NCBI RefSeq assembly: GCF_000009625.1
Contig: NC_002678.2
Coordinates: forward strand, 2,046,001 to 2,110,000
Length of the DNA: 64,000 nt
Reading direction: 5' to 3'
Source of the DNA: Mesorhizobium japonicum MAFF 303099
GTDB taxonomy: Bacteria; Pseudomonadota; Alphaproteobacteria; Rhizobiales; Rhizobiaceae
A program made the position numbers and the translations under genes. The notes under the pieces were generated by a model. It worked only from the letters and a program-made list of their open reading frames with translations. It was not told where the DNA came from and searched no databases. Shown here piece after piece: positions 1 to 64,000 of this stretch (position 1 is the first letter of the stretch; every line of letters starts with the position of its first letter).

Positions 1-26
1 CATTCGAGGAAACGGAAAATCATCAT
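1..26 (-). CDS. 5' end of a minus-strand gene cut by the window edge
   Basis: Reading leftward there are three consecutive ATG codons (27-29, 24-26, 21-23) followed by codons for I-F-R-F-L-E, after which the window ends. A strong purine-rich ribosome binding site (GGAGG at 31-35) sits 4-7 bases before the second and third ATG, and a TTGACA-like hexamer lies about 30 bases further upstream. Only seven or eight residues are visible, so no function can be given. A plus-strand frame (3-80) is open too, but it has no visible start and poorer codon use. Confidence 0.4.
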
Positions 27-266
27 CATCCCTCCAAGGAGGCAGAACTGCGCCTTGAAGCCGTGTCAACTCTACAATGATATCAGAAATCATCTGCCTT
101 AGTTTCATGACAACCCGTGTGTAGTTCCGATATGACACCCTCGTAGAAGGGGCGAGTGAAGTGGGGGCGGCGTGGTGCCTACAAAGTGGGACGCTGGCGA
201 TCCATCCAATGTCCCTTCGCCATCAGTTCGGTAACACCTTTTTCCACCAGAGAACGAAGAGTCTCC

Positions 267-659
267 TCACCCCACCGCCACGCACTCAATCTCGATATCG
301 AACTCCATCGGCCAAGACGCCACCGGCACAAACGTCCGCGATGGCGCGTTTTCGGGGAAATACCTGGCATAGACCCGGTTGATGGCGGCGTAGAAGCCGG
401 AATTGACGGCGTAGATGCGCACCATCACCACATTGTCCAGCGAGGTGCCGGCCGCTTCCAGGCAGTGTTTCAACGCCTTCAGCGACGCCTCGGTCTGTAC
501 CTCGATGTCGCCCTTGACCAGCTTGCCGGTCAAAAGATCGAGCGGTGGCATGCCGGAGACGAAGACCAGCCCGGCGGCCCTGGTCACCAGCGACAACGGC
601 ACGCCGAGAGCGCGCACCGCCGCCGACAGCACCGGCACTTCGACGATTTCCTTGGTCAT
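267..659 (-). CDS. RidA family protein (YjgF/YER057c/UK114), copy 1
   Basis: 130 residues, the normal length of a single-domain RidA protein. The family hydrolyses reactive enamine/imine intermediates, acting as a trimer in the cytoplasm. The arginine that binds the substrate carboxylate in RidA is present (R108, context PSRTFVPV), and the C-terminal acidic strand FDIEIE (around 120-125) is intact. The start is chosen for the AGGGAG site about seven bases upstream. A close paralogue lies upstream on the same strand at 837-1229; the central segments (about residues 50-100) are almost identical. The substrate is unknown. Sequence divergence from archetypal RidA suggests a subgroup member rather than RidA itself. 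Confidence 0.9.
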   Translation of the reverse strand: MTKEIVEVPVLSAAVRALGVPLSLVTRAAGLVFVSGMPPLDLLTGKLVKGDIEVQTEASLKALKHCLEAAGTSLDNVVMVRIYAVNSGFYAAINRVYARYFPENAPSRTFVPVASWPMEFDIEIECVAVG

Positions 660-836
660 GACGATCTCCCTGTTGTTGCCGCGAGCTTATCGCGCTCCAG
701 GCTGAACGCCAGCGCTCGGCATTGTCGTCCGGAAGTCGCCGCTCAATGGAAACCACGCGTCAGCATGAAGCGGCGTTTTTTGCAGACCAAAATTTCAGGA
801 AACAACCAGCATGGATGCCGGTTCGCGGAGGTAGAC

Positions 837-1229
837 TCACGCCACCGCGACACACTCGATCTCGATATCAAATTCCATCGGCCATGACGCCACCGGCACG
901 AAACTCCGCGCCGGCGGGTTGGTCGAAAAAAACCGCGCGTAGACCCGGTTGATGGCGTTGTAGAAGCCGGAATTGACGGCGTAGATGCGCACCATCACCA
1001 CATTGTCCAGCGAGGTGCCGGCCGCCTCCAGGCAGTGTTTGAGCGCCTTCAGCGATGCCTCGGTCTGCGTTTCGATGTCGCCGCGCACCATCTCGCCGGT
1101 CACCATGTCCACCGGCGGCGTCGCCGAGATGAAGACGAAGCCATTGGCCTTCACCGCCGTCGAACAGGGCAGGCCGAGTGAGCGGACCTTGTCCGACATG
1201 ACAGGCACTTCGATGACTTGTTTCTTCAT
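837..1229 (-). CDS. RidA family protein, copy 2 (tandem paralogue)
   Basis: 130 residues, the same length as its neighbour at 267-659 and plainly a tandem duplicate. Both share the block DIE-QTEASLKALKHCLEAA and the conserved ARSFVPVASWP segment with the substrate-binding arginine. An open frame continues upstream to 1517, but that part is repeat-derived low-quality sequence. The ATG at 1227-1229 with GGGAG nine bases upstream is clearly the real start. The N-terminal third differs most between the copies, which could reflect different substrates. Likely role: deamination of enamine/imine intermediates in the cytoplasm. The two genes are 177 bp apart and may be cotranscribed. Confidence 0.9.
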   Translation of the reverse strand: MKKQVIEVPVMSDKVRSLGLPCSTAVKANGFVFISATPPVDMVTGEMVRGDIETQTEASLKALKHCLEAAGTSLDNVVMVRIYAVNSGFYNAINRVYARFFSTNPPARSFVPVASWPMEFDIEIECVAVA

Positions 1230-1293
1230 GGTGATGCTCCCTTGGCTGGCAGGGAGCTTATCCGGCCGGCCGGCGAACGCCAGCGCTGTTCTT

Positions 1294-1595
1294 CCTTCTC
1301 CCCTTGTGGGGTGAGCAGCCGGTTCGCGAAGCGATTCATCGTGCCAGTGGCACGATGAAAGGCCGGCGAACGCCGGGACGCTGCGAAGCAGCGGGGACCC
1401 GGCAGGTGGATCGGCCACCCCCGGCCCTTCGCATGGCTCCCAGCCCTTCGGGCGTTCGACCCCTTTAAAAGGTCCACTGGACCTTTTAATCCGCCCGAAG
1501 GCGGACCGGGTTCTCACCGTTCGAAGCTCGAAAAGCCAAGCAATTGGCTTTTCGTCCGCTACGCGGACCGCTTCTCACCCCGCAAGGGGAGAAGG
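1294..1595. repeat. 302-bp intergenic element with 22-bp terminal inverted repeats and internal hairpins
   Basis: Bases 1294-1315 and 1574-1595 are inverted copies with one mismatch in 22. Between them lies a chain of short perfect hairpins: arms TCATCGTGCC/GGCACGATGA near 1340, TAAAAGGTCC/GGACCTTTTA near 1465, TCCGCC/GGCGGA near 1490, AAAAGCCAA/TTGGCTTTT near 1530 and GTCCGC/GCGGAC near 1555. No credible gene lies inside. It fills the gap between the cupin gene and RidA copy 2. This is the architecture of a rhizobial intergenic mosaic or MITE-like element; the family assignment is inference. Confidence 0.65.
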
Positions 1596-1607
1596 GTGAG
1601 CCAGCGC

Positions 1608-2072
1608 TCACCCCTGCCCCGGATACGGCGTGCCGTCCTTGTGCAGAAACCGGCCATCCGAACTCGGGCTCATCATGTCGATGTCGGAGCAGGTGATGAC
1701 ATCATCGGGATTGCGCGAGCCGACTTCGAGATAGCGCGCCGTGACCGACGAGCGGTTGATCATGTGATGGCCGTTGCCGCTGTTCTTGGCGAAGGCAGCA
1801 CTATCGCCCGCCTTGAGCAGCGTCTCGCCGCCATCCTCGACCAGCACGAGCTCGCCCTCCAGCACATAGACGAGTTCGTCCTCATGGCTGTGCCAGTGGC
1901 GCTGGCTCGACCAGCCGCCGGGCGGCAGCGTCATCAGGTTGACGCCGAAATCGCCGAGCCCGCCGGCGTCACCCAGGCGCCGGCGCGTGCGGGTGGCGCA
2001 AGGTGCGTCGAAGGGCGCGGGATAGCCGGAGCCTTTGCGGACGGGCACGGCGGAGAGGTCGATCCTGGGCAT
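1608..2072 (-). CDS. Cupin domain protein
   Basis: 154 residues with one cupin fold. Motif 1 is visible as G-G-W-S(x)-HWHSHEDELVYVLEGE, with two histidines and a glutamate as metal ligands. Motif 2 is G-D-S-A-A-F(x)-GNGHHMINRS with the third histidine. Start MPRIDL is preceded by GAGGAAG; the longer frame upstream runs through a repeat and is rejected. Such stand-alone cupins are often annotated as sugar-isomerase-like or dioxygenase-like, but nothing here fixes a reaction. The gene lies between two repeat elements, 1294-1595 downstream and 2103-2284 immediately upstream. Confidence 0.85.
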   Translation of the reverse strand: MPRIDLSAVPVRKGSGYPAPFDAPCATRTRRRLGDAGGLGDFGVNLMTLPPGGWSSQRHWHSHEDELVYVLEGELVLVEDGGETLLKAGDSAAFAKNSGNGHHMINRSSVTARYLEVGSRNPDDVITCSDIDMMSPSSDGRFLHKDGTPYPGQG

Positions 2073-2102
2073 GGGCGCTTCCTCGATTGGGTGGCTTACG
2101 TT

Positions 2103-2284
2103 GCGCTCTACGGCGCCCCCCTCTGTCCTGCCGGACATCTCCCCCACAAGAGGGGAGATTGGCAGCTTTGGCGCCGGCTCTCTTCTTTGCAACGATGAAA
2201 ACTGGCGAAGGCCGCGAATGACGGCCGATCTCCCCCCTCGTAGGGGAGATGTCCGGCAGGACAGAGGGGGGCGCCGTAGGGCGC
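2103..2284. repeat. 182-bp palindromic element with ~57-bp terminal inverted repeats
   Basis: Bases 2103-2159 and 2228-2284 are near-perfect inverted copies (core CCTGCCGGACATCTCCC), separated by about 68 bp that encode nothing recognisable. The element lies 30 bp upstream of the cupin start codon and downstream of the DUF899 gene start region, so it probably lies in the cupin leader. As RNA it would fold into a long stem. Similar C-rich palindromes are very common between genes in mesorhizobia (general knowledge, not checked here). Confidence 0.75.
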
Positions 2285-2320
2285 TGGGTTTGAACCGTTC
2301 GCATCCTCTGGCGGGTCCCC

Positions 2321-3058
2321 TCAATGGCAACACCCATATTGCAGCTGCTCATGCCAATCCGGCCTGCCCTGCGGCGTGAAATCCATCAGGTTCCACAGGA
2401 TCTCGCAGGTGCCGATGGCGCGCGGGTCCTGGCCGGACTCCGGCGGCGCGAAGCCGAGCTCGGACGACCAGAAATGCCTGATGCCGTCGCCGTCGCGGTG
2501 AAACACCGACAAAAGCGGGATCTGCGCGCCGTCTGCCGTCTCGGCATTGTAGTCGCGCTTGAAGCTGTTGGCGGCCGACGACACCAGCCGCATGTTCTTC
2601 CAGCCGCGATCGCGGCCGAGCGTGACCAGGTTTTCCAAAGGGGTTTTCGCCACCACCGCAAAGTTGAAGCCGGCGGCTTCGAGATGGCCGACGGCGCCGT
2701 CCCACTGGTCGAGCAGCGCCGTGCAGGACGGGCATGGCTGATCCGGCCGGGCGAGCCTGGCCGTGCCGCCCGATGTCGCCACGTCGCGTGTTTCCTGCGG
2801 ATGGCGCGGAAACATCATCTGGTAGAGGATGAGACTATCCTTGCCCGGCGCGAACAGTTCCGACAATTTTGTCTTGGCCGGCCTGCCGTCGGCATCGAGC
2901 GCATCGAAGACATAATCCTGGCGGATCAGCCCGCCCGGCGGCAGCGCGCGCCGCGCCTCGGCCACGGCTTCCATGGCGCGGCGCAGCTCGATTTCCTTCT
3001 TCAGCAGCTTTTCGCGGGCGGTGCGGTATCTGGCGGATTCGTTGGGAAAGGTGATCAT
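2321..3058 (-). CDS. DUF899 family thioredoxin-like protein
   Basis: 245 residues. The sequence matches the DUF899 family (COG4312): N-terminal helix rich in E/K/R, then a thioredoxin-like core with the dithiol motif PCPSC near residue 107, the conserved block around FNFAVVAKTPLE, and the C-terminal LGFAPPESGQDPRAIGT and DFTPQGRPDWHEQL segments. It is probably cytoplasmic with an uncharacterised redox role. Start MITFPNE has AGGGAG eight bases upstream; the frame extends further 5' but without homology. The divergent neighbour at 3236 gives a 177-bp shared upstream region. Confidence 0.85.
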   Translation of the reverse strand: MITFPNESARYRTAREKLLKKEIELRRAMEAVAEARRALPPGGLIRQDYVFDALDADGRPAKTKLSELFAPGKDSLILYQMMFPRHPQETRDVATSGGTARLARPDQPCPSCTALLDQWDGAVGHLEAAGFNFAVVAKTPLENLVTLGRDRGWKNMRLVSSAANSFKRDYNAETADGAQIPLLSVFHRDGDGIRHFWSSELGFAPPESGQDPRAIGTCEILWNLMDFTPQGRPDWHEQLQYGCCH

Positions 3059-3235
3059 GATCGGCTCCCTGGGTTCGCGCCGGCGTCCCGGCGCTGTTGT
3101 TCTGCGACCCAAGGACGTTTGGCGACGACCGGTTCCCGACATTTCTTCGGATGGCGCGCGACGATTGATTGCAAAGGAACCTCCCCGGCTTCCCGGCATT
3201 CTCACGGCAAGGTAAAGCGAGCCTTGGGGGACGAA

Positions 3236-3574
3236 ATGCACGAAGCAGACGAGATCGACCTGCGCTGCCCGCAAGTGGTGGCCGACAATGCCGCCAAGGG
3301 CTTGCGGCTGCGCGAGCAATTCGGCCGTGGCGGCACAGAGATCGGTGTCGCGCGGGCAACCGAACTGAAGAACCGCGAAAAGCTCGCGCCGTCAACCATC
3401 CGCCGCATGGTCAGCTACTTCGCCCGCCACGAGGTCGACAAGCGCGGCAGGAATTACGGCAATGAGGCAAACCCGTCGGCCGGCCATATCGCCTGGCTGC
3501 TGTGGGGCGGCGATGAAGGCCGCGCCTGGGCGCTGGAGATCAAGCAGAAGATCGGCAACGCGCCGGATATCTGA
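3236..3574 (+). CDS. Hypothetical protein with a phage-associated domain
   Basis: 112 residues, starting MHEADEID after a clear GGGGGA site. The C-terminal half (LAPSTIRRMVSYFARHEVDK, then GHIAWLLWGGDEGRAWA) resembles a short domain I know from phage head-maturation or structural proteins, where the pattern R-M-x-S-Y-F-A-R-H-E-V-D-K and W-x-L-W-G-G-D recurs. Here it is a stand-alone chromosomal protein with no phage genes around. The function is unknown. It is rich in charged residues, with no signal peptide or membrane segment, so probably cytoplasmic. It could be a domesticated phage fragment or the ancestral free-standing form. Confidence 0.7.
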   Translation: MHEADEIDLRCPQVVADNAAKGLRLREQFGRGGTEIGVARATELKNREKLAPSTIRRMVSYFARHEVDKRGRNYGNEANPSAGHIAWLLWGGDEGRAWALEIKQKIGNAPDI

Positions 3575-3596
3575 CGCCGGGGCGCGCGGTCACCCT

Positions 3597-4085
3597 TCAA
3601 CTATACCAATCGACCTCGAACATGCCGAGCCGTTCGTAGAGCCTGATGGCGGCAGCGTTTTCGACCGTGTTGGTTTTCAGGTCGACATGGACCGCACCGC
3701 GGTCGCGAAAGGTGGCGAAGGCTTGCCACATCAGCGCCTCGCCGATGCCCTTGCCGCGCGCCTCGGGGTGAACAGCGAGATCCTTGACGAAAGCAGACGT
3801 CCAGCACAGCGCCGCTGCCGCCAGCCGGCCCTTGGCGTCGATGACGAGGAAGCACAGCGCCGGGTCGAATTCGGAATCGTCCGATATGCGTGGCCACCAT
3901 TCGTCGAACGGGCCGTCGGTGCCGTCGTCGAAGACCTCGCTCAGCAGCGCATGAAGGGGTCGTGCGTCGCCTGGCTCGAAGCAACGCATGGCAAAACCAT
4001 CGGGCCAGTGCGGTGCAACGAGCGTCTCGTCGAGAAGCTTGCGCAGCCGGATGTCGTTGAGGGCCGGCGGGCGCGGTTCAGGCAT
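3597..4085 (-). CDS. GNAT family N-acetyltransferase
   Basis: 162 residues with a GNAT fold: the acetyl-CoA-binding loop is HPEARGKGIGEAL around residues 105-118, preceded by strand FVKDLAV and followed by the typical C-terminal N-A-A-A-I-R-L-Y-E-R-L-G-M-F segment. The acceptor substrate cannot be read from the sequence. The gene begins five bases after the stop of the SLT-domain lipoprotein gene on the same strand, so the two are probably one transcript, with GNAT translation helped by coupling since its own ribosome binding site is weak. Confidence 0.88.
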   Translation of the reverse strand: MPEPRPPALNDIRLRKLLDETLVAPHWPDGFAMRCFEPGDARPLHALLSEVFDDGTDGPFDEWWPRISDDSEFDPALCFLVIDAKGRLAAAALCWTSAFVKDLAVHPEARGKGIGEALMWQAFATFRDRGAVHVDLKTNTVENAAAIRLYERLGMFEVDWYS

Positions 4086-4090
4086 CGCGC

Positions 4091-5029
4091 TCAGGCGTCG
4101 GGCTGCGGATGCCGCTTGCGGTCGACACCGAGGCCGGTGGCCTCGAGCAGGCCCTTGCGCTTGGCGTCGAAATAATAGCCGGTCTGGTAGAGCCAGTCGG
4201 CCTTCTTGGCGTTGCCGCCCGCCACCAGCCAGGCGCCACGCAGATATTTGACCGCGTATTTCAGATTGGTTTCGGCGTCGAACAGGCCCTTGGCCGGCCC
4301 GTCATAGCCCATGCCGCGCGCCGTCGCGTGCTTGATCTGCATCAGCCCCCAATGGCCATTGTTGTAGGCCTTGGGGTTGAAGGTGCTCTCGCGGTTGACG
4401 ACATGGCGCACCAGATCGACCGGCACCTGGTAGAGGGCCGCGTATTTGTCGATCAGCCGGTCGACGTCACCGCGCACGCCCGTGTGCTCTTCCTGCACCG
4501 GACCGACCGGCGCCGAGGGAAACTGCACCAGGGAAGCCGGGTTCTGCGGCACGACATAGGCGACCTGCTGCACCCCTGGCAGTTTCCGGCCGCTGCCGGC
4601 GACCGCCGGCACGATGAGCCCGGCGGTGGTGTAGGTCTGGGCCGCCTGAGCCGCCTTGACCGGTTGGCCCGCTCTGGCCGGTGGCGGCGCCTGCCAGGCA
4701 TTGGCGGTCATGACGGCGGGCACGGCGGGTGCGGCCGGCGTCGAGCCGGCAAAGGCGGCGGTCGCCGCGGCCGGTGGGGCGGCGGCATCAAGCGCCGGCG
4801 CGGTCGCAGGCGTCAATTCGGCGGTCTGGATGGGGGCGATGCCCGAGGATTGCGGCAGCACCGAAACCGTCTCCGGCAGCGGTATGGTGAAGCCGGCATC
4901 GCTGCCGGCAACGGTCGCGGTTTCGGTCAGGGACGGCGCAGGCTTCATCTGCGAGGTCGAGGTGCAGCCGCTGATGCCGGCTGCCGCCACGATCACGCCA
5001 ATCGCGATAAGGGTTTGTTTTGCTGGCAA
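4091..5029 (-). CDS. Lytic transglycosylase SLT-domain lipoprotein
   Basis: About 312 residues. It begins with a lipoprotein signal (hydrophobic IAIGVIVAAAGISG followed by the acylated Cys), so the mature protein should be membrane-anchored on the periplasmic side. A long Ala/Pro-rich linker follows. The C-terminal domain has the SLT signature: catalytic Glu in VNRESTFNPKAY and the GLMQI motif, as in soluble lytic transglycosylases that cleave peptidoglycan glycan strands. No ATG fits. I chose the TTG at 5027-5029 because it places a short basic head before the signal; a second TTG at 5063-5065 would add 12 residues. It shares its upstream region with the divergent methyltransferase gene. Confidence 0.8.
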   Translation of the reverse strand: MPAKQTLIAIGVIVAAAGISGCTSTSQMKPAPSLTETATVAGSDAGFTIPLPETVSVLPQSSGIAPIQTAELTPATAPALDAAAPPAAATAAFAGSTPAAPAVPAVMTANAWQAPPPARAGQPVKAAQAAQTYTTAGLIVPAVAGSGRKLPGVQQVAYVVPQNPASLVQFPSAPVGPVQEEHTGVRGDVDRLIDKYAALYQVPVDLVRHVVNRESTFNPKAYNNGHWGLMQIKHATARGMGYDGPAKGLFDAETNLKYAVKYLRGAWLVAGGNAKKADWLYQTGYYFDAKRKGLLEATGLGVDRKRHPQPDA

Positions 5030-5210
5030 GCCGCGTTCGGGTCCGGTTCGTCGGGGTGTTAACAAATCCCTTACACCAGCGATTCCAGGGTAGCAATCGG
5101 GGCCATCTGGTGGTTTTCGGGTGGCGAGACGCGGGCGGTGATGCCATATTGTTCCTGATATGTACTGGCAGGAATCCCGGATTTCGCCGCTTTGCGGAAA
5201 GGAGCGCATC

Positions 5211-5780
5211 ATGGAAACGACACCGTCGATCACAGCCGGCCACGCAGTGTTAGAAACAGTGATCGGTTTCATGGGCATCGCCTGGAGCGAAAAGGGCCTG
5301 ATCCGGCTCTGCCTGCCCGAACGCAGCCGTGAATCAGTGGAGCGGCGGCTGATGCGCCATGCCGGCGTTTCCGCCTCCACCGCGCAGCCGCCATGGGTGG
5401 TCGAGCTGATTGCCTCGATCAAGGCTTACGCCGCGGGCGAGGACGTCGATTTCTCCAATGTGCCGGTCGATCTCGACGGCGTCGACGATTTCCGCCTGGC
5501 CATCTATGACGCGGCACGCAAACTCAGCTATGGCGAGACAACCACCTATGGCGAACTCGCCAAGCGCGCCGGCCATGCCGGCCTGCCGCGCGAGACGGGA
5601 GCGGCCCTTGGCGCCAACCCCGTGCCGCTGGTCATCCCCTGCCACCGCATCCTGGCGGCCGGCGGCAAGATCGGCGGCTTCTCGGCGCCCGGCGGCTCCG
5701 TCACCAAGGAAAAGATGCTGGCCATGGAAGGCGTGCGCGTCGGCCCGCCGCCGCCGGCGCAGGTGTCCTTCGGCTTCTGA
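5211..5780 (+). CDS. ogt: Methylated-DNA--[protein]-cysteine S-methyltransferase
   Basis: 189 residues. It transfers alkyl groups from O6-alkylguanine in DNA to its own cysteine (suicide repair). The active-site motif PCHR is present (Cys144 in VIPCHRIL), together with the helix-turn-helix segment SYGETTTYGELAKRAG and the downstream GGFSAPGG-x-x-x-KEKML block. The N-terminal part is the short Ogt-type domain, not an Ada-type transcription domain. The start METTPS is set by the AAGGAG site eight bases upstream; an earlier in-frame ATG at 5160 lacks one. The cytoplasmic enzyme acts alone, without cofactors. Confidence 0.92.
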   Translation: METTPSITAGHAVLETVIGFMGIAWSEKGLIRLCLPERSRESVERRLMRHAGVSASTAQPPWVVELIASIKAYAAGEDVDFSNVPVDLDGVDDFRLAIYDAARKLSYGETTTYGELAKRAGHAGLPRETGAALGANPVPLVIPCHRILAAGGKIGGFSAPGGSVTKEKMLAMEGVRVGPPPPAQVSFGF

Positions 5781-5803
5781 ACCGTGGTGCGGACGCGCTG
5801 CCC

Positions 5804-6133
5804 CTAGTTGTTGTGGAAGAACCGCCGGCGGAAATGCCGGTCATTGTCCGGCCGCTTGCAGTTGTAGACCGGACAGGACTTGGTGTCGGCGCTCGGCACA
5901 TAGGCGCGCGTCCTCATCTCGCCCATGGTGCAGAATTGCTGGCTCTGCACATAGCGGTCGTAGAGTGGCAGTCCCGGCACCCGCTTCGACTGGTAGCGCA
6001 GGATGACCGCGCCTTGCCTGGCGATCGTCGACTGCACCTTGGCGCAGCTCATATGCGTCGGGTCATAACGCGAGATCGCTTGCGCCTTGGCGGCCACCAG
6101 CGTCAGACAAGCGGCAAGCACTATGGTTTTCAT
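5804..6133 (-). CDS. Small secreted protein of unknown function
   Basis: 109 residues. A clear Sec signal peptide (MKTIVLAACLTLVAAKAQA, cleavage after AQA) is followed by a mature part of about 90 residues with four cysteines, which could form disulfides in the periplasm, and a basic C-terminus (R-R-R-F-F-H-N-N). GGGGAGGAG lies just upstream of the ATG. The pattern fits small periplasmic proteins seen in Rhizobiales, but I recognise no characterised family. It ends convergently with the methyltransferase gene, 23 bp away. Confidence 0.75.
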   Translation of the reverse strand: MKTIVLAACLTLVAAKAQAISRYDPTHMSCAKVQSTIARQGAVILRYQSKRVPGLPLYDRYVQSQQFCTMGEMRTRAYVPSADTKSCPVYNCKRPDNDRHFRRRFFHNN

Positions 6134-6406
6134 GGTCTCCTCCCCTGATCCGCCGCCCAGGGACGGCGCGATCTGCCGTAACGGTTCCACCAGATTGGGG
6201 CGGCCGTTGGGCAGTTCTCGATCACGGCTTTCTCACGCAGTCTTGTTTTTGGAACGAAAGCAGCCTATATCAGCCCCATTGATATTTCGGCCGATCGATC
6301 CGGGCCTCGCGATCTTCGCGTTTGCTGACGTCTATCTCCAAAATCTCGATGCACACCGGCTGGACTTCGGTCCGGTCAAACCAAAGCAAATGCAAGGACT
6401 ATTTTT

Positions 6407-6619
6407 ATGGCAACTGGAACGGTCAAGTGGTTCAACGCCACCAAGGGCTTCGGCTTCATCCAGCCTGACGCGGGCGGCGCGGACGTTTTCGTCCACATCT
6501 CCGCTGTCGAGCGCGCTGGACTGTCGACCCTGGTCGAAGGCCAGAAGATCAACTTCGAGATCGAGCAGGACCGCCGCACTGGCAAGTCGTCCGCTGGGTC
6601 TCTGAGCAAGGCAGCCTGA
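6407..6619 (+). CDS. cspA: Cold-shock protein (CspA family)
   Basis: 70 residues, the standard size. The single cold-shock domain is complete: [16 protein letters not shown] contains RNP1 (KGFGFI), and VFVHIS is RNP2. These proteins bind single-stranded nucleic acid and melt RNA structure. About 270 bp of non-coding sequence precedes the ATG, consistent with the long structured leader of cold-shock mRNAs, and AAGGA lies eight bases before the start. Which of the several rhizobial Csp paralogues this is cannot be told. A rho-independent terminator lies at 6789-6812. Confidence 0.93.
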
Positions 6620-6788
6620 TTTTGCGAATGGCGCGCGCCGGGCGAGAGCCCGGGGCGTGCGGCAAGTCACGGATGTACTGACGGTCGCGCGAGAAGCGCG
6701 CCCGGAGCGGAAAGACCCGACACGCTGGAACAGCAGATAGCTGCCAGCCCGGACCGGACGCTCCCGATCAGGCTACCAAGCATGGGAA

Positions 6789-6812
6789 GGCGGGATTTGT
6801 CCCGCCTTTTTG
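6789..6812 (+). terminator. Rho-independent terminator after the cold-shock gene
   Basis: Stem GGCGGGA, loop TTTG, stem TCCCGCC, then TTTTTGTTT. It lies 170 bp after the cspA stop, so the transcript has a long 3' untranslated part that contains other GC-rich hairpins (for example around 6640). Confidence 0.85.
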
Positions 6813-6868
6813 TTTGTCTGGGGTTAGCTATTTAACTTTGCAACCTCGATGATGTTACTATCCAATTC

Positions 6869-7177
6869 ATGACTAAGCTCGAACAGATCGAAAGATCCAT
6901 AGCAGCCTTGAGCCCCAAAGAGCTGAATGCCTTTGCCAAATGGTTCGAGGCGTTCCAGGCAGATGTATGGGACAAGCAGATCGAGGCCGATGCAAAGGCA
7001 GGTCGACTGGACGGGTTTGCCAAAAAGGCGTTGGCCGAAATTCGAGCCATCATGGGCAGTGGCAAGCGCTTCTATCATGCGGCCCCAAACACCGGCCCGC
7101 CGCCACCTAACGAAGCGGTTGTAGCAAGTGGTGTATGGGCCAAACGCCGTTGGCAGATCACGCCAGGGTGCTCCTGA
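6869..7177 (+). pseudogene. Antitoxin-like small protein truncated by an IS fragment
   Basis: The first ~60 residues (KLEQIERSIAALSPKELNAF, then AKWFEAFQADVWDKQIEADA) match the pattern of small antitoxin-type proteins that usually precede RelE/ParE-like toxins and end shortly after a short Ala/Glu/Arg tail. Here the tail breaks off after KALAEIRAI, and the frame runs on through antisense transposase sequence to an artificial stop. The junction is near 7048. No toxin gene follows; it appears to have been removed with the rest of the locus. The antitoxin identity is by resemblance, not proof. Confidence 0.6.
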
Positions 7178-7300
7178 TCGGAGGACCCAGAAGATGCCAT
7201 TCAGGACCCGTCTGTCGTTCACCCGAGGAACGCCACGCGGCTTGTTCGGCAGCATCGGCTTGATGGCGGTCCATTCATGGTCGGTGAGTTCGTAGCGCAT
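7048..7300 (-). pseudogene. IS5-family transposase, 5' fragment
   Basis: The reading begins MRYELTDHEW after a GGAGG site and continues with the IS5 (IS427-type) N-terminal signature: IKPMLPNKPRGVPR, then DRRVLNGIFWVLRSGAPWRD and a segment ending ATAHDG. Beyond that the sequence switches to the antisense of the antitoxin-like gene, so the DDE catalytic core is absent and the element is dead. The upstream side (about 7301-7355) probably holds the remaining IS end. Only one end is recognisable, so this is a deletion remnant, not a mobile unit. Confidence 0.8.
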
Positions 7301-7509
7301 GATTCGAGCCTCCAGTTCGGAAGTTTGAATCACGGCAGTCCGGCCAAACGCAACGCTCCTGGCCCGCTCTTGGCACGGCGCTTACGGACAGGAGCGGACA
7401 TCAACCAGTCCCCAATCTCTGCCAAGTGCGCCGAAAATGACCCATAACGGACGTTGAATTTACAGCGGTCGAATGTCCGTTACTGGCGCTTCCGAAGCTA
7501 TGGACGGCG

Positions 7510-8415
7510 TCAGGGTAATGCTGGTCCACTTTGCCGCCGCGCGAAGTCGACGAACGCCTTGAACGCGGCGGTCGGGTTGCGTCGGCTCGGATAGTAGAGG
7601 CTCAAGGGCGAGAGCGTTGGCGTCCAATCCTCAAGCACGCGCACAAGGCGGCCTGCCTCGATGTCGTCTCGTACGTCGGACTCCATCGCTAGGGTGAGAC
7701 CGACGGAAGCGAGGGCCGCGGTGCGTGCGAGGCTCGCTTCGTCGAGGGTGACGGCGCCCTCAACGTCGATATGGACCGATTGTCCGTCCTTCTCGAACGG
7801 CCAGCGGTAGATTGCGCCATTGGGAAGCCGGACGCGGAGACAGGAATGCTCGGCGAGATCCTGCGGGATCACGGGCGTCCCGTGCGCTTTCAAATAGCTT
7901 GGTGTGCCCACCACAACATTGCGCCGCGCGACCCCCAATGGGAGTGCGATCATGTCGACTGGGACAAGATCTGAGCTACGGACGCCCAGGTCGAATCCGC
8001 CGGCCACAATGTCCACCAGGCGACCCTCCGTAACGATGTCGATATGGACCTGAGGGTGCACTTGGAGAAACGGTAGGACGAGCCAAGAGAAAATCTCCCG
8101 CGCGGCAGTCGGAAAGGCGTTGATGCGCAGTGTGCCCGAAGGCGTGGCCTGTCGAGACCGCGCAACCTCCATCGCCTCATGAATGTCACGCACGGCGGGA
8201 GCGACTTGCGCGACGAATTGCTGGCCTGCCTCCGTTAGGGAGACGCTTCGCGTCGTCCGGTTGAATAGCCGTACGCCCAGCGTGCGCTCCAGCTTTCCGA
8301 CCGCATTGCTGAGCGCGGTGGTTGAAACCCCGAGCTCAAGGGCAGCCGTGCGGAACTTTCCCCGCCGGGCGACCATTAGAACGGCGTCCAATTCCGTCAG
8401 GCTGCTCTGCACCAT
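7510..8415 (-). CDS. LysR-family transcriptional regulator
   Basis: 301 residues, normal for LysR. The N-terminal winged helix-turn-helix reads [20 protein letters not shown] with the family's [19 protein letters not shown], followed by an effector-binding domain. It is divergently placed from the NTF2-like/SDR pair (128 bp between starts), the usual arrangement for a LysR protein controlling its neighbour. The start at 8413-8415 gives the typical short N-terminus and has AGGGA close by; the frame continues upstream to 8628 but overlaps the promoter region. The effector is unknown. Confidence 0.9.
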
Positions 8416-8542
8416 AATCCCTGCTTTCGTGATGAAGCATCCCGAATTGTCCTGATTATCGCGCCAGATGTCCATCGCTATCTTGCCTGGAAACCGCGCT
8501 TCAGCCGCTCCAGCTGCGCCGCCACTGAAAAGGACAAAAACA

Positions 8543-8872
8543 ATGACGCTCGAACTTCCATCCCCGATTGCCGCATATGTGGCCGCGAACGCCCGTCTCG
8601 ATGTAGACGGAATGTTGAGCCCCTTCACGCGCGACGCGGTCCTTTTTGCTGATGGAGGCCGTCACGAGGGCTACGCCGGAATGCGGGCCTTGTTCGAAGA
8701 AGCGGTGATCCCGGTCAAGGCGATCTTCGCGCCGGATGCCGTTCGCCACGAGGACGATCAGGTCGTCGTCGAAGGGCCGGCCCATGGCGACTTCAAGGGT
8801 AGCCCGATCCGCTTCACCTACCGCTTCACGCTCGAAAATGACGCCATCAAAGCTCTGGAGATCACGGCATGA
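8543..8872 (+). CDS. NTF2-like / SnoaL-like protein
   Basis: 109 residues with the pattern of a small NTF2-like cone-shaped fold: [16 protein letters not shown] near the N-terminus, [13 protein letters not shown] in the middle, and a C-terminal strand pair. Such proteins act as small isomerases, hydrolases or binding proteins; nothing shows which. Its stop overlaps the start of the SDR gene by four bases (ATGA), so the two are translationally coupled and likely work together. The divergent LysR gene probably regulates both. Confidence 0.8.
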
Positions 8873-9657
8873 CCATCAAAGCTGATCCGATCGAGTTCGC
8901 GGGAAAGCGTGTGCTCATCAGCGGCGGCACCAAGGGTCTGGGCCGCGCCACCGTTGACCGCTTCCTTGCCGGCGGCGCCCGAGTGATCACCTCCGCCCGC
9001 GGAGCCCTAGATCCCGTTGATGGTGTCGAGTTCGTCCAGGCGGACCTGACGACGGCCGAGGGCGGCGAAGCCCTGGCCAAGGCGGCGCTCGATCGTCTGG
9101 GGGGCGTCGACATTCTCGCCCATGTGCTCGGCGGCTCGACCACGCCAGGCGGCGGCTTCGTCGCCTTGACCGACGACTACTGGCTATCCGAACTGAACTT
9201 AAACCTGCTGGCCACGGTTCGTCTTGATCGTCTCCTGATCCCGCAGATGATCGCGCGGGGCGCCGGCGCGGTGGTGCATGTCACCTCCATCCAGTCCGTC
9301 CTGCCGCTTCCCGAGGCAACCACTGCGTACGCCGCCGCCAAGGCCGCACTCCGGACCTACAGCAAGTCGATTTCCAAGGAACTGGGGCCGAAGGGCGTGC
9401 GGGTCAACGCCGTGTCCCCCGGTTGGATCATGACCGAGGGGACCGAGGTGTTTTTGGAACGTATCCAAGCCGCCAACGGCGGCACGCTAGAGGACGCGCG
9501 CCAGCTCGTCCTGGACGGCCTTGGCGGCATTGCCATCGGACGCGGAGCCGAACCATTCGAGGTCGCCGAAGCCATCGCCTTCCTGGCCTCGGATCGCGCC
9601 TCTTCGATCCATGGTTCGGAACTCGTCGTCGACGGCGGCACGGTCCCGACTGTCTGA
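8869..9657 (+). CDS. SDR family NAD(P)-dependent oxidoreductase
   Basis: 262 residues, a classical short-chain dehydrogenase. The nucleotide-binding motif is SGGTKGLG (residues 18-25), and the catalytic set is Ser140, Tyr154 and Lys158 (YAAAK). The C-terminus carries the usual PG-W-I-M-T and DGGT-x-P-T segments. The substrate cannot be inferred; the coupled NTF2-like protein and divergent LysR gene suggest a small inducible detoxification or catabolic unit. The start overlaps the upstream stop as ATGA. Confidence 0.9.
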   Translation: MTIKADPIEFAGKRVLISGGTKGLGRATVDRFLAGGARVITSARGALDPVDGVEFVQADLTTAEGGEALAKAALDRLGGVDILAHVLGGSTTPGGGFVALTDDYWLSELNLNLLATVRLDRLLIPQMIARGAGAVVHVTSIQSVLPLPEATTAYAAAKAALRTYSKSISKELGPKGVRVNAVSPGWIMTEGTEVFLERIQAANGGTLEDARQLVLDGLGGIAIGRGAEPFEVAEAIAFLASDRASSIHGSELVVDGGTVPTV

Positions 9658-9910
9658 TCGCACGGACATGTCCACGCTTGGCCGGTCCTGCCATGCGTGG
9701 CCAGACGCATACCATGGCCGGATTGTCCCAACGTCTGCTCGGCGGCCTTGGAGCGAATGTCCGCGGCTCTGGCCCATCGCGACATACTGCGCGACCGCCC
9801 GAAGTCGTCGCTATAGGGGCAGAGCAGACATTTGCTTTGGTCGCATCACGCCGCCGGGTTTATGGGTACACGGCCTAGGTGGCCGCCGGAGTAGAATTAT
9901 TGAGAAGGTC
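9658..9910. other. Intergenic region, no gene seen
   Basis: Convergent gap between the SDR and GST genes. I see no credible coding frame or terminator. The last ~23 bp resemble one end of the palindromic repeat at 32291-32430. Confidence 0.5.
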
Positions 9911-9913
9911 TCA
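9891..9913. repeat. Half copy of the stop-codon-associated palindromic repeat
   Basis: The string GAGTAGAATTATT followed by GAAGGTC matches the right end of the element at 32291-32430 (GAGTAGAATTATT then AAAGGTC). In both places the match runs into the stop codon of a minus-strand gene: TGA of the GST gene here, TAG of greA there. The opposite arm is not recognisable. Confidence 0.5.
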
Positions 9914-10519
9914 ACCCACCCACTCGATCGGCACATGCCCCGGATCCGCCTCGACGCGGCCAAGCCAGGCCACGACGGCCGGATAGGCGTCGAGCTGGAA
10001 GCCGCCTTGCTCGGCCGTATGCGTGTAGGCATAGAGCGCGATGTCGGCGACGCTGAAGGCGTTCCCGGCGAAGAAGGCGTTGTTCTCCAGATATCTGTTC
10101 ATCACGCCGAGCGCCTTGTGGCCGCGCTCCAGCGTCATCGCCAGCCGTTCGGGCGTCGCATCCCTGGCGCGTTCGGGGAAGGTCAGCAGCGCCTTGCGCA
10201 CGGCGATATAAGGCTCGTGGCTGTACTGCTCGAAGAACAGCCATTGATAGGCAAGCCCGCGCTCATATTTGTCCGCCGGCAGGAAGCGTGTGCCTTCGGC
10301 GAGATAGAGCAGGATGGCGTTGGATTCGGCCAGCCGGCGGCCGTCGTCGAGTTCGAGCAGCGGCACCATGGCGTTCGGGTTCTTGGCGACGAAGTCGGCC
10401 TTGCGCGTCTCGCCTGTATGCGAACTCACCTCGATCGTGGTGAAGGCCAGGCCAAGCTTGGCCATCAGCAGGCGCGGCTTGTAGCAATTGCCGCTGTCGA
10501 TCATGCTGTAGAGTATCAT
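9911..10519 (-). CDS. Glutathione S-transferase
   Basis: 202 residues with the two GST domains: an N-terminal thioredoxin-like part containing the cis-proline and glutathione-contact region (NAMVPLLEL, then LAESNAILLYLAEG) and a C-terminal all-helical part with FSVADIALYAY, the N-capping motif of GSTs. MILYSMIDSGNCYKPR at the N-terminus carries the candidate catalytic Ser/Cys region. It probably conjugates or reduces electrophiles with glutathione in the cytoplasm. GGGGGA lies upstream of the ATG. The stop codon falls at the end of a partial repeat element. Confidence 0.92.
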   Translation of the reverse strand: MILYSMIDSGNCYKPRLLMAKLGLAFTTIEVSSHTGETRKADFVAKNPNAMVPLLELDDGRRLAESNAILLYLAEGTRFLPADKYERGLAYQWLFFEQYSHEPYIAVRKALLTFPERARDATPERLAMTLERGHKALGVMNRYLENNAFFAGNAFSVADIALYAYTHTAEQGGFQLDAYPAVVAWLGRVEADPGHVPIEWVG

Positions 10520-10633
10520 GGACGGTCCCCCGGTGCTTCCTTGAGGCGATTATCGCAGCGGACCTGCCTTCAACCAATGATTTGTTTTGGCGAGACCATC
10601 AGCGGCGCTGATAAGTGAAAGCGCTCGCTCAAC

Positions 10634-10687
10634 GGCATGTCGAGATTCAGGTCAGGCCGGCATCACCTGAATATCGGCATGCCCTAG
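10634..10687. repeat. Short RIME-like palindrome providing the stop codon of the EAL gene
   Basis: Arms GGCATGTCGAGATTCAGGT (10634-10652) and its inverted partner (about 10666-10684) share 17 of 19 positions. The element ends in CTAG at 10684-10687, and the TAG read on the minus strand is the stop codon of the EAL gene 10684-11532. The same core (ATTCAGGT-x-AGGCC) recurs in the larger element at 21919-22064. Confidence 0.65.
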
Positions 10688-11532
10688 CCGAACAGCGGCA
10701 CGACATTGTTTTCCCTGCCCAGCAGCGCATCGACTGACAGCGGCTCTTCGTCGAAGATGGTGCCGGCCAGCGCCGGGCGGGCGAGAAGATAGCCCTGCAG
10801 CAGGTCGACGCCGCCGTCGAGCGCGACGCGCAGATGGACGGGCTGCTCGATGCCTTCGACCAGCACCCTGGCGCCGCGGTCGTGCAGGCTGGAGACCAGC
10901 GGGCGGAAGAAGCGTTCGGCGGGGGCGTGGCGGCAGAACTCCGCGAACCAGCCGCCATCGATCTTGACGATGTCGGGCTGAACCAGGCTCACCCGCTCCT
11001 CGGTCGAATGGCCGGTGCCGAAATCGTCGATGGCGATGCGGATGCCGTCGCGCCGCATTTCGCGCACCAGCCGCGCCAGAAGCGCGTCGTCCGCCGCCTG
11101 TTCGGTGATTTCGCAGACCAGCATGCCCGGAGCGAGGCCAAGCTCGCCGAGATGCCGGCTCATCAGCCGGATTTCGGCAAGCGCCCGCCCCGGATGGTCG
11201 TTGACCATCGGGTTGTAGTTGAAGAACAGATCGAGCCCGTCGACGCCGATATTGTGGAAATTCCTGAGATGCAGCACCCGGCACATGGTCTCGACAAACA
11301 GCCGGTCCGCCGCGGCAACGCTTTCGAAGAATGCCCGCGCCGACCCTGCCCTGCCGGCGCGGTGCGGCTCGATCAGGCCCTCGACCGCCACCGCGTGCAG
11401 CGAACGCCCAAGCGGCGCGAAGATCGGCTGGTAGGCGCTGCGCAGCCGGAACTCGCCAAAGACACCGTATTCGATGCCGATCTCGTCGGCGAAGATCGCG
11501 TCGCCGACAGTGCGCCGCCGCTCGAGCCTCAT
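10684..11532 (-). CDS. EAL-domain c-di-GMP phosphodiesterase (second of a coupled pair)
   Basis: 282 residues, essentially one EAL domain without GGDEF, membrane segment or sensor. Active-site positions look intact: EGL in AVEGLIEP (the EAL motif), the Asn in LFFNYNP, Glu in CEITEQ, the Asp pair in IDDFGTGHS, Lys in IVKIDGG, Glu in LVEGIEQP and Gln in LLQGYLL. It should hydrolyse c-di-GMP to pGpG. The ATG overlaps the stop of the upstream EAL gene by four bases, so production is coupled. The stop codon is supplied by a palindromic repeat. Confidence 0.88.
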   Translation of the reverse strand: MRLERRRTVGDAIFADEIGIEYGVFGEFRLRSAYQPIFAPLGRSLHAVAVEGLIEPHRAGRAGSARAFFESVAAADRLFVETMCRVLHLRNFHNIGVDGLDLFFNYNPMVNDHPGRALAEIRLMSRHLGELGLAPGMLVCEITEQAADDALLARLVREMRRDGIRIAIDDFGTGHSTEERVSLVQPDIVKIDGGWFAEFCRHAPAERFFRPLVSSLHDRGARVLVEGIEQPVHLRVALDGGVDLLQGYLLARPALAGTIFDEEPLSVDALLGRENNVVPLFG

Positions 11533-12422
11533 GGCGCGACCCTGCGCCCGAAGGCTTTTGCCGGCCGCGCCGTACGCGGAGCGGCGGCGGGGGCAGTGGA
11601 CCCATCGCTTGCGGCGGCAACCGGGTCCGGAGTTTTCCCGAAAACACGGAAACTCGTCGGCGCCAGCTCCGGCCGCGCCAGCACGAAACCCTGGACCATC
11701 GAAGCGCCGGACTTTTCGGCGAGCTCCAGTTGCCACCCTTCCTCGATGCCCTCGAACACTGTGCGGATGCCTTGTTCCTCGAAGCTCTTCACCATCGTCG
11801 TCAGCAGCGCGAAGCCGGCGCCGGATTCCATCAGCTGCGTGATCCAGGCGGCGTCGAACTTGACGATGTCGGGCCGCAATTCCTTGATGCGGTTGATGTC
11901 GGAATCGTCGGCGCCATAGTCATCGACGGCGATGCGAAAGCCGTTGCCCCTGAGCGCGGCGACGAAACTGTGCAAGGTCTCCTGTGATGCCGATCTCTGC
12001 TCGGTCACCTCGCACACGACACGGCCCGGATCGATGCCGGCCTCGTGCAGCACCAGCCGCATTTCGCGCAAGGCATTGTCGGCGATCGACCGCTCGGTGA
12101 ACACCGACGGGTCGAAATTGACGAAGATCGACGCCTCCTGCGGCAGGCAGGCGCCGGCATTGAGCAGATGCAATGTCCTGGTCAGCGCCTCGACATGCAG
12201 GCGGTCGGCGGCCGGACAGGTCGAGAAGAAGGCCATCGGCGATTGCGGCTCGCCGTCGCGAAATGGCCGGATCAGCCCTTCGAAGGCGGCCACCGACAGT
12301 TTGCCTTCCTTGAAGGCGAAAATCGGCTGGAAGGCGCTCTGCAGCGTGTAGATGCCCCAGACACCTGACGAGGTGCCGTCATCATGACGGATGATATGGG
12401 CAAGCCCGATGCTGCGTGACAA
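11529..12422 (-). CDS. EAL-domain c-di-GMP phosphodiesterase (first of a coupled pair)
   Basis: About 297 residues: one EAL domain plus an Ala/Pro-rich C-terminal tail. The catalytic set is recognisable: EGL in AFEGLIRP, Asn in IFVNFDP, Glu in CEVTEQ, Asp-Asp in VDDYGADDS, Lys in IVKFDAA, Glu in FEGIEE and Gln in MVQGFVL. The DDFG loop reads DDYG, a mild deviation. The start is uncertain because only TTG codons are available: 12420-12422 has GAGGGA at good spacing, 12471-12473 does not. It is coupled by ATGA to the next EAL gene and similar to it, so a tandem duplication is likely. Confidence 0.82.
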   Translation of the reverse strand: MSRSIGLAHIIRHDDGTSSGVWGIYTLQSAFQPIFAFKEGKLSVAAFEGLIRPFRDGEPQSPMAFFSTCPAADRLHVEALTRTLHLLNAGACLPQEASIFVNFDPSVFTERSIADNALREMRLVLHEAGIDPGRVVCEVTEQRSASQETLHSFVAALRGNGFRIAVDDYGADDSDINRIKELRPDIVKFDAAWITQLMESGAGFALLTTMVKSFEEQGIRTVFEGIEEGWQLELAEKSGASMVQGFVLARPELAPTSFRVFGKTPDPVAAASDGSTAPAAAPRTARPAKAFGRRVAP

Positions 12423-12567
12423 GGGTCCCTCGCTCCGCGAAATGGCGGAATGGATTGCGATCCTGCCACTCAAGCCCTTACCGCTCGTTAATGAATTTTT
12501 TGTTGCCGCTCACAGGCTGCAATCACGGCTCGTTGACGCCTGGATCAGCCGACAATGCTTGCACTGA

Positions 12568-13845
<1,278 letters not shown>

Positions 13846-13869
13846 CCGGATCGATCTGACGACAACAGA

Positions 13870-13899
13870 AACCCGGCGCAGTCATCGCCGGGTTTTTTG
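13870..13899 (+). terminator. Rho-independent terminator after aatA
   Basis: Stem AACCCGGCG, 7-base loop, stem CGCCGGGTT followed by a run of T. It is 25 bp after the aatA stop and may also serve the convergent MFS gene, since A residues precede the stem. Confidence 0.88.
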
Positions 13900-13915
13900 T
13901 TGGAGGCGGGGCACC

Positions 13916-15433
13916 TTACGCCTGCTGCCTTGCTTGCCTGGCCGAACGCGCCTCGGCAGGCGCCAGGACCATGATCAGCAGAGTGGCGGTGAGGAACGCG
14001 GCAATCGCCGCCGTCAGCATGGCGGCGTGGAAGCCGCCGGCATAGGCGGTGGCGAACAGCCGATGCACGCCATCCTCGCCGATTGCCGCGTCGGTTGCGA
14101 AATCATGCCGTGATATGGCGGCACGAGCCACCGCTTCGGCATTGGCGACACCGGCATCGCGGAGATATCCGGTCAAGAGGCTCGTCGCCCGCATGCTCAT
14201 CAGCGCGCCAAGCAGCGCGATGCCGATGGCCAGCCCGCTCTGGCGGGTGGCGTTGATGACGGCCGACACCATACCGGAGCGCTCGCGTGGCGCGTAGGAC
14301 ATGGCAGCGGCACTGCCGGTCGGGATCGCCAGCGAATTGCCGAGACCGTTGATGGTGAACAGGACGCAGAGCAGCGCGTATGGCGTCGACGGCCCGGCCC
14401 AGCACATGCCGAGCATCGAAAGCCCGATCAGCACATAGCCCGCCGTCATCAAAAGCGAATGCCCATAGCGGGCGCTCAGTCGGCCGATCCAGGGCGACAC
14501 GACAATCTGGACAAGGAAGGCCGGCGCCATGCGCAGGCCGGTCTGCGTCGGCGACCAGCCCTGCACCTGCTGCAGGAACATCGAGAAGAAGAACACGCAG
14601 CTATAGGAGGTGAAGCCGAGCGCGAACGAGGCGACGTTGGCGACGGCAAAGCGCACGTCGCGGAACAGGCCGAGCGGCAGCATGGGCCGTGGCGTGCGCG
14701 CCTCGAAGCCAAGGAAGACCGCCAGGCCGACGACACCGACAATGATGGCCACGATGGTCCTGGGATCGCCCCAGCCGCTCTCGCCGGCCGAGATCAGGCC
14801 GAAGGTCAGCGCGCCGAGCCACAGGATCGAGAGCGCCAGGCCGACAAGGTCGAGATGGGCATGTTCGGGATGCGACGTCTCCTCGATCGAAACAGCCCCC
14901 AGCACAATGGTGAAAAGGCCGAGCGGCAGATTGATCAGGAAGATGCTCTGCCAGCCGACCGTCTGCACCAGAATGCCGCCCAGCACCGGGCCGACGACCA
15001 GCGAAACGGCGGCGAACGCGGCCCAGCCGCCGATGACGCCGGCCCGCTCGCGCGGATCGGGGAAAGCCTGCGTCAGGATCGACAGCGCGCCTGGAATGAG
15101 CAGCGAGCCGGCAATGCCTTGCACCACACGACCGGCGAGCAGCGCCGGCAAATTGGGCGCGACGGCACAGATCAGCGAACCGGCAACGAAGATGCCGACG
15201 CCGGCAAGCCAGGAGCGCTTGCGGCCATAGCGGTCGCCGATCAGCCCCGACGACAGCATGAAGGCCGACAGGCACAGCGTGTAGGCATCGACCACCCATT
15301 GCAGTCCACCGAAATCGGTGTGCAGCGCCTGCTGTATGGTCGGCAGCGCGACATTGACGATGCTGACGTCGAGCAAAGCGACGAAGGTGCCGAGATAGAC
15401 GGCGGCGACGAGCGGCAGGCGGTTCTTCGGCAT
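13916..15433 (-). CDS. MFS multidrug efflux transporter (DHA2, 14-TM type)
   Basis: 505 residues, the length of 14-helix drug:H+ antiporters. Motif A (GLIGDRYGRKRSWLAG) lies between helices 2 and 3, and the N-terminal helix carries LDVSIVNVALPTIQQAL, the DHA2 motif D1 that marks EmrB/QacA/LfrA-type exporters. Motif C-like G-P-V-L-G-G is in helix 5. It is an inner-membrane protein. The divergent TetR gene and the palindromic operator at 15471-15487 indicate substrate-induced expression. There is no adaptor gene beside it, so it probably exports to the periplasm. The substrate is unknown. Confidence 0.92.
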   Translation of the reverse strand: MPKNRLPLVAAVYLGTFVALLDVSIVNVALPTIQQALHTDFGGLQWVVDAYTLCLSAFMLSSGLIGDRYGRKRSWLAGVGIFVAGSLICAVAPNLPALLAGRVVQGIAGSLLIPGALSILTQAFPDPRERAGVIGGWAAFAAVSLVVGPVLGGILVQTVGWQSIFLINLPLGLFTIVLGAVSIEETSHPEHAHLDLVGLALSILWLGALTFGLISAGESGWGDPRTIVAIIVGVVGLAVFLGFEARTPRPMLPLGLFRDVRFAVANVASFALGFTSYSCVFFFSMFLQQVQGWSPTQTGLRMAPAFLVQIVVSPWIGRLSARYGHSLLMTAGYVLIGLSMLGMCWAGPSTPYALLCVLFTINGLGNSLAIPTGSAAAMSYAPRERSGMVSAVINATRQSGLAIGIALLGALMSMRATSLLTGYLRDAGVANAEAVARAAISRHDFATDAAIGEDGVHRLFATAYAGGFHAAMLTAAIAAFLTATLLIMVLAPAEARSARQARQQA

Positions 15434-15470
15434 GGTCTATCCCAACATGAAACGCGCAGCCATCTATGCC

Positions 15471-15487
15471 ACTGACCGACGGTCAGT
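15471..15487. promoter_or_regulatory. Palindromic TetR-type operator
   Basis: ACTGACCGACGGTCAGT is a 17-bp palindrome (one central asymmetry) 38 bp from the MFS start codon and about 65 bp before the TetR start. TetR proteins of efflux systems commonly bind such TGACC-N3-GGTCA sites. It probably represses both divergent genes. Confidence 0.75.
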
Positions 15488-15551
15488 CAATATAGATAAG
15501 CCACTTTGGAATCATTATAAAAAGCTTGTCTCGACCGTTAGAAGCAGGTTA

Positions 15552-16211
15552 ATGAAAATCGATAAGCCAGTGCTGCGGAAAGACCCGAACGGCGAGCGGA
15601 ACCCAATGCCTGTGATTGCCAGGAAGGCACTGAAACCCCGCACCAAGCCGGCGGAGGTGCGCCGTGACGATATCTTGCGGGCCGCCACGTCGCTGTTCGT
15701 TGCCAAGGGCGTCGGCACCACGACGATAGACGAGATCGCCACGCGGGCCGAAGTCGCCAAAGGCACCTTCTATCTCTACTTCACCTCCAAGGAGGATGTC
15801 GTTGCCGCCCTGCGCGAGCGGTTCGTGGCGGGATTTCGCGCCCGCATCCTGAGTGCCATCGAGGCCTGCCCGCCCGATGACTGGACCGGACGCCTGAAGA
15901 GTTTCGTCGGCGCCGGCATCGCGGCCTATCTCGACGATCATCAGCTGCACGACGTCGTCTTCCACGACCATCGCCCCGACCAGCGGCGGATGAAAGGCGA
16001 CAATCCGTTGCTCGGCGATCTCTCCGCCCTGCTGGCGGCCGGCACCAAAGCCGGCGCCTGGTCGGTCGATGATCCGGACCTTGCCGCGATCGTCCTGTTC
16101 AACGGGCTGCACGGCGCGGTCGATCATGCCATCGAGTGCGGCGTGCGCGACGGCAGCGAACTCGCGGCAAACCTTTCCGCGCTGTTCCTGAGGATGGTGC
16201 GACCCAAATAG
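15552..16211 (+). CDS. TetR/AcrR family transcriptional regulator
   Basis: 219 residues from the chosen ATG. The N-terminal DNA-binding domain is typical: ILRAATSLFVAKGVGTTTID, then EIATRAEVAKGTFYLYFTSK, about residues 40-85. The C-terminal ligand-binding domain is unspecific. An alternative start at 15606 (MPVIARK) would remove 18 basic residues; the upstream frame to 15432 runs over the operator and is unlikely to be translated. Divergent from the DHA2 exporter gene, so it most likely represses that gene and itself through 15471-15487. Confidence 0.88.
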   Translation: MKIDKPVLRKDPNGERNPMPVIARKALKPRTKPAEVRRDDILRAATSLFVAKGVGTTTIDEIATRAEVAKGTFYLYFTSKEDVVAALRERFVAGFRARILSAIEACPPDDWTGRLKSFVGAGIAAYLDDHQLHDVVFHDHRPDQRRMKGDNPLLGDLSALLAAGTKAGAWSVDDPDLAAIVLFNGLHGAVDHAIECGVRDGSELAANLSALFLRMVRPK

Positions 16212-16237
16212 GCCTGTCGTCCGCGGCTGGTCAGGTC

Positions 16238-16633
16238 TTAGCTGCCATATTGCTCGCCGGAAACCGCTTCCAGCCAGTCGGCATGGACGCCGTCGAGCGC
16301 TTCCTGCATGGCGATATGCGTCATCGCCGTCTTCGGCCCGGCACCATGCCAGTGCTTTTCGCCGGGCGCGAACCAGATCACGTCGCCTGCCCTGATCTCC
16401 TGGACCGGGCCGCCCCATGTCTGGGCAAGCCCGGCGCCCGAGGTGACATAGAGCGTCTGGCCGAGCGGATGTGTGTGCCAGTGGGTGCGCGCGCCCGGTT
16501 CGAAGCTGACCAGTGTCGCTCTCAGCCGCGCCGGCGCCCCCGCCTCGATGATCGGCGTCTGCAGAACCCGGCCGGTGAAGTATTTTTCCGGCGCTATGAT
16601 GGTCGGCACGCTGCCGCAAGCAATGATCTTCAT
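16238..16633 (-). CDS. Cupin domain protein (mandelonitrile lyase/CMD-like)
   Basis: 131 residues with a single cupin. The metal-binding histidines are in ARTHWHTHPLGQTLYVTSG, and the second motif is GDVIWFAPGEKHWHGAGP. The K-Y-F-T-G-R-V-L-Q-T-P-I start and the W-H-G-A-G-P ending resemble cupins annotated near carboxymuconolactone decarboxylases or as (R)-mandelonitrile lyase-like, where a metal sits in the barrel. The actual substrate is unknown. It is convergent with the TetR gene and about 250 bp from the divergent GGDEF-EAL gene. Confidence 0.85.
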   Translation of the reverse strand: MKIIACGSVPTIIAPEKYFTGRVLQTPIIEAGAPARLRATLVSFEPGARTHWHTHPLGQTLYVTSGAGLAQTWGGPVQEIRAGDVIWFAPGEKHWHGAGPKTAMTHIAMQEALDGVHADWLEAVSGEQYGS

Positions 16634-16880
16634 CGTCTGATCCTGAAACTGGTGGTGAAGCGACCGGCGGCAAACGCCGCTGCTCGTCGAGGCAAAAGCA
16701 TTGTCGGCCGATATCGCCCGAGGCGCAACCGGCTGTTTCGGCTGCCTGGAGGAAGACGCGGTTTTCTCTCCTTAACCATGAACCTTTCGCGCATCACAGT
16801 ACGGGGCGAAACAACGGCGAATTCAATGTCTTCTTAACGGCTCGCCACTAGCCGTGAGCCTGCATTGCGAGGGCCGTCGG

Positions 16881-18410
16881 ATGAGCATACTGGCGACGAT
16901 CAAGGACCATAGCGGCCGGATCTATCGCGGCATCCAGGCCCTGCTTGTGCTGAGCATCGGCGCGGCCGCACTCGGCGCTTTCGACATCTCGCGCAGCCTG
17001 CCCTCAGGCGGCGCCCTGGCCGTCTCGATCCTGGCCACCGGCCTTGCCTTGCTGGCACTGATGTACATGCGCAGCAGCGTCGTCCATCGCTTGCGCTCGG
17101 CGGAAGCGGCGGAAGCAGAAAAACATCATTTCCTGACCAGGGACGCCATGACCGGGGCGATGACCAGGCGCTACTTCCTCGAAGCCCTGCGCGACAGCCT
17201 GGGCACCATGCGCGACCGGCGCGAGGCGACTTTGCTGTTGATCGATGTCGATCACTTCAAGCAGCTCAACGACACGTTCGGCCACCAGTTCGGCGACCTC
17301 GCCCTGGTGCACCTGGTCAAGACGTCGGAACGCGTCTTTGCCGACGGCATGGTCGGGCGGCTGGGCGGCGACGAATTCGGTGTCATCATTCCGCATGGTG
17401 ACCTCGCCGCCATCAACAAGGACATCAGGCAATTGCTCGATACGATGCGGGCCGGCAAATCGCATGAAGGCAAGACCATTCCGCTCTCCATCTCGGTCGG
17501 CGTGGCGCTGGCGCCGGCTCATGCCTCCAACACGGCGGAACTGATGCTGGTTGCCGACCTGGCGCTCTATGAAAGCAAGGCGGCCGGCCGTGGCCGTGTC
17601 ACCGTATTCGATGAGGAGATGCTGTCCGACAAGCGCTACCGGCGCCTGGTCGAACGGGAGTTGCGCGCAGCGGTCTATCTGGGCGAGCTCGAACTGCACT
17701 ACCAGCCGATCGTCAATCCGGACGGGTCCGCCTATGCTCTCGAAGGCCTGATCCGCTGGCGTCATCCGGTTCGCGGGCTGATCTCGCCGGCCGAGTTCAT
17801 CCCCATCGCCGAACGCTCGACCCTGATCGACATGCTCGGCGAATGGGTGTTCAAGCGGGCTTGCGCCGATGTCGGCCATTTCCCCGGGCGCCGCATCTCC
17901 ATCAATGTTTCGGGCGAGCAGCTGAAGCGCGACGAGATCGTCACCATGTGCGACCGCGTGCTGAGGGAAACCGGTCGCTCGGCGACGCAGTTCATCATCG
18001 AGATCACCGAGACCGTGGCGACCGCCGCCACGCCCGAAACCCTGCGGCGCCTCGAAGCATTGCGCGGCCTCGGCTTCCACATCGCGCTCGACGATTTCGG
18101 CACCGGCCATTGCGGCTTCAACTATCTGAAAACCCTGCCCATCGACAGCATCAAGATCGACCGATCCTACATCCGCAGCCTCGCCCATGATCAGGTGGCG
18201 CAGATCTTCGTTTCGGCGCTGGCGCAGATCGCGCGCATCCAGGACGTCACCATCGTGGCGGAAGGCGTGGAGACGCAGGAAGAGTTCGCGCTGGCCAGGG
18301 CCGCCGGCTGCAACCGTTTCCAGGGCTACTTCTTCGGCAGGCCGGCGCCGCGCGACAAGGTGGCGCCCTTGCGCTCCATCGATGCCGAACCCTTGGCCCA
18401 GAGCGCCTGA
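16881..18410 (+). CDS. Membrane GGDEF-EAL protein (c-di-GMP turnover)
   Basis: 509 residues. Two hydrophobic segments (about 17-35 and 44-63) anchor the N-terminus. A GGDEF domain follows with an exact GGDEF motif at 162-166, then an EAL domain starting near 255 with EGL at 288-290 and intact Asn, Glu (EITE), Asp-Asp (LDDFGTGH), Lys (KIDRS) and Glu (AEGVET) positions. Both cyclase and phosphodiesterase activity are therefore possible. The usual RxxD inhibitory site before GGDEF is not evident. The ATG at 16881 has GAGG upstream; a GTG at 16854 would add nine residues. It has no sensory PAS or GAF domain. Confidence 0.9.
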   Translation: MSILATIKDHSGRIYRGIQALLVLSIGAAALGAFDISRSLPSGGALAVSILATGLALLALMYMRSSVVHRLRSAEAAEAEKHHFLTRDAMTGAMTRRYFLEALRDSLGTMRDRREATLLLIDVDHFKQLNDTFGHQFGDLALVHLVKTSERVFADGMVGRLGGDEFGVIIPHGDLAAINKDIRQLLDTMRAGKSHEGKTIPLSISVGVALAPAHASNTAELMLVADLALYESKAAGRGRVTVFDEEMLSDKRYRRLVERELRAAVYLGELELHYQPIVNPDGSAYALEGLIRWRHPVRGLISPAEFIPIAERSTLIDMLGEWVFKRACADVGHFPGRRISINVSGEQLKRDEIVTMCDRVLRETGRSATQFIIEITETVATAATPETLRRLEALRGLGFHIALDDFGTGHCGFNYLKTLPIDSIKIDRSYIRSLAHDQVAQIFVSALAQIARIQDVTIVAEGVETQEEFALARAAGCNRFQGYFFGRPAPRDKVAPLRSIDAEPLAQSA

Positions 18411-18612
18411 GACCACCACCGCACGGCAGCGGATTTCTATTTTCCTTGCCCTGCCGGCAAACAAGTGGGACGATGCTTCAGGGCAGGTGGCAACAGGAAA
18501 AGAACCCCGCCCGCGACGGTCGAACAGGCCGGCCGCCGCTCAGGACCGATTGACCAAGCCTGAACCATGCAAGCAGTCGGTCCCTAGGGAAACGCCTGAG
18601 TGGAGGTCAGCC

Positions 18613-20664
18613 ATGGGTACTCGCGCCGGAGGACGACGCACGGGACCGAAATGCATTGCCATAGTCGGTCCCTTTGCAAGCGGTAAGACGACACTTCTCG
18701 AAGCCATATTGGCCCGTACGGGCGCCATCCCCCGCCAGAATCCCGTTTCCTCCGGCAGCACTGTCTCAGATCATTCGCCAGAGGCCCGCGCCCACGCCAT
18801 GAGCGTCGAGGCGACGATCGCCACCACCGAATTCATGGGCGAGCAGATCACCTTCGTCGATTGTCCCGGCTCGATCGAATTCTCCTTCGAGGCCGAGCCG
18901 GTGCTGGCCGCCTGCGACCTCGCAGTGGTTGTGGCCGAGGCGGACGAAAAGAAGATCCCTGCCCTGCAACTCATCATGCGCAAGCTCGACGATCTCGGCG
19001 TGCCGCGCATCCTCTTCCTCAATAAGGTCGACAAGGCGATCTCAGGCGTACGCGACACGCTGAAGATGCTGCAGCCGGCAAGCTCGGTGCCGCTCCTGCT
19101 GCGCCAGATTCCGCTGCGCAAGGACGGCGTCGTCATCGGCTCGATCGATCTGGCGCTGGAGCGCGCCTACATCTACCGCGAATATGCCGAAAGCGAGGTG
19201 GCTCAGATACCGGGCGACGACAAGGCGCGCGAACTGGAAGCGCGCTTCTCCATGCTGGAAACACTGGCCGACCATGACGACCAGCTGATGGAACAGTTGC
19301 TCGAGGAGATCGAGCCGCCGAAGGACGCGATCTTCGACGACCTCGCCGCCGATCTGCGCGAAGGCGTCGTGACGCCGGTGCTGATCGGCACCGCCGAAAA
19401 GGGCAACGGCGTGCTGCGCCTCTTGAAGGCGATCCGCCACGACGCACCCGACATCGAGGCAACCCGCAAGCGGCTTGGCGCACCGGACGGCGGCGCCACC
19501 GTGGTCCAGGTGATGAAGACCATCCACACGCCGCATGGCGGCAAGCTGTCGGTGTCGCGCATCCTGTCCGGCCAGGTCGCCGACGGCTCCGAGCTGTGGC
19601 TGCCCGGCGGCGACACCGCCAAGGTTTCCGGCATCTACAAGATGCTCGGCAAGGACCAGTTCAAGCTCACCGCCGCCAAGGCCGGTGACACCGTGGCGCT
19701 CGGCAAGCTGGACGAGGTCAAGACCGGCCAGACGCTGACCTCGGCCAAGGGTGGCACCAAACAGCTGTTCACGTTCGAGCCGCCGCAGCCGGTCTTCGCC
19801 TTCGCGCTGCGGCCGAAGGAACGCAAGGACGAGGTCAAGATGTCGGCCGCCATCCAGCGGCTGGCCGAGGAAGATCCTTCGCTCAGCCTGCGCCACAACC
19901 AGGACTCGGCCGAGACGGTGCTGTCAGGCCATGGCGAAATGCATCTGCGCGTCGTGCGCGAGCGGCTGGAGGGCAAGAACCAGATCCCTGTCGAAGGCCA
20001 CGCGCCCGCTGTGCCCTACCGCGAGACGATCCGCAAATCGGCGCAGCAGCGTGGCCGCCACAAGAAGCAGTCGGGCGGCCATGGCCAGTTCGGCGATGTG
20101 GTGATCGAGATCAAGCCGATGCCGCGCGGCTCCGGCTTCCAGTTCACCGACACCATCACCGGCGGCGTCGTGCCGAAGACCTATATCCAGTCGGTCGAGA
20201 CAGGCATACGCGATTACCTGAAGACCGGCCCGCTCGGCTTCCCCGTCGTCGACGTCGCCGTCAACCTGTCGGACGGCTCCTACCATGCGGTGGATTCCTC
20301 CGACATGGCCTTCCAGATGGCGGCGAAGCTGGCGATGAAGGAAGGCATGGCCGCCTGCTCGCCGGTGCTGCTGGAGCCGGTGATGAAGGTCGAAATCGTC
20401 ACGCCGTCCGACGCGACATCCAAGATCATCGCGCTGATCCCGCAGCGGCGTGGCCAGATCCTCGGCTATGACGCGCGGCCGGGATGGCCGGGATGGGATG
20501 TCGTCGAGGCGACCATGCCGCAGGCCGAGATTGGTGACCTGATCATCGAACTGCGCTCGGCGACCGCGGGCGTCGCCAGCTATCGCGCCGTCTTCGACCA
20601 TATGGCCGAACTCACCGGCCGTCTTGCCGACGAAGCAATGAATACCAACGGCAAGGCTGCCTGA
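18613..20664 (+). CDS. Elongation factor G-like GTPase (EF-G paralogue)
   Basis: 683 residues with the full EF-G domain order: G domain, domain II, III, IV and V. The P-loop is GPFASGKT (19-26) and the guanine-specificity motif is NKVD (137-140). The G3 motif, normally DTPGH, reads DCPGS (83-87), so the histidine that activates the hydrolytic water is replaced by serine. This marks the EF-G-like (FusA2-type) paralogues, which are not the main translocase; the main fusA normally sits in the str operon. The start follows TGGAGG. The role is unknown. A bidirectional terminator follows. Confidence 0.87.
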   Translation: MGTRAGGRRTGPKCIAIVGPFASGKTTLLEAILARTGAIPRQNPVSSGSTVSDHSPEARAHAMSVEATIATTEFMGEQITFVDCPGSIEFSFEAEPVLAACDLAVVVAEADEKKIPALQLIMRKLDDLGVPRILFLNKVDKAISGVRDTLKMLQPASSVPLLLRQIPLRKDGVVIGSIDLALERAYIYREYAESEVAQIPGDDKARELEARFSMLETLADHDDQLMEQLLEEIEPPKDAIFDDLAADLREGVVTPVLIGTAEKGNGVLRLLKAIRHDAPDIEATRKRLGAPDGGATVVQVMKTIHTPHGGKLSVSRILSGQVADGSELWLPGGDTAKVSGIYKMLGKDQFKLTAAKAGDTVALGKLDEVKTGQTLTSAKGGTKQLFTFEPPQPVFAFALRPKERKDEVKMSAAIQRLAEEDPSLSLRHNQDSAETVLSGHGEMHLRVVRERLEGKNQIPVEGHAPAVPYRETIRKSAQQRGRHKKQSGGHGQFGDVVIEIKPMPRGSGFQFTDTITGGVVPKTYIQSVETGIRDYLKTGPLGFPVVDVAVNLSDGSYHAVDSSDMAFQMAAKLAMKEGMAACSPVLLEPVMKVEIVTPSDATSKIIALIPQRRGQILGYDARPGWPGWDVVEATMPQAEIGDLIIELRSATAGVASYRAVFDHMAELTGRLADEAMNTNGKAA

Positions 20665-20680
20665 TCCTGATCTCGACACA

Positions 20681-20711
20681 TTGTCCCCTCGAACCTTGTT
20701 CGAGGGGACAA
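20681..20711. other. Perfect 14-bp hairpin behind the EF-G-like gene
   Basis: Arms TTGTCCCCTCGAAC and GTTCGAGGGGACAA with a 3-base loop. On the plus strand it is followed by A residues, not T, so it is not a textbook plus-strand terminator by itself. It may protect the mRNA 3' end or act together with the next hairpin. Confidence 0.7.
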
Positions 20712-20715
20712 AAAC

Positions 20716-20902
20716 AAAAAAACGACGCCCGGGGAGCCGGACGTCGTTTTGTTTGCGGACCGTTTTCTTGGGAGGGGAAACGGCAGGTCCGCCGCATGTA
20801 CAGTCGCCGCTTTCGGCGGAAAAGGGTTCGGACGCGGTAGCCGCCTGAGCCCGGGCCGTACGAGTGATGCCCCCATCTCCCGTCCGAACCACACCGCGTC
20901 CT
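20716..20902 (-). ncRNA. Candidate structured small RNA (~187 nt)
   Basis: A minus-strand promoter-like pair (ATGACA at 20932-20937, 17-bp spacer, TATGAA at 20909-20914) precedes a GC-rich segment that ends at the T-rich side of the terminator 20719-20755. It can form a 10-bp stem between 20825-20834 and 20881-20890, or an alternative 8-bp stem between 20830-20837 and 20894-20901. The two share bases and exclude each other. A further hairpin (CCGTTT/AAACGG) presents a CCCCTCCC loop. No homologue is recognised; 6S RNA is not excluded. Confidence 0.4.
20719..20755. terminator. Bidirectional rho-independent terminator
   Basis: Stem AAAACGACG-CCCGG, loop GGAG, CCGG-A-CGTCGTTTT, followed by GTTT on plus and by a long T tract on minus. 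It ends the EF-G-like transcript and, from the other side, any minus-strand RNA made from 20760-20902. Confidence 0.85.
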
Positions 20903-21013
20903 ATTCTCTTCATAGCAGCGGAAGGCATCGTTGTCATGTTACCAGAGGTTACATGACACTGTTACGTGGCAATTCTCGTGAAATTCTCCGCCATCCCGGC
21001 TGGGCCCGGGCAA

Positions 21014-21130
21014 CAAAAAAGCCGGATCAGTGAAGATCCGGCTGAGTTTGATTGGAAGTGCCTGTTAAGGCTAACCTCCAGAGGGGAACACTCGAGGGCG
21101 CTAATGGGAGGAGAACGCGCCCAGGAGATG
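21014..21130 (-). ncRNA. Candidate trans-acting sRNA with anti-Shine-Dalgarno loop
   Basis: Downstream of a good minus-strand promoter (21136-21165), the RNA would first form stem GGGCGC/GCGCCC (21117-21122 with 21096-21101) whose 15-base loop contains TTCTCCTCCC, complementary to ribosome binding sites. A second C-rich segment (CCCCTCTGGAGG) follows, and it ends in terminator stem AGCCGGATC/GATCCGGCT plus TTTTTTGTTG (21014-21043). Length (~116 nt) and layout resemble the rhizobial alpha-r14 type sRNAs with conserved CU-rich anti-SD loops. Family membership is an inference; the promoter, loop and terminator are visible. Confidence 0.62.
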
Positions 21131-21135
21131 ATCTA

Positions 21136-21165
21136 TATATGTGCTCAACATGCCCAAGAAACAAG
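21136..21165 (-). promoter_or_regulatory. Sigma70-type promoter of the candidate sRNA
   Basis: On the minus strand, CTTGTTT (21159-21165) and CATATA (21136-21141) are separated by exactly 17 bp. Transcription would start near 21129 and run to the terminator at 21014. Confidence 0.55.
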
Positions 21166-21394
21166 CATCTATTTTGCAACACACGCATGCAAAAAGGCAT
21201 AGGCTGTGGTCCAACCCATTCCAGCAGCCAATAGGACCAGCAGAATCGTCAAAAATGGGGCGCTCAACCGCGCAATCGTCACTACAGAAGCGTGAATCGC
21301 GATCGGTTTTCGCCCCAAATCACCAAAACTACGCAATGATGTCGAAGCAGGCAGCAGACGTTCATTTCTGAGGCAATCGGAGAGAAAGCAGCCA

Positions 21395-21892
21395 ATGCGG
21401 ACGTTTTCGGCGATAGCCGGCAGCACGGCCTTCTTCATCGCGGCACCCGGCGTGGTCGCCGGGCTGGTTCCCTGGTTGCTCAGCGATCATTATCGCCTGC
21501 CGTGGTCCACCGTGCCGGGCTTTGTTCCTGTCGGCGGCGTTCTCATCGTCGCCGCGGCCGCCGTTCTGCTGCATGCCTTCGCCCGCTTCGCGCTCGAGGG
21601 GCTGGGCACGCCGGCCCCTGTCGCGCCGACAGAGAGACTGGTGATCGGCGGCATCTACCGCCATGTTCGCAACCCCATGTATGTCGCCGTGCTGTCGATC
21701 ATCCTCGGCCAGGCGCTGCTGTTCTCGAGCTGGACGCTTGTCGCCTATGCCGTCATCGGCGCTGTTGTCATGGGCTCCTTCGTCAGGTTCTACGAGGAGC
21801 CGACGCTCGCCCGCCGCTACGGCGCCGACTATGAAACCTACCGCCGCAACGTCCCCGGCTGGCTGCCGCGCCTGACGCCCTGGCGGGGGTGA
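21395..21892 (+). CDS. Isoprenylcysteine carboxyl methyltransferase family membrane protein
   Basis: 165 residues, strongly hydrophobic with four predicted membrane segments (about 10-30, 43-62, 98-112, 115-132). It carries the C-terminal signature of the ICMT/PEMT-like family: GGIYRHVRNPMYVAVL, then F-Y-E-E-P-T-L-A-R-R-Y-G, Y-E-T-Y-R-R-N-V-P-G-W-L-P. In bacteria these proteins are SAM-dependent methyltransferases of lipids or small molecules and are mostly uncharacterised. A palindromic repeat lies 30 bp after the stop. Confidence 0.87.
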   Translation: MRTFSAIAGSTAFFIAAPGVVAGLVPWLLSDHYRLPWSTVPGFVPVGGVLIVAAAAVLLHAFARFALEGLGTPAPVAPTERLVIGGIYRHVRNPMYVAVLSIILGQALLFSSWTLVAYAVIGAVVMGSFVRFYEEPTLARRYGADYETYRRNVPGWLPRLTPWRG

Positions 21893-21918
21893 ACCGGATC
21901 GCGGAAGCGGCGCGGCGT

Positions 21919-22064
21919 GAGGATATATCGAGATTCAGGTCAGGCCGAGCCGAGAACGAGGGTTTCCGTGAACCGGAACGGAGCGGACTTTCCGTCCGTG
22001 AGTACCGGAAGCGCAGGAAACTCACGTTCGCAGGCCGGCCTCACCTGAATATCGACATATCCTA
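21919..22064. repeat. ~146-bp RIME-like palindromic element ending in the lsrB stop codon
   Basis: The left end AGGATATATCGAGATTCAGG and the inverted right end (TAGGATATGTCGATATTCAG read on minus) pair, with internal arms GAACG-x-G-x-GTTTCC and inverse, and a central GTACCGGAAGCGCAGGAAA segment shared with the element at 32291-32430. The right end is CTAG; on the minus strand this TAG is the stop codon of the LysR gene 22062-22958. Confidence 0.75.
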
Positions 22065-22958
22065 GAAGGACCAGCTTCTGGCCTTGGCAATGATGAAGTC
22101 GCGGAACACGTGCAGCTTGGCCTGGTTCTTCATCGCGTCTGGATAGGCGAAATAGGTGTCGAAGGATGGCACCTCGGTTTCCGGCAAAAGCTGCACCAGT
22201 CCGGAGTCCTTGTTGATCACATAGTCGGGCAGCATGGCGATGCCGGCGCCGCCCTGCACGGCGCGCTTGATCGACAAGATGTCGTTGATCTGCAGCGACG
22301 GCACGCGCTGGCCGCCCTCGAAATCGCCGACCGTCTCCAGCCAGTTCAACTCCGACAGATGCGACGGCACCGGCAGGCCGAAGGTGACGATACGATGGTT
22401 CCTCAACTCCGAGACCGAGGCCGGCTTGCCATGCTTGGCGACATAGGAGGGCGCCGCATAGAGGTGGAAATGCACGGTGAACAGGCGGCGCTGGATCAGG
22501 TCCGGCTGCTGCGGCTGGCGCAGCCGGATGGCGCAATCGGCCTGGCGCATGGTGAGGTCGAGCTCCTCATTGGCGAGGATCAGCTGCAGGCTGATCTCGG
22601 GATAGAGTTCGATGAACTCCTGCACCCGTTCGGTCAGCCAGCCGGCGCCGAGGCCAACGGTCGTCGTCACGCGAAGCACGCCGGAGGGCCGGTCCTTGGT
22701 CTCGGTCAGGCGCGACTTGATGGTCTCGAGCTTCATCAGCACGTCATGCGCCGTGCGGAACAGCATCTCGCCCTGTTCGGTCAGCACCAGGCCGCGTGCA
22801 TGGCGGTTGAACAGCGGCACGCCGACATCGTGCTCGAGCGCACTGACCTGCCGCGAGATCGCCGATTGCGACAGGTGCAATGTCTCGGCCGCGTGCGTAA
22901 ACGATCCCGCTTCCGCCGCAGCGTGAAACACGCGTAGCTTGTCCCAGTCCAACGCCAT
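22062..22958 (-). CDS. lsrB: LysR regulator, LsrB/VtlR type
   Basis: 298 residues. The start MALDWDKLRVFHAAAEAGSF and the HTH (TLHLSQSAISRQVSALEHDV) match the LsrB group of Rhizobiales, which is regularly found next to trxB as here (trxB 90 bp upstream on the same strand). In Sinorhizobium LsrB senses redox state and controls LPS, glutathione and symbiosis genes; in Brucella the homologue VtlR controls small proteins. GAGGGG precedes the ATG. Its stop codon lies in a palindromic repeat. The role here is inferred from family and neighbourhood. Confidence 0.88.
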   Translation of the reverse strand: MALDWDKLRVFHAAAEAGSFTHAAETLHLSQSAISRQVSALEHDVGVPLFNRHARGLVLTEQGEMLFRTAHDVLMKLETIKSRLTETKDRPSGVLRVTTTVGLGAGWLTERVQEFIELYPEISLQLILANEELDLTMRQADCAIRLRQPQQPDLIQRRLFTVHFHLYAAPSYVAKHGKPASVSELRNHRIVTFGLPVPSHLSELNWLETVGDFEGGQRVPSLQINDILSIKRAVQGGAGIAMLPDYVINKDSGLVQLLPETEVPSFDTYFAYPDAMKNQAKLHVFRDFIIAKARSWSF

Positions 22959-23048
22959 GATTCCCCTCGTTCTGTTTGGCGTCTGAATGAAAAATCAGGC
23001 TTTTACACGACGTTTCTAAGCCGTTTTTTTAACAGTTTAAAGCGGCTC

Positions 23049-24023
23049 CTATTCCGCTGCCTCGCGATGCACCTCGATGCCGGCCAGATACTTTTCCGCT
23101 TCGAGTGCCGCCATGCAGCCGAGCCCCGCCGCCGTCACCGCCTGGCGGTAGACATCGTCGGTCACGTCGCCGGCCGCGAACACGCCGGGCACGTCGGTGC
23201 GGGTCGAATTCGGCGCCGTCCACAGATAACCGTTCGGCTTCTGCTTCAGCTTGCCGACGAACAGCTCGACCGCCGGCGCATGGCCGATCGCCACGAACAC
23301 GCCGTCGACCTTGAGGTGCGTTTCGGCACCGGTCACCGCATGCTTGAGCTTCAGCCCTTCGACCGACGGCGGCAGCGGCGCCTTGCCGGGGCGGCCGGTG
23401 ATCTCGTCGACCACCGTGTCCCAGATGACGCGGACATTGTCCTTCTGCAGCAGCCGCTCGCGCAAGATGCGCTCGGCGCGGAAGTCGCTGCGCCGATGGA
23501 TGACCGTGACGCTCTTGGCGAGGTTCGACAGATACAGTGCCTCCTCCACCGCCGAATTGCCGCCGCCGACCACCGCGACATCCTTGCCGCGATAGAAGAA
23601 GCCGTCACAGGTGGCGCAGGCCGAGACGCCGAAGCCCATGAAATCCTGCTCGGTCGGAATGCCCAGCCACTTGGCCTGCGCGCCGGTGGCGATGATCAGC
23701 GCGTCGGCGGTGTAGGTGGTGCCGGAATCGCCCTTGGCGCGAAACGGCCGCACGTTGAGGTCGACCTCGGTGATGATGTCGTTGATGATGTCGGTGCCGA
23801 CATGCTCGGCCTGCTTCATCATCTGTTCCATCAGCCACGGCCCCTGGATGGGATCGGCGAAGCCGGGATAATTTTCGACATCGGTGGTGATCATCAGCTG
23901 GCCGCCCTGCTGCAGGCCGGCAACCAGCATCGGCTTCAGCATGGCGCGCGCGGCATAGACCGCCGCCGTATAGCCGGCCGGACCGGAACCTATGATGAGA
24001 ACGGGCGCGTGCTTGGTGGTCAT
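23049..24023 (-). CDS. trxB: Thioredoxin-disulfide reductase
   Basis: 324 residues, a low-molecular-weight FAD/NADPH thioredoxin reductase. Seen in order: FAD motif IGSGPAGYTAAVYAARA (11-27), the redox CATC (136-139, in SACATCDG), the NADPH-binding GGGNSAVEEALYL and the C-terminal FAD motif VFAAGDVTDD-x-YRQAVTAAG. It reduces thioredoxin in the cytoplasm. GAGG precedes the ATG. It is followed by lsrB and divergent from an Lrp-type regulator, the standard rhizobial arrangement. Confidence 0.96.
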   Translation of the reverse strand: MTTKHAPVLIIGSGPAGYTAAVYAARAMLKPMLVAGLQQGGQLMITTDVENYPGFADPIQGPWLMEQMMKQAEHVGTDIINDIITEVDLNVRPFRAKGDSGTTYTADALIIATGAQAKWLGIPTEQDFMGFGVSACATCDGFFYRGKDVAVVGGGNSAVEEALYLSNLAKSVTVIHRRSDFRAERILRERLLQKDNVRVIWDTVVDEITGRPGKAPLPPSVEGLKLKHAVTGAETHLKVDGVFVAIGHAPAVELFVGKLKQKPNGYLWTAPNSTRTDVPGVFAAGDVTDDVYRQAVTAAGLGCMAALEAEKYLAGIEVHREAAE

Positions 24024-24270
24024 CTAAAACCTCTGCGGGGCAGACAGTGCCTTGGGAAAAGACGTGGAATTCGCGCTTAATGTAAGGGTTGCCAACCACG
24101 CCAGCAAGACGAACGGGCCGTCGTCCCCGGAAAGCTTCGGCCCAAGCGGTTATTCGCGTCATCGCCGCTTTCGTTACCGTTCAAAAATCGCATTGATGAG
24201 GGCTGGCGCCAACACAAAAGTCGTTTAATTACAAAATCGCGAAAGATTCTTGCGCCGAGCTGAGACCGCC

Positions 24271-24750
24271 ATGCCCCTGAAAGCCGACCTCGACGCCATC
24301 GACTGGAAGATCCTGCGCGAGCTGCAAGCGGATGGGCGCATGACCAATGTCGAGCTGTCGAACCGCGTCGGCATTTCGGCCCCGCCCTGCCTGCGCAGGG
24401 TCAAGCGGCTGGAGGAGGCCGGCATCATCCGCGGCTACCGCGCGCTGCTCAATGCCCCGGCGCTCGGCCTCGATGTCGTCGCCTTCTGCTTGGTCGGTCT
24501 GCATCACCAGGCCGATGCCGAACTGCGCACCTTCGCCGAGCGCACGCGCGGCTGGCCGATCGTGCGCGATGCCTGGATGGTCTCGGGCGAATCCGATTTC
24601 CTGCTGCACTGCCTGGCAAGCGACCTCGGCGCCTTCCAGACCTTCGTCATCGAGGAACTGACCTCGACGCCGAATGTCGACACCGTGCGCACCGCGCTCA
24701 CCATCCGCCGCGTCAAGGATGAAGGCCTGGTTTCTTTCGAACGATCCTGA
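24271..24750 (+). CDS. Lrp/AsnC family transcriptional regulator
   Basis: 159 residues. N-terminal HTH (DAIDWKILRELQADGRMTNV, then ELSNRVGISAPPCLRRVKRL) and C-terminal RAM ligand-binding domain with VSGESDFLLHC. The size and spacing are typical. A TTG seven codons upstream is open, but ATG MPLKAD is the natural start. Divergent from trxB with ~250 bp between; it may respond to an amino acid. The target is unknown, possibly itself. Confidence 0.9.
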   Translation: MPLKADLDAIDWKILRELQADGRMTNVELSNRVGISAPPCLRRVKRLEEAGIIRGYRALLNAPALGLDVVAFCLVGLHHQADAELRTFAERTRGWPIVRDAWMVSGESDFLLHCLASDLGAFQTFVIEELTSTPNVDTVRTALTIRRVKDEGLVSFERS

Positions 24751-24985
24751 GGTCGCGCGAGCGCGTGAACGCTGGCGAATTCCTGGCCTTCGCCACACCG
24801 GCGCCGCGTTGGTATTCGACAGACGCTGATGTACAAGGCTGGACGGCTCTGCCGGACTTCGTCGCTTGATTGGTTTCTCAAGCGAATCCGGGAAAAGTGT
24901 GTAACGGTTTTCCGCGCGGGATTGCTTGGGTACAGATGGCGAAAGCAGCGTTGCTCTGGGGGCGGCCCGCCATGGGAAGGGGACC
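24751..24985. other. Intergenic region between Lrp and glycosyltransferase genes
   Basis: No gene seen. It should contain the glycosyltransferase promoter. No clear terminator hairpin with a T run. Confidence 0.4.
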
Positions 24986-25780
24986 ATGACTCGATTTGCA
25001 AGCCCGGTCTCGGCGCTTATCATCTGCGTGAACGAGGCCGATATGATCGGCCCGTGCCTGGAAAGCATCGACTTCTGCGCCGAGATCATCATCGTCGATT
25101 CCGGTTCGACGGATGGCACGATCGAATGCGTGAAAAGCTACATCGCCAAGGGCTACCCGATAAGGCTCTTGCACAATGACTGGCCGGGGTTTCCCCGTCA
25201 GCGGCAATTCTCGCTCGACCACGCAACCCAGCCCTGGTGCCTCTCGATCGACCCGGACGAGCGCGTCGACGACCAGTTGCGGCAGTCGATCGTGGCCATC
25301 ACGCAGGCCGCCGACGACAAGATCAGCGGCTGGTACATCCGCCGCCGCGATTGGCTGAAAGGCTACGGCTATGCGCACCGCTGGGTGCTGCACAACAGGC
25401 TGATGCGGCTTTTCCGCCGGGAAGGTGCCACCATCGATCTCACCGCGCGGGTGCACGAAGCCTTCCAGGTGCCGGGCGAGACCGGTACGGTCGAAGACGG
25501 TGTGCTGCTGCATCGTCGTGAAATATCGGTCGAGGAGGATCTTGCCCGGGCCAACGCCTATTCCAGCCTCAAGGCCGTCACGCTGGTCGAGAAGGGCAAG
25601 AAGCCCGGCCTGGTGCGGCTGGTGCTGTCGCCGTTGGGCAACTTCCTGAAATTCTACCTGGCCAAGCGCTATTTCCTGTGCGGCCGGCACGGCTTCGTCT
25701 ACTCGATGTCGGTGATGATCTATTCCTTCGCCACGGAGGCAAAGCTCTACGAAGCCTCGGAACGCGACGATCCCGTGTGA
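24986..25780 (+). CDS. Family 2 glycosyltransferase, LPS core type (WaaE/LgtF-like)
   Basis: 264 residues with a GT-A fold: N-terminal LIICVNEADMIGPCLESI, the nucleotide-sugar acidic motif VDSGSTDGT and the DxD-like SIDPDERVDD. The block WYIRRRDWLKG-Y-G-Y and R-L-M-R-L-F-R-R-E-G followed by V-H-E matches the WaaE/KdtX/LgtF branch, which adds a glucose or similar residue to inner-core heptose. AAGGGGA precedes the ATG. Ends 15 bp before the convergent gmhB. The neighbourhood of heptose genes supports an LPS-core role; the donor and acceptor are not known. Confidence 0.85.
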   Translation: MTRFASPVSALIICVNEADMIGPCLESIDFCAEIIIVDSGSTDGTIECVKSYIAKGYPIRLLHNDWPGFPRQRQFSLDHATQPWCLSIDPDERVDDQLRQSIVAITQAADDKISGWYIRRRDWLKGYGYAHRWVLHNRLMRLFRREGATIDLTARVHEAFQVPGETGTVEDGVLLHRREISVEEDLARANAYSSLKAVTLVEKGKKPGLVRLVLSPLGNFLKFYLAKRYFLCGRHGFVYSMSVMIYSFATEAKLYEASERDDPV

Positions 25781-25795
25781 GCGGTCGGGCCTGGA

Positions 25796-26449
25796 TCAGG
25801 ACCTGTTGTCCCGGCCGAGCGTTTCAATGGCTGCGAGCAGGTCACCGAGCTCGCTGCTGTCCCGCAGGGGCCTGATGGCGAAGCCGGGCTGGACCGCCGC
25901 CTCGCCGTCGACCAGCCAGCCCTGTGCGAGACCGGCGCGCTTTCCCGCCTGCATGTCGGCAAGCTTGTCGCCGACGATCAGCGAGCGCTGGAGATCGAGA
26001 GCCAGGCGTTTGCCCGCCTCGACCAGCATGCCCGGATTGGGCTTGCGCATCGGATGATCCGGGATGGCGAGTGGCCCGACACCGGCCTCGTGATAGGCGC
26101 AGGCAAGCACCATGTCGACGAACACGCCCTCCTCGCGCAACAGCTCGAGCACGCGGCCATTCACCGCCGCAAAGGCGCTCCAGCCGAAATAACCGCGCGC
26201 GATGCCGGACTGGTTGGTGACCACGACAACCGGGATTCCCGCCCGGTTGGCGGTTGCGATCGCCGGTAGCATCTGCGGCCTGAGCACAATTTCGGCCGGG
26301 TCGCTGGGATAGTCGGTATCGACGTTGATGGTGCCGTCGCGGTCGAGGAACAGCGCCGGCAGGTGCGGCGGGAAAACCCGGCCGCCGATCCGCTCGATCC
26401 ACACGCCCGGCTCGGTCAGCGGGTGCGGCGTGCCCGTCTTGTCAGCCAT
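25796..26449 (-). CDS. gmhB: D-glycero-D-manno-heptose-1,7-bisphosphate 7-phosphatase
   Basis: 217 residues, HAD superfamily. Motif I is FLDRDGTIN (nucleophile and acid Asp), motif II VTNQSG, motif III Lys in RKPNPGML, motif IV VGDKLADM. It removes the 7-phosphate of heptose bisphosphate in ADP-heptose synthesis. The zinc-binding loop of E. coli GmhB (C-x-H ... C-x-C) is eroded: CAYHEAG keeps one Cys, but the C-x-C before RKP reads H-P-M. Its start overlaps the end of gmhA by eight bases. A ~30-residue N-terminal extension precedes the first strand. Confidence 0.88.
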   Translation of the reverse strand: MADKTGTPHPLTEPGVWIERIGGRVFPPHLPALFLDRDGTINVDTDYPSDPAEIVLRPQMLPAIATANRAGIPVVVVTNQSGIARGYFGWSAFAAVNGRVLELLREEGVFVDMVLACAYHEAGVGPLAIPDHPMRKPNPGMLVEAGKRLALDLQRSLIVGDKLADMQAGKRAGLAQGWLVDGEAAVQPGFAIRPLRDSSELGDLLAAIETLGRDNRS

Positions 26450-27014
26450 TCGACAGGCGCGCTTCGACCACTTCGCAGAGATGATGGTAGAGGCACAGAT
26501 GCCCCTGCTGGATGATCGGCGTCGAGGTCGATGGCACGTTGAGCAGGATGTCGCACAGCGGCTTGAGTTTGCCGCCGGTGTCGCCGGTCAGGCCGATCAC
26601 CGTCATGTCCATCATCCGCGCCTGTTCGGCGGCGGCGAGGATGCTCGGCGAATTGCCGCTGGTCGAGATCGCCAGGAGCACGCCTCCGGCCGTGCCATGC
26701 GCCTCGACCTGGCGCGAGAACACCGTGTCGAAGCCGTAATCATTGCCCCAGGCCGTCAGCACCGCTGCATTGGCCGGCAGCGCGATGACATTGTAGGCCT
26801 TGCGCTCCTTGAGGAAGCGGCCGACCAATTCGCCGGCTATATGGATGGCGTCGCTCGCCGAACCGCCATTGCCGGCGATCAGCAAGGCCTTACCCGACGA
26901 GAGCGCCGTCACCACGGCGCTCGCCGCCCGCTCCATCTCGCCGGTCAGGTCACGCTCGACCATCGCCGTGATCGCGGCCGCCGAGCGGACCAGATAGTCG
27001 TTCAGTTCAGACAT
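26442..27014 (-). CDS. gmhA: Sedoheptulose-7-phosphate isomerase
   Basis: 190 residues, SIS domain. It converts sedoheptulose 7-phosphate to D-glycero-D-manno-heptose 7-phosphate, the first step of ADP-heptose synthesis, as a tetramer. Visible are the phosphate-binding GNGGSASDAIHIAGELVGRF, the second loop STSGNSPSIL, and the catalytic His region IIQQGHLCLYHHLCE. GAGG precedes the ATG. It lies seven bases after hldE and overlaps gmhB, a three-gene operon. Confidence 0.93.
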   Translation of the reverse strand: MSELNDYLVRSAAAITAMVERDLTGEMERAASAVVTALSSGKALLIAGNGGSASDAIHIAGELVGRFLKERKAYNVIALPANAAVLTAWGNDYGFDTVFSRQVEAHGTAGGVLLAISTSGNSPSILAAAEQARMMDMTVIGLTGDTGGKLKPLCDILLNVPSTSTPIIQQGHLCLYHHLCEVVEARLSNG

Positions 27015-27021
27015 CAAAACC

Positions 27022-28512
27022 TCAGCTTGTAGAGCCGGCGCGCAATTTGCCGATTGTGCCGGTGGTGCTCTTGCCGGCGACGAGATCGACCAGCACGACG
27101 CGCCCACCGGCCTTCTGCACGACGTCGGCGCCGACCACGGTGTCGATCGTATAATCCGCGCCCTTGACCAGGATATCGGGCAGCAGCGCCTCGATCAGCG
27201 CCAGCGGCGTATCCTCCTCGAAGACAACGACGGCATCGACCGAGGCAAGCGCGGCAAGCACGCAGGCACGATCATGCTGGTCGTTGACCGGGCGGCCCGG
27301 GCCTTTCAGCCGCCGCACCGAGGCGTCGCTGTTGAGGCCGAGCACCAGCCGGTCGCACTGGCTGCGCGCCGCGTGCAGCAGGCTGACATGGCCGGCATGC
27401 AATATGTCGAAGCAGCCATTGGTGAAGCCGACGCTGAGGCCTTCTTCCTTCCAGGCCGCCACCATGCGCGCGGCCGACGAGGCATCGAGGATGGCGTCCT
27501 TGTGGGCGGTCGGTCCATGCGAGCGAAACAGCGCGCCGGTAAGCTCCTCGACCGTCAGCCGCGCGGTGCCGCGTTTTCCCACCACGACGCCGCCGGCGGC
27601 ATTGGCGATCGAGGCCGCCGCGACGGGATCGGCCCCCGAGGCTAGCGCCAGCGCGAACGTCGCGATGACCGTGTCGCCGGCGCCAGAGACGTCGAACACT
27701 TCGCGCGCCTGGGTGGCGATGTGGCGCGCCTCGTCAGGGCCGACCACGCTCATGCCCTTTTCGCTGCGCGTGGCGACGACGAAGTCGAAACCATGCGCCG
27801 AAATCAGTTCGCGCGCCGCGGCCACGATCTCGTCATCGGCGAACACGGCATGGCCGACGGCCTCGCCAAGTTCCTTGCGGTTGGGGGTGATGGCGGTCGC
27901 GCCGGCATAGCGCGCATAATCGCGGCCCTTGGGATCGACCAGCACCGGCTTGCCGGCCTCGCGGCAGATGGCGATGAGTTCGGCGGCAACGCCGTCGAGC
28001 AGGATGCCCTTGCCGTAGTCGGACAGGATGACGATCTCGGCCCCCGCCAGTGCGGCACGGAAATGCCGGATCAGCCCTGCCCGCTCCGTCTCGTCCAATG
28101 GTTTGATCTCTTCCTCGTCGAAGCGCAACACCTGCTGATTGAGCGCGCTGAAGCGGCTCTTCGACGACGTCATGCGGCCGCGCTGCTGCGAAAGCCCCGC
28201 TGTCTCGGCTCCAAGCTCGGCGAGCATGCGCACCAGGCTGTCGCCGGCGGTGTCCGTGCCGATCACCGAAACCGGGATGGCCCGCGCGCCAAGCGAGACG
28301 ATGTTGGCCACGACATTGCCGGCGCCGCCCATGGCCGAGGTTTCGCCGCGCCCATGCAGCACAGGGATCGGCGCCTCAGGCGAAATCCGCTCGATGACGC
28401 CGTTGACGAAGCGGTCGAGGATAAGGTCGCCGACCACCAGCACGGTGACGCCGCCAAAGCGGGCAATGGCGCGGTGCAGGGGTTCGGGAGAAGGCGGATT
28501 GTGCTTGATCAT
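27022..28512 (-). CDS. hldE: Bifunctional heptose-7-phosphate kinase / heptose-1-phosphate adenylyltransferase
   Basis: 496 residues, full length for a fused HldE. Residues ~1-330 are a PfkB-type kinase (GGAGNVVANI, D-P-K-G-R-D-Y, anion hole DVSGAGDTVIA). Residues ~350-496 are a nucleotidylyltransferase (FTNGCFDILHAGHV with HxGH-like motif, L-N-S-D-A-S-V-R-R-L-K-G). It makes heptose 1,7-bisphosphate and later ADP-D-glycero-D-manno-heptose. First gene of hldE-gmhA-gmhB on the minus strand. Confidence 0.95.
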   Translation of the reverse strand: MIKHNPPSPEPLHRAIARFGGVTVLVVGDLILDRFVNGVIERISPEAPIPVLHGRGETSAMGGAGNVVANIVSLGARAIPVSVIGTDTAGDSLVRMLAELGAETAGLSQQRGRMTSSKSRFSALNQQVLRFDEEEIKPLDETERAGLIRHFRAALAGAEIVILSDYGKGILLDGVAAELIAICREAGKPVLVDPKGRDYARYAGATAITPNRKELGEAVGHAVFADDEIVAAARELISAHGFDFVVATRSEKGMSVVGPDEARHIATQAREVFDVSGAGDTVIATFALALASGADPVAAASIANAAGGVVVGKRGTARLTVEELTGALFRSHGPTAHKDAILDASSAARMVAAWKEEGLSVGFTNGCFDILHAGHVSLLHAARSQCDRLVLGLNSDASVRRLKGPGRPVNDQHDRACVLAALASVDAVVVFEEDTPLALIEALLPDILVKGADYTIDTVVGADVVQKAGGRVVLVDLVAGKSTTGTIGKLRAGSTS

Positions 28513-28626
28513 ATCACTGGCAACGCGCGGGGAAAAACAGTCGCTGAAACATATAGGGTGTCGGCTGGCGGACGTTCATGCCTGCCGATATACCGCAATT
28601 CGAACCGGCGCAACGGCCGCGCCGCG

Positions 28627-29259
28627 TCAGCTCTTCTGCAGGGCAACGTGGACGCCGAGCCCGACCAGCACCGCCCCGCCTGCCCGCTGCATCACCCGCT
28701 GCGCCCGGCTCGAACGCCGCAGCCGGCTGATCACGAGGCCGGCGAGGAACACGCAGACAATGTCGGCCGAGGAGAACATCAGATTGACGATGGTGCCCAG
28801 CACCACGAATTGCAGCCACACCGGCAAGGCCGCCGAGGCGTCGATAAACTGCGGCAGGAACGCCATGAAGAAGATCGCGGTTTTCGGATTGAGCACTTCG
28901 ACGGTGATGCTCTCGAAAAAGGCGCGGCGGGCCGATTTCCGTTCAATCGCAGGCAGCGCCACGTCGCCCTCGACGCGCTTGCGAAACAGCGAGACACCGA
29001 GCCAGATCAGATAGAGCGCACCGATCAGCTTGACCGCCATGTAGAGCGGCGGCACGGCATGGAACAACACCGACAGGCCGGCGGCGGCGGCAAAGACATG
29101 CACATAACCGCCGAGATGGATGCCAAGTGCTGCCGTCAGTCCCGACCACCGCCCACGCGCCAGCGTCTGCGCGGCGGCATAGAGCATGGCCGGACCGGGG
29201 ATATAGGCGAAGATCGCCGTGGTGGCGAAAAACGCAATGAGCAGTTCGGTCGACGGCAT
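28627..29259 (-). CDS. LysE family translocator (RhtB-like)
   Basis: 210 residues with six predicted membrane helices and the family N-terminal signature YIPGPAMLYAAAQTLARGR-x-S-G. The internal F-F-E-S-I-T-V-E-V-L-N-P-K-T-A-I-F-F segment is typical of RhtB/LysE amino-acid or homoserine-lactone exporters. AAGGGA lies upstream of the ATG. It separates the two heptose operons and is divergent from hldD (132 bp); no functional tie to LPS is evident. Confidence 0.9.
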   Translation of the reverse strand: MPSTELLIAFFATTAIFAYIPGPAMLYAAAQTLARGRWSGLTAALGIHLGGYVHVFAAAAGLSVLFHAVPPLYMAVKLIGALYLIWLGVSLFRKRVEGDVALPAIERKSARRAFFESITVEVLNPKTAIFFMAFLPQFIDASAALPVWLQFVVLGTIVNLMFSSADIVCVFLAGLVISRLRRSSRAQRVMQRAGGAVLVGLGVHVALQKS

Positions 29260-29391
29260 TTTCTGTCCCTTATGATCGATGCTGACTGAGCGGAAGCTTT
29301 GCGGCGCCGCTGTGACGCCTGCACCTGCTTTGTCGACAGCCCGGCTGGCCTCCCTTATAAGGACCGGAATCGCAAGCAACCAGAGGCCTTC

Positions 29392-30342
29392 ATGATCATC
29401 GTCACGGGCGGCGCCGGCATGATCGGCTCCAACATCGTCGCCGCGCTCAATGCCGAGGGCCATGACGACATCCTGGTCGTCGATGATCTCACCGACGGCC
29501 ACAAGATCGCCAATCTCGCCGATCTCAGCATTGCCGACTATCTCGACAAGGACGATTTTCTAACCCGCATCGAGGCCGGGGCGCTCGGCCGCATCGAGGC
29601 CGTCTTCCACCAGGGCGCCTGCTCAACCACCACCGAGTGGAACGGCAAGTTCATGATGGAGGTGAATTTTGCTTATTCAAAGCGGCTGCTGCATGCCTGC
29701 CAGGCGCCGCGCGTGCCCTTCCTCTACGCCTCCTCGGCTTCTGTCTATGGCGGCGGTTCGGAGTTTCGCGAGGAGCCGGCGCTGGAGCGGCCGCTCAATG
29801 TCTATGCCTATTCGAAGAAACTGTTCGACGACTATGTCAGGCGCACCGTCTTCGACACCGATCACTCGCAGGTCGCCGGCCTGCGCTATTTCAACGTCTA
29901 CGGCCCGCGAGAGGCCCACAAGGGCGCCATGGCCTCGGTCGCCTTCCATCTGTTCAACCAGGTCGAGCGTGGCGAGAATCCGAGACTGTTCGGCGCCTAT
30001 GACGGTTTCGGCCCCGGCGAACAGAGCCGCGACTTCATCCATGTCGGCGACGTCGCCGACGTCAATCTGTGGCTCTGGAAGCGAGGATCGAGCGGCATCT
30101 TCAACTGCGGCACCGGCCGCGCCCAGCCGTTCCGCGCCATCGCCGAAACCGTCATCGACACGCTGGGCAAGGGCGAGATCGAGTTCATCCCCTTCCCCGA
30201 CCACCTCAAGGGCAGCTACCAGAGCTTCACGCAAGCTGATATGTCCCGTTTGCGCGCGGCCGGGTATAATGGCCAGTTCCGGACAGTGGAAACCGGTGTC
30301 AGAGACTATGTCGAATGGCTGAAAGCCCAACGATCCTCGTGA
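29392..30342 (+). CDS. hldD: ADP-glyceromanno-heptose 6-epimerase
   Basis: 316 residues, extended SDR. The Rossmann motif is GGAGMIG (6-12), and the catalytic Tyr-x3-Lys is in [15 protein letters not shown]. The conserved [14 protein letters not shown] and [19 protein letters not shown] blocks are diagnostic for HldD. It converts ADP-D,D-heptose to ADP-L,D-heptose, the last step of precursor synthesis. The reading frame overlaps waaF by 28 bases, so hldD-waaF-waaC form a tightly packed operon. Confidence 0.95.
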
Positions 30343-31322
30343 TCGGCCCACGCTGGGTGGGCGACATGGTGATGGCGCAGTGCCTGTTCTCGGCGCTGAA
30401 GGAACTCTATCCCAACGCCGCCATCGACGTGCTGGCACCGGCCTGGGCGGCGCCGCTGGTCAAGCGTATGCCCGAGATCCGCCAGCAGATCGACTTGCCG
30501 CTGAAGCCCGGCGCGCTCGAATTCACCATTCGCCGCCGCTTCGGCCGTCTGCTGCGCGGCCGCTACGACATGGCCTATGTCCTGCCAGGTAGCTGGAAAT
30601 CGGCGCTGATCCCGTTCTTTGCCCGCATTCCGCGCCGTTTCGGCCATCTGCGCGAGATGCGCTACGGCCTTTTGACCGACATCGTGCCGTTGCCGGACGC
30701 CGTGAAACGGCGCACAGCGCAGGCCTATTTCAGTCTCGCCAAGGGCGGCAGTTTTCGCGCGCCCCATCTGACCGTGGATGCCGGAAACCAGGCCGCCCTG
30801 CTGGACCGTTTCGGGCTGGCGCCGCGGAAATTCGCGGCTCTGATGCCTGGCGCCGAATTCGGTCCGGCCAAGCGCTGGCCGAGCGAAAGCTATGCCGGCC
30901 TTGCCCGCAAGTTCATGGATAAGGGATTGAAGGTCGCCCTGTTCGGTTCGAAGAACGACCGCGATGTCACCGCTGAGATCACGGCCCTTGCCCCCGGCGT
31001 CGTCGACCTAGCCGGCCAGACACGGCTGGAGGACGCCATCGACCTGATAGCGGCGGCAAGGCTGGCGGTCTCCAACGACAGCGGGCTGATGCATGTCGCG
31101 GCGGGCGTCGGTACGCCGATCGTTGCCGTCTACGGCTCGACCTCGCCCGAAAACACGCCGCCGCTGGCGGAACGGCGCGAGCTGGTCTGGCTGCACCTCT
31201 CCTGCTCGCCCTGCCACCAGAAGGTCTGCCCGCTCGGCCATCTCAACTGCCTGAAGACATTGGAAGTCGGCCAAGTCGCTACAGCGGCGGAGCGACTGCT
31301 GGAACTCCCGGCCACGGCATGA
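30315..31322 (+). CDS. waaF: ADP-heptose:LPS heptosyltransferase II
   Basis: 335 residues, GT9 family. N-terminal [19 protein letters not shown], the central [14 protein letters not shown] block, and the ADP-heptose-binding [28 protein letters not shown] with C-S-P-C at the C-terminus is a known WaaF feature. It adds the second heptose to the inner core at the cytoplasmic face of the inner membrane. It starts inside hldD and overlaps waaC by four bases (ATGA). Confidence 0.93.
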
Positions 31323-32293
31323 AGGTTCTGATCGTCAAGACATCGTCCATGGGCGATGTCATCCACACCTTTCCGGCCGTCGAGGATGCCAGCCTGCACC
31401 GGCCGGACATTTCCTTCGACTGGTGCGTCGAGGAGGCGTTTGCCGGCATTGTCGCCCTGCACCCGGCGATCGCTGGGATTCACACGGTGGCGATCCGGCG
31501 CTGGCGCAAGGCGCTGTTCAACGGCGGAACCTGGCGTGAGGCGGCCGCGCTGCGCCGAACCTTGCGCGAATGCCGCTTCGATCTGGTCATCGACGCACAG
31601 GGTCTGCTGAAATCGGCCCTGGTGGCGCGGCAGGCGCGCGCACCGATCGCCGGCTTCGACCGGTCGAGTGCACGCGAACCCTCTGCGACCCTGTTCTACG
31701 ACGTCACCTACGGCGTGCCGCGCAACCTGCACGCCATCGAGCGGACGCGGCGGCTGTTCGGGCTGGCGCTTGGCTACCAGCCCGATCTGTCGACGCTCGC
31801 TTCAGGCATCGTGCCACCACCCGGTGCTCTCGCCGGCATCACCGGAAAGACCGCCTTCCTGTTGCACGGCACCAGCCGCGAGGACAAGAAATGGCCTGTT
31901 GAAGACTGGATCGGAACCGCCCGCCTGCTGGTCGAGCGCGGCATGACCCCGGTCACCACCTGGTCGAACGAACGTGAGAAGTCTGTTGCCGAAGCCATCG
32001 CCAGGGCCGTGCCGTCCACGGTCGTGGTGCCAAAATCGCCGCTGGCCGACATCGCCGCCATCCTCGGACGCTCGACGCTGGTCATCGGCGCCGACACCGG
32101 CCTGACCCACCTCGCCAGCGCCTTCGGCCTGCCGACGGTTGCTGTATTTTTGGCGACGGAGCCGGGTTTGACCGGCCCGCGCGGGCCGTATGCGTCGACG
32201 CTGCTGGCCGTGCCTGGTGGACGTCTGACGCCGGCTGAGGTCGTGGCGGAGGCGGACAGCCTGCTTAATCTTAAATTGCAGGCGCCGGCTTAG
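31319..32293 (+). CDS. waaC: ADP-heptose:LPS heptosyltransferase I
   Basis: 324 residues, GT9. It begins [20 protein letters not shown], the classical WaaC start, and has LHGTSREDKKWPVEDW and GADTGLTHLASAFGLPTVAV in the donor-binding half. It transfers the first heptose to Kdo of the inner core. Translation is coupled to waaF. The TAG stop codon (32291-32293) is the first triplet of a palindromic repeat, which also ends the convergent greA gene. Confidence 0.93.
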   Translation: MKVLIVKTSSMGDVIHTFPAVEDASLHRPDISFDWCVEEAFAGIVALHPAIAGIHTVAIRRWRKALFNGGTWREAAALRRTLRECRFDLVIDAQGLLKSALVARQARAPIAGFDRSSAREPSATLFYDVTYGVPRNLHAIERTRRLFGLALGYQPDLSTLASGIVPPPGALAGITGKTAFLLHGTSREDKKWPVEDWIGTARLLVERGMTPVTTWSNEREKSVAEAIARAVPSTVVVPKSPLADIAAILGRSTLVIGADTGLTHLASAFGLPTVAVFLATEPGLTGPRGPYASTLLAVPGGRLTPAEVVAEADSLLNLKLQAPA

Positions 32294-32430
32294 GACCTTT
32301 TCAGAATTCGCTCTGGCGAGTCGAATAGCGTGGTTTTCGGGTCGCCCCGCGACGAGCGGAGCGTACTTTAAAGTACGTGAACACCGGAAGCGCAGAAACC
32401 GCGCCAGAGTAGAATTATTAAAAGGTCCTA
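32291..32430. repeat. 140-bp palindromic element supplying stop codons to both waaC and greA
   Basis: The left end TAGGACCTTTT at 32291 and the right end (TAGGACCTTTT read on minus from 32430) are identical over 11 bp, then diverge slightly and pair again through CTCTGGCG. Inside are the perfect palindrome CGTACTTTAAAGTACG and the segment ACACCGGAAGCGCAGAAAC shared with 21919-22064. The left TAG is the waaC stop and the right TAG is the greA stop, so the element exactly fills the convergent gap. It may also act as a bidirectional terminator. Confidence 0.8.
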
Positions 32431-32901
32431 GATGAACTGCACCTGGACGATCTCGTAACCCCTGGCACCGCCGGGCGCATTGACCTCGATGGCGTCGCCG
32501 ACTTCCTTGCCGATCAATGCGCGCGCGATCGGCGAGGAGATCGAGATGCGGCCGGATTTCACGTCGGCTTCCTGGTCGCCGACGATCTGGTAGGTCTTCT
32601 TTTCCTCGGTGTCCTCATCGACCAGCACGACGGTGGCGCCGAACTTGACCTTGTCGCCGCTGAGCTTGGTGACGTCGATCACCTCGGCGCGCGCGATCAG
32701 GTCCTCGAGCTCGTTGACACGGCCCTCATTGAGGCTCTGCGCCTCCTTGGCAGCGTGGTATTCGGCATTTTCGGACAGGTCGCCATGCGAGCGCGCCTCG
32801 GAGATCGCCTCGATGATGCGCGGCCGCTCTTCCTGCTGGCGCCAACGCAGTTCTTCCTTCAATGACGCGAACCCCTCGCCTGTCATCGGGACCTTGTTCA
32901 T
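32428..32901 (-). CDS. greA: Transcription elongation factor GreA
   Basis: 157 residues, standard for GreA. N-terminal coiled coil with the tip acidic pair in [20 protein letters not shown], and C-terminal FKBP-like domain ending with [18 protein letters not shown]. It enters the RNA polymerase secondary channel and stimulates cleavage of backtracked RNA. MNKVPMT is the normal start. Its TAG stop lies in the repeat shared with waaC. Confidence 0.95.
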
Positions 32902-33123
32902 GATGCCTGACCTTTCCTGCCGCCACCCCCGCGTTCCGGGGGAAGCCTTGTCGTTGGGTACAAAAAGAAAACGGTCCGGCAGCCTCGGGCTAACGGAACC
33001 GTTTCACCGCAATTTCCCCCAATATAGCAATCTTCGCGGGTTTTTCACGCCCAAAAATCGGTTTTGCAAAAATCATCCCCGCTTTCACCAGGGGAGGAGG
33101 CGGCTAATGAGGCGGGAGGCAAC

Positions 33124-33151
33124 AAAAAACGGCCGCGATCGCTCGCGGCCG
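33124..33151 (-). terminator. Rho-independent terminator of the TPR gene
   Basis: On the minus strand GGCCGCGA, loop GCGA, TCGCGGCC then TTTTTTG. It lies 25 bp after the stop of 33176-33715. Confidence 0.9.
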
Positions 33152-33175
33152 CTTCGATAAGCCCTGGGAGCCTGA

Positions 33176-33715
33176 TCAGCTCCGCATGAAATGATCGATC
33201 TGCTCGGACAGCATGCCGTATTCGCGCGAGCCCTTGCCCGTGCGCTTCTCGATTTCCATCAGCTGCTGCTGCGCGCCGGCGAGATCGCCGATCTGCAGAT
33301 GCGCCTCGCCGAGATATTCGCGCACCAGCGTGTAGTTCGGGTCGATGCGCAACGCTTCCTCGTAATAGCCGAGGCCGACGGTGACACGCCCGGAATGACG
33401 GTGCGAATAGCCGAGATAATTTAGGATGCGCGGATCCTGCTTGTTGGCGGCAAGGGTCAGCACCGAGATCGCCTCGTCATAGCGCCCGGCCATCGCCAGC
33501 GCATGGCCGGCATCATAGATGCTGTCGTCGTCCAGCATGCCTTCCTGGGGTGCGACGCACTTTTTCTTCTTCTTGTCCCAGACCTCTCCCTTCTTGCACT
33601 GGGTGACAGTCTGGTCGCTGCCACCACCGCTACTGCCGGCGGCGAATACCGGAACAGCCATGAACTGCAGAGCGAGAAGCGCGCTCGCCGCCTGGATCAG
33701 CACTCTTTTATGCAT
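33176..33715 (-). CDS. Exported tetratricopeptide-repeat protein
   Basis: 179 residues from the ATG preceded by AGGAGG. Signal peptide (basic head, then ASALLALQFMAVPVFAAG), a Cys-flanked lysine-rich linker (C-K-K-G-E-V-W-D-K-K-K-K-K-C), then about two and a half TPR units (DAGHALAMAGRYDEAISVLT; LGYYEEALRIDPNYTLVREY; LGEAHLQIGDLAGAQQQL). Probably a periplasmic protein-interaction factor. An in-frame start at 33799 lacks a site and would bury the signal peptide. The partner is unknown. Confidence 0.85.
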   Translation of the reverse strand: MHKRVLIQAASALLALQFMAVPVFAAGSSGGGSDQTVTQCKKGEVWDKKKKKCVAPQEGMLDDDSIYDAGHALAMAGRYDEAISVLTLAANKQDPRILNYLGYSHRHSGRVTVGLGYYEEALRIDPNYTLVREYLGEAHLQIGDLAGAQQQLMEIEKRTGKGSREYGMLSEQIDHFMRS

Positions 33716-33857
33716 TGAAGCCTCCTGGAGGGTTGAGAATGCAACACTAACGCCGCGTGCCGACTGTTTCATCCCGAAAAAAATAGTCTGGGAGAACATC
33801 AGGTGACGGATGCCCGAAATCCGCTATCATCCGGCAAACGACTGACGGAGGCGGCCC

Positions 33858-34283
33858 GTGCAGCAGCGGCTTGAAAAGGACTGGGACCTTACTATCGGCC
33901 CCGACACCGTGCGCCTATTCATCCTCAAGGCCAAGGCGCTGAGTGCCGCCGTCAACGAGGACTACGCCGACGGCGCCGAACACGAGATCGAGTTCGACGG
34001 CGACACGCACGACAATCATCACCATGACGGCCTTGCCGAGGAAAGTTCGGAAAACCTGACCGAGGAAGAACTGCGCGAGCTGATCGACGACCTCAATGTC
34101 GATGAAGCCGCCGAACTGATCGCGCTCGCCTGGGTCGGCCGCGGCGACTACGACGCCGCGGAATGGGTGGATGCCGTGACGGCGGCGCGCGAGCGCGCCA
34201 ACAAGCGCACGGCCAAGTACCTGCTTGGCATGCCGCTGCTCGCCGACTGGCTGGAGGAAGGCCTCGAAGCGATCGGCGCGTAA
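33858..34283 (+). CDS. DUF3775 family protein
   Basis: 141 residues with the N-terminal LTIGPDTVRLFILKAKALSA, an acidic His-rich stretch (D-T-H-D-N-H-H-H-D-G) and ELIDDLNVDEAAELIALAWV, then GRGDYDAAEW, recognised as the alphaproteobacterial DUF3775 family. It starts at GTG with GGAGG eight bases upstream. Cytoplasmic, very acidic, function unknown. The following extensin-like gene starts 76 bp after its stop. Confidence 0.85.
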   Translation: MQQRLEKDWDLTIGPDTVRLFILKAKALSAAVNEDYADGAEHEIEFDGDTHDNHHHDGLAEESSENLTEEELRELIDDLNVDEAAELIALAWVGRGDYDAAEWVDAVTAARERANKRTAKYLLGMPLLADWLEEGLEAIGA

Positions 34284-34359
34284 CGCCGCGGTAACCGATT
34301 GTGATCGGAGGAAAGCGTCCGTCCAGGCAACTTCGGCATGCCGGCGCCGTTTCGGAGCG

Positions 34360-35538
34360 ATGGCAACGCTGAGCTTTTCCCGACTTTGCACCTTGGCGCT
34401 GCCTTTGGCGGCCGCGGTTCTGCTGGCGACGCCGGCCGACGCCAGACATCGTCACAGGCATCACCAGCCGCTGTCCCCTCGGATGGATCAGTCGTTGACG
34501 CAGCGTCTGGACCAGCCATTGAGGCAGAAAGGCAAGCACCGCGGCAGATCACGCGGCAAGCAGCAGATCGCACCAAGGCAGACGCCACAGGAGACGCAGG
34601 AGCAGCAAACCTCGCCCGCCGATATTCCGGTGCCCGAGCCGCGTCCCACGGACGCGCCAAAGGCCGACGCCGCACCGGTGGAAGAGCAAAAGAGCGTCGG
34701 TCCAAAGGCCTCGGACGCCTCCAACCAGCTCAATGAGGAAAAGGCTCGTCAGGCAAAGCAAGCCCATCCCGAGCCATCGGCCCGCGAATCTTCAACCCGA
34801 GAGCCGTCAACCGAAACGGAAAGCGAGCCTGAGTCGCCAGCCGAGGTGCCGATCCCGACACGAAGGCCCGACACTGCGGAACCAGAGGTTCAGCCACCAG
34901 CGGTTGCGCCACAGCCGCCTGAAAAACCGGCGGAAGGTGGCGACGAGAAAATGCTTCCCGATCCGCGCTCGGCAGACCGGCCAGGCGAAAAAATGCCCGC
35001 CGGGGAAGTCGCCTGCCGTGACAGGCTGAAGTCGCTCGGCGTCGAATTCGAGGAGCACGGTGCGGAAAGCAATCCCGAAATCGGCTGCTCCATCCCCTAC
35101 CCCCTCGTGCTGAAGAGCCTTGGCAAGTCGATCGCCATCGCCCCCGGCACCGAGCTCAACTGTCCAATGGCCGAGGCGGCGGCGCGGTTTGCCGCCGACG
35201 TCGTCCAGCCGGAGGCGAAAGCCGAATTCGGCGCCGACCTCAAATCGATCAGCCAGGCATCGGCCTTCGTCTGCCGCCCGCGCCACGGCACCAGGAAACT
35301 GTCGGAGCACGCTTTCGGCAACGCGCTCGACATAGCCAGTTTCACCTTGTCCGATGGCAGGAAGGTCGAGGTCGGTCCAACGCCGCCCGAAGGGGACGCC
35401 AAATTCCTCAACGCCGTGCGCAAGGCCGCCTGCGGTCCGTTCAAGACCGTGCTCGGACCGGGTGCCGACGCCGACCACGCCTTGCACTTCCACCTCGATC
35501 TCGAGCCACGCCGGCATGGCGGCACGTTCTGCCAGTAG
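34360..35538 (+). CDS. Extensin-like C-terminal domain protein (exported)
   Basis: 392 residues. Signal peptide ending A-T-P-A-D-A, then a ~190-residue low-complexity linker rich in Pro, Glu, Gln and His, then the extensin-like domain from ~215. The domain contains S-E-H-A-F-G-N-A-L-D (His317, Asp324) and H-F-H (376-378), the exact HxxGxAxD and HxH zinc-ligand pattern of LAS metallopeptidases (such as MepA, VanX and D-Ala-D-Ala peptidases). Six cysteines may pair. So a periplasmic peptidoglycan-active enzyme is plausible; the family itself is poorly characterised. A second copy follows at 35735. Confidence 0.85.
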   Translation: MATLSFSRLCTLALPLAAAVLLATPADARHRHRHHQPLSPRMDQSLTQRLDQPLRQKGKHRGRSRGKQQIAPRQTPQETQEQQTSPADIPVPEPRPTDAPKADAAPVEEQKSVGPKASDASNQLNEEKARQAKQAHPEPSARESSTREPSTETESEPESPAEVPIPTRRPDTAEPEVQPPAVAPQPPEKPAEGGDEKMLPDPRSADRPGEKMPAGEVACRDRLKSLGVEFEEHGAESNPEIGCSIPYPLVLKSLGKSIAIAPGTELNCPMAEAAARFAADVVQPEAKAEFGADLKSISQASAFVCRPRHGTRKLSEHAFGNALDIASFTLSDGRKVEVGPTPPEGDAKFLNAVRKAACGPFKTVLGPGADADHALHFHLDLEPRRHGGTFCQ

Positions 35539-35636
35539 CTATTGTCCCTTGAGGATCGCCGCAATTCCGCCGCAGGCGTGAACGCGGGCGCTGAGTTTTC
35601 CTTTACCCTTGATCGTTAAAATGCCGGATATCCGGC

Positions 35637-35715
35637 CATGATCCCGAAAAGTGGAAACCAGTTTTCGGAAAAGATCATGGCCAGGCAAAAGGTAGAACCT
35701 GATCGGGATCAGGTT
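35637..35715. repeat. Rhizobial palindromic repeat
   Basis: Imperfect inverted repeat CATGATCCCGAAAAGTGG ... CCAGTTTTCGG-x-AAGATCATG (35637-35679), followed by the perfect hairpin AACCTGATC-GG-GATCAGGTT (35696-35715). The AAGTGG-AAACC-GTTTTCGG core is common between rhizobial genes. It sits 20 bp before the lipoprotein start, that is, in its leader. Confidence 0.7.
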
Positions 35716-35734
35716 CGGGGACAGGATTCCGCCA

Positions 35735-36541
35735 ATGGCCGGCAAATTTCGCGCCGTGTTTTCCGCCACCGCGCGCCGATCGAAACCCGTGATGCTGCTG
35801 GCCGCCGGCCTCACCCTCGCGGCGGTTTCGGCCTGCAACACCGGCAGCGTGCTATCGTTGCAGCCGGCGGTCGATGTCGGCTCGCAAACCTCGGCCGTGC
35901 CGCAATATACGGGCATGCAGCGGCTTGTTCCCTCCAATCCCTACATGACGCAGGCCGCCTATCCGCGCATGGATGAGCCGATGTCGCCGGTCGAGCAGAT
36001 ACCAGCCAGCGAAATCGACTGCCGCCAGCAGCTGAAGCGCCTCGATGTCGCCTATACCGACCTGGCGCCGATCCATGAAGGCCAGTGCGGTATCGACTAT
36101 CCCGTAAAAGTCACGGCGATCGGCAGTGTCGAGATGAAACCCGCCGCGACACTGACCTGCGACATGGCCGCCACCTTCGCCGCCTGGACGAAGAACGAAC
36201 TCGTTCCCTCCGCCCGCTGGCGCTACTTCTCCGGCGTCAAGACCATCCACCAGGGCTCGAGCTATTCCTGCCGCAACATCGCCGGCGAAGGTGTTTTGTC
36301 CGAGCACGGCAAGGGCAATGCGCTCGACGTGATGAGCATCGAACTCAACAATGGCGACGACATCGATGTGCGCAAGCCCGGCCTGTTCGCCTTCCGCACG
36401 CGCGGCTTCCTCAACAATGTGCGCGCCGATGGTTGCCAGTATTTCACCACCGTGCTCGGCCCCGGCTACAATTACGACCACCGCAACCATTTCCATTTCG
36501 ATATCAAGAACCGCAGGAACGGCTATCGCGCCTGTCGCTAG
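35735..36541 (+). CDS. Extensin-like lipoprotein
   Basis: 268 residues. N-terminal lipoprotein signal with lipobox A-V-S-A-C (Cys34), so anchored to a membrane facing the periplasm. The extensin-like domain (from ~100) has S-E-H-G-K-G-N-A-L-D and D-H-R-N-H-F-H-F-D, again the HxxGxAxD plus HxH pattern of LAS zinc peptidases. Paralogue of 34360-35538 without the long linker. The two adjacent genes may act on peptidoglycan at different depths. An earlier ATG-like frame is excluded by the repeat immediately upstream. Confidence 0.83.
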   Translation: MAGKFRAVFSATARRSKPVMLLAAGLTLAAVSACNTGSVLSLQPAVDVGSQTSAVPQYTGMQRLVPSNPYMTQAAYPRMDEPMSPVEQIPASEIDCRQQLKRLDVAYTDLAPIHEGQCGIDYPVKVTAIGSVEMKPAATLTCDMAATFAAWTKNELVPSARWRYFSGVKTIHQGSSYSCRNIAGEGVLSEHGKGNALDVMSIELNNGDDIDVRKPGLFAFRTRGFLNNVRADGCQYFTTVLGPGYNYDHRNHFHFDIKNRRNGYRACR

Positions 36542-36617
36542 CATCGGCGCGCCCGGACCCTCTGCCGGCGGCACGCGACTCCGCATAAAGTGACGCGGAA
36601 CGGGCGGGCGACGGCAC

Positions 36618-37325
36618 ATGAGCCAGCGAAGTATTCGGCGACGCATTGCGACCTGGGTATTGGCCTTGCTTGGCGCCTGGATCGTGCTTGCCTATCTCGC
36701 CGCGCCGGAATTCTGGACATTCCGCGAGCGCGGCTTTCGCGACCAGCGCCTCGAAATGGTGACGCACACGCCGCAAGGCATTCCCGGTGACCCGATCAAT
36801 GTCGGCCTTGTCGGCACGGAGAAAGAGGTGGTCCATGCCTTCGCCGTTGCCGGTTGGGACACCGCTGACGCCGTCACCTTGAGAACCGCTATCGACATCG
36901 GCGAAAGTGTGTTGTTTTCCCGCCCCTATCCCGATGCGCCGATGAGCCGCCTGCTGTTCGAGGGCCGCGCCCAGGATCTCGCTTTCGAAAAGCCGGTGGG
37001 CGACAGCGCCGACCGGCGCCATCACGTCCGTTTCTGGAAGACCGATACGGTCGGCGACGACGGCCGCCCGCTATGGCTGGGTGCCGCCAGCTTCGATCGC
37101 GGCGTCGGCCTCAGCCACGACACCGGCGCCATCACCCATCACATCGGTCCCGACATCGACGCCGAACGCGACTTCCTGATCGGCGACCTCAACGCGGCCG
37201 GCCTGCTGGCATCGACCAGCGAATTGCCGGGCATCGGCGCCACCAGGACCGGCCGCAATGGCGGCGGCGATCCCTATTTCACCGACGGCAAGGCAATCAT
37301 CGGCGTGCTGAAGCAGCCGCAGTGA
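36618..37325 (+). CDS. LssY C-terminal domain protein
   Basis: 235 residues. One N-terminal membrane helix (about 10-28), then an extracytoplasmic domain with PINVGLVGTEKEVVHAFAVA, GWDTADAVT, the R-H-H-V-R-F-W motif and L-W-L-G-A-A-S-F-D-R-G-V-G-L, which match the LssY_C domain found at the end of DedA/PAP2-type membrane proteins and as free proteins. The function is unknown. It follows the extensin-like lipoprotein by 76 bp and may share a cell-envelope context. Confidence 0.8.
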   Translation: MSQRSIRRRIATWVLALLGAWIVLAYLAAPEFWTFRERGFRDQRLEMVTHTPQGIPGDPINVGLVGTEKEVVHAFAVAGWDTADAVTLRTAIDIGESVLFSRPYPDAPMSRLLFEGRAQDLAFEKPVGDSADRRHHVRFWKTDTVGDDGRPLWLGAASFDRGVGLSHDTGAITHHIGPDIDAERDFLIGDLNAAGLLASTSELPGIGATRTGRNGGGDPYFTDGKAIIGVLKQPQ

Positions 37326-37338
37326 CCGGACGGCGAGG

Positions 37339-38361
37339 TCAGGTCGTGCTGATCACGATCTTGCCGAACGGCCCCTTCTCGAGATGCTGGAGGGCCTGCG
37401 GCACCTCGTCGAAGCCAAAGACCTTGTCGATGACCGGCTTGATGCCGAGCGCCTCGATCGCCTGGTTCATCCGCTCGAAGGCCCGGCGATGGCCGATCGA
37501 CAGACCCTGCACGACAATGCGGTTGCGCATGAATGGCACGATCGGGAAATTGAGCTCCATCGCGCCCAAGAGGCCGATGACCGACAGCCGGCCGCCCGCG
37601 GCCAGCGCGTTCAGCGATCGCCGCGCATTGTCGCCGCCGACCATTTCCAGAATATGGTTCACCCCCAACCCATTGGTCAGTTCACGTGCGGCCTCGTCCC
37701 ATGCCGGCCGGGTGCGATAGTTGATCACCTGCCAGGCGCCGAGATTTTTTGCCCGTTCAAGCTTGTCGTCGCTGCTCGAGGTGACGATGGCACGCAGGCC
37801 GAACGCCCTGGCGAATTGCAGCGCAAACAGCGACACGCCGCCAGTGCCCTGGATGAGGACGGTCTGGCCCGCCACCGGCCTTGTCGCCTCGGCCATCGCA
37901 AACCAGGCGCTCAAGGCCGCGATCGGCAGCGTTGCCGCCTCGATATCGCTGAGCGACGGCGGCGCCAGCGCGGCGGCGTCCTCGCCAAAGACCACATGGT
38001 CTGAAAGCATGCCCGGCAGCGAGGACCCCAGCGTGTGCTTGTGCGGCACGGGCGGCGCGTCGCCATCCGGCCAGTCGGCGATGACCTGGCCGAGCACGCG
38101 TTGCCCGACCTGGAAGCGGCTGACCGCGCTGCCGACAGCGACGATCTCACCCACGGCATCCGATGTCGGCACGAAGGGAAAGGTGAGCTCGGGGATCAGC
38201 GTGCCGTCCACGATCAGTCTGTCCTTGTAGTTCAGCGACACGGCCTTCGTGCGCACCAGAAGCTCGTGCGGCCCGGGTTGCGGCATCTTGCCCGTCACCT
38301 GGCTCAGCCTGGACAGGCCGAAACCGCTCATTTGCCAGGATCGGTTGATTTGGGTGCTCAT
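37339..38361 (-). CDS. Zinc-independent medium-chain alcohol dehydrogenase / quinone oxidoreductase-like
   Basis: 340 residues, MDR superfamily. The N-terminal GroES-like domain contains V-S-L-N-Y-K-D-R-L-I-V instead of the catalytic-zinc Cys, so it is of the zinc-free quinone-oxidoreductase type. The nucleotide-binding motif is IQGTGGVSLFALQFARAFG. NAD(P)H dependent, cytoplasmic. It is divergent from a LysR gene (about 125 bp apart) that probably controls it. The substrate is unknown. Confidence 0.9.
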   Translation of the reverse strand: MSTQINRSWQMSGFGLSRLSQVTGKMPQPGPHELLVRTKAVSLNYKDRLIVDGTLIPELTFPFVPTSDAVGEIVAVGSAVSRFQVGQRVLGQVIADWPDGDAPPVPHKHTLGSSLPGMLSDHVVFGEDAAALAPPSLSDIEAATLPIAALSAWFAMAEATRPVAGQTVLIQGTGGVSLFALQFARAFGLRAIVTSSSDDKLERAKNLGAWQVINYRTRPAWDEAARELTNGLGVNHILEMVGGDNARRSLNALAAGGRLSVIGLLGAMELNFPIVPFMRNRIVVQGLSIGHRRAFERMNQAIEALGIKPVIDKVFGFDEVPQALQHLEKGPFGKIVISTT

Positions 38362-38485
38362 ATTGCTCGCGCTCCGTGATTGATGGTCCGCGAGAGATTT
38401 ATGCTTTTCGACTATGGAAAATAGAGCTCCCATGCGGCATATTCCACGACTGATTGAGGACAAAAATTCGCCAATTGGAATCTCC

Positions 38486-39400
38486 GTGGAACCGATTGAC
38501 CTGCAAGGCATCGTCGCATTCGTCCAGGCCGTGGAGGCCGGCAGCTTCACCGGCGCCGGCGAGCGGCTGCATGTGACGAAGTCGGCGATCGGCAAGTCGG
38601 TCGCCCAGTTGGAGCAGCGGCTCGGCGTTCGCCTGCTCAACCGCACCACCCGCAGCCTCAGGCCGACCAGCGAAGGCGTGAGCTACTATGAGGCCTGCGT
38701 CAGGGCGCTGGCCGAGATCGAGGCGGCGCAGTCGCTGCTCGCCGCGCGCCGGCACGTCCCTTCCGGCCGGCTGCGTGTTGACGTTCCGCTCGCCTTTGGT
38801 CGGCGCTGCGTCGCACCCGTCCTGTTCGAGATTTCCAGGAAATTCCCCGAACTCACGGTCGAAATCTCTTTCAACGACCGCCGCGTCGACCTGATCGAGG
38901 AAGGCATCGATCTCGCCATCCGCATGGGAGAACTGGACGACAGCCTGTCGCTCGCGGCCAGACGCATCTACGCGCAACGCTCGGCCATCTGCGCCGCTCC
39001 CGCCTATCTCGAGGAGCACGGCAGGCCGCGATCGGTCGAGGATCTCGCCCATCACAGCGTCATCGGCTACGGCCGCGAGGGCGTCGTCAGCCCCCGAGTG
39101 ATCAGACATGGCGACGGCCGCCAGACGACCTTCGCCCCCAAGGCGAGGCTTGTCCTCGGCCATGGCGAACCGATGCTCGACGCCGCCCTTGCCGGCTGCG
39201 GCATTGCCTTCCTGCCGACCTGGCTGGCAGCCGACAGCCTCAGGCATGGCGACCTCGAAATGGTCCTGTCGGACTGTGAGGTGGAAAACATCGCCGTGCA
39301 CGCCGTCTGGCCGGTGACGCGCGCGCTCACGCCAAAAGTGCGTGTTGTCGTCGACGCGCTCGTCGAACACTTTTCGGCGCCGCCTTGGGACGAGGCCTGA
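38486..39400 (+). CDS. LysR-family transcriptional regulator
   Basis: 304 residues from the GTG start, which gives the normal LysR beginning EPIDLQGIVAFVQAVEAGSF. An ATG at 38414 would add 24 atypical residues in the promoter region. HTH: GAGERLHVTKSAIGKSVAQL, then LGVRLLNRTTRSLRPTSEG; the effector domain follows. Divergent from the MDR dehydrogenase gene, its likely target. A tandem palindromic repeat follows at 39428. Confidence 0.88.
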   Translation: MEPIDLQGIVAFVQAVEAGSFTGAGERLHVTKSAIGKSVAQLEQRLGVRLLNRTTRSLRPTSEGVSYYEACVRALAEIEAAQSLLAARRHVPSGRLRVDVPLAFGRRCVAPVLFEISRKFPELTVEISFNDRRVDLIEEGIDLAIRMGELDDSLSLAARRIYAQRSAICAAPAYLEEHGRPRSVEDLAHHSVIGYGREGVVSPRVIRHGDGRQTTFAPKARLVLGHGEPMLDAALAGCGIAFLPTWLAADSLRHGDLEMVLSDCEVENIAVHAVWPVTRALTPKVRVVVDALVEHFSAPPWDEA

Positions 39401-39427
39401 AGACACACGCCGTAGTCTAAGATGCCT

Positions 39428-39537
39428 AATATATGTCGCCCAAAAGTGGTCACGGTTTTGGTATGACGACATGCATCAACGCAATGCATGTCGCACAAAA
39501 GTGGTTCCGGTTTTGGGACAACGACATGCATCAACAC
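39428..39537. repeat. Two tandem 55-bp palindromic repeat units
   Basis: 39428-39482 and 39483-39537 are direct copies with exactly 55-bp period (ATG-x-C-x-TGTCGC-x-CAAAAGTGGT ... GGTTTTGG ... CGACATGCATCAAC). Each unit is itself an imperfect palindrome, since ATGCATGTCG at its left pairs with CGACATGCAT near its right. It lies between the LysR gene and the CBS-domain membrane protein gene, probably in the leader of the latter. Confidence 0.8.
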
Positions 39538-39627
39538 AAAGACTGAAAACGCGACGCGTGTAATCCATTTACGCGCAACGCGCTTTCACTATTTTCGAGC
39601 GGCCCGCCGCAATGCTATTGAGCCCTC

Positions 39628-40938
39628 ATGCTATACGTCGAAATCGCTATCGTGGTCGTCCTCATCTGCGTGAACGGCCTTCTGGCAATGTCCGAACTCG
39701 CCATCGTTTCATCGCGCCCGGCGCGGCTCAAGGCGATGATCGACCGTGGCGTCAACGGCGCCGGCCGGGCGCTGGATCTTGGCTCTAATCCCGGCAAGTT
39801 CCTGTCCTCGGTGCAGATCGGCATCACGCTGGTCGGCGTGCTTTCCGGCGCCTTCTCCGGCGCCACGCTGGGTGACCGGCTGTCCGTGTTCCTGGCCACG
39901 ACGGGCATGCGCGAAAGCGTCGCCGATCCGCTCGGCGTCGGCATCGTCGTTGCCATCATCACCTATTTCTCGCTGATCGTCGGCGAACTCGTGCCCAAGC
40001 AGATCGCGCTGCGCGACCCCGAGCGCGTCGCCGCCCGTGCGGCGCCGGCCATGACCATCCTCGCCACCATCTCGGCACCCCTGGTGTTCCTGCTCGACAT
40101 TTCCGGCCGCGCCATATTGTGGCTGCTTGGCCAGCGCGGCGAAAGCGAGGAGAAGGTCACAGACGAGGAGATCAAGATGCTGGTCGCCGAGGCCGAGCAT
40201 CACGGCACCATCGAATCCGACGAGCGGCGCATGATCGCCGGCGTCATGCGGCTTGGCGACCGCGCCGTACGCGCGGTGATGACGCCGCGCACCGAGGTCG
40301 ACTGGATCAACCTGCAGTCCGACGACACGACGATCCGCAAGCTCCTGATGGACACCCAGCATTCGCGCCTGCCGGCGGGCGACGGCGGCGTCGATGTCAT
40401 GGTCGGCGTCGTCCAGACGCGCGACGTGCTGGCCGCGATCCTTGCCGGCCGCACGCTGGACCCGCGCAAGCACGTGCGCGCCGCGCCCATCGTCTACGAC
40501 CAGGCCGACGCGCTCGACGTGCTGCACAAACTCAAGGAATCCGACGTGCCGATGGCGCTGGTGCATGACGAATACGGCCATTTCGAAGGCATCGTCACGC
40601 CGGCCGATATTCTCGAAGCCATCACCGGCGTGTTCCGCGCGGACCTCGATGCCGGCGACGAGGAAAACGCCGTCAAGCGCGAGGACGGCTCATGGCTGCT
40701 CGCCGGCTATATGCAGGCCGACGAGATGGCCGAGATTCTGGGCTTCGACCTGCCCGAAAACCGCGACTACGAAACCGTCGCCGGCTATGTCCTGTCGCAT
40801 ATGCACCATCTGCCGGCGACCGGCGAATGCGTCGACGCGCAGGGATGGCGCTTCGAGGTGGTCGACCTCGACGGCCGCCGCATCGACAAGCTGATCGCCA
40901 CCCGCTTGCCCGGCACCCACCGCGAGGCGGTGCGCTGA
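39628..40938 (+). CDS. CNNM/CorC-like CBS-domain membrane protein
   Basis: 436 residues. The N-terminal DUF21/CNNM transmembrane domain (four hydrophobic stretches within 1-160, with M-S-E-L-A-I-V-S and G-E-L-V-P-K-Q-I-A-L-R) is followed by a tandem CBS module (V-M-T-P-R-T-E-V-D-W onward, then D-E-Y-G-H-F-E-G-I-V-T-P-A-D-I-L) and a C-terminal CorC/HlyC domain. Family members are linked to Mg2+/Co2+ efflux or, historically, 'hemolysin'. Inner membrane. There is no obvious ribosome binding site; the start fits the domain boundary. Confidence 0.9.
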   Translation: MLYVEIAIVVVLICVNGLLAMSELAIVSSRPARLKAMIDRGVNGAGRALDLGSNPGKFLSSVQIGITLVGVLSGAFSGATLGDRLSVFLATTGMRESVADPLGVGIVVAIITYFSLIVGELVPKQIALRDPERVAARAAPAMTILATISAPLVFLLDISGRAILWLLGQRGESEEKVTDEEIKMLVAEAEHHGTIESDERRMIAGVMRLGDRAVRAVMTPRTEVDWINLQSDDTTIRKLLMDTQHSRLPAGDGGVDVMVGVVQTRDVLAAILAGRTLDPRKHVRAAPIVYDQADALDVLHKLKESDVPMALVHDEYGHFEGIVTPADILEAITGVFRADLDAGDEENAVKREDGSWLLAGYMQADEMAEILGFDLPENRDYETVAGYVLSHMHHLPATGECVDAQGWRFEVVDLDGRRIDKLIATRLPGTHREAVR

Positions 40939-41002
40939 TTGTTTGAATGTCAGCTTCAGGCCTTGGCGGTCATTGGCGGTTGGCCGGTGGATTGCGTGGC
41001 AG

Positions 41003-42328
41003 CTACCGCTCCGTGAACGCGCGCGCGAAGGAATCGAGCATTGGCCGTACCAGATACTCGAAGAAAGTCCGGTCGCCAGTATTGATGAACGCCTCGACCG
41101 GCGTTCCGGGATAGAGCTGCCCGGGCTTCACGCCGGGCGGCAGGTCGGCGGCAATCCTGAGTTTGACGCGGAAATAGGGCTCATGGGTAGCCTCGTCGAT
41201 GAGCCGGTCCGCGGAAATTTGTGCCACGGTGGCTGAAACCTCGGGGGTGAGCCGCATGTTCAAGGCGGACAATCGCAGTTTCGCCGGTTGGCCGACACGG
41301 ACCTGATCGACGTCCTTCGGCCGCAGCCTTGCATCGACAATCAGACCCGGTGCCGTGGGCAGGATTTCCATGATCTTCTCGCCGCGCGCAATCACGCTGC
41401 CCTTGGTATTATAGGTCGAGGACACCACGATGCCCGCGGCCGGTGCCTTGATCGTCGTGCGCCGCAGCACCGCCTCGGCCGCCCTGATCTGTTCCTCGAC
41501 GTCGGCCAGGTTGGAACGAACCTCGTCCAGCTTCGTCAGCGCCTCCTCCACGCGTTGCGTGGTCAGGCGCTCGATCTGCTCCTGGGCTTCGACGATCTGG
41601 GTGTTGGCCGCCGCCAGGTTGGCTTCCAGCGCCCCGGCCTGCCCGACGAGATCGGCCTCGCTGCGCAAAAGCTGCGAGTATTCGGTACGATTGGTGAGGC
41701 CCTTGTCCAGCAGGCCGGTTTTGATGCCGAGCTCCTTCTTCACGATTTCGGCCTGCTGCTGAACGGCCTCTTTCTGGGACTGCAGCCCCACGACGGACTG
41801 CCGATGCATGGCTACGCGTTGGGCGAGGATCGATTGTTCCGATCGGAACCGGGCGAGTCTGGCATCGAATTCCTTTTGCTGTTCTCGAATCAGGGCTTCA
41901 AAATCGGCTTGGAGCGATGCTGGCGCCGGCTTGGTGATTGGCGCGAGCCTGTCCAACCCGTCGCGTTCCGCCTCCAGCCGCGCTGCAGCCGCCCTGAGCG
42001 CGATCGACTGCCTCGTCAGCCGATTGAGCTCGGCCTGCGCGGCTGTCGGATCCAGCACGATCAGATCCTGGGCCTGTTGCACGCGATCGCCGTCATGGAC
42101 CAGCAACGCCTCGATGATGCCGCCCTCGGGATGCTGAATCAGGATGTTTCCGCCGGTCGCCGAGATCGTCCCTTGCGTGATCACCGCTCCAGACAAGGGC
42201 GCGCTGACAGCCCAATAGCCAAAGCAACCCACCAACAGCGCCGTTGCCGCGTATCCGGCGAATGCCACGCGCCTTATGTTGGTACGGGGGTTGCCCTCGT
42301 CCCAGGTGAGGCTCTGCGCCGCCATCAT
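41003..42328 (-). CDS. Type I secretion periplasmic adaptor (HlyD/PrsE family)
   Basis: 441 residues. One N-terminal membrane helix (about 22-42), long coiled-coil region (120-290, with repeated Q/E/L/A heptads), flanking lipoyl-like halves and a beta-barrel ending G-T-P-V-E-A-F-I-N-T-G-D-R-T-F-F-E-Y-L, the usual C-terminus of HlyD/PrtE/PrsE. It links the inner-membrane ABC transporter to an outer-membrane TolC-like channel (not encoded here). The start codon abuts the stop of the ABC gene, so both are made together. Confidence 0.9.
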   Translation of the reverse strand: MMAAQSLTWDEGNPRTNIRRVAFAGYAATALLVGCFGYWAVSAPLSGAVITQGTISATGGNILIQHPEGGIIEALLVHDGDRVQQAQDLIVLDPTAAQAELNRLTRQSIALRAAAARLEAERDGLDRLAPITKPAPASLQADFEALIREQQKEFDARLARFRSEQSILAQRVAMHRQSVVGLQSQKEAVQQQAEIVKKELGIKTGLLDKGLTNRTEYSQLLRSEADLVGQAGALEANLAAANTQIVEAQEQIERLTTQRVEEALTKLDEVRSNLADVEEQIRAAEAVLRRTTIKAPAAGIVVSSTYNTKGSVIARGEKIMEILPTAPGLIVDARLRPKDVDQVRVGQPAKLRLSALNMRLTPEVSATVAQISADRLIDEATHEPYFRVKLRIAADLPPGVKPGQLYPGTPVEAFINTGDRTFFEYLVRPMLDSFARAFTER

Positions 42329-44074
42329 CTACGATCCAAAACGGGTGTTATGCGCGCGGATCGTCGTGGCGAAGGATCCTGTCACCACCGTATTCGGCTG
42401 CGCGGGAAGGCCCTTGCCAACGACCGAATGCCGCAGCACCTCGCTGCTTGGGCCGAAGGCTTCGATCGCGCCGCCGCGCAGAAGCATCACGCGGTCGCAG
42501 GACGCGGCAATCGAAGGGCGATGCGTGATCACGACGATCGTGACGCCGGCCGCCTTCGTCGCAGCGAGTACCGCCTCGAGCGCCGCTTCGCCGGTGCCGT
42601 CGAGATGGGTGCTGGGTTCGTCCAGGACGAGAATTCTGGGATTGCCGTAGAAGGCGCGGGCCAGCCCGATCCTCTGGCGTTCGCCGCCCGACAGCATTCT
42701 GTCCGACGGACCTATCAATGTCTGGTAGCCGTCCCGCTGCGCCAGGATCAGTTCATGCGCCTCGGCCCGCCTTGCTGCCTCGATGATCGCGGCGTCATCT
42801 GCATCGGGGTCGAAGCGGGCGACGTTTTGCGCGATCGAGCCTGGAAAGAGCTCGACCTCCTGCGCGAGGTAACCGACATGCTTTCCGAGCTGGTTTTCGT
42901 CCCAGCTCCTGAGGTCGGCGCCGTCGATCCTGACCGCGCCGCCGGTCGGCCGGGCGGCACCCAGAAGCAACCGCGCCAGCGTCGATTTGCCGGCGCCGCT
43001 CGGGCCGACAATGGCCAACGCCTCGCCGGCGCCGATCTGGAAGTTCAGCCGCTTGAGGATGGGTTCGGTGCCGGGCTGCGCATTCGGCGCCATGAAGAAA
43101 ACGTCCTGCACGGAAATCGCGCCTGCCGGATCAGGCAGGATCAGTTTGCGCGCTTCAGCCGGACGCGCCGCAAGCGCCGTCCCCAGCCGCTTCCATGCCC
43201 GCCGGGCGTCGGCGATCTGCCGCCAGGCGCCGATCAACTGGTCAAGCGGCTGCAGCGCGCGCGACGACACCAGCGAGGAGGCGAAGATCATGCCTGCCGT
43301 CATCTGTCCCTTGAGCACCAGCCATGCGCCGGCGCCGAGGATCGCCAGTTGCAGCATCATGCGCAGTGCCCGCGAGGCGCCGCTGAAGATCGCATTGGCA
43401 CTCGAGGATCGGTCATGCAGTGTGAGCGCTGCCGCCACGTGCCGTCCCCAGACCCGCGCGGCGTTCTCCACCATGCCCATGGCGCGCAGCGTCTCCGCAT
43501 TGCGGGCAAAGGCCTGTTCCGCCTGGCTGGCCAAGGCCGAACGCTCCGAGGACAAGGCGTCGCTCCTGCCGATGGCAAGCTGGTTGGCCACGACCAGCAA
43601 AAGCAGAAGCGCCGCGCCGGCGACCGTCACCCAGAACAGCACCGGATGGATGAGATAGAGCAAAGCGAGGAAGACAGGGGCAAACGGCAGGTCGAACAAC
43701 ACCGCCACCCCGCGCGACCTGATGAAGGCGCAGACAGAGGCGAGGTCGCGCAGCGGCGACAGGCCTCCGGCATATTTCGCGCCAAGCGAAATAGCGAATG
43801 TGCTGGCGCCCAGTTTCCGGTCGAGGGTCGCCGCAACGCGCTGCGTGTAAACGGCGCGGATCGCGTCCAGCAGCCCGAGGAAAACGAGCGAGAGAACCGC
43901 GATGACAGAAAGATAGACAAGCGTCTCGACGCTGGAGGACGGCAGCACGCGGTCATAGACCTGCAGCAGGTAGAGCGGAATCACCAACAGCAGGATGTTG
44001 ATCAACAGCGAGAAGACGCCGACATCGGCGATGGCGCGCATGAAGACCGGACGCAGGCCAGACGGTCCAGTCAT
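42329..44074 (-). CDS. Type I secretion permease/ATPase (PrsD/PrtD family)
   Basis: 581 residues. The N-terminal six-helix ABC membrane domain begins V-F-S-L-L-I-N-I-L-L-L-V-I-P-L-Y-L-L-Q-V-Y-D-R-V. ATPase domain: Walker A GPSGAGKST, Q-loop L-A-Q-E-V-E-L-F, signature LSGGERQRIGLARAF, Walker B ILVLDEPS, H-loop VITHRP. It lacks the C39 peptidase domain, so it belongs to the PrtD/PrsD group that exports RTX proteins with uncleaved C-terminal signals. It sits just downstream of an RTX/GH16 gene, its probable cargo. Confidence 0.92.
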   Translation of the reverse strand: MTGPSGLRPVFMRAIADVGVFSLLINILLLVIPLYLLQVYDRVLPSSSVETLVYLSVIAVLSLVFLGLLDAIRAVYTQRVAATLDRKLGASTFAISLGAKYAGGLSPLRDLASVCAFIRSRGVAVLFDLPFAPVFLALLYLIHPVLFWVTVAGAALLLLLVVANQLAIGRSDALSSERSALASQAEQAFARNAETLRAMGMVENAARVWGRHVAAALTLHDRSSSANAIFSGASRALRMMLQLAILGAGAWLVLKGQMTAGMIFASSLVSSRALQPLDQLIGAWRQIADARRAWKRLGTALAARPAEARKLILPDPAGAISVQDVFFMAPNAQPGTEPILKRLNFQIGAGEALAIVGPSGAGKSTLARLLLGAARPTGGAVRIDGADLRSWDENQLGKHVGYLAQEVELFPGSIAQNVARFDPDADDAAIIEAARRAEAHELILAQRDGYQTLIGPSDRMLSGGERQRIGLARAFYGNPRILVLDEPSTHLDGTGEAALEAVLAATKAAGVTIVVITHRPSIAASCDRVMLLRGGAIEAFGPSSEVLRHSVVGKGLPAQPNTVVTGSFATTIRAHNTRFGS

Positions 44075-44108
44075 TTCCACATTCCCCGACGCTGCATGTT
44101 CCCGAGAC

Positions 44109-45602
44109 CTACGCGTGGCCCCCGAACTCGGAGCCGCCGTGCAGCGTGCTGTTGCCGTGCGTTGCGACACTGTGCGTGCCGATGCTGCTGCTGGCGATGT
44201 TCAGGGCGTTTGCCGGCGCACTGTCCAGCGTATAGGCGCGGACGTAGTCGATCTTCATCTCGGCCGGTGCGGCCAGATGATCCGGAGGGGCGCCGGCCAA
44301 GCCGCCGACCGCGAGATCGACCAGCATATACATGGGCTTGTTCATGTCGGACGGCGTCGCCGTTTCCGCGACCTGCACGCCGTCATAGGTCCAGACGAGC
44401 TTGTCCGGCGTCCAGAGCAGGCCATAGGTGTGGAAGCCGTCGGGGTTCGAGACACTCACTATCGACGTGACCTTGGTGTGCGTCCCCGTTTCATTGGAGT
44501 GCGCCGTCATGATCAATGAGTTCGCGGCCTGGCCGACAGTTTCAACGACATCGAGTTCCGGCGGCCACGAACCGTCTTCCGGAAGCAGCCAGAAGGCCGG
44601 CCAGGCGCCGGCGTTCTCGGGCAGGTCGGCCCGTATTTCGAAATAGCCATAGGTCTGCGAGAAGGAATCGTGGGTCGTCAGAATGCCTGAGGTGTATTCG
44701 TAATTGTTGATCAGCGGCTTGATATCCGCCGGCGCCTGCGCCGCGGTGATGGTGAGCACGCCGTTGTTCACGCTGAACGGATGGACGGAGCTCGTCGGTG
44801 CGTAGTTGGCGTCGACGTACCATTGCAGCTCATTGTTGCTGCTCAAGGTGCTGCCGTTCGGCGCTCCCCACCAGAAGTTGGAATCCCACGTGCCGCCCTG
44901 GCTGTTGTGAAGGTTCAGCGTGTTGAAATCGTCACTGAAGGAGAGCTGCATCCCGGATTTATCGATCGGCAATTCGAACTGGCTGGGCTGCAGCTTGTCG
45001 ATGGTCGTGTCCTTGAACTCGAGGATCTCGCCGGACCCGAGGTTCAGCAGCACGTTCGATCCCGCCTGGATCATGCTTGAGTGGATGGCGTCGAACGAAG
45101 TGAACCCATAGCCATTGAGGCGGACGGTGTCGGTGGCGGCAAAATTCGCTATCAGGTCGCTTCCGTTGCCTTTCGAGACGATGAAAGTGTCGTAACCGCC
45201 GCCGCCATCGATCAGCACATCGTTTCCCGCGCCTCCGTCCAGAGTCTGGTGCCCGGCCTTGGCGGTGATGATGTTGTCCAACCCATTTCCGAAAGCATAG
45301 TTATTGGCGTTTGTGACGACGAGATTCTCGACGTTGTCGGGGAGCTTGTAGCTCATCCACGTGCTGATCGTGTCGATGCCTGCCCCAGCGGCCTCCGCCA
45401 CCTTGTTGCCCGCCGCATAGAGGTAATAGATGTCATCGCCTGTACCTCCGTGCATGGTGACGTTGACACCGGATGCTCCGTAGAACGAGTCGTTCCCGGA
45501 ACTGCCGTACAAGTCCGGCCCGGACCCTGCCGCCGAGTACCAATGGCTGGAAGCGCCGCTGTAGGGGAGAGGAACACCTAAGGCGTTGACGAAGAAGCTC
45601 AT
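44109..45602 (-). CDS. RTX/GH16 endo-beta-glucanase (ExsH/ExoK-like), probable secreted cargo
   Basis: 497 residues. No Sec signal. Residues ~25-145 carry calcium-binding RTX-like nonapeptides (GGTGDDIYY at 52-60, GGAGNDVLIDGGGGYDTF at 123-140). Residues ~215-460 are a glycoside hydrolase family 16 domain with the catalytic motif E349-x-D351-x-x-E354 (PPELDVVETV). The C-terminal ~40 residues are small and polar, as expected for a type I secretion signal. It likely cleaves beta-glucan/succinoglycan-type exopolysaccharide outside the cell, like ExsH of Sinorhizobium. First gene of the operon with the two secretion genes; AGGAGG precedes the start. Confidence 0.88.
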   Translation of the reverse strand: MSFFVNALGVPLPYSGASSHWYSAAGSGPDLYGSSGNDSFYGASGVNVTMHGGTGDDIYYLYAAGNKVAEAAGAGIDTISTWMSYKLPDNVENLVVTNANNYAFGNGLDNIITAKAGHQTLDGGAGNDVLIDGGGGYDTFIVSKGNGSDLIANFAATDTVRLNGYGFTSFDAIHSSMIQAGSNVLLNLGSGEILEFKDTTIDKLQPSQFELPIDKSGMQLSFSDDFNTLNLHNSQGGTWDSNFWWGAPNGSTLSSNNELQWYVDANYAPTSSVHPFSVNNGVLTITAAQAPADIKPLINNYEYTSGILTTHDSFSQTYGYFEIRADLPENAGAWPAFWLLPEDGSWPPELDVVETVGQAANSLIMTAHSNETGTHTKVTSIVSVSNPDGFHTYGLLWTPDKLVWTYDGVQVAETATPSDMNKPMYMLVDLAVGGLAGAPPDHLAAPAEMKIDYVRAYTLDSAPANALNIASSSIGTHSVATHGNSTLHGGSEFGGHA

Positions 45603-45958
45603 CGGATAAATCCTCCTCGTGATGCCTGGCCTGCTCGGATCGCTCGATACGAGTTCCAGGCGACCGCATCCGGACCAAAATTGCCATGCACGATACCGTT
45701 CCAGGACCTTGCCACATAGTTCACTATTACATCGACCCTTCAGTGACGTTTTCCGGACTGAGAGCACAACAACCCGACGAATGGTCTACAGAACGTAATT
45801 CGACCGACGATATATTTAATAAAATTTTACTGTAGACACAGATCTACTTACGACCGTGCTTGATGCTGGCTACGCACAAGCGCTCCCTGCTTTGATGGGT
45901 CGTGCAATTTCTGCTGTGAGAACTATGCGTCGACGCGTCGCGGAGGGCGCTTCCCCCT
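45603..45958. other. 356-bp intergenic region with an AT-rich core
   Basis: No gene seen. An AT-rich patch (about 45800-45850, including TTTAATAAAATTTTA) stands out against the GC-rich background and is a plausible promoter/regulator region for the GH16-secretion operon. No operator was identified. Confidence 0.45.
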
Positions 45959-46873
45959 TCAAACCGCGACTTCGATCGGCTCGGCCAGTCTGGGGTTGGA
46001 GCGTGCGGCGATCAGGCAGCTGGCCACGATGAGGCCGGCTCCCGCCAGCGTCGTCCAGGTCACCGCCTCGTCGAAGAAGAACCAGCCGAGCGCGATCGCC
46101 CAGATGAAGGCCGAATATTCGGTCGGGATCAGATATTGCGCTTCGGCCCGCGCATAGGCCCAGCTCATCAGGAACTGGCCGGCGAGCGACAGGGCCGTCA
46201 CCCCGGCGAGCGGAAGCCAGAGATTGCTGGGCAGCGAGATGGCAAGCCAGGGTGCGGCAAGGCCAAGCATGACCGCGACGCAAAGGTTCTGGAACAGCAT
46301 GATCTCGATTGGCTTGGCCAGCATCGCCTGTCGCCGCGCGAGGATCAGATTGTAGGCATAGAACACCGTCGAGACCAGCACCGCCGCCGTGCCGAGCAGC
46401 GCATCGCCGGCATAGGTCTTCTGCCCGAACTGGCCCGCCACGATGATCGCGACGCCCGCGATGCCGGCGAGTGACGCCCAGATCGCCTTGCGCTGGATCC
46501 TTTCGCCCAGAAGCAGCGCGGCCAGCAGGAGCGCGAACAGCGGCGCCACGAAACTAAGCCCGACCGCCTCCGCCAGCGGCAGTCTTGCAAGCCCCCAGAA
46601 GAATGACATCAGGACGATGCCGACAACCACCGCGCGCAGCGCATGCAGCCTCAGCACCGCGGCGGTAGGAAGCGAGCGCGGCCCCGCCAGCCAGCCCGCA
46701 CCGGCGATCAATGTCGCCAGCATGCTGCGCCACAGCACCGTGTTGTAGACACCGACAGCGATGACCAGCACCTTCATCGCCGCATCCATGCCGGACAGAA
46801 GGAAGATGCCGAATGCACAGACGAGCACCGGGATCATGGGGGAAACGGCGCCGGCCAGGCTGGATGATTTCAC
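45959..46873 (-). CDS. EamA/DMT family permease
   Basis: 304 residues, about ten membrane helices in two EamA repeats (roughly 15-145 and 155-290), each with the pattern of a drug/metabolite transporter (A-E-A-V-G-L-S-F-V-A-P-L-F-A-L-L-L-A in repeat 1, and I-P-T-E-Y-S-A-F-I-W-A-I in repeat 2). Inner membrane. The substrate is unknown. It stands alone on the minus strand upstream of the secretion operon, but with its own gap, so not obviously part of it. Confidence 0.9.
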   Translation of the reverse strand: MKSSSLAGAVSPMIPVLVCAFGIFLLSGMDAAMKVLVIAVGVYNTVLWRSMLATLIAGAGWLAGPRSLPTAAVLRLHALRAVVVGIVLMSFFWGLARLPLAEAVGLSFVAPLFALLLAALLLGERIQRKAIWASLAGIAGVAIIVAGQFGQKTYAGDALLGTAAVLVSTVFYAYNLILARRQAMLAKPIEIMLFQNLCVAVMLGLAAPWLAISLPSNLWLPLAGVTALSLAGQFLMSWAYARAEAQYLIPTEYSAFIWAIALGWFFFDEAVTWTTLAGAGLIVASCLIAARSNPRLAEPIEVAV

Positions 46874-47069
46874 GCGGGCTCACTCGAGGATGACGGATGC
46901 AAGCTGGCATATCAGGGCAACAGGACGGGGCCAGATGGCAGCCCCGCCCATGTGGCAGTCCAACGCAGTCGGTCAGGGGTAATCGCGATTCGAACTTTTT
47001 GCGGCACCTGTCGATTCCGCCACCCTTCGTTCGTCGTATGATCGACCCAACCCAACCAAGGAGAAGACC

Positions 47070-47474
47070 ATGCGGTTCATGATGCTGATGATCCCCGGCG
47101 GCTATGCAGAGGCGGCGCCCGACGTCAGGCCCGACGCCAAGGGGGTAGAGGCAATGATGAAATACAATGAGGAGCTCAAGAAGGCCGGCGTGTTGCTGGC
47201 GCTCGATGGGCTGCATCCGCCGTCATCGGGCGCGCGTGTGAGCTTCAAGGGCGGCAAGCCCGTCGTCACCGACGGGCCGTTCGCCGAGGTCAAGGAAGTG
47301 CTCGGCGGCTATTGGGTGATCGACGTCCGCTCGCGTGAAGAAGCCATCGAATGGGCCCGCCGCTGCCCCGCTGGGGAGAATGACCTGATCGAGGTTCGAC
47401 GCGTCTTTGAGATGAGCGATTTCCCCGAGGACGTCCAGAAGGTGGCGGAAGGCTTTGGCGAGCTGAAGAGTTGA
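47070..47474 (+). CDS. YciI-like / DGPF domain protein
   Basis: 134 residues: MRFMMLMIPGGYAEAAPDVR, then the DGPF motif in VVTDGPFAEVKEVLGGYWVI. YciI-like proteins have a ferredoxin-like fold and are of uncertain function. CAAGGAG lies eight bases before the ATG. Its stop overlaps the TTG start of the sigma-factor gene that follows, an arrangement known for the ECF42-type sigma factors, where one or more DGPF proteins are encoded next to the sigma gene. Confidence 0.9.
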   Translation: MRFMMLMIPGGYAEAAPDVRPDAKGVEAMMKYNEELKKAGVLLALDGLHPPSSGARVSFKGGKPVVTDGPFAEVKEVLGGYWVIDVRSREEAIEWARRCPAGENDLIEVRRVFEMSDFPEDVQKVAEGFGELKS

Positions 47475-48712
47475 CCGCCACAGCCACCATCGAAGCAGTC
47501 TGGCGGATCGAGCAGCCGAAGCTCACCGCCAGGCTTGCCCGCTATCTCAGGGATATCGGGCTGGCCGAGGAGATCGCCGGCGATGCCTTCCTGCTGGCGC
47601 TGGAACGCTGGCCTCGGGACGGCATCCCGCGCAACCCGGCCGCCTGGTTGACGGAGGTCGCCAGGAACCGGGCGCTCGACCGGCTGCGCCGCACCACCAT
47701 GATCGACGGCAAGCATCGCGAACTTGCCATCGACCTTGCCGAGCTGGAGCGCGAAATGCCCGACATCGAGGCAGCGCTCGACGAGGACATCGACGACGAT
47801 CTTTTGCGGCTGATCTTCACCGCTTGCCATCCCGTCCTGCCGGCCGAGCAGCGCGCAGCCCTCGCCCTGCGCCTGTTGGGCGGGCTGTCGACGCTTGAGA
47901 TCGCCCGCGCCTTCCTGGTGCCCGAAGCCACCGCCGCCCAGCGCATCGTGCGCGCCAAGCGGGCGCTCCGCGATGCCGCCATCCCGTTCGAGACGCCGCG
48001 CGGGCAGGAGCGGCGCGAACGCCTCGCCGCCGTGCTGGAGGTGGTCTATCTCATCTTCAACGGAGGCTATGTGGCGACCGCTGGACCGGACTGGCTGCGC
48101 GCCGATCTCTGTGGCGAGGCGCTGCGCCTCGGCCGTTCCCTTGCGGCGCTGATGCCTGACGAGCCCGAGGTGCAGGGGCTGGTGTCGCTGATGGAACTCA
48201 ACGCCTCGCGCTTCCCTGCCCGCACCGGCAAAGCGGGTGAGCCGATCCTGCTGCTCGACCAGGACCGCACCCGATGGAACTGGTCGCTCATCCGGCGCGG
48301 CCTCGACGGCCTGAACCGCGCCATGACCCTGACATCGACACCCGGCCCCTATCTCTTGCAGGCGATGATCGCCGCCTGCCATGCCCGCGCGATGACATCA
48401 GCCGACACCGACTGGATTGCGATATCAGCCTATTATCAGGCGCTTGCCTTGGCGGCCCCCTCGCCCATCGTCGAAATCAACCGGGCGGTGGCCGTCGGCA
48501 TGGCGTTCGGACCGGCGCAGGGCCTCGCCATCGTCGAGGCGCTGAAGGACGAGCCGCGCCTGAAGGACTCGCATCTCCTGCCCACGGTGCGCGGCGATCT
48601 TCTGGAAAAACTGGGACATCAGACGGAAGCCCGCGCCGCGTTCCGCCAGGCCGCAGAATTGACCGGCAATGACAGGGAACGCGCGCTGCTGCTCGCCCGC
48701 GCGGGCGACTAG
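47471..48712 (+). CDS. ECF-type RNA polymerase sigma factor with C-terminal TPR-like extension (ECF42 group)
   Basis: 413 residues, far longer than a minimal ECF sigma factor. Region 2 is in LARYLRDIGLAEEIAGDAFL, then P-A-A-W-L-T-E-V-A-R-N-R-A-L-D; region 4 contains L-S-T-L-E-I-A-R-A-F-L-V-P-E-A-T-A-A-Q-R-I-V-R-A-K-R. From ~185 a large helical extension (E-P-I-L-L-L-D-Q-D-R-T-R-W, A-S-P-I-V-E-I-N-R-A-V-A-V) matches the SnoaL-less, TPR-like C-terminus of ECF42. There is no anti-sigma gene nearby; the extension and the DGPF protein may provide control. It starts at TTG overlapping the yciI stop. Confidence 0.9.
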   Translation: MTATATIEAVWRIEQPKLTARLARYLRDIGLAEEIAGDAFLLALERWPRDGIPRNPAAWLTEVARNRALDRLRRTTMIDGKHRELAIDLAELEREMPDIEAALDEDIDDDLLRLIFTACHPVLPAEQRAALALRLLGGLSTLEIARAFLVPEATAAQRIVRAKRALRDAAIPFETPRGQERRERLAAVLEVVYLIFNGGYVATAGPDWLRADLCGEALRLGRSLAALMPDEPEVQGLVSLMELNASRFPARTGKAGEPILLLDQDRTRWNWSLIRRGLDGLNRAMTLTSTPGPYLLQAMIAACHARAMTSADTDWIAISAYYQALALAAPSPIVEINRAVAVGMAFGPAQGLAIVEALKDEPRLKDSHLLPTVRGDLLEKLGHQTEARAAFRQAAELTGNDRERALLLARAGD

Positions 48713-48756
48713 CCCATCGGCCTGCATCCATCCGCAAGCCGGTGCGGTGGTCCACC

Positions 48757-50313
48757 TCAATGGGCGTCCGGCGGCGGTGCCTTTGGCGTGACGTTGCGCA
48801 GGAACGGTACCAGCGCGGTCGCGATGACGAAGGCGGCCATGATCACCAGGAAAGCATCGGCATAGGCCATGGTCGAAGCCTCGCGATAGGCGAGCGCCCA
48901 CAGCTGTTTCAGCGAGGCGGTATGGCCGGCGGCGACGGCGCCGGGCAGTTGGCCGTAGCGCAGCGCGATAGTGTCGACGACCCGCATCGCGGCCTCGTTC
49001 TGCGGCGTCAGGTGCGAGGCGATCGTCAGGAAATGGAAGTTGGTGCGGTCGTTCAGGATCGCGCCGCAAATGGCGATGCCGACCGCGCCGCCGAGATTGC
49101 GCATCGTGTTGAACAGGCCGCTGGCGTATTTCAGCCGCTCCGGCGGCAGGCTGCCGAGGCCGAGATTGACGCTCGGCGCCACGGCGAAGACCTGCGGGAA
49201 GCCGCGGAACAGCTGCGGGATGAGCAGCTCGGCCGCGCCCCACTGGCTGGTGATGGCGCTGAAACTCCACATCGAGGCGCCGAAGGAGGCCAGACCGAAC
49301 ATCATCAGCCAGCGCGTGTCGAAGCGCTTGGCGAGAAAGATGTAGACGGGCACGCCGACCATCGAGGCGACGCCGGTCGAGAACACCGCAAGCCCGGTCT
49401 GCAAGGCGTCGTAGCCCCTGACATAGCCGAGGAACAGCGGCGTCAGATAGATCGTGGCGAAGATGCCGATGCCGGTGACGAAGGACAGAAAGCAGCCAAT
49501 GGCGAAATTGCGGTTGCCGAAGGCGCGGAAATCGACCACCGGCTGCGAATAGGTCAGGCTGCGGATGACGAACAGGACCATGGTGATGCCGGCAACGATG
49601 GCGCCATTGCGGATTGTCGCGTCGTCGAACCAGTTCCAGCGCGAACCTTCCTCCAGCACGTATTCCGCCGTGCCCAGGCTGACCGCCATCAGCACGATAC
49701 CGATATAGTCCGCGCCCTTCAGCAGCGACGGATCGGCCTTGTCGATCTTGACCAGCACTGCCACGAGGATGGTGATGATGGTGCCCGGAATGACGTTGAC
49801 ATAGAACAGCCAGTGCCAGTTGAGCGTGTCGGTGATCCAGCCGCCGATGACCGGCCCGAGCGTCGGCGCGATCGAGGCGATGCTGCCGACCACCGCGGCC
49901 GCATAGACCCGCCTCGGCCCCTGGAAATAGTGGAACGATGAGGTGAACACCGTCGGGATCATCGACGCGCCGAGCAGCCCCTGCAGCGCGCGGAACACGA
50001 TCATGCTTTCGATGCTCCAGGCGAAACCGCACAGCATGCTGGCCAATGTGAAGCCGGCCGCCGAAATGGTGAACAGCCAGCGTGTCGAAAACACCCTTGT
50101 CAGCCAGCCCGACAGCGGGATGACGATGATTTCCGCCACCAGATAGGATGTCTGCACCCAGCCGATCTGGTCCTGCGCCGCCGACAGCCCGCCGCCAATG
50201 TCCTGCAGCGACGACGCCACGATCTGGATGTCGAGCAGCGCGATGAACATCCCCACGCACATCACCATGAACGGCAGGATGCTGGAGAAGAAGGATTGCG
50301 GGCGCTCCGACAT
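48757..50313 (-). CDS. emrB: Multidrug efflux MFS transporter EmrB/DHA2
   Basis: 518 residues, 14 predicted helices. Start region S-F-F-S-S-I-L-P-F-M-V-M-C-V-G-M-F-I-A-L-L-D-I-Q-I-V-A carries motif D1 of DHA2; motif C-like G-P-V-I-G-G-W-I-T is in helix 5. The start lies seven bases after the adaptor gene's stop. With the EmrA-type adaptor it should form a tripartite pump using an outer-membrane TolC partner. Regulated probably by the HxlR gene at the head of the operon. Confidence 0.92.
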   Translation of the reverse strand: MSERPQSFFSSILPFMVMCVGMFIALLDIQIVASSLQDIGGGLSAAQDQIGWVQTSYLVAEIIVIPLSGWLTRVFSTRWLFTISAAGFTLASMLCGFAWSIESMIVFRALQGLLGASMIPTVFTSSFHYFQGPRRVYAAAVVGSIASIAPTLGPVIGGWITDTLNWHWLFYVNVIPGTIITILVAVLVKIDKADPSLLKGADYIGIVLMAVSLGTAEYVLEEGSRWNWFDDATIRNGAIVAGITMVLFVIRSLTYSQPVVDFRAFGNRNFAIGCFLSFVTGIGIFATIYLTPLFLGYVRGYDALQTGLAVFSTGVASMVGVPVYIFLAKRFDTRWLMMFGLASFGASMWSFSAITSQWGAAELLIPQLFRGFPQVFAVAPSVNLGLGSLPPERLKYASGLFNTMRNLGGAVGIAICGAILNDRTNFHFLTIASHLTPQNEAAMRVVDTIALRYGQLPGAVAAGHTASLKQLWALAYREASTMAYADAFLVIMAAFVIATALVPFLRNVTPKAPPPDAH

Positions 50314-50320
50314 GATGCCC

Positions 50321-51424
50321 TCAGTGCGCGCCGGTATCGACGGTCACGACGGTGGAGAGGCCTGGCCGCAGCGCGACCTTCCGCGCCTGGTCCGGGTCGA
50401 TGGTGATGCGGACAGGAACACGCTGGACGATCTTGGTGAAATTGCCGGTGGCGTTCTGCGCCGGGATGACGCTGAAGATCGCCCCCGTCGCCGGTCCCAG
50501 GCTGCTGACATGGCCCTTGAGCGGCTGGTCGGGCGCGATGTCGGTATAGACCGTCGCCGCCTGTCCGTCCGCCATGCGCCGCAACTGATCTTCCTTGAAA
50601 TTGGCATCGACCCACAGCCCGCTCTGCGGGACGATCGTCAGCAGATAGCTGCCCGGCGAGACATAGGTGCCGACCTGCGCCAGCCGGTTGCCGACGAGGC
50701 CGTCGATCGGAGCGCGGATCTGCGTGAAGCCAAGATCGAGCTCAGCCGTGTCGAGATCGGCCTTGGCGGCCAGAACCGCGGCGGTCGCTTCCGAGATCTG
50801 CGTGTTCAGCACGTCGAGCTGTTGCCTGGCGGCCGCAAGCCCGGCACGCGAGGCGGAAACGGAAGCCTTCGCCTGCCCGTCGGCGGCAAGGCTTCTCTGC
50901 GCGTCCTGCTGCGAGCCGGCCCTGGTGCTGGCCAGCACCTCGTAGCGCTTGGCATCCTGTGTAGTAAATGTGGCGGCTGCACTCTTCGCCTCGAGATCGG
51001 CCTCTGCCTGTTCGATCAGCGAATTCTGCAGCGAGACCTGGGCGCGAAGATTGTCGAGCGCCGATTGCTGCTGCTGGACGGAAGCCCGCGCACGCTCCAC
51101 CGCCGCCTTGAACGGCCGGTCGTCGATGCGGATGATGAGCTGGCCGGCGTCGACATGCTGATTGTCCTCGACGAGGATCTGATCGATATGCCCGGCGACG
51201 CGTGGCGCCAGCGGCGTGACATTGCCGCCGACATAGGCATCGTCGGTCGACATCACGAACCGGCCTGCCTGCCACCACTGAAAGCCATACCAGCCGGCGA
51301 CGCCGATGGCGATCGCGGCGCCCAGCATGACGATCGGCTTGCGGCGGCTTTTGGCGGGCGCGGGTATCTGGACGGCGGATGGCTGCGCCGGCTGCAACTC
51401 GGCGGCGGAGAGAACCTTGTTCAT
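50321..51424 (-). CDS. emrA: EmrA/HlyD family efflux adaptor
   Basis: 367 residues. One N-terminal membrane helix (about 32-50), then the membrane-fusion signature STDDAYVGGNVTPLAPRVAG, a helical hairpin (110-210) and the C-terminal barrel (IRAPIDGLVGNRL). Adaptor for the EmrB pump that follows. Its start overlaps the end of the HxlR gene by four bases (ATGA), so regulator, adaptor and pump are one coupled transcript. Confidence 0.92.
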   Translation of the reverse strand: MNKVLSAAELQPAQPSAVQIPAPAKSRRKPIVMLGAAIAIGVAGWYGFQWWQAGRFVMSTDDAYVGGNVTPLAPRVAGHIDQILVEDNQHVDAGQLIIRIDDRPFKAAVERARASVQQQQSALDNLRAQVSLQNSLIEQAEADLEAKSAAATFTTQDAKRYEVLASTRAGSQQDAQRSLAADGQAKASVSASRAGLAAARQQLDVLNTQISEATAAVLAAKADLDTAELDLGFTQIRAPIDGLVGNRLAQVGTYVSPGSYLLTIVPQSGLWVDANFKEDQLRRMADGQAATVYTDIAPDQPLKGHVSSLGPATGAIFSVIPAQNATGNFTKIVQRVPVRITIDPDQARKVALRPGLSTVVTVDTGAH

Positions 51425-51969
51425 TTGCCCCGCGCCTCTTCACGGCTTTGATCAACGTTGTCGATGAGCGGCAGGCCAGAACCCTCTGTGCTGAAGCGAT
51501 AGCGCTGCCGCATGCGGTCGGTGGCCCTTGGGGCCGTCGCCATGGTGAAGTCCCCGCCGTCGAGTTCCCTGCCGGTCTGGCGGTCGACCAGCACAGGCTC
51601 GGCCCAGCGCCCGTCAGTCTTGTCCACCACCACAAGGCTCGGGCCTTCGGGCGCCAGATGCTTGTTGCCCCAGGCGAGCAGCGAAAGCAGCACCGGGCGG
51701 AAATCTCGCGCCTTGGCGGTCAGCACATATTCATGGCGCAGCGGCCGCTCGCAGTAGGCGCGCTTTTCGAACAGGCCACGCTCGACCAGGCTGTTCAGGC
51801 GGCGCGTGAGAATGTTGGGCGCGATCTCCAGGCTCTTCTGAAACTGGTCGAAGCGCGTCAGCCCCTGGAACGCGTCCCTGAGCAACAGGATGCTCCACCA
51901 TTCGCCGACATCGTCGAGGCTGCGCGCAATGGGGCATGGGCGGGTTTCGAAGCTTGTTTTTGCAACCAT
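51421..51969 (-). CDS. HxlR-type transcriptional regulator of the emrAB operon
   Basis: 182 residues. MarR-like winged helix of the HxlR group: N-terminal Cys in T-R-P-C-P-I-A-R-S-L, then VGEWWSILLLRDAFQGLTRF, D-Q-F-Q-K-S-L-E-I-A-P-N-I-L-T-R-R-L, and the wing R-H-E-Y-V-L-T-A-K. It has a C-terminal extension of ~70 residues beyond the minimal HxlR. First gene before emrA and emrB, so likely an autoregulator that senses efflux substrates. Two short palindromes lie just upstream of it. Confidence 0.88.
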   Translation of the reverse strand: MVAKTSFETRPCPIARSLDDVGEWWSILLLRDAFQGLTRFDQFQKSLEIAPNILTRRLNSLVERGLFEKRAYCERPLRHEYVLTAKARDFRPVLLSLLAWGNKHLAPEGPSLVVVDKTDGRWAEPVLVDRQTGRELDGGDFTMATAPRATDRMRQRYRFSTEGSGLPLIDNVDQSREEARGK

Positions 51970-51981
51970 GACCGGAAGTCT

Positions 51982-51996
51982 CTTTCAAAATGAAAG
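51982..51996. promoter_or_regulatory. Palindromic operator candidate upstream of hxlR-emrAB
   Basis: CTTTCA-AAA-TGAAAG, a perfect 6-3-6 palindrome, starts 13 bp from the HxlR start codon. It is placed so that a bound regulator would block initiation. The target protein is inferred to be the adjacent HxlR regulator. Confidence 0.6.
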
Positions 51997-52015
51997 TGAC
52001 ATATAGCCAAGTTAG

Positions 52016-52028
52016 TTGCATTATGCAA
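52016..52028. promoter_or_regulatory. Second palindrome upstream of hxlR-emrAB
   Basis: TTGCAT-T-ATGCAA, a perfect 6-1-6 palindrome 20 bp from the first. It may be a second half of a composite operator or overlap the promoter. Confidence 0.45.
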
Positions 52029-52212
52029 GTCATTCGAACGTGATTGTGAAAAACGACCGCCGATTTTGGGGAATGAGATTGGCCCCAAGGAGCAGTGGCG
52101 CCGCCAAGGCATGGCGGCCTCGGCAAGAAAACGCCACGACGTGCCGTCAGGGTGATTTGGTAAGATGTTCGCGCGCTTGCCCCCTCAACGGCCCCTCCAG
52201 GGGATAACGCCG

Positions 52213-53193
52213 TCAGGGCACCAGCACGACCTTGCCGGTCGAGCGCCGCTCGTCCAGAAGCCGGTGCGCCTCGCCGGCCTGGCCGAGCGGGAACCGGCCG
52301 CCGATCGCGACCCGCAGCCGGCCGCTCGCCGCCAGCTGGAACAGTTCCGACAGGCTCGCCCGCAACACCTGCGGCGACAGCAGCGGCAGCAGCGCGAAAC
52401 CCCTCAGCGACTGGTTACGGCCGATCATGGCTTCCAGATCGGAAGGTTCGAGCCCATAGCGGCCGAGCGCCGCGAACACCAGTTCGCCGCCGGGCGCCAA
52501 AGCCTGCAGCGACAAAGCCGTCAGCGCGCCGCCAACCGTGTCGTAGATGATGTCTGCACCCTCCCCGCCTGTCAGCGCGCGGACGCGCGCGGGCCAGTCC
52601 GACCCGATGTAATCGACGGCGGCATCGGCGCCGAGCGACAGAGCAAGCTCGATCTTGCCCGCGCCGCCGGCGGCCGCGATCACCTTGGCCGCGCCCTTTG
52701 CCTTAGCAAGCTGGACAAGCAGCGATCCGACGCCACCGGCAGCGGCCGGCACCAGCACCGTCCTGCCCTCAGGCGGGCTCTGGCGCAGCAAATGCAGTGC
52801 CGTCAGCCCCTGCACCATCAGCGCCGTCGCGGCTTCGAACGAGACGTCGTCCGGCAGCGGCACGGTCAGATCGGCTGATATCGTCACCTGCTCGGCATAG
52901 CCGCCATAAGGGCGCTGCGAGGCAAACAGCGGCGCCGCGACACGTCTCCCCAGAAACGCAGCATCCACGCCTTCGCCGACGGCCTCGACGATACCAGCGA
53001 CTTCCACGCCGGGAAACATCGGCAGTTGCGGCGTCACCGCGTAGCGGTCCGCGCGCATCAGCACCTCGAAGAAGTTGATGCCGGCGGCGTGAACGCGGAC
53101 CAGCACCTCGCCGGCCTGCGGCACCGGCGCCGGCAGCTCGACGATCTCGAGCACCTCGGGGCCGCCGAAGCGGCTGAATTGAACGGCTTTCAT
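52213..53193 (-). CDS. Quinone oxidoreductase (zinc-free MDR family)
   Basis: 326 residues from MKAVQF, with GGAG upstream; the frame extends 22 codons further but without homology. It contains H-A-A-G-I-N-F-F-E-V-L-M-R in place of a zinc ligand region, and V-P-A-A-A-G-G-V-G-S-L-L-V-Q-L-A-K as NADPH-binding motif, both typical for QOR/zeta-crystallin-like NADPH:quinone reductases. Divergent from an HxlR regulator (97 bp between starts), which probably controls it. Confidence 0.9.
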   Translation of the reverse strand: MKAVQFSRFGGPEVLEIVELPAPVPQAGEVLVRVHAAGINFFEVLMRADRYAVTPQLPMFPGVEVAGIVEAVGEGVDAAFLGRRVAAPLFASQRPYGGYAEQVTISADLTVPLPDDVSFEAATALMVQGLTALHLLRQSPPEGRTVLVPAAAGGVGSLLVQLAKAKGAAKVIAAAGGAGKIELALSLGADAAVDYIGSDWPARVRALTGGEGADIIYDTVGGALTALSLQALAPGGELVFAALGRYGLEPSDLEAMIGRNQSLRGFALLPLLSPQVLRASLSELFQLAASGRLRVAIGGRFPLGQAGEAHRLLDERRSTGKVVLVP

Positions 53194-53290
53194 GGCAAAC
53201 TCCGATCGCACTGGCATCGGCGGTGGTTTGCCACTATCTGCGAGGCCGCGACTACACACTCATTTGTCCCCTGGAGACCAGGAGGTGACC

Positions 53291-53698
53291 ATGGCCGGTG
53301 CAGCCAGGAAGATGCCGATCAAGCGACTGCCGATGTTGCCGGCGGAGCGCGCGCTGAAAGTGATAGCCGGGCGTTGGAAGGCGGTTATCCTCTACCATCT
53401 CTTCGATGGCTCCCGGCGGCTGTCGGCGCTGAAGGCGATGATGCCTGGCATCACCCAGAAAGTGCTGATCCAGCAGCTGCGCGAAATGGAGGAGCATGGC
53501 CTCGTCAGCCGCGAGATCTTCGCCGAAGTGCCCGCCCGCGTCGAATATTCGGCAACCAGCCTCGGCCTCAGCCTCGAGCCGATCCTGCTGGCGCTCTGCC
53601 AGTGGGGCCAGCACCACGCGGACGAGTTGGACGAGAAGCATCGCCTCGCCGACTGCATCATCCGGCCACGGCAGGCGCAGCAGGCACACTTGGCCTAG
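53291..53698 (+). CDS. HxlR-type transcriptional regulator
   Basis: 135 residues from the ATG after a near-perfect GGAGGTGA. Winged helix: L-K-V-I-A-G-R-W-K-A-V-I-L-Y-H-L-F-D-G-S-R-R, then Q-K-V-L-I-Q-Q-L-R-E-M-E-E-H-G-L-V-S-R and the wing V-P-A-R-V-E-Y-S. No N-terminal cysteine is seen, unlike the redox-sensing members. Divergent from the quinone oxidoreductase gene and close upstream of the MBL-fold gene (70 bp), so it may regulate both. Confidence 0.88.
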   Translation: MAGAARKMPIKRLPMLPAERALKVIAGRWKAVILYHLFDGSRRLSALKAMMPGITQKVLIQQLREMEEHGLVSREIFAEVPARVEYSATSLGLSLEPILLALCQWGQHHADELDEKHRLADCIIRPRQAQQAHLA

Positions 53699-53767
53699 AT
53701 CGAATTGGCATTACGGGTTGCCGACGCAGGCTGCCCATCACAGATTGTCTGCAGAACGGATCGGCAA

Positions 53768-54577
53768 ATGCACCGCATAGCTTCGGGCGAACTTCATTCC
53801 ACCTACGCTCTTGGTGACCTGCGCATCACCGCCTTGCGCGACGGCTATGTCGACATGCCGGTCGGGCGGCTTAGGCAACGCGGCGACAAGCCGTTTGGCG
53901 ACGACTTGCCGGAACAAGTCGCTTTGGTTGGCGGTCAGCTCAGACTCTCCGTCAACGCCTTCGCGATTGACGATGGGCATGAGGTCATCTTGATCGATAC
54001 TGGTGCTGCAAATGCCTGGCACCCGACCATGGGCCGGCTTCCCCAGGCGCTGGACGAAGCCGGCATCGATGTCGAACGAATCCGCACCGTGGGCTTCACC
54101 CATACGCATCTCGACCACATCCAGGGTCTCGTGCTTGCCGACGGCCGGGACGCTTTCCCGCGCCTGGCGCGCTTGCTCGTTCCCGGGCAGGAACTCGACC
54201 TGTTCCGCGCCGAAGCGCGGCTCGAGCGATTTCACGACATGGCGCAACCGTTCGAAGCCGGAGACCGTCTCGGGACCCATGTCGACATTGTCGGCGCTCA
54301 AGGCCATGAAGTGGGTCACAGCTGCTTTCGCGCTTCGAGTGGCGGCGAAGGCATTTTGATCTGGGGCGATACCGTTCACGTCCCATCGCTGCAGTTCGAT
54401 CGGCCCGAGGTGACGTGGGAGTTCGACACGGATCAAGACCAGGCGCGCGAGAGCCGGTTGCGGCTGCTGGCGCTTGCGGCGGACGATCATTACCTCGTTG
54501 CCGGCGCGCATCTGGACTCGCCCGGCATTGGCCGCGTCATCCGCTCTGGCGGCAGCTTTCGATTTGAGCCGCTGTAG
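53768..54577 (+). CDS. MBL-fold metallo-hydrolase
   Basis: 269 residues with the metallo-beta-lactamase fold. The metal motif is T-H-T-H-L-D-H (111-117), with further ligands in G-H-E-V-G-H and I-L-I-W-G-D-T-V-H and a C-terminal G-A-H. It resembles the quorum-quenching/lactonase-like and glyoxalase-II-like group, but no specific activity can be stated. The start at 53768 (MHRIASG) is preferred over an open TTG at 53705. Downstream hairpin at 54580. Confidence 0.87.
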   Translation: MHRIASGELHSTYALGDLRITALRDGYVDMPVGRLRQRGDKPFGDDLPEQVALVGGQLRLSVNAFAIDDGHEVILIDTGAANAWHPTMGRLPQALDEAGIDVERIRTVGFTHTHLDHIQGLVLADGRDAFPRLARLLVPGQELDLFRAEARLERFHDMAQPFEAGDRLGTHVDIVGAQGHEVGHSCFRASSGGEGILIWGDTVHVPSLQFDRPEVTWEFDTDQDQARESRLRLLALAADDHYLVAGAHLDSPGIGRVIRSGGSFRFEPL

Positions 54578-54579
54578 TT

Positions 54580-54610
54580 AGATAGGGGGCGGCGCAAGCG
54601 CCCCCTATCT
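54580..54610. terminator. Strong hairpin, probable bidirectional terminator
   Basis: AGATAGGGGGCG, 7-base loop, CGCCCCCTATCT: 12-bp perfect arms three bases after the MBL stop. It is not followed by a long T tract, so rho-independent function is uncertain. Confidence 0.6.
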
Positions 54611-54662
54611 TCGAGCTTCTTCTCGCCCTGGCGCATGGCCAGGATCTTGACCGGCGCAGCCG
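54611..54662 (-). pseudogene. Remnant of an NADPH-dependent reductase 3' part
   Basis: Read on the minus strand this segment gives A-A-P-V-K-I-L-A-M-R-Q-G-E-K-K-L-E-D. The intact reductase at 56320-56925 has M-A-P-V-K-S-A-V-H-I-A-W-G-D-F-L-A-V-R-Q-G-E-K-K-L-E-D at the corresponding place. The remnant lacks about ten codons and everything on both sides. It lies immediately after the sulfite-oxidase-like gene, indicating an old duplication and decay. Confidence 0.6.
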
Positions 54663-55817
54663 TCAACCGACCTGAATGCGGCGGGTCACCTGACCGTTGC
54701 TCTCCCAGTAGGTGTGTTTCTTGGCAATCCACGGATCGCTCATCGCCGGCTGGATGTTGCCGCTCGTATCGATCGCGCGCGAGGTGACGGTGTGCTCCCC
54801 GGCGGAAGGTTTGGGCCAATCGAGAGACCACATCCTCCAGGCGAACTCCGCCTTGTCGGCGTCGTCGATGGTCGCCGGCATCCACGGCCCCTCGTCGATC
54901 TTCCCCTCGACGCGGTCGACCGGCGCGCCCCAGGCGGCTCCGACGATCCGGTATTCGTTGCCGATATGGGTAACCCTGGCCGGTGCCGATTTGAGCCTTG
55001 CCCGTCCGACGGAGGTTTCCGCCCACACGGTCTCGCCATTATGGTCTTCCTCGCGGACCGTGACGTAGTCGCGTCCCATGAACCGGCTCTCGAAGCGCTG
55101 GTCGCGCACCTCGATGCGCTTGAGCCATTTCGCGTTCGCGATCCCGTACCAGCCCGGCGCTATCAGCCGCAGCGGGAAGCCGTTGTCGGGCGGCAAGGAC
55201 GTTCCGTTCATCTCGTAGCAAAGGATGTTTTTTGGATCCATGGCGTCGGCCAGCGACATGCTGCGCGCGAAATTCTGCTTGAACGTGATCTCGTCGGCTC
55301 GTTTGATCTCGCCTTCGTCGGCGCCCCAGAAGACGACCTCGATGCCGCTGTCGAGGACCCCGGCCTCCTTCAGGATCGGGGCGAGCGGCGTCCCCGCCCA
55401 GCGGGCATTGCCGATTCCGCCGTTGAAAAACGGCAGGCCGGTGTTGCCCGAACATTCGATCGTGAAGGCGACTTCCTCGCGCGGCCGGGCCTTGATGTCG
55501 GCAAGCGTCAGGGCCATCGGCTTTTTGACCAGCCCGCCGACTTCCAGCTTCCACTTGCTCTCGTCAATGACCGGCCGGTTGAAGTGCGCGATCGAAAAGA
55601 ATTTGTCGTTGGGCGTTACCCAGGAATCGAGATCCTCCCAGACGAGCTGGTTCTTGACAACCTCCGGAACAGGGTTCGGCGGCAGTTGATCGAGCCATTT
55701 GACGACTTCCTCGCCGGGCCGTGCAGGAAAAGCGTAAACCCGCGAGGCATGGAGAGCCGCGATTGCGGCAACGGCCACACTTCCTTGGATAAGTTCTCTG
55801 CGTTGAAGATAAGGCAT
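54663..55817 (-). CDS. Tat-exported sulfite-oxidase-like molybdopterin enzyme
   Basis: 384 residues. N-terminal Tat-type signal (Q-R-R-E-L-I-Q-G, then hydrophobic V-A-V-A-A-I-A-A-L-H-A), so periplasmic. The molybdopterin domain has the molybdenum-ligand cysteine in F-T-I-E-C-S-G-N-T-G (Cys122) and W-A-G-T-P-L-A-P-I-L-K; the C-terminal dimerisation domain (E-Y-R-I-V-G-A-A-W, V-E-G-K-I-D-E-G-P-W) is that of sulfite oxidase/SorA. GGGAGG precedes the start. No cytochrome subunit gene is adjacent. Sulfite oxidation is likely but not certain. Confidence 0.9.
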   Translation of the reverse strand: MPYLQRRELIQGSVAVAAIAALHASRVYAFPARPGEEVVKWLDQLPPNPVPEVVKNQLVWEDLDSWVTPNDKFFSIAHFNRPVIDESKWKLEVGGLVKKPMALTLADIKARPREEVAFTIECSGNTGLPFFNGGIGNARWAGTPLAPILKEAGVLDSGIEVVFWGADEGEIKRADEITFKQNFARSMSLADAMDPKNILCYEMNGTSLPPDNGFPLRLIAPGWYGIANAKWLKRIEVRDQRFESRFMGRDYVTVREEDHNGETVWAETSVGRARLKSAPARVTHIGNEYRIVGAAWGAPVDRVEGKIDEGPWMPATIDDADKAEFAWRMWSLDWPKPSAGEHTVTSRAIDTSGNIQPAMSDPWIAKKHTYWESNGQVTRRIQVG

Positions 55818-56319
55818 GCTGTTTCCCTCCCAGTTGATCCGGAACGGGCTGCAGCGTGCTATTTGGGCCGTAGCCTGATCTCGGACAGGCGCACAAGAAA
55901 CGACTGCCACCCGGAAATATCCGGGTGGGTCATGCAATCAGCGACGCGTCTCAAGCATGTAAGGCATTGGGCGAAACTCTGGCCTGGGTTTCGTGCTTGG
56001 AGCGTGCGCCCTGAAAAAGGATGTGTCCACAACTTGGACGGGATATGTCGACCTTGCGGCCGATTTCCGCTCCGTCGCAGCTCGGGACCCGCTTCTGGCG
56101 CGATGTGTTCGCTCTGACGGTGCCGGTCCAGCGAGGGGCACTAAAGCCTCTCACCGCCCCTTCCTTGGCCTTGCCCAGAGGCGTTCGGGCCGGTGTCGGG
56201 CGTGTGGCAATCCGATTGATAGCGGCTACCGGGCAATCGGTCACAAGCGGTTTCACACAATTGAAAAGGGCGGCGCATGCGCCGCCCCGTATCCCTTGGG
56301 AGGATAATTCGACCGGCGG
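55818..56319. other. ~500-bp intergenic region, no gene identified
   Basis: Between the molybdoenzyme and reductase genes (same strand). A few frames of 60-100 codons are open on both strands but lack ribosome binding sites and family resemblance. The only clear element is the terminator at 56264-56287. The promoter of the molybdoenzyme gene should lie at the left end. Confidence 0.5.
56264..56287 (-). terminator. Rho-independent terminator of the reductase gene
   Basis: On minus: GGGCGGCGC-AT-GCGCCGCCC followed by TTTT. It lies 33 bp after the reductase stop. Confidence 0.82.
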
Positions 56320-56925
56320 TCAGGCCGCTTTGATTTCCTCGTCGACCACGTCGGCGGCGCGGGCCTTCTTCAATGCCTTGGCCCACCAGGCGACGTCGTT
56401 GACCAGCGCGCTGGCCGCCTGGTTCAGGTGATCGAGGTCTTCGAGCTTCTTCTCCCCCTGGCGCACGGCCAGGAAGTCGCCCCAGGCGATATGGACGGCC
56501 GACTTGACCGGCGCCATCTGCAGTTCGACGGCATGGAGACGGAGCTGCTCGACGGCGCGGGCACCGCCGACGCTGCCATAGCCGACGAAGCCGGCCGGCT
56601 TCTTGTTCCATTCGTTGGCGGCGTAGTCGATGGCGTTCTTCAGCACGGCCGTCGGGCCATGATTGTATTCGGCGGCGGTGAAGATGAAGCCGTCAAATTC
56701 GGCGACCTTCTTCTGCCAGCGCTGCGCCACTTCGTTGGTCGACGGCACCCAGGCGGAAGAGGCGACTTCGTCAAAGAAGGGCAGCGGGAAGTCTCTGAGG
56801 TCGACGACCTCCACATCGATATCGGCATGCGACTTGGCGATCTTGGCGATCCATTGCGTGGGCACATCGGCGAAGCGCGCGGCGCGCGTCGAACCGACGA
56901 TGATGGCGATTTTCGGCTTTGACAT
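56320..56925 (-). CDS. NADPH-dependent FMN reductase
   Basis: 201 residues, flavodoxin-like. FMN-binding loop I-I-V-G-S-T-R-A-A-R-F-A-D-V, then E-Y-N-H-G-P-T-A-V-L-K-N-A-I-D, the signature of the NAD(P)H-dependent FMN/quinone/azo reductase (SsuE/AzoR-like) family. Cytoplasmic; reduces quinones, azo dyes or chromate in relatives. Divergent from an HxlR regulator with an operator-like palindrome between them. A decayed duplicate of its 3' part lies 1.7 kb away at 54611. Confidence 0.9.
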   Translation of the reverse strand: MSKPKIAIIVGSTRAARFADVPTQWIAKIAKSHADIDVEVVDLRDFPLPFFDEVASSAWVPSTNEVAQRWQKKVAEFDGFIFTAAEYNHGPTAVLKNAIDYAANEWNKKPAGFVGYGSVGGARAVEQLRLHAVELQMAPVKSAVHIAWGDFLAVRQGEKKLEDLDHLNQAASALVNDVAWWAKALKKARAADVVDEEIKAA

Positions 56926-56952
56926 GGGGGCTCTCCATTCCAGTAAAAAGCT

Positions 56953-56969
56953 GGTATCGTTTAGATACC
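56953..56969. promoter_or_regulatory. Palindromic operator between the reductase and HxlR genes
   Basis: GGTATC-GTTTA-GATACC, a perfect 6-5-6 inverted repeat, lies 28 bp from the reductase start and 48 bp from the HxlR start; a further GATAC half-site follows. HxlR/YodB-type repressors bind such GTATC-containing dyads (known for the YodB family), so this fits autorepression plus control of the reductase. Confidence 0.7.
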
Positions 56970-57016
56970 GGCGCTATATGAGATACTGTCAACTGCCGAC
57001 GCAAGGAGGCACCGTT

Positions 57017-57385
57017 TTGTTACTGAGGCACCCGCATAACACCGAAGACTGTCGCGCGATTTCGGAAATCCTGCAGCGCGTGGGTGACAAATGGACCGTG
57101 CTCGTGGTCGGCAAGCTCGGCCACGGACCGCTGCGTTTCAACGAGCTGCGCGCCGCTGTCGGCGGCATCTCGCAGAAGATGTTGACCACAACCTTGCGCG
57201 GCCTGGAACGCGACGGCTTCGTCACCCGCACCGTGTTTCCGACCATTCCGCCGCGCGTCGACTACGAACTGACCGAACTCGGGCACGAACTGTTGATCCC
57301 GGTCAGCGCGCTTGGCGAATGGGCGCGCAGGAACACGCAGCGTGTGCGGGAGGCACGCGAAAAATTCGACGGCATGCATGGTTGA
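57017..57385 (+). CDS. HxlR-type transcriptional regulator (YodB-like)
   Basis: 122 residues from the TTG at 57017, chosen because AAGGAGG sits seven bases upstream; the in-frame ATG at 56978 has no site and lies close to the operator. The conserved N-terminal redox Cys is present (N-T-E-D-C-R-A-I), followed by V-G-D-K-W-T-V-L-V-V-G-K-L, S-Q-K-M-L-T-T-T-L-R and the wing P-P-R-V-D-Y-E-L-T. Cys-containing HxlR proteins such as YodB sense quinones or diamide, matching a divergent FMN/quinone reductase gene. Confidence 0.88.
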   Translation: MLLRHPHNTEDCRAISEILQRVGDKWTVLVVGKLGHGPLRFNELRAAVGGISQKMLTTTLRGLERDGFVTRTVFPTIPPRVDYELTELGHELLIPVSALGEWARRNTQRVREAREKFDGMHG

Positions 57386-57604
57386 AGCCCTTGCGTGGCA
57401 AGGGATCCGAAGTTTTGCGTTGAGCGGAATTGCCTGGACGGCAATTAGAGTCGTGGTTCTCAAAACGCGATCCGGCAATGTAGCCCTACGGCGCTTGAGT
57501 AGACCACGCAGGCGTTACCTGGGCAACGACAATAGCGCACCAAAGGCAACCATTCAGGCTCCTCATTCGGGCCCCTGGCGCCAGTCCATCGCAGGGCGCC
57601 GTGA
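57386..57604. other. Intergenic region, no gene seen
   Basis: Convergent gap between the HxlR regulator and the tiny secreted-protein gene. No clear hairpin with T tract on either strand. Confidence 0.4.
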
Positions 57605-57769
57605 TCAGGGCGCGCATGTCGCGGCAGGCTTCCGGTCGCCCTTGTCGCCTTGCCGGCAGGCGACGGGCCGAAGGTCGTTTTTGACTTCGGCATAGGCGGT
57701 TACGCCGAGCAGGCAGACCAGGGCGACAAGGGCTGCCACGAGCCAGCCGTTCAGCATGTGTTGACGCAT
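57605..57769 (-). CDS. Tiny exported protein, 54 residues
   Basis: It begins MRQHMLNGWLVAALVALVCL with L-G-V-T-A-Y-A following, a clean signal peptide or membrane anchor with cleavage expected after A-Y-A. The mature part (about 27 residues) is rich in K, D, R and P and has two cysteines (C-R-Q-G-D-K-G-D and T-C-A-P). The ribosome binding site GAGGGAGAG lies directly before the ATG. No known family. The start codon, signal peptide and codon use make it likely to be real. Confidence 0.65.
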   Translation of the reverse strand: MRQHMLNGWLVAALVALVCLLGVTAYAEVKNDLRPVACRQGDKGDRKPAATCAP

Positions 57770-57899
57770 TGTCTCTCCCTCAACACCGGCACAATCGGGC
57801 GCGATGGCAACCGTTGGATGTCGCGGAACGCATCGCCCGCACGGGCGATGTTACAATTGCCCCGCATTGGGAGAACGGGGGGTCGCGAGTACGGGCTCG
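57770..57899. other. Short intergenic region with a hairpin
   Basis: Contains the perfect hairpin CATCGCCC-GCAC-GGGCGATG (about 57825-57850), which has no T tract on either side. It probably contains the promoter of the tiny exported protein. Confidence 0.4.
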
Positions 57900-58295
57900 T
57901 CAACCCTCGGCCGGAACGGCCTTCGGCTTGCCCTCGCCGTCCAGCGCCACCATGACGAAATCGGCGTGGGTGACCTTTTCCATCAAATCGGAGAGATAGC
58001 GCTGCGCCCAGGCTTCGACCTTGAGCGTCATCGAGGTGCGGCCGACGCGTTCGACATGGGTGTAGATGCACAGCGTGTCGCCGATCTTCATCGGCTTGGC
58101 GAAGGACATCTCCTTGACCGCCGCCGTCACCACGCGGCCCCTGGCGCGCTCGGCGGCGCGGATGCCGCAGGCAAGGTCCATCTGCGCCATCACCCAGCCG
58201 CCGAAAATGTCGCCGGCGGCGTTGGCGTCCGAAGGCATGGCGAGCGTGCGCAGCGTCAGGTCTCCGATCGGCCGTCCGTCCGCGTAGTGCACCAT
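57900..58295 (-). CDS. Acyl-CoA thioesterase (hot-dog fold, YciA-like)
   Basis: 131 residues. The motif of the YciA/BACH-like thioesterases is clear: L-A-M-P-S-D-A-N-A-A-G-D-I-F-G-G-W-V-M-A-Q-M-D with the catalytic Asp, then V-T-A-A-V-K-E-M-S-F-A-K-P. It hydrolyses acyl-CoA esters in the cytoplasm. The start MVHYADG follows CGGGGGA; the frame is open to 58355 but without family resemblance. Chain-length preference unknown. Confidence 0.88.
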   Translation of the reverse strand: MVHYADGRPIGDLTLRTLAMPSDANAAGDIFGGWVMAQMDLACGIRAAERARGRVVTAAVKEMSFAKPMKIGDTLCIYTHVERVGRTSMTLKVEAWAQRYLSDLMEKVTHADFVMVALDGEGKPKAVPAEG

Positions 58296-58400
58296 GCGAG
58301 AAATCCCCCGAGGTCGAAGGCTTGAGATCGACTGCCCTCGATCCCGTAGCGTCATGGCGCTAACGCGTCAACGCGCGCCGGGAAAAGCTTCGCCTGGCTG

Positions 58401-59342
58401 CTAGAAGAAGCGCACCAGGTTCGAACGGATGCGATCGAGAACCGTGTCCCCGGAAAGGTCGGGAACGAATGCCTTGCCCGTGATCGCTTCGTAGGCTTGG
58501 GCATAGATGCGCGAGGCCTGTTCGACGATCTCGTCTGGAATCCTGGGGATCGGGTCCTTGTAAGGATCGCAGCGCGCCGCCACCCAGGAGCGGATGAAAT
58601 CCTTGTCGAAGCTGTCCGGCCGCGTGCCGCTGGCCAGCGCCTGTTCATAGCTCGCCGCGATCCAGTACCGGCTGCTGTCGGGCGTATGGATTTCATCGGC
58701 CAGGATGATCGTGCCGTTCTTGTCTGTGCCGAATTCGTATTTGGTGTCGGCAAGGATCAGGCCGCGCTCGGCGGCACGTGCCTGGCCGCGCGCGAACAGC
58801 TTCAAGGCGTAATCCGAGACGGTGTCCCATTGCGCCTGCGTGAGCAGGCCCTGCGCGAGGATCTCGGCCCTCGACAGCGGCTCGTCATGGCCGCCATCCG
58901 CCGCCTTGCTCGTCGGCGTGATGACGGGCGCGGCCAGCTTCTCATTGTCGCGCAGGCCGTCAGGCAGGCGCATTCCATACATCTCCCGTTCGCCGCGACG
59001 ATAGCGGGTCAGGATCGAGGTGCTGGTGGTGCCGGCGAGATAGCCACGCACGACGATCTCGACGGGCAGGATGTCGAGCCTCGTGCCGACGACGACATTG
59101 GGGTCGGGATATTCGAGCACATGGTTCGGGCAGATATCGGCGGTTTCCTCGAACCAGTAGCGCGCCGTCTGGGTCAGGATCTCGCCCTTGAACGGGATCG
59201 AGGTCAGGATGATGTCGAAGGCGCTGAGACGGTCGGTGGCGATGATGATGCGCCGCCCGTCCGCCAGATCGTAGTTTTCTCGAACCTTGCCCTTGTAGTA
59301 GCCCGGCAGCTCGGGAATGAACGCATCCGACAGGGTCCGCAT
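58401..59342 (-). CDS. purC: Phosphoribosylaminoimidazole-succinocarboxamide synthase
   Basis: 313 residues, the longer form of SAICAR synthase (the short bacterial form has ~240). Diagnostic segments: [10 protein letters not shown] near the N-terminus, the ATP-binding [22 protein letters not shown], and [11 protein letters not shown] with [13 protein letters not shown]. It joins aspartate to CAIR with ATP in purine synthesis. Rhizobia often carry two purC genes; this is likely the non-cluster copy (inference). Confidence 0.93.
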
Positions 59343-59558
59343 ATGATTTCCCGCCTTCCGCAGAGGTGGCCAGAGCAAATGAATGCCCTCGCATAAGCTG
59401 TCGACCCCATGCATATCAAGCGCGATTGTCGGTATTCCCCGCAACTCGACCTCGCATTCCAGTCGCTTTTTTCACAACGCATGCCGGAAGGCCCGGCGAC
59501 GCGGCGAACCCGTCGCGTCTAGGCTGCGGCCAGTTTTCCGGAGCCGCCCGTTTCAATC
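59343..59558. other. Divergent intergenic region purC / GMC operon
   Basis: 216 bp without a gene; should hold promoters for both sides. No obvious operator. Confidence 0.4.
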
Positions 59559-61175
59559 ATGCAGATCTATGACTTCATCATCGTCGGCTCCGGCTCGGCC
59601 GGCTCGGTGCTCGCCGAGAGACTGTCGGCCTCGGGCCGCTTCTCGGTGCTGGTGCTGGAGGCCGGCGGCACGGACCGGCGCTTCTACGTGCAGATGCCGC
59701 TCGGCTATGGCAAGACCTTCTTCGACCCGGCGGTCAACTGGAACTACAAGACGGAAGCCGATCCCGGTCTCGGCGGCAATGTCGACCACTGGCCGCGCGG
59801 CAAGCTGCTCGGCGGCTCGAGTTCGATCAACGCCATGGTCTGGATTCGGGGTGCGCGCGAGGATTTCGACGACTGGCGCGCCGCCGGCAATCCCGGCTGG
59901 AGCTATGACGAGCTGTTGCCGATCTTCAAGGCGCTCGAGGACAATGAGGCCGGCGCCGACAGATGGCGCGGCACCGGTGGTCCCCTGCACATCAGCGATA
60001 CGGCCAACGCCGTCCACCCGCTGACAAAGCGTTATCTCGCCGCCGGCCAGCAGGCCGGCCTGCCGCTCAACCCCGATTTCAACGGCGCTGCCCAGGAAGG
60101 CGTCGGCACCTACCAGATCTCGACCAAGAACGGCCGCCGCATGTCCGCCGCGCGCGCCTTCCTGCGCCCGGCGATGAAGCGCGGCAATGTCCGCGTCGAG
60201 ACCAACGCGCTGGCCAGCCGCATCCTGTTCGAAGGCAAACGCGCGGTCGGCATCGAATATCTGCAGAACGGTCAGACGAAGACGGCGCGGGCCGGCCGCG
60301 AGGTGATCCTCTCCGCCGGCTCGATCAACTCGCCGCAGCTGCTGCAATTGTCGGGCGTCGGCCCCTCGGCGCTTCTGAAAGGGCTGGGCATCGCTGTCGT
60401 CCACGCCAACGAGAATGTCGGTGCGCATCTGCAGGACCATGTCGGCATCAACTACACCTTCAAGGGCAAGGTGCCGACGCTCAACCAGATCCTGCGTCCC
60501 TGGTGGGGCAAGCTGCTGGTCGGCATGCAGTACATACTGACGCGCTCGGGACCGCTGTCGCTGTCGATGAACCATGGCGGCGGTTTCTTCCGCACCGACC
60601 CGGCGTTCTCGCGCCCCAACATGCAGCTCTATTTCCAGGCCTTCTCGACGGTCATCCCGAAGAGCGGCGAGCGGCCGATCCTGACGCCGGACCCATGGCC
60701 GGGCTTCTCCATCGGCCTGTCCAATTGCCGCCCGTCGAGCCGGGGCGAGATCATGATCCGCTCCAGCAATCCGCTGGACTATCCGAAGATCACCGCCAAT
60801 GCCTATTCTACCAATGCCGATGTCGAGGAGATGCTGGCGGCGGTGAAGTTCGTGCGCAAGATCGCCTCGATGCCAGCGTTGGCGGAAATCATCCAGGAGG
60901 AAGTCCTGCCCGGCCCGTCGATCCAGTCGGACGCCGACCTGATCACCGATTTCAGGAAACGCTCCGGCACTGTCTATCACCCGGTCTCGACCTGCCGCAT
61001 GGGGCCCGATCCCACGCGCGCCGCCGTCGATCCGCGTCTGAAGGTGCATGGGCTTGAAGGCTTGCGCGTCATCGACGCCTCGATCTTTCCCGACAACATC
61101 ACCGGCAACACCAACGCCGCCTCGGTCATGACCGGGTGGAAGGGTGCCGAACTGGTTCTGGAGGACCAAAAATGA
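59559..61175 (+). CDS. GMC family FAD oxidoreductase (choline-dehydrogenase-like)
   Basis: 538 residues. N-terminal FAD motif F-I-I-V-G-S-G-S-A-G-S-V-L, the GMC signature 1 around G-K-L-L-G-G-S-S-S-I-N-A-M, signature 2 near G-S-I-N-S-P-Q-L-L-Q-L-S-G-V-G-P, and the catalytic His in Y-H-P-V-S-T-C-R-M-G with the C-terminal N-P-like N-T-N-A-A-S-V-M. It oxidises an alcohol or sugar. The gene overlaps the next by four bases (ATGA). First gene of a three-gene coupled operon. Confidence 0.9.
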   Translation: MQIYDFIIVGSGSAGSVLAERLSASGRFSVLVLEAGGTDRRFYVQMPLGYGKTFFDPAVNWNYKTEADPGLGGNVDHWPRGKLLGGSSSINAMVWIRGAREDFDDWRAAGNPGWSYDELLPIFKALEDNEAGADRWRGTGGPLHISDTANAVHPLTKRYLAAGQQAGLPLNPDFNGAAQEGVGTYQISTKNGRRMSAARAFLRPAMKRGNVRVETNALASRILFEGKRAVGIEYLQNGQTKTARAGREVILSAGSINSPQLLQLSGVGPSALLKGLGIAVVHANENVGAHLQDHVGINYTFKGKVPTLNQILRPWWGKLLVGMQYILTRSGPLSLSMNHGGGFFRTDPAFSRPNMQLYFQAFSTVIPKSGERPILTPDPWPGFSIGLSNCRPSSRGEIMIRSSNPLDYPKITANAYSTNADVEEMLAAVKFVRKIASMPALAEIIQEEVLPGPSIQSDADLITDFRKRSGTVYHPVSTCRMGPDPTRAAVDPRLKVHGLEGLRVIDASIFPDNITGNTNAASVMTGWKGAELVLEDQK

Positions 61176-62386
61176 AGATCACCGACGTCAAGACCTGGGT
61201 TGTCGGCAACCCGCCGCCCGGCATCGGCGGCAAGTATTTCATCTTCGTCAAACTGACCACCGACGGCGGCGTGGTCGGTTATGGCGAAGCCTACAACGCT
61301 ACCTTCTCCGCCCATGTCACGGCGAAAATGGTCGAGGACATGGCCGAGCGCTATCTCGTCGGCCGCGACCCGCACGACATCGAGAACTTCTTCCGCCGCG
61401 CCTATTCCTCCGGCTTCACCCAGCGTCCCGATGTTTCCGGCATGGGCTGCTTCTCGGCACTGGAAATGGCCTGCTGGGACATCATCGGCAAGGAGGCCAA
61501 CAAGCCGGTCTACAAACTGCTCGGCGGCCAGGTGCACGAGACGCTGCGCTCCTACACCTACCTCTATCCGCACACGGGCAGCGTCCATTCGGAGGACGCG
61601 CCGGACGGCAGGAATGTCTACAACGACCCAGAACTGGCGGCGGCCTGCGCGCTCGAATATGTCGAGCAGGGGTTCAATGCCGTCAAGCTCGACCCGGCCG
61701 GTCCCTATACCGCCTTCGACGGCCATCAGCCGCGCCTGCTCGACATCGATGTCTCCACCCGGATGATCAAGGCGATCCGCGAGGCGGTCGGCACCCGCGC
61801 CGACATATTGTTCGGCACGCACGGCCAGTTCACCGCGTCGGGCGCGCTGCGCATGGCCCGCGCCATCGAGCCCTATGATCCCTTGTGGTTCGAGGAGCCG
61901 GTACCGCCCGACATGCCGGAGGTGATGGCGCAGGTCGCCCGCGGTACCTCCATCCCGATCGCCACCGGCGAACGGCTGACGACCAAGTTCGAATTCGCCC
62001 GCGTCATCGAAAACCGTGCCGCGACCATATTGCAGCCGGATCTCGGCCGCTCTGGCGGCATCCTCGAAACCAAAAAGATCGCGGCCATGGCCGAGGCCTA
62101 TCACATCCAGGTCGCGCCGCATTGCTATTGCGGCCCGATCGTCGGCGCCGCCAACATCCAGCTGGCGGTGACGCTGCCCAACTTCCTCATCCTGGAATCG
62201 CTGAAGCAGTGGGACGGCTTCCACGCCACGCTCTTGAAGAAGAAGATCGAATGGCAGGACGGCAACGTCATCCCGTCGAAGGAACCGGGGCTGGGCGTCG
62301 AGCTCAACGAAGCGGTCTGCGATGCCCATCCCTACACCGGCAAGGATTTGCACCTGCAGATGATGCAGACCCCGTTGATGCCGTGA
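61172..62386 (+). CDS. Enolase-superfamily (mandelate racemase/sugar-acid dehydratase-like) protein
   Basis: 404 residues. N-terminal capping domain, then the (beta/alpha)7-beta barrel. Catalytic and metal residues are visible: A-V-K-L-D-P-A-G, metal Glu in F-E-E-P-V-P, A-T-G-E-R-L, D-L-G-R-S-G-G and the acid/base His of V-A-P-H-C-Y-C-G. The pattern is that of sugar-acid dehydratases (galactonate/mannonate-type), but the substrate is undetermined. Coupled on both sides: ATGA with the GMC gene and GTGA with the following dehydrogenase. Confidence 0.87.
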   Translation: MKITDVKTWVVGNPPPGIGGKYFIFVKLTTDGGVVGYGEAYNATFSAHVTAKMVEDMAERYLVGRDPHDIENFFRRAYSSGFTQRPDVSGMGCFSALEMACWDIIGKEANKPVYKLLGGQVHETLRSYTYLYPHTGSVHSEDAPDGRNVYNDPELAAACALEYVEQGFNAVKLDPAGPYTAFDGHQPRLLDIDVSTRMIKAIREAVGTRADILFGTHGQFTASGALRMARAIEPYDPLWFEEPVPPDMPEVMAQVARGTSIPIATGERLTTKFEFARVIENRAATILQPDLGRSGGILETKKIAAMAEAYHIQVAPHCYCGPIVGAANIQLAVTLPNFLILESLKQWDGFHATLLKKKIEWQDGNVIPSKEPGLGVELNEAVCDAHPYTGKDLHLQMMQTPLMP

Positions 62387-63300
62387 GCGAGAGCTACGCC
62401 TTCATCGGCCTCGGCCATCTCGGCGGCAACCTTGCCCCCAGCCTGATCCGCAACGGTTTTGCGATCACCGTCTTCGACCGCGACCCGGCTGCCGTCGAGC
62501 GCCTCGTGACGCTCGGCGCCACGGCGGCGAACAGCCCGGCCGAGGCGGCGGCGCGAGCCGGCAATGCCATCACTTGCCTGCCCTCGCCGAAAATCAGCGA
62601 AGCAGTGCTTGCCGGTCCCGGCGGCTTGCTCGAAGGTTTGCCGAAGGGCGGCACCTGGATCGAGATGTCGACCAATGGCCGCGACGAAATCATGCGCCTT
62701 GCCGCCCTCGCCTCGGCCGAAGGCGTCGAGACACTGGAATGCCCGGTCACCGGCGGCGTGCATCTGGCGGCGGTAGGAAAGATCACCGCGCTGGTCGGCG
62801 GCGATGCCGCGCTTTACGAACGCCATCGCGCGGCCATCGAGGCGATGTGCGCGCGCTCCTTCCTGATGGGGCCGATCGGCTCGGCCGCGGTGATCAAGGT
62901 GATCACCAACATGCTCGCCTTCATCCATCTCGTCGCCGCCGGCGAGGCACTGATGCTGGCCAAGCAGGGCGGCCTTGACCTCGCCCAATCCTACCACGCC
63001 ATCGTTGCCTCCTCCGGCAACAGCTTCGTCCACGAGACCGAAAGCCAGTTGGTGCTCAACGGCTCCTACGACATCGGCTTCACCATGGACCTGGCGCTGA
63101 AGGACCTCGGTTTTGCGTTGGGCATGGGCAAGGATTTCGGCGTGCCGCTGGAGCTGGCATCCCGCGTCAATGCAATTTTTGAAAAGGGCAAGGCGGCCTA
63201 TGGCGGCGGCGCCTGGTCGACCCAGATCGTCAAATTGCTCGAGGATGCCGTCGGCACCGACCTGCGCGCACCCGGTTTTCCAGCCAGACTGGAAATCTGA
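62383..63300 (+). CDS. 3-hydroxyisobutyrate dehydrogenase-like NAD(P) oxidoreductase
   Basis: 305 residues from a GTG start that overlaps the preceding stop (GTGA). Rossmann motif F-I-G-L-G-H-L-G-G-N-L, substrate-binding C-P-V-T-G-G-V-H-L-A, and the catalytic Lys in G-S-A-A-V-I-K-V-I-T-N-M with the second domain of the beta-hydroxyacid dehydrogenase family. Likely oxidises or reduces a 3-hydroxyacid or tartronate-semialdehyde-like product of the dehydratase upstream. An earlier start would run through the enolase gene. Confidence 0.9.
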   Translation: MSESYAFIGLGHLGGNLAPSLIRNGFAITVFDRDPAAVERLVTLGATAANSPAEAAARAGNAITCLPSPKISEAVLAGPGGLLEGLPKGGTWIEMSTNGRDEIMRLAALASAEGVETLECPVTGGVHLAAVGKITALVGGDAALYERHRAAIEAMCARSFLMGPIGSAAVIKVITNMLAFIHLVAAGEALMLAKQGGLDLAQSYHAIVASSGNSFVHETESQLVLNGSYDIGFTMDLALKDLGFALGMGKDFGVPLELASRVNAIFEKGKAAYGGGAWSTQIVKLLEDAVGTDLRAPGFPARLEI

Positions 63301-63393
63301 CCGGAGACCGGAAAACCAAGCAATTTCATTTGCTTGAATCGATAGCCGGATTCAGTTTCAAAAAGACTTGAATCAATCTGGCAACGCCTTGAT
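63301..63393. other. Convergent gap with an inverted repeat
   Basis: TTGAATCAA-x12-TTGATTCAA (about 63368-63397) reaches into the stop region of the convergent lipid-kinase gene. It may be a terminator, but no T tract follows directly. Confidence 0.45.
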
Positions 63394-64000
63394 TCAATAT
63401 CTGAGCGTCAGCGCGCCAGGTAGGATCTCGAAGGTCGCCGGTATGCGCCCGGGCGACTCACCGTCTATGTCCACCAGCGCGCCGTTCTTTTCCACATCGT
63501 CGAGCGGTTCGACAACCACTTTCTTGCCGCGCAGGATGGTGATTGCCGGATGGTTGCGGTGCCGGCCGCCATAGAGCAGGCGGATGTCCCAGATCAGCTT
63601 CAGCTTACCTGCCGCGCGCAGGATGACGATGTCGAATTGCCCGTCGGTGAGCTCGGCATCCGGCGCGATCATCATGCCGCCGCCGAAGAACTTGCCGTTG
63701 GCCACCGCCACCAGCGCCATGCGCGCCTCGACCGGAGCGCCGTCGTCGACGGTGATCCGCACATGCTGGAAGCGGTAGCGGATGAACTCGACCACGGTGC
63801 GCCACAGGAACAGCGCCTTGGCCGACATCTTGCCCTTTCGCTTGTCGGCATTGACGGCGCGATCGGTGGCGCCCGACAGGCCGAGGCTGGCGATGTTGAT
63901 GAAGTGGCGGCTAGCCAGTGCGCCATGGTCGTCGATATAGCAGATGCGGCCGGCATCGACCTTGCGGCCCTCTGCCCCGGCGATCCGCTTCAAGGTCGCG
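63394..64000 (-). CDS. Diacylglycerol/sphingosine kinase family protein, partial (3' part)
   Basis: About 202 codons of the C-terminal part; the N-terminus lies beyond the window. It contains F-I-N-I-A-S-L-G-L-S-G, the V-A-N-G-K-F-F-G-G-G-M-M-I-A-P-D-A motif and D-G-Q-F-D-I-V-I-L, typical of the YegS/BmrU-like lipid kinases (DAGK_cat plus C-terminal domain), and E-S-P-G-R-I-P-A-T-F-E-I at the end. It phosphorylates lipid substrates at the membrane. The GGDG motif is outside the window. Confidence 0.85.
   Translation of the reverse strand, partial: ATLKRIAGAEGRKVDAGRICYIDDHGALASRHFINIASLGLSGATDRAVNADKRKGKMSAKALFLWRTVVEFIRYRFQHVRITVDDGAPVEARMALVAVANGKFFGGGMMIAPDAELTDGQFDIVILRAAGKLKLIWDIRLLYGGRHRNHPAITILRGKKVVVEPLDDVEKNGALVDIDGESPGRIPATFEILPGALTLRY

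Follow-up and report, generated by a model that had tools for sequence, protein, structure and literature searches.

Members of a palindromic repeat family in Mesorhizobium japonicum MAFF 303099 were found to lie with one particular arm (the near arm) against the stop codon of a neighbouring gene. This stop-adjacent placement is real in Mesorhizobium and extends far beyond the window analysed, a stretch of 64,000 nucleotides (contig NC_002678.2, positions 2,046,001 to 2,110,000). The family falls into an already recognised class of small repeats in bacteria. We consider the chances about even that its members are old, oriented, REP/CIR-like palindromic intergenic repeats acting as stop-proximal mRNA hairpins. 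The features of the window were as follows.

9880-9910, minus strand: family B half copy, near arm alone, adjoining the TGA of the GST gene
9911-9913, minus strand: TGA stop of the GST gene, touching the border of the half copy
10637-10683, minus strand: family A short form (outer hairpin alone, core absent), adjoining the TAG of the EAL gene
10684-10686, minus strand: TAG stop of the EAL-domain gene, touching a palindrome border
21919-22061, minus strand: family A full copy with core, adjoining the lsrB TAG
22062-22064, minus strand: TAG stop of a LysR-family gene (named lsrB in the preliminary description), touching a palindrome border
32291-32293, plus strand: TAG stop of the heptosyltransferase (glycosyltransferase 9) gene, 31319-32293, at the far border of the family B copy
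32294-32427, minus strand: family B copy with arms GACC...GGTC and the shared core, between two convergent stops
32428-32430, minus strand: TAG stop of greA, at the near border of the family B copy

The four borders at stops reported in the preliminary description (the EAL, lsrB and greA TAG codons and the GST TGA codon) each contact a palindrome border at these coordinates. Its count of three full copies and one half copy was right as to four elements being present and was amended as to their kind. Two outer-arm families were distinguished, A (10637-10683 and 21919-22061) and B (32294-32427 and the half copy 9880-9910), and 10637-10683 is a short form (approximately 47 bp, the full form being approximately 143 bp) without the core that is common to full copies of A and B. 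The border at the heptosyltransferase stop is a fifth, absent from that description. Since this gene and greA both end at the borders of 32294-32427, the family B copy takes up precisely the interval between their stops. At gathering score, Rfam gave a single hit across the window, ar15 at 21015-21129.

Placement was then counted over 2.68 Mb of the 7.04 Mb chromosome (window included), in stretches partly chosen for holding copies. Gene ends were taken from a purpose-built codon-usage gene caller, using the gene nearest the expected offset. Of 5393 first-look candidates, the model search scored 150 and may thus have missed weak copies; none of the matches listed fell on the two smaller replicons. 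Fifty family A copies were collected, of which 19 lacked a readable near arm and were left out of the stop count. The gene stop lay 6-8 nt before the conserved near arm (flush) in 25 of the 31 readable copies, and 6 were not flush; random noncoding placement expects 0.8% at these three adjacent offsets, which were picked after the data were seen (p ~7e-48). The far arm stood at the equivalent offset from a stop in 2 of 36 copies (977587 and 5313799). In 45 of the 50 copies, the near arm was turned towards an incoming gene. For family B, four of five near ends were flush with a stop and the remaining one was 2 nt off; one of four far ends was flush (11 more pattern hits were judged to be chance).

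Flush family A stops comprised 13 TAG, 8 TAA and 4 TGA codons, preceded by C in 19 cases, T in 4, and G and A in 1 each. There is a preference for TAR (21/25, p 9e-6) preceded by a pyrimidine (23/25, p 6e-5), and no requirement. The CTAG sequence proposed earlier as a possible insertion site is unnecessary, as all three stop codons were found at junctions; at lsrB, TGA was the commonest stop among loci carrying the element (16/28).

The lsrB junction was compared across 80 Mesorhizobium loci. The element, or part of it, was present in 28, with fragments in some others; 52 had no recognisable element, and the element is therefore dispensable there. The stop fell at the identical codon in all 80 loci, element present or absent, demonstrating that the native stop was retained at this flush junction. 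Replacement of gene 3' ends by the element, as previously suggested, is ruled out at lsrB. It is not favoured at the EAL gene, where the protein ended at the identical residue in 48 of 120 homologues and the other 72 were longer by 2-7 residues. Twenty changes were reconstructed at the lsrB junction on the tree, 12 of them forced. At this junction, the only one compared across species, the element appears now to be mostly decaying.

In folds of the window copies, the base of the stem was the first nucleotide after the stop. Folding energies were -25.7 kcal/mol (z -4.55) for 10637-10683, -77.8 kcal/mol (z -9.23) for 21919-22061 and -51.4 kcal/mol (z -4.54) for 32294-32427; the half copy at 9880-9910 had no fold of its own. 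The family is a mosaic: its outer hairpin is of type A or B, a core may or may not be inserted, and some copies also have a third, nested palindrome. The stem covaries: across 51 consensus pairs, 95.0% of cells were paired and 20 pairs showed changes in both partners, none of 500 shuffles scored as high, and slid structures were 30-38% paired. Arm-to-arm correction within the palindrome could produce this covariation without selection. For the 24 flush copies used, pairing of near and far flanks was compared with a control in which the near flank of one copy was set against the far flank of another. Counted from the arm, pairing exceeded this control at positions 9 (0.71 vs 0.45) and 10 (0.58 vs 0.35), which fall inside the stop, and was at control level at positions 11 and 12.

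Under the favoured reading, the family would owe its earlier spread to a process setting one particular arm against the stop codon. Upon transcription, the hairpin would sit within the footprint of a ribosome on that codon, and would therefore most likely slow termination or send the message to trans-translation, and/or protect the message against 3' exonucleases. A role in mRNA fate is plausible by analogy with E. coli, another taxon, in which REPs 15 nt or less from the stop are reported to stall ribosomes (PMC5082802, citing Liang 2015); the likeness lies in the distance from hairpin to stop and supplies a mechanism. The consensus fold was stronger on the strand antisense to the near gene (-71.8 kcal/mol) than on the sense strand (-44.7 kcal/mol). 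Tolerance of G-U was also higher on the antisense strand (GU:AC 32:17 on shared pairs; 12 pairs to 4). Neither observation favours a function within the mRNA of the near gene itself.

As to insertion, an orientation-dependent process of single-strand type with a short, YTRR-like target would fit best. In one replichore, 34 of 35 matches from the model search (36 of 37 in a separate HMM scan) had the orientation in which the near arm follows leading-strand genes; such genes make up 57.5% of those called there (p 1.2e-7). A tool artefact was rejected as the source of this bias; a reverse-complement query gave the mirror result and separate HMM scans agreed. Single-strand spread into the lagging-strand template, by an HUH/RAYT or IS200/IS605-like route, might fix orientation to both stop and fork, a possibility that we hold as tentative. 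It is consistent with this bias, with the single dominant strand, counted independently of replication polarity, in two other genomes, G003 (27 of 28 distinct places by best strand) and G021 (11 of 14), and with the flanks, in which inspection by eye of our own copies and the lsrB orthologues revealed no consistent TA or CTAG target duplication. The second replichore argues against it, with orientations of 7:6 (differing from the first, p 8e-4). The replication map is also only inferred: an origin near 3.5 Mb and a terminus near 0.3 Mb were placed from GGGNAGGG polarity in the sampled stretches, and dnaA is situated at 4.48 Mb, off the inferred origin. No insertion enzyme for the family was found. 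The Y1 transposase (PF01797), the RAYT partner, was present in one of five carrier genomes, that of the window, as four matches close together, and was absent from the other four searched (G003, G076, G120 and G092). In this respect the family differs from GTAG REPs, of which a Y1 (RAYT) transposase in the genome is a feature.

The placement could also have arisen if a functionless palindrome inserted at CTAR/YTAR sites and survived at gene ends because it was harmful elsewhere. The TAR and pyrimidine enrichments are in keeping with this, and for the 19 flush copies at YTAR stops, a random draw of YTAR sites from the same spacer already gives 14.7 at the stop. However, YTAR sites were stops in only about 20% of cases in convergent element-free spacers, in which an insertion should do no harm at most positions, and in 16% in tandem ones, compared with 25 of 31 flush copies; YTAR targeting with purifying selection thus predicts about 20% at stops and not 81%. 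The expectation in the preliminary description that borders are tied to stops more closely than short gaps predict was borne out by the same comparison. The insertion-and-survival account leaves the choice of one particular arm unexplained, and TGA is the commonest stop at lsrB. We regard it as rather unlikely.

A role in ending transcription or in marking the boundary from one gene to the next draws on gene layout, which was 22 convergent, 25 tandem and 3 divergent for the 50 copies, against 395, 1574 and 391 for element-free gene pairs. It is nevertheless unlikely: in the far flanks of the 24 flush copies, inspection found no run of four Ts following the far arm, as an intrinsic terminator would have after its hairpin, and a terminator has no need of a flush position at the stop.

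GANTC was present in the far arm of 23/23 aligned copies and the near arm of 0/23. In a wider set, the counts were 30/30 and 1/30 (expectation 6.4% per 45 nt). The anchor of the fuzzy search itself contains GATTC, making the GANTC count partly circular; the difference between arms is free of this circularity. If the far-arm GANTC were the functional part, the hairpin would serve to carry a CcrM methylation site to gene ends, and GANTC is described in CIR repeats (PMC2229807). The site is gone from lsrB copies L239, L241 and L243, and this reading seems improbable. Least probable, to the point of being very doubtful, is a mobile-derived hairpin that, on the lagging-strand template, recognises stops in a single orientation, its distal-arm CcrM site making it a replication- and methylation-aware 3'-end module of leading-strand genes. 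A TA-duplicating MITE was rejected, as TA was lacking by inspection at the far flank of most of the 24 flush copies (it fits a few, such as 694552, 4127695 and 6017429) and duplication at both ends was thus not found in them; identity with an integron attC was considered and dropped.

Copies in four other genera were examined using the best-scoring 20 (15 of 48 matches in G076, 3 of 11 in G120, 1 of 11 in G092 and 1 of 8 in G088). The pattern missed the arm in about half of these and the model end served as reference instead. In 18 of the 20, as a raw count, the near arm had the end of a coding frame within approximately 15 nt.

Several known systems resemble the family. GTAG REPs are palindromic, multicopy and mostly downstream of coding regions, and their termini often provide TAG stops (PMC3733652). 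Their unit is 20-40 bp (PMC3733652), whereas the Mesorhizobium elements measure approximately 47-145 bp, have near and far arms unlike each other, and lack the GTAG tag, a G standing before one of the 25 flush stops. CIR repeats of Caulobacter, Brucella and other alphaproteobacteria are similar in size (approximately 110 bp) and conserved GANTC; they comprise two arms and a linker with GANTC at the terminal loop (PMC2229807), whereas the Mesorhizobium family folds end to end into one long hairpin whose stem bears GANTC on its far side. By description alone, the Rhizobium-specific intergenic mosaic elements (RIME; Osteras 1995, cited in PMC2573895 and PMC1273637) are alike in being rhizobial, intergenic, repeated and, by name, mosaic. 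Bru-RS1 and Bru-RS2 of Brucella (Halling and Bricker 1994; 103-106 bp; PMC2267715, PMC10800456) are alike, also by description alone, as related palindromic repeats. A Bordetella repeat is reported not to be co-oriented with replication (PMC3110155). Among the papers listed in a literature search, mostly outside subscription journals, none had a title concerned with the Mesorhizobium elements or with their placement at stops.

It is unusual for a repeat family to sit on stops with a precision of one or two bases and in a single orientation. Should this placement be mechanistic, it would point to insertion at short targets resembling stops. Should the hairpins alter termination or the lifetime of the message, a common 3'-end module would serve dozens of genes in each genome, and its patchy presence, as at lsrB, offers natural pairs with and without the element.

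The preliminary description placed four palindrome borders at stop codons of genes of the GST, EAL, LysR and GreA families, and all four were correct. A fifth border, absent from that description, was found at a glycosyltransferase-9 gene. Outer arms common to the EAL-gene copy and the lsrB copy define family A; the arms of family B (GACC...GGTC), carried by the greA copy and the GST half copy, differ from these. An inner core is common to the full copies of both families, and in some copies a further palindrome is nested inside it. The features are as follows.

9880-9910, half copy of family B, behind the GST gene
10637-10683, short copy of family A lacking the core, behind the EAL gene
21919-22061, copy of family A, behind lsrB
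32291-32293, plus strand, TAG stop of the glycosyltransferase-9 gene
32294-32427, copy of family B (134 bp), behind greA
21015-21129, minus strand, ar15 sRNA family match (Rfam RF02345, 43.5 bits), approximately 0.8 kb from the second element
266-565 and 836-1135, 300-nt direct repeats, 83% alike, in a tandemly duplicated pair of neighbouring 130-aa genes
39428-39537, tandem pair of 55-nt units, 84% alike
2103-2163 and 2224-2284, inverted repeat, 61-nt arms, 92% complementary, spacing 60 nt
1294-1319 and 1570-1595, inverted repeat, 26-nt arms, 92% complementary, spacing 250 nt

Because of the glycosyltransferase-9 TAG, the element at 32294-32427 abuts a stop at each end and takes up all of the space between them.

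The window covers positions 2,046,001-2,110,000 of a chromosome of 7,036,071 bp, which the closest named lsrB matches assign to Mesorhizobium. An HMM scan of 2.68 Mb of chromosome sequence yielded 50 copies. A covariance model built from 23 family A copies and used to score 150 of 5393 first-look candidates gave at least 71 matches at no fewer than 48 distinct places (best strand; 40 plus, 8 minus). The matches listed were all chromosomal, with none among them on the two other replicons. At the family level, 17 of 61 genomes had a match under stricter filters, the window's own genome counted.

The stop-side (near) arm was readable in 31 of the 50 HMM copies, and in 25 of these a stop codon lay 6-8 nt before it (20, 4 and 1 copies over the three offsets), here termed flush. 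Random noncoding placement would give 0.8% at these offsets (p ~7e-48, the offsets having been picked after the data were seen). The association of repeat borders with stop codons is real and stronger than originally claimed. Three of the other six copies had a stop a few bases off, one had it at 120 bp, and two had no nearby called gene so oriented. Flush stops comprised 13 TAG, 8 TAA and 4 TGA. TAR was over-represented (p 9e-6) relative to our own calls of 2455 genes (TGA 1488, TAG 598, TAA 369), and a pyrimidine preceded the stop in 23/25 (p 6e-5). A short target combined with loss of harmful insertions falls short of 25/31, because only 20% (convergent) and 16% (tandem) of YTAR sites in element-free spacers are stops. 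Choice of short spacers accounts for part of the effect, since a random YTAR draw inside each flush copy's own spacer would place 14.7 of 19 at a stop.

In 45/50 copies the near arm is the one met by a gene running into the element. Of 36 readable far (opposite) arms, 2 (977587 and 5313799) have the stop of an incoming gene at the offset seen for near arms. Far ends of family B were flush in one of four, that at the heptosyltransferase (glycosyltransferase-9) gene of the window. In the 24 flush copies compared, several outer-flank positions were more complementary than in the mismatched-copy control, the outermost being the second stop base from the arm, and farther out complementarity was at control level; the palindrome end therefore falls inside the stop codon. 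In RNA folds of the three window copies that are full or short forms, pairing begins at the first nucleotide after the stop. In other genera, a coding frame ran into the near arm with its stop within ~15 nt in 18 of the 20 best-scoring copies (four genomes), with linkers more variable in length than in Mesorhizobium.

Replacement of the old stop by the element, as initially suggested, did not occur at lsrB, where the stop codon position was the same in 80/80 named loci. The element or a recognisable part was present in 28 of these (TGA 16, TAG 8, TAA 4; loci without it, TGA 27, TAG 15, TAA 10). On the lsrB tree this presence label needs 20 changes, 12 forced by well-supported branches, and several loci scored absent (L263, L273, L276) hold element fragments at the same place. 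The lsrB element looks old and decaying many times over, with regain a possible alternative. It is inverted at one locus (L235). In two Mesorhizobium loci, L294 and L304, the element family also occupies a second shared junction, upstream of lsrB (at about 2634-2746 of those loci). The EAL protein of the window is no outlier truncation, since 48/120 homologues share its end residue; the other 72 are 2-7 residues longer, and a small shift of its end is possible.

GGGNAGGG polarity in sampled stretches placed the origin at ~3.5 Mb and the terminus at ~0.3 Mb; dnaA lies at 4.48 Mb, away from this origin. In the window's replichore, 34/35 covariance matches were oriented as expected behind leading-strand genes (p 1.2e-7; leading-strand share of called genes, 57.5%), as were 36/37 HMM copies. 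The other replichore gave 7/13 with either set. One strand also dominated in two other Mesorhizobium genomes (27/28 and 11/14 distinct places). Insertion through a single-strand process would be expected to produce a bias of this type and may underlie it, but the replichores differ and a Y1 transposase is missing from four of five carriers. Four Y1-transposase-like matches are clustered at G000:C1:5619103-5623326 in the window's own genome, with none in the four other carriers examined.

The stem comprises 51 pairs, with 95.0% of cells paired and 20 pairs in which both partners show changes. All 500 shuffles scored lower on each measure, the structure being derived from the same alignment. This covariation is no proof of RNA selection, because arm-to-arm correction of palindromes could create it. 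In the alignment of A copies, folding is far more favourable for the antisense strand of the near gene than for its sense strand (-71.8 vs -44.7 kcal/mol), and on shared pairs with a Watson-Crick majority G-U exceeds A-C 32:17 on the antisense strand; both count against a function in the mRNA of that gene.

A CcrM-type site (GANTC) was present in the far arm of 23/23 aligned copies and the near arm of 0/23, and in a wider set in 30/30 and 1/30, respectively. Since GATTC forms part of the anchor by which copies were picked, there is some circularity in the far-arm count, but none in the between-arm contrast. The site is a likeness to CIR repeats, which PMC2229807 describes as two-armed, unlike the Mesorhizobium family. 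REP termini are reported to supply stops often (PMC3733652), and ribosome stalling by stop-proximal REPs is cited in PMC5082802; on these accounts the kind of repeat is already known, and any function of the stop-docked repeats is inferred. The family is likely a novel form of REP/CIR-type palindromic repeat that docks on stop codons with unusual strictness, and the Mesorhizobium case adds an orientation rule, a flush stem and GANTC in one arm.
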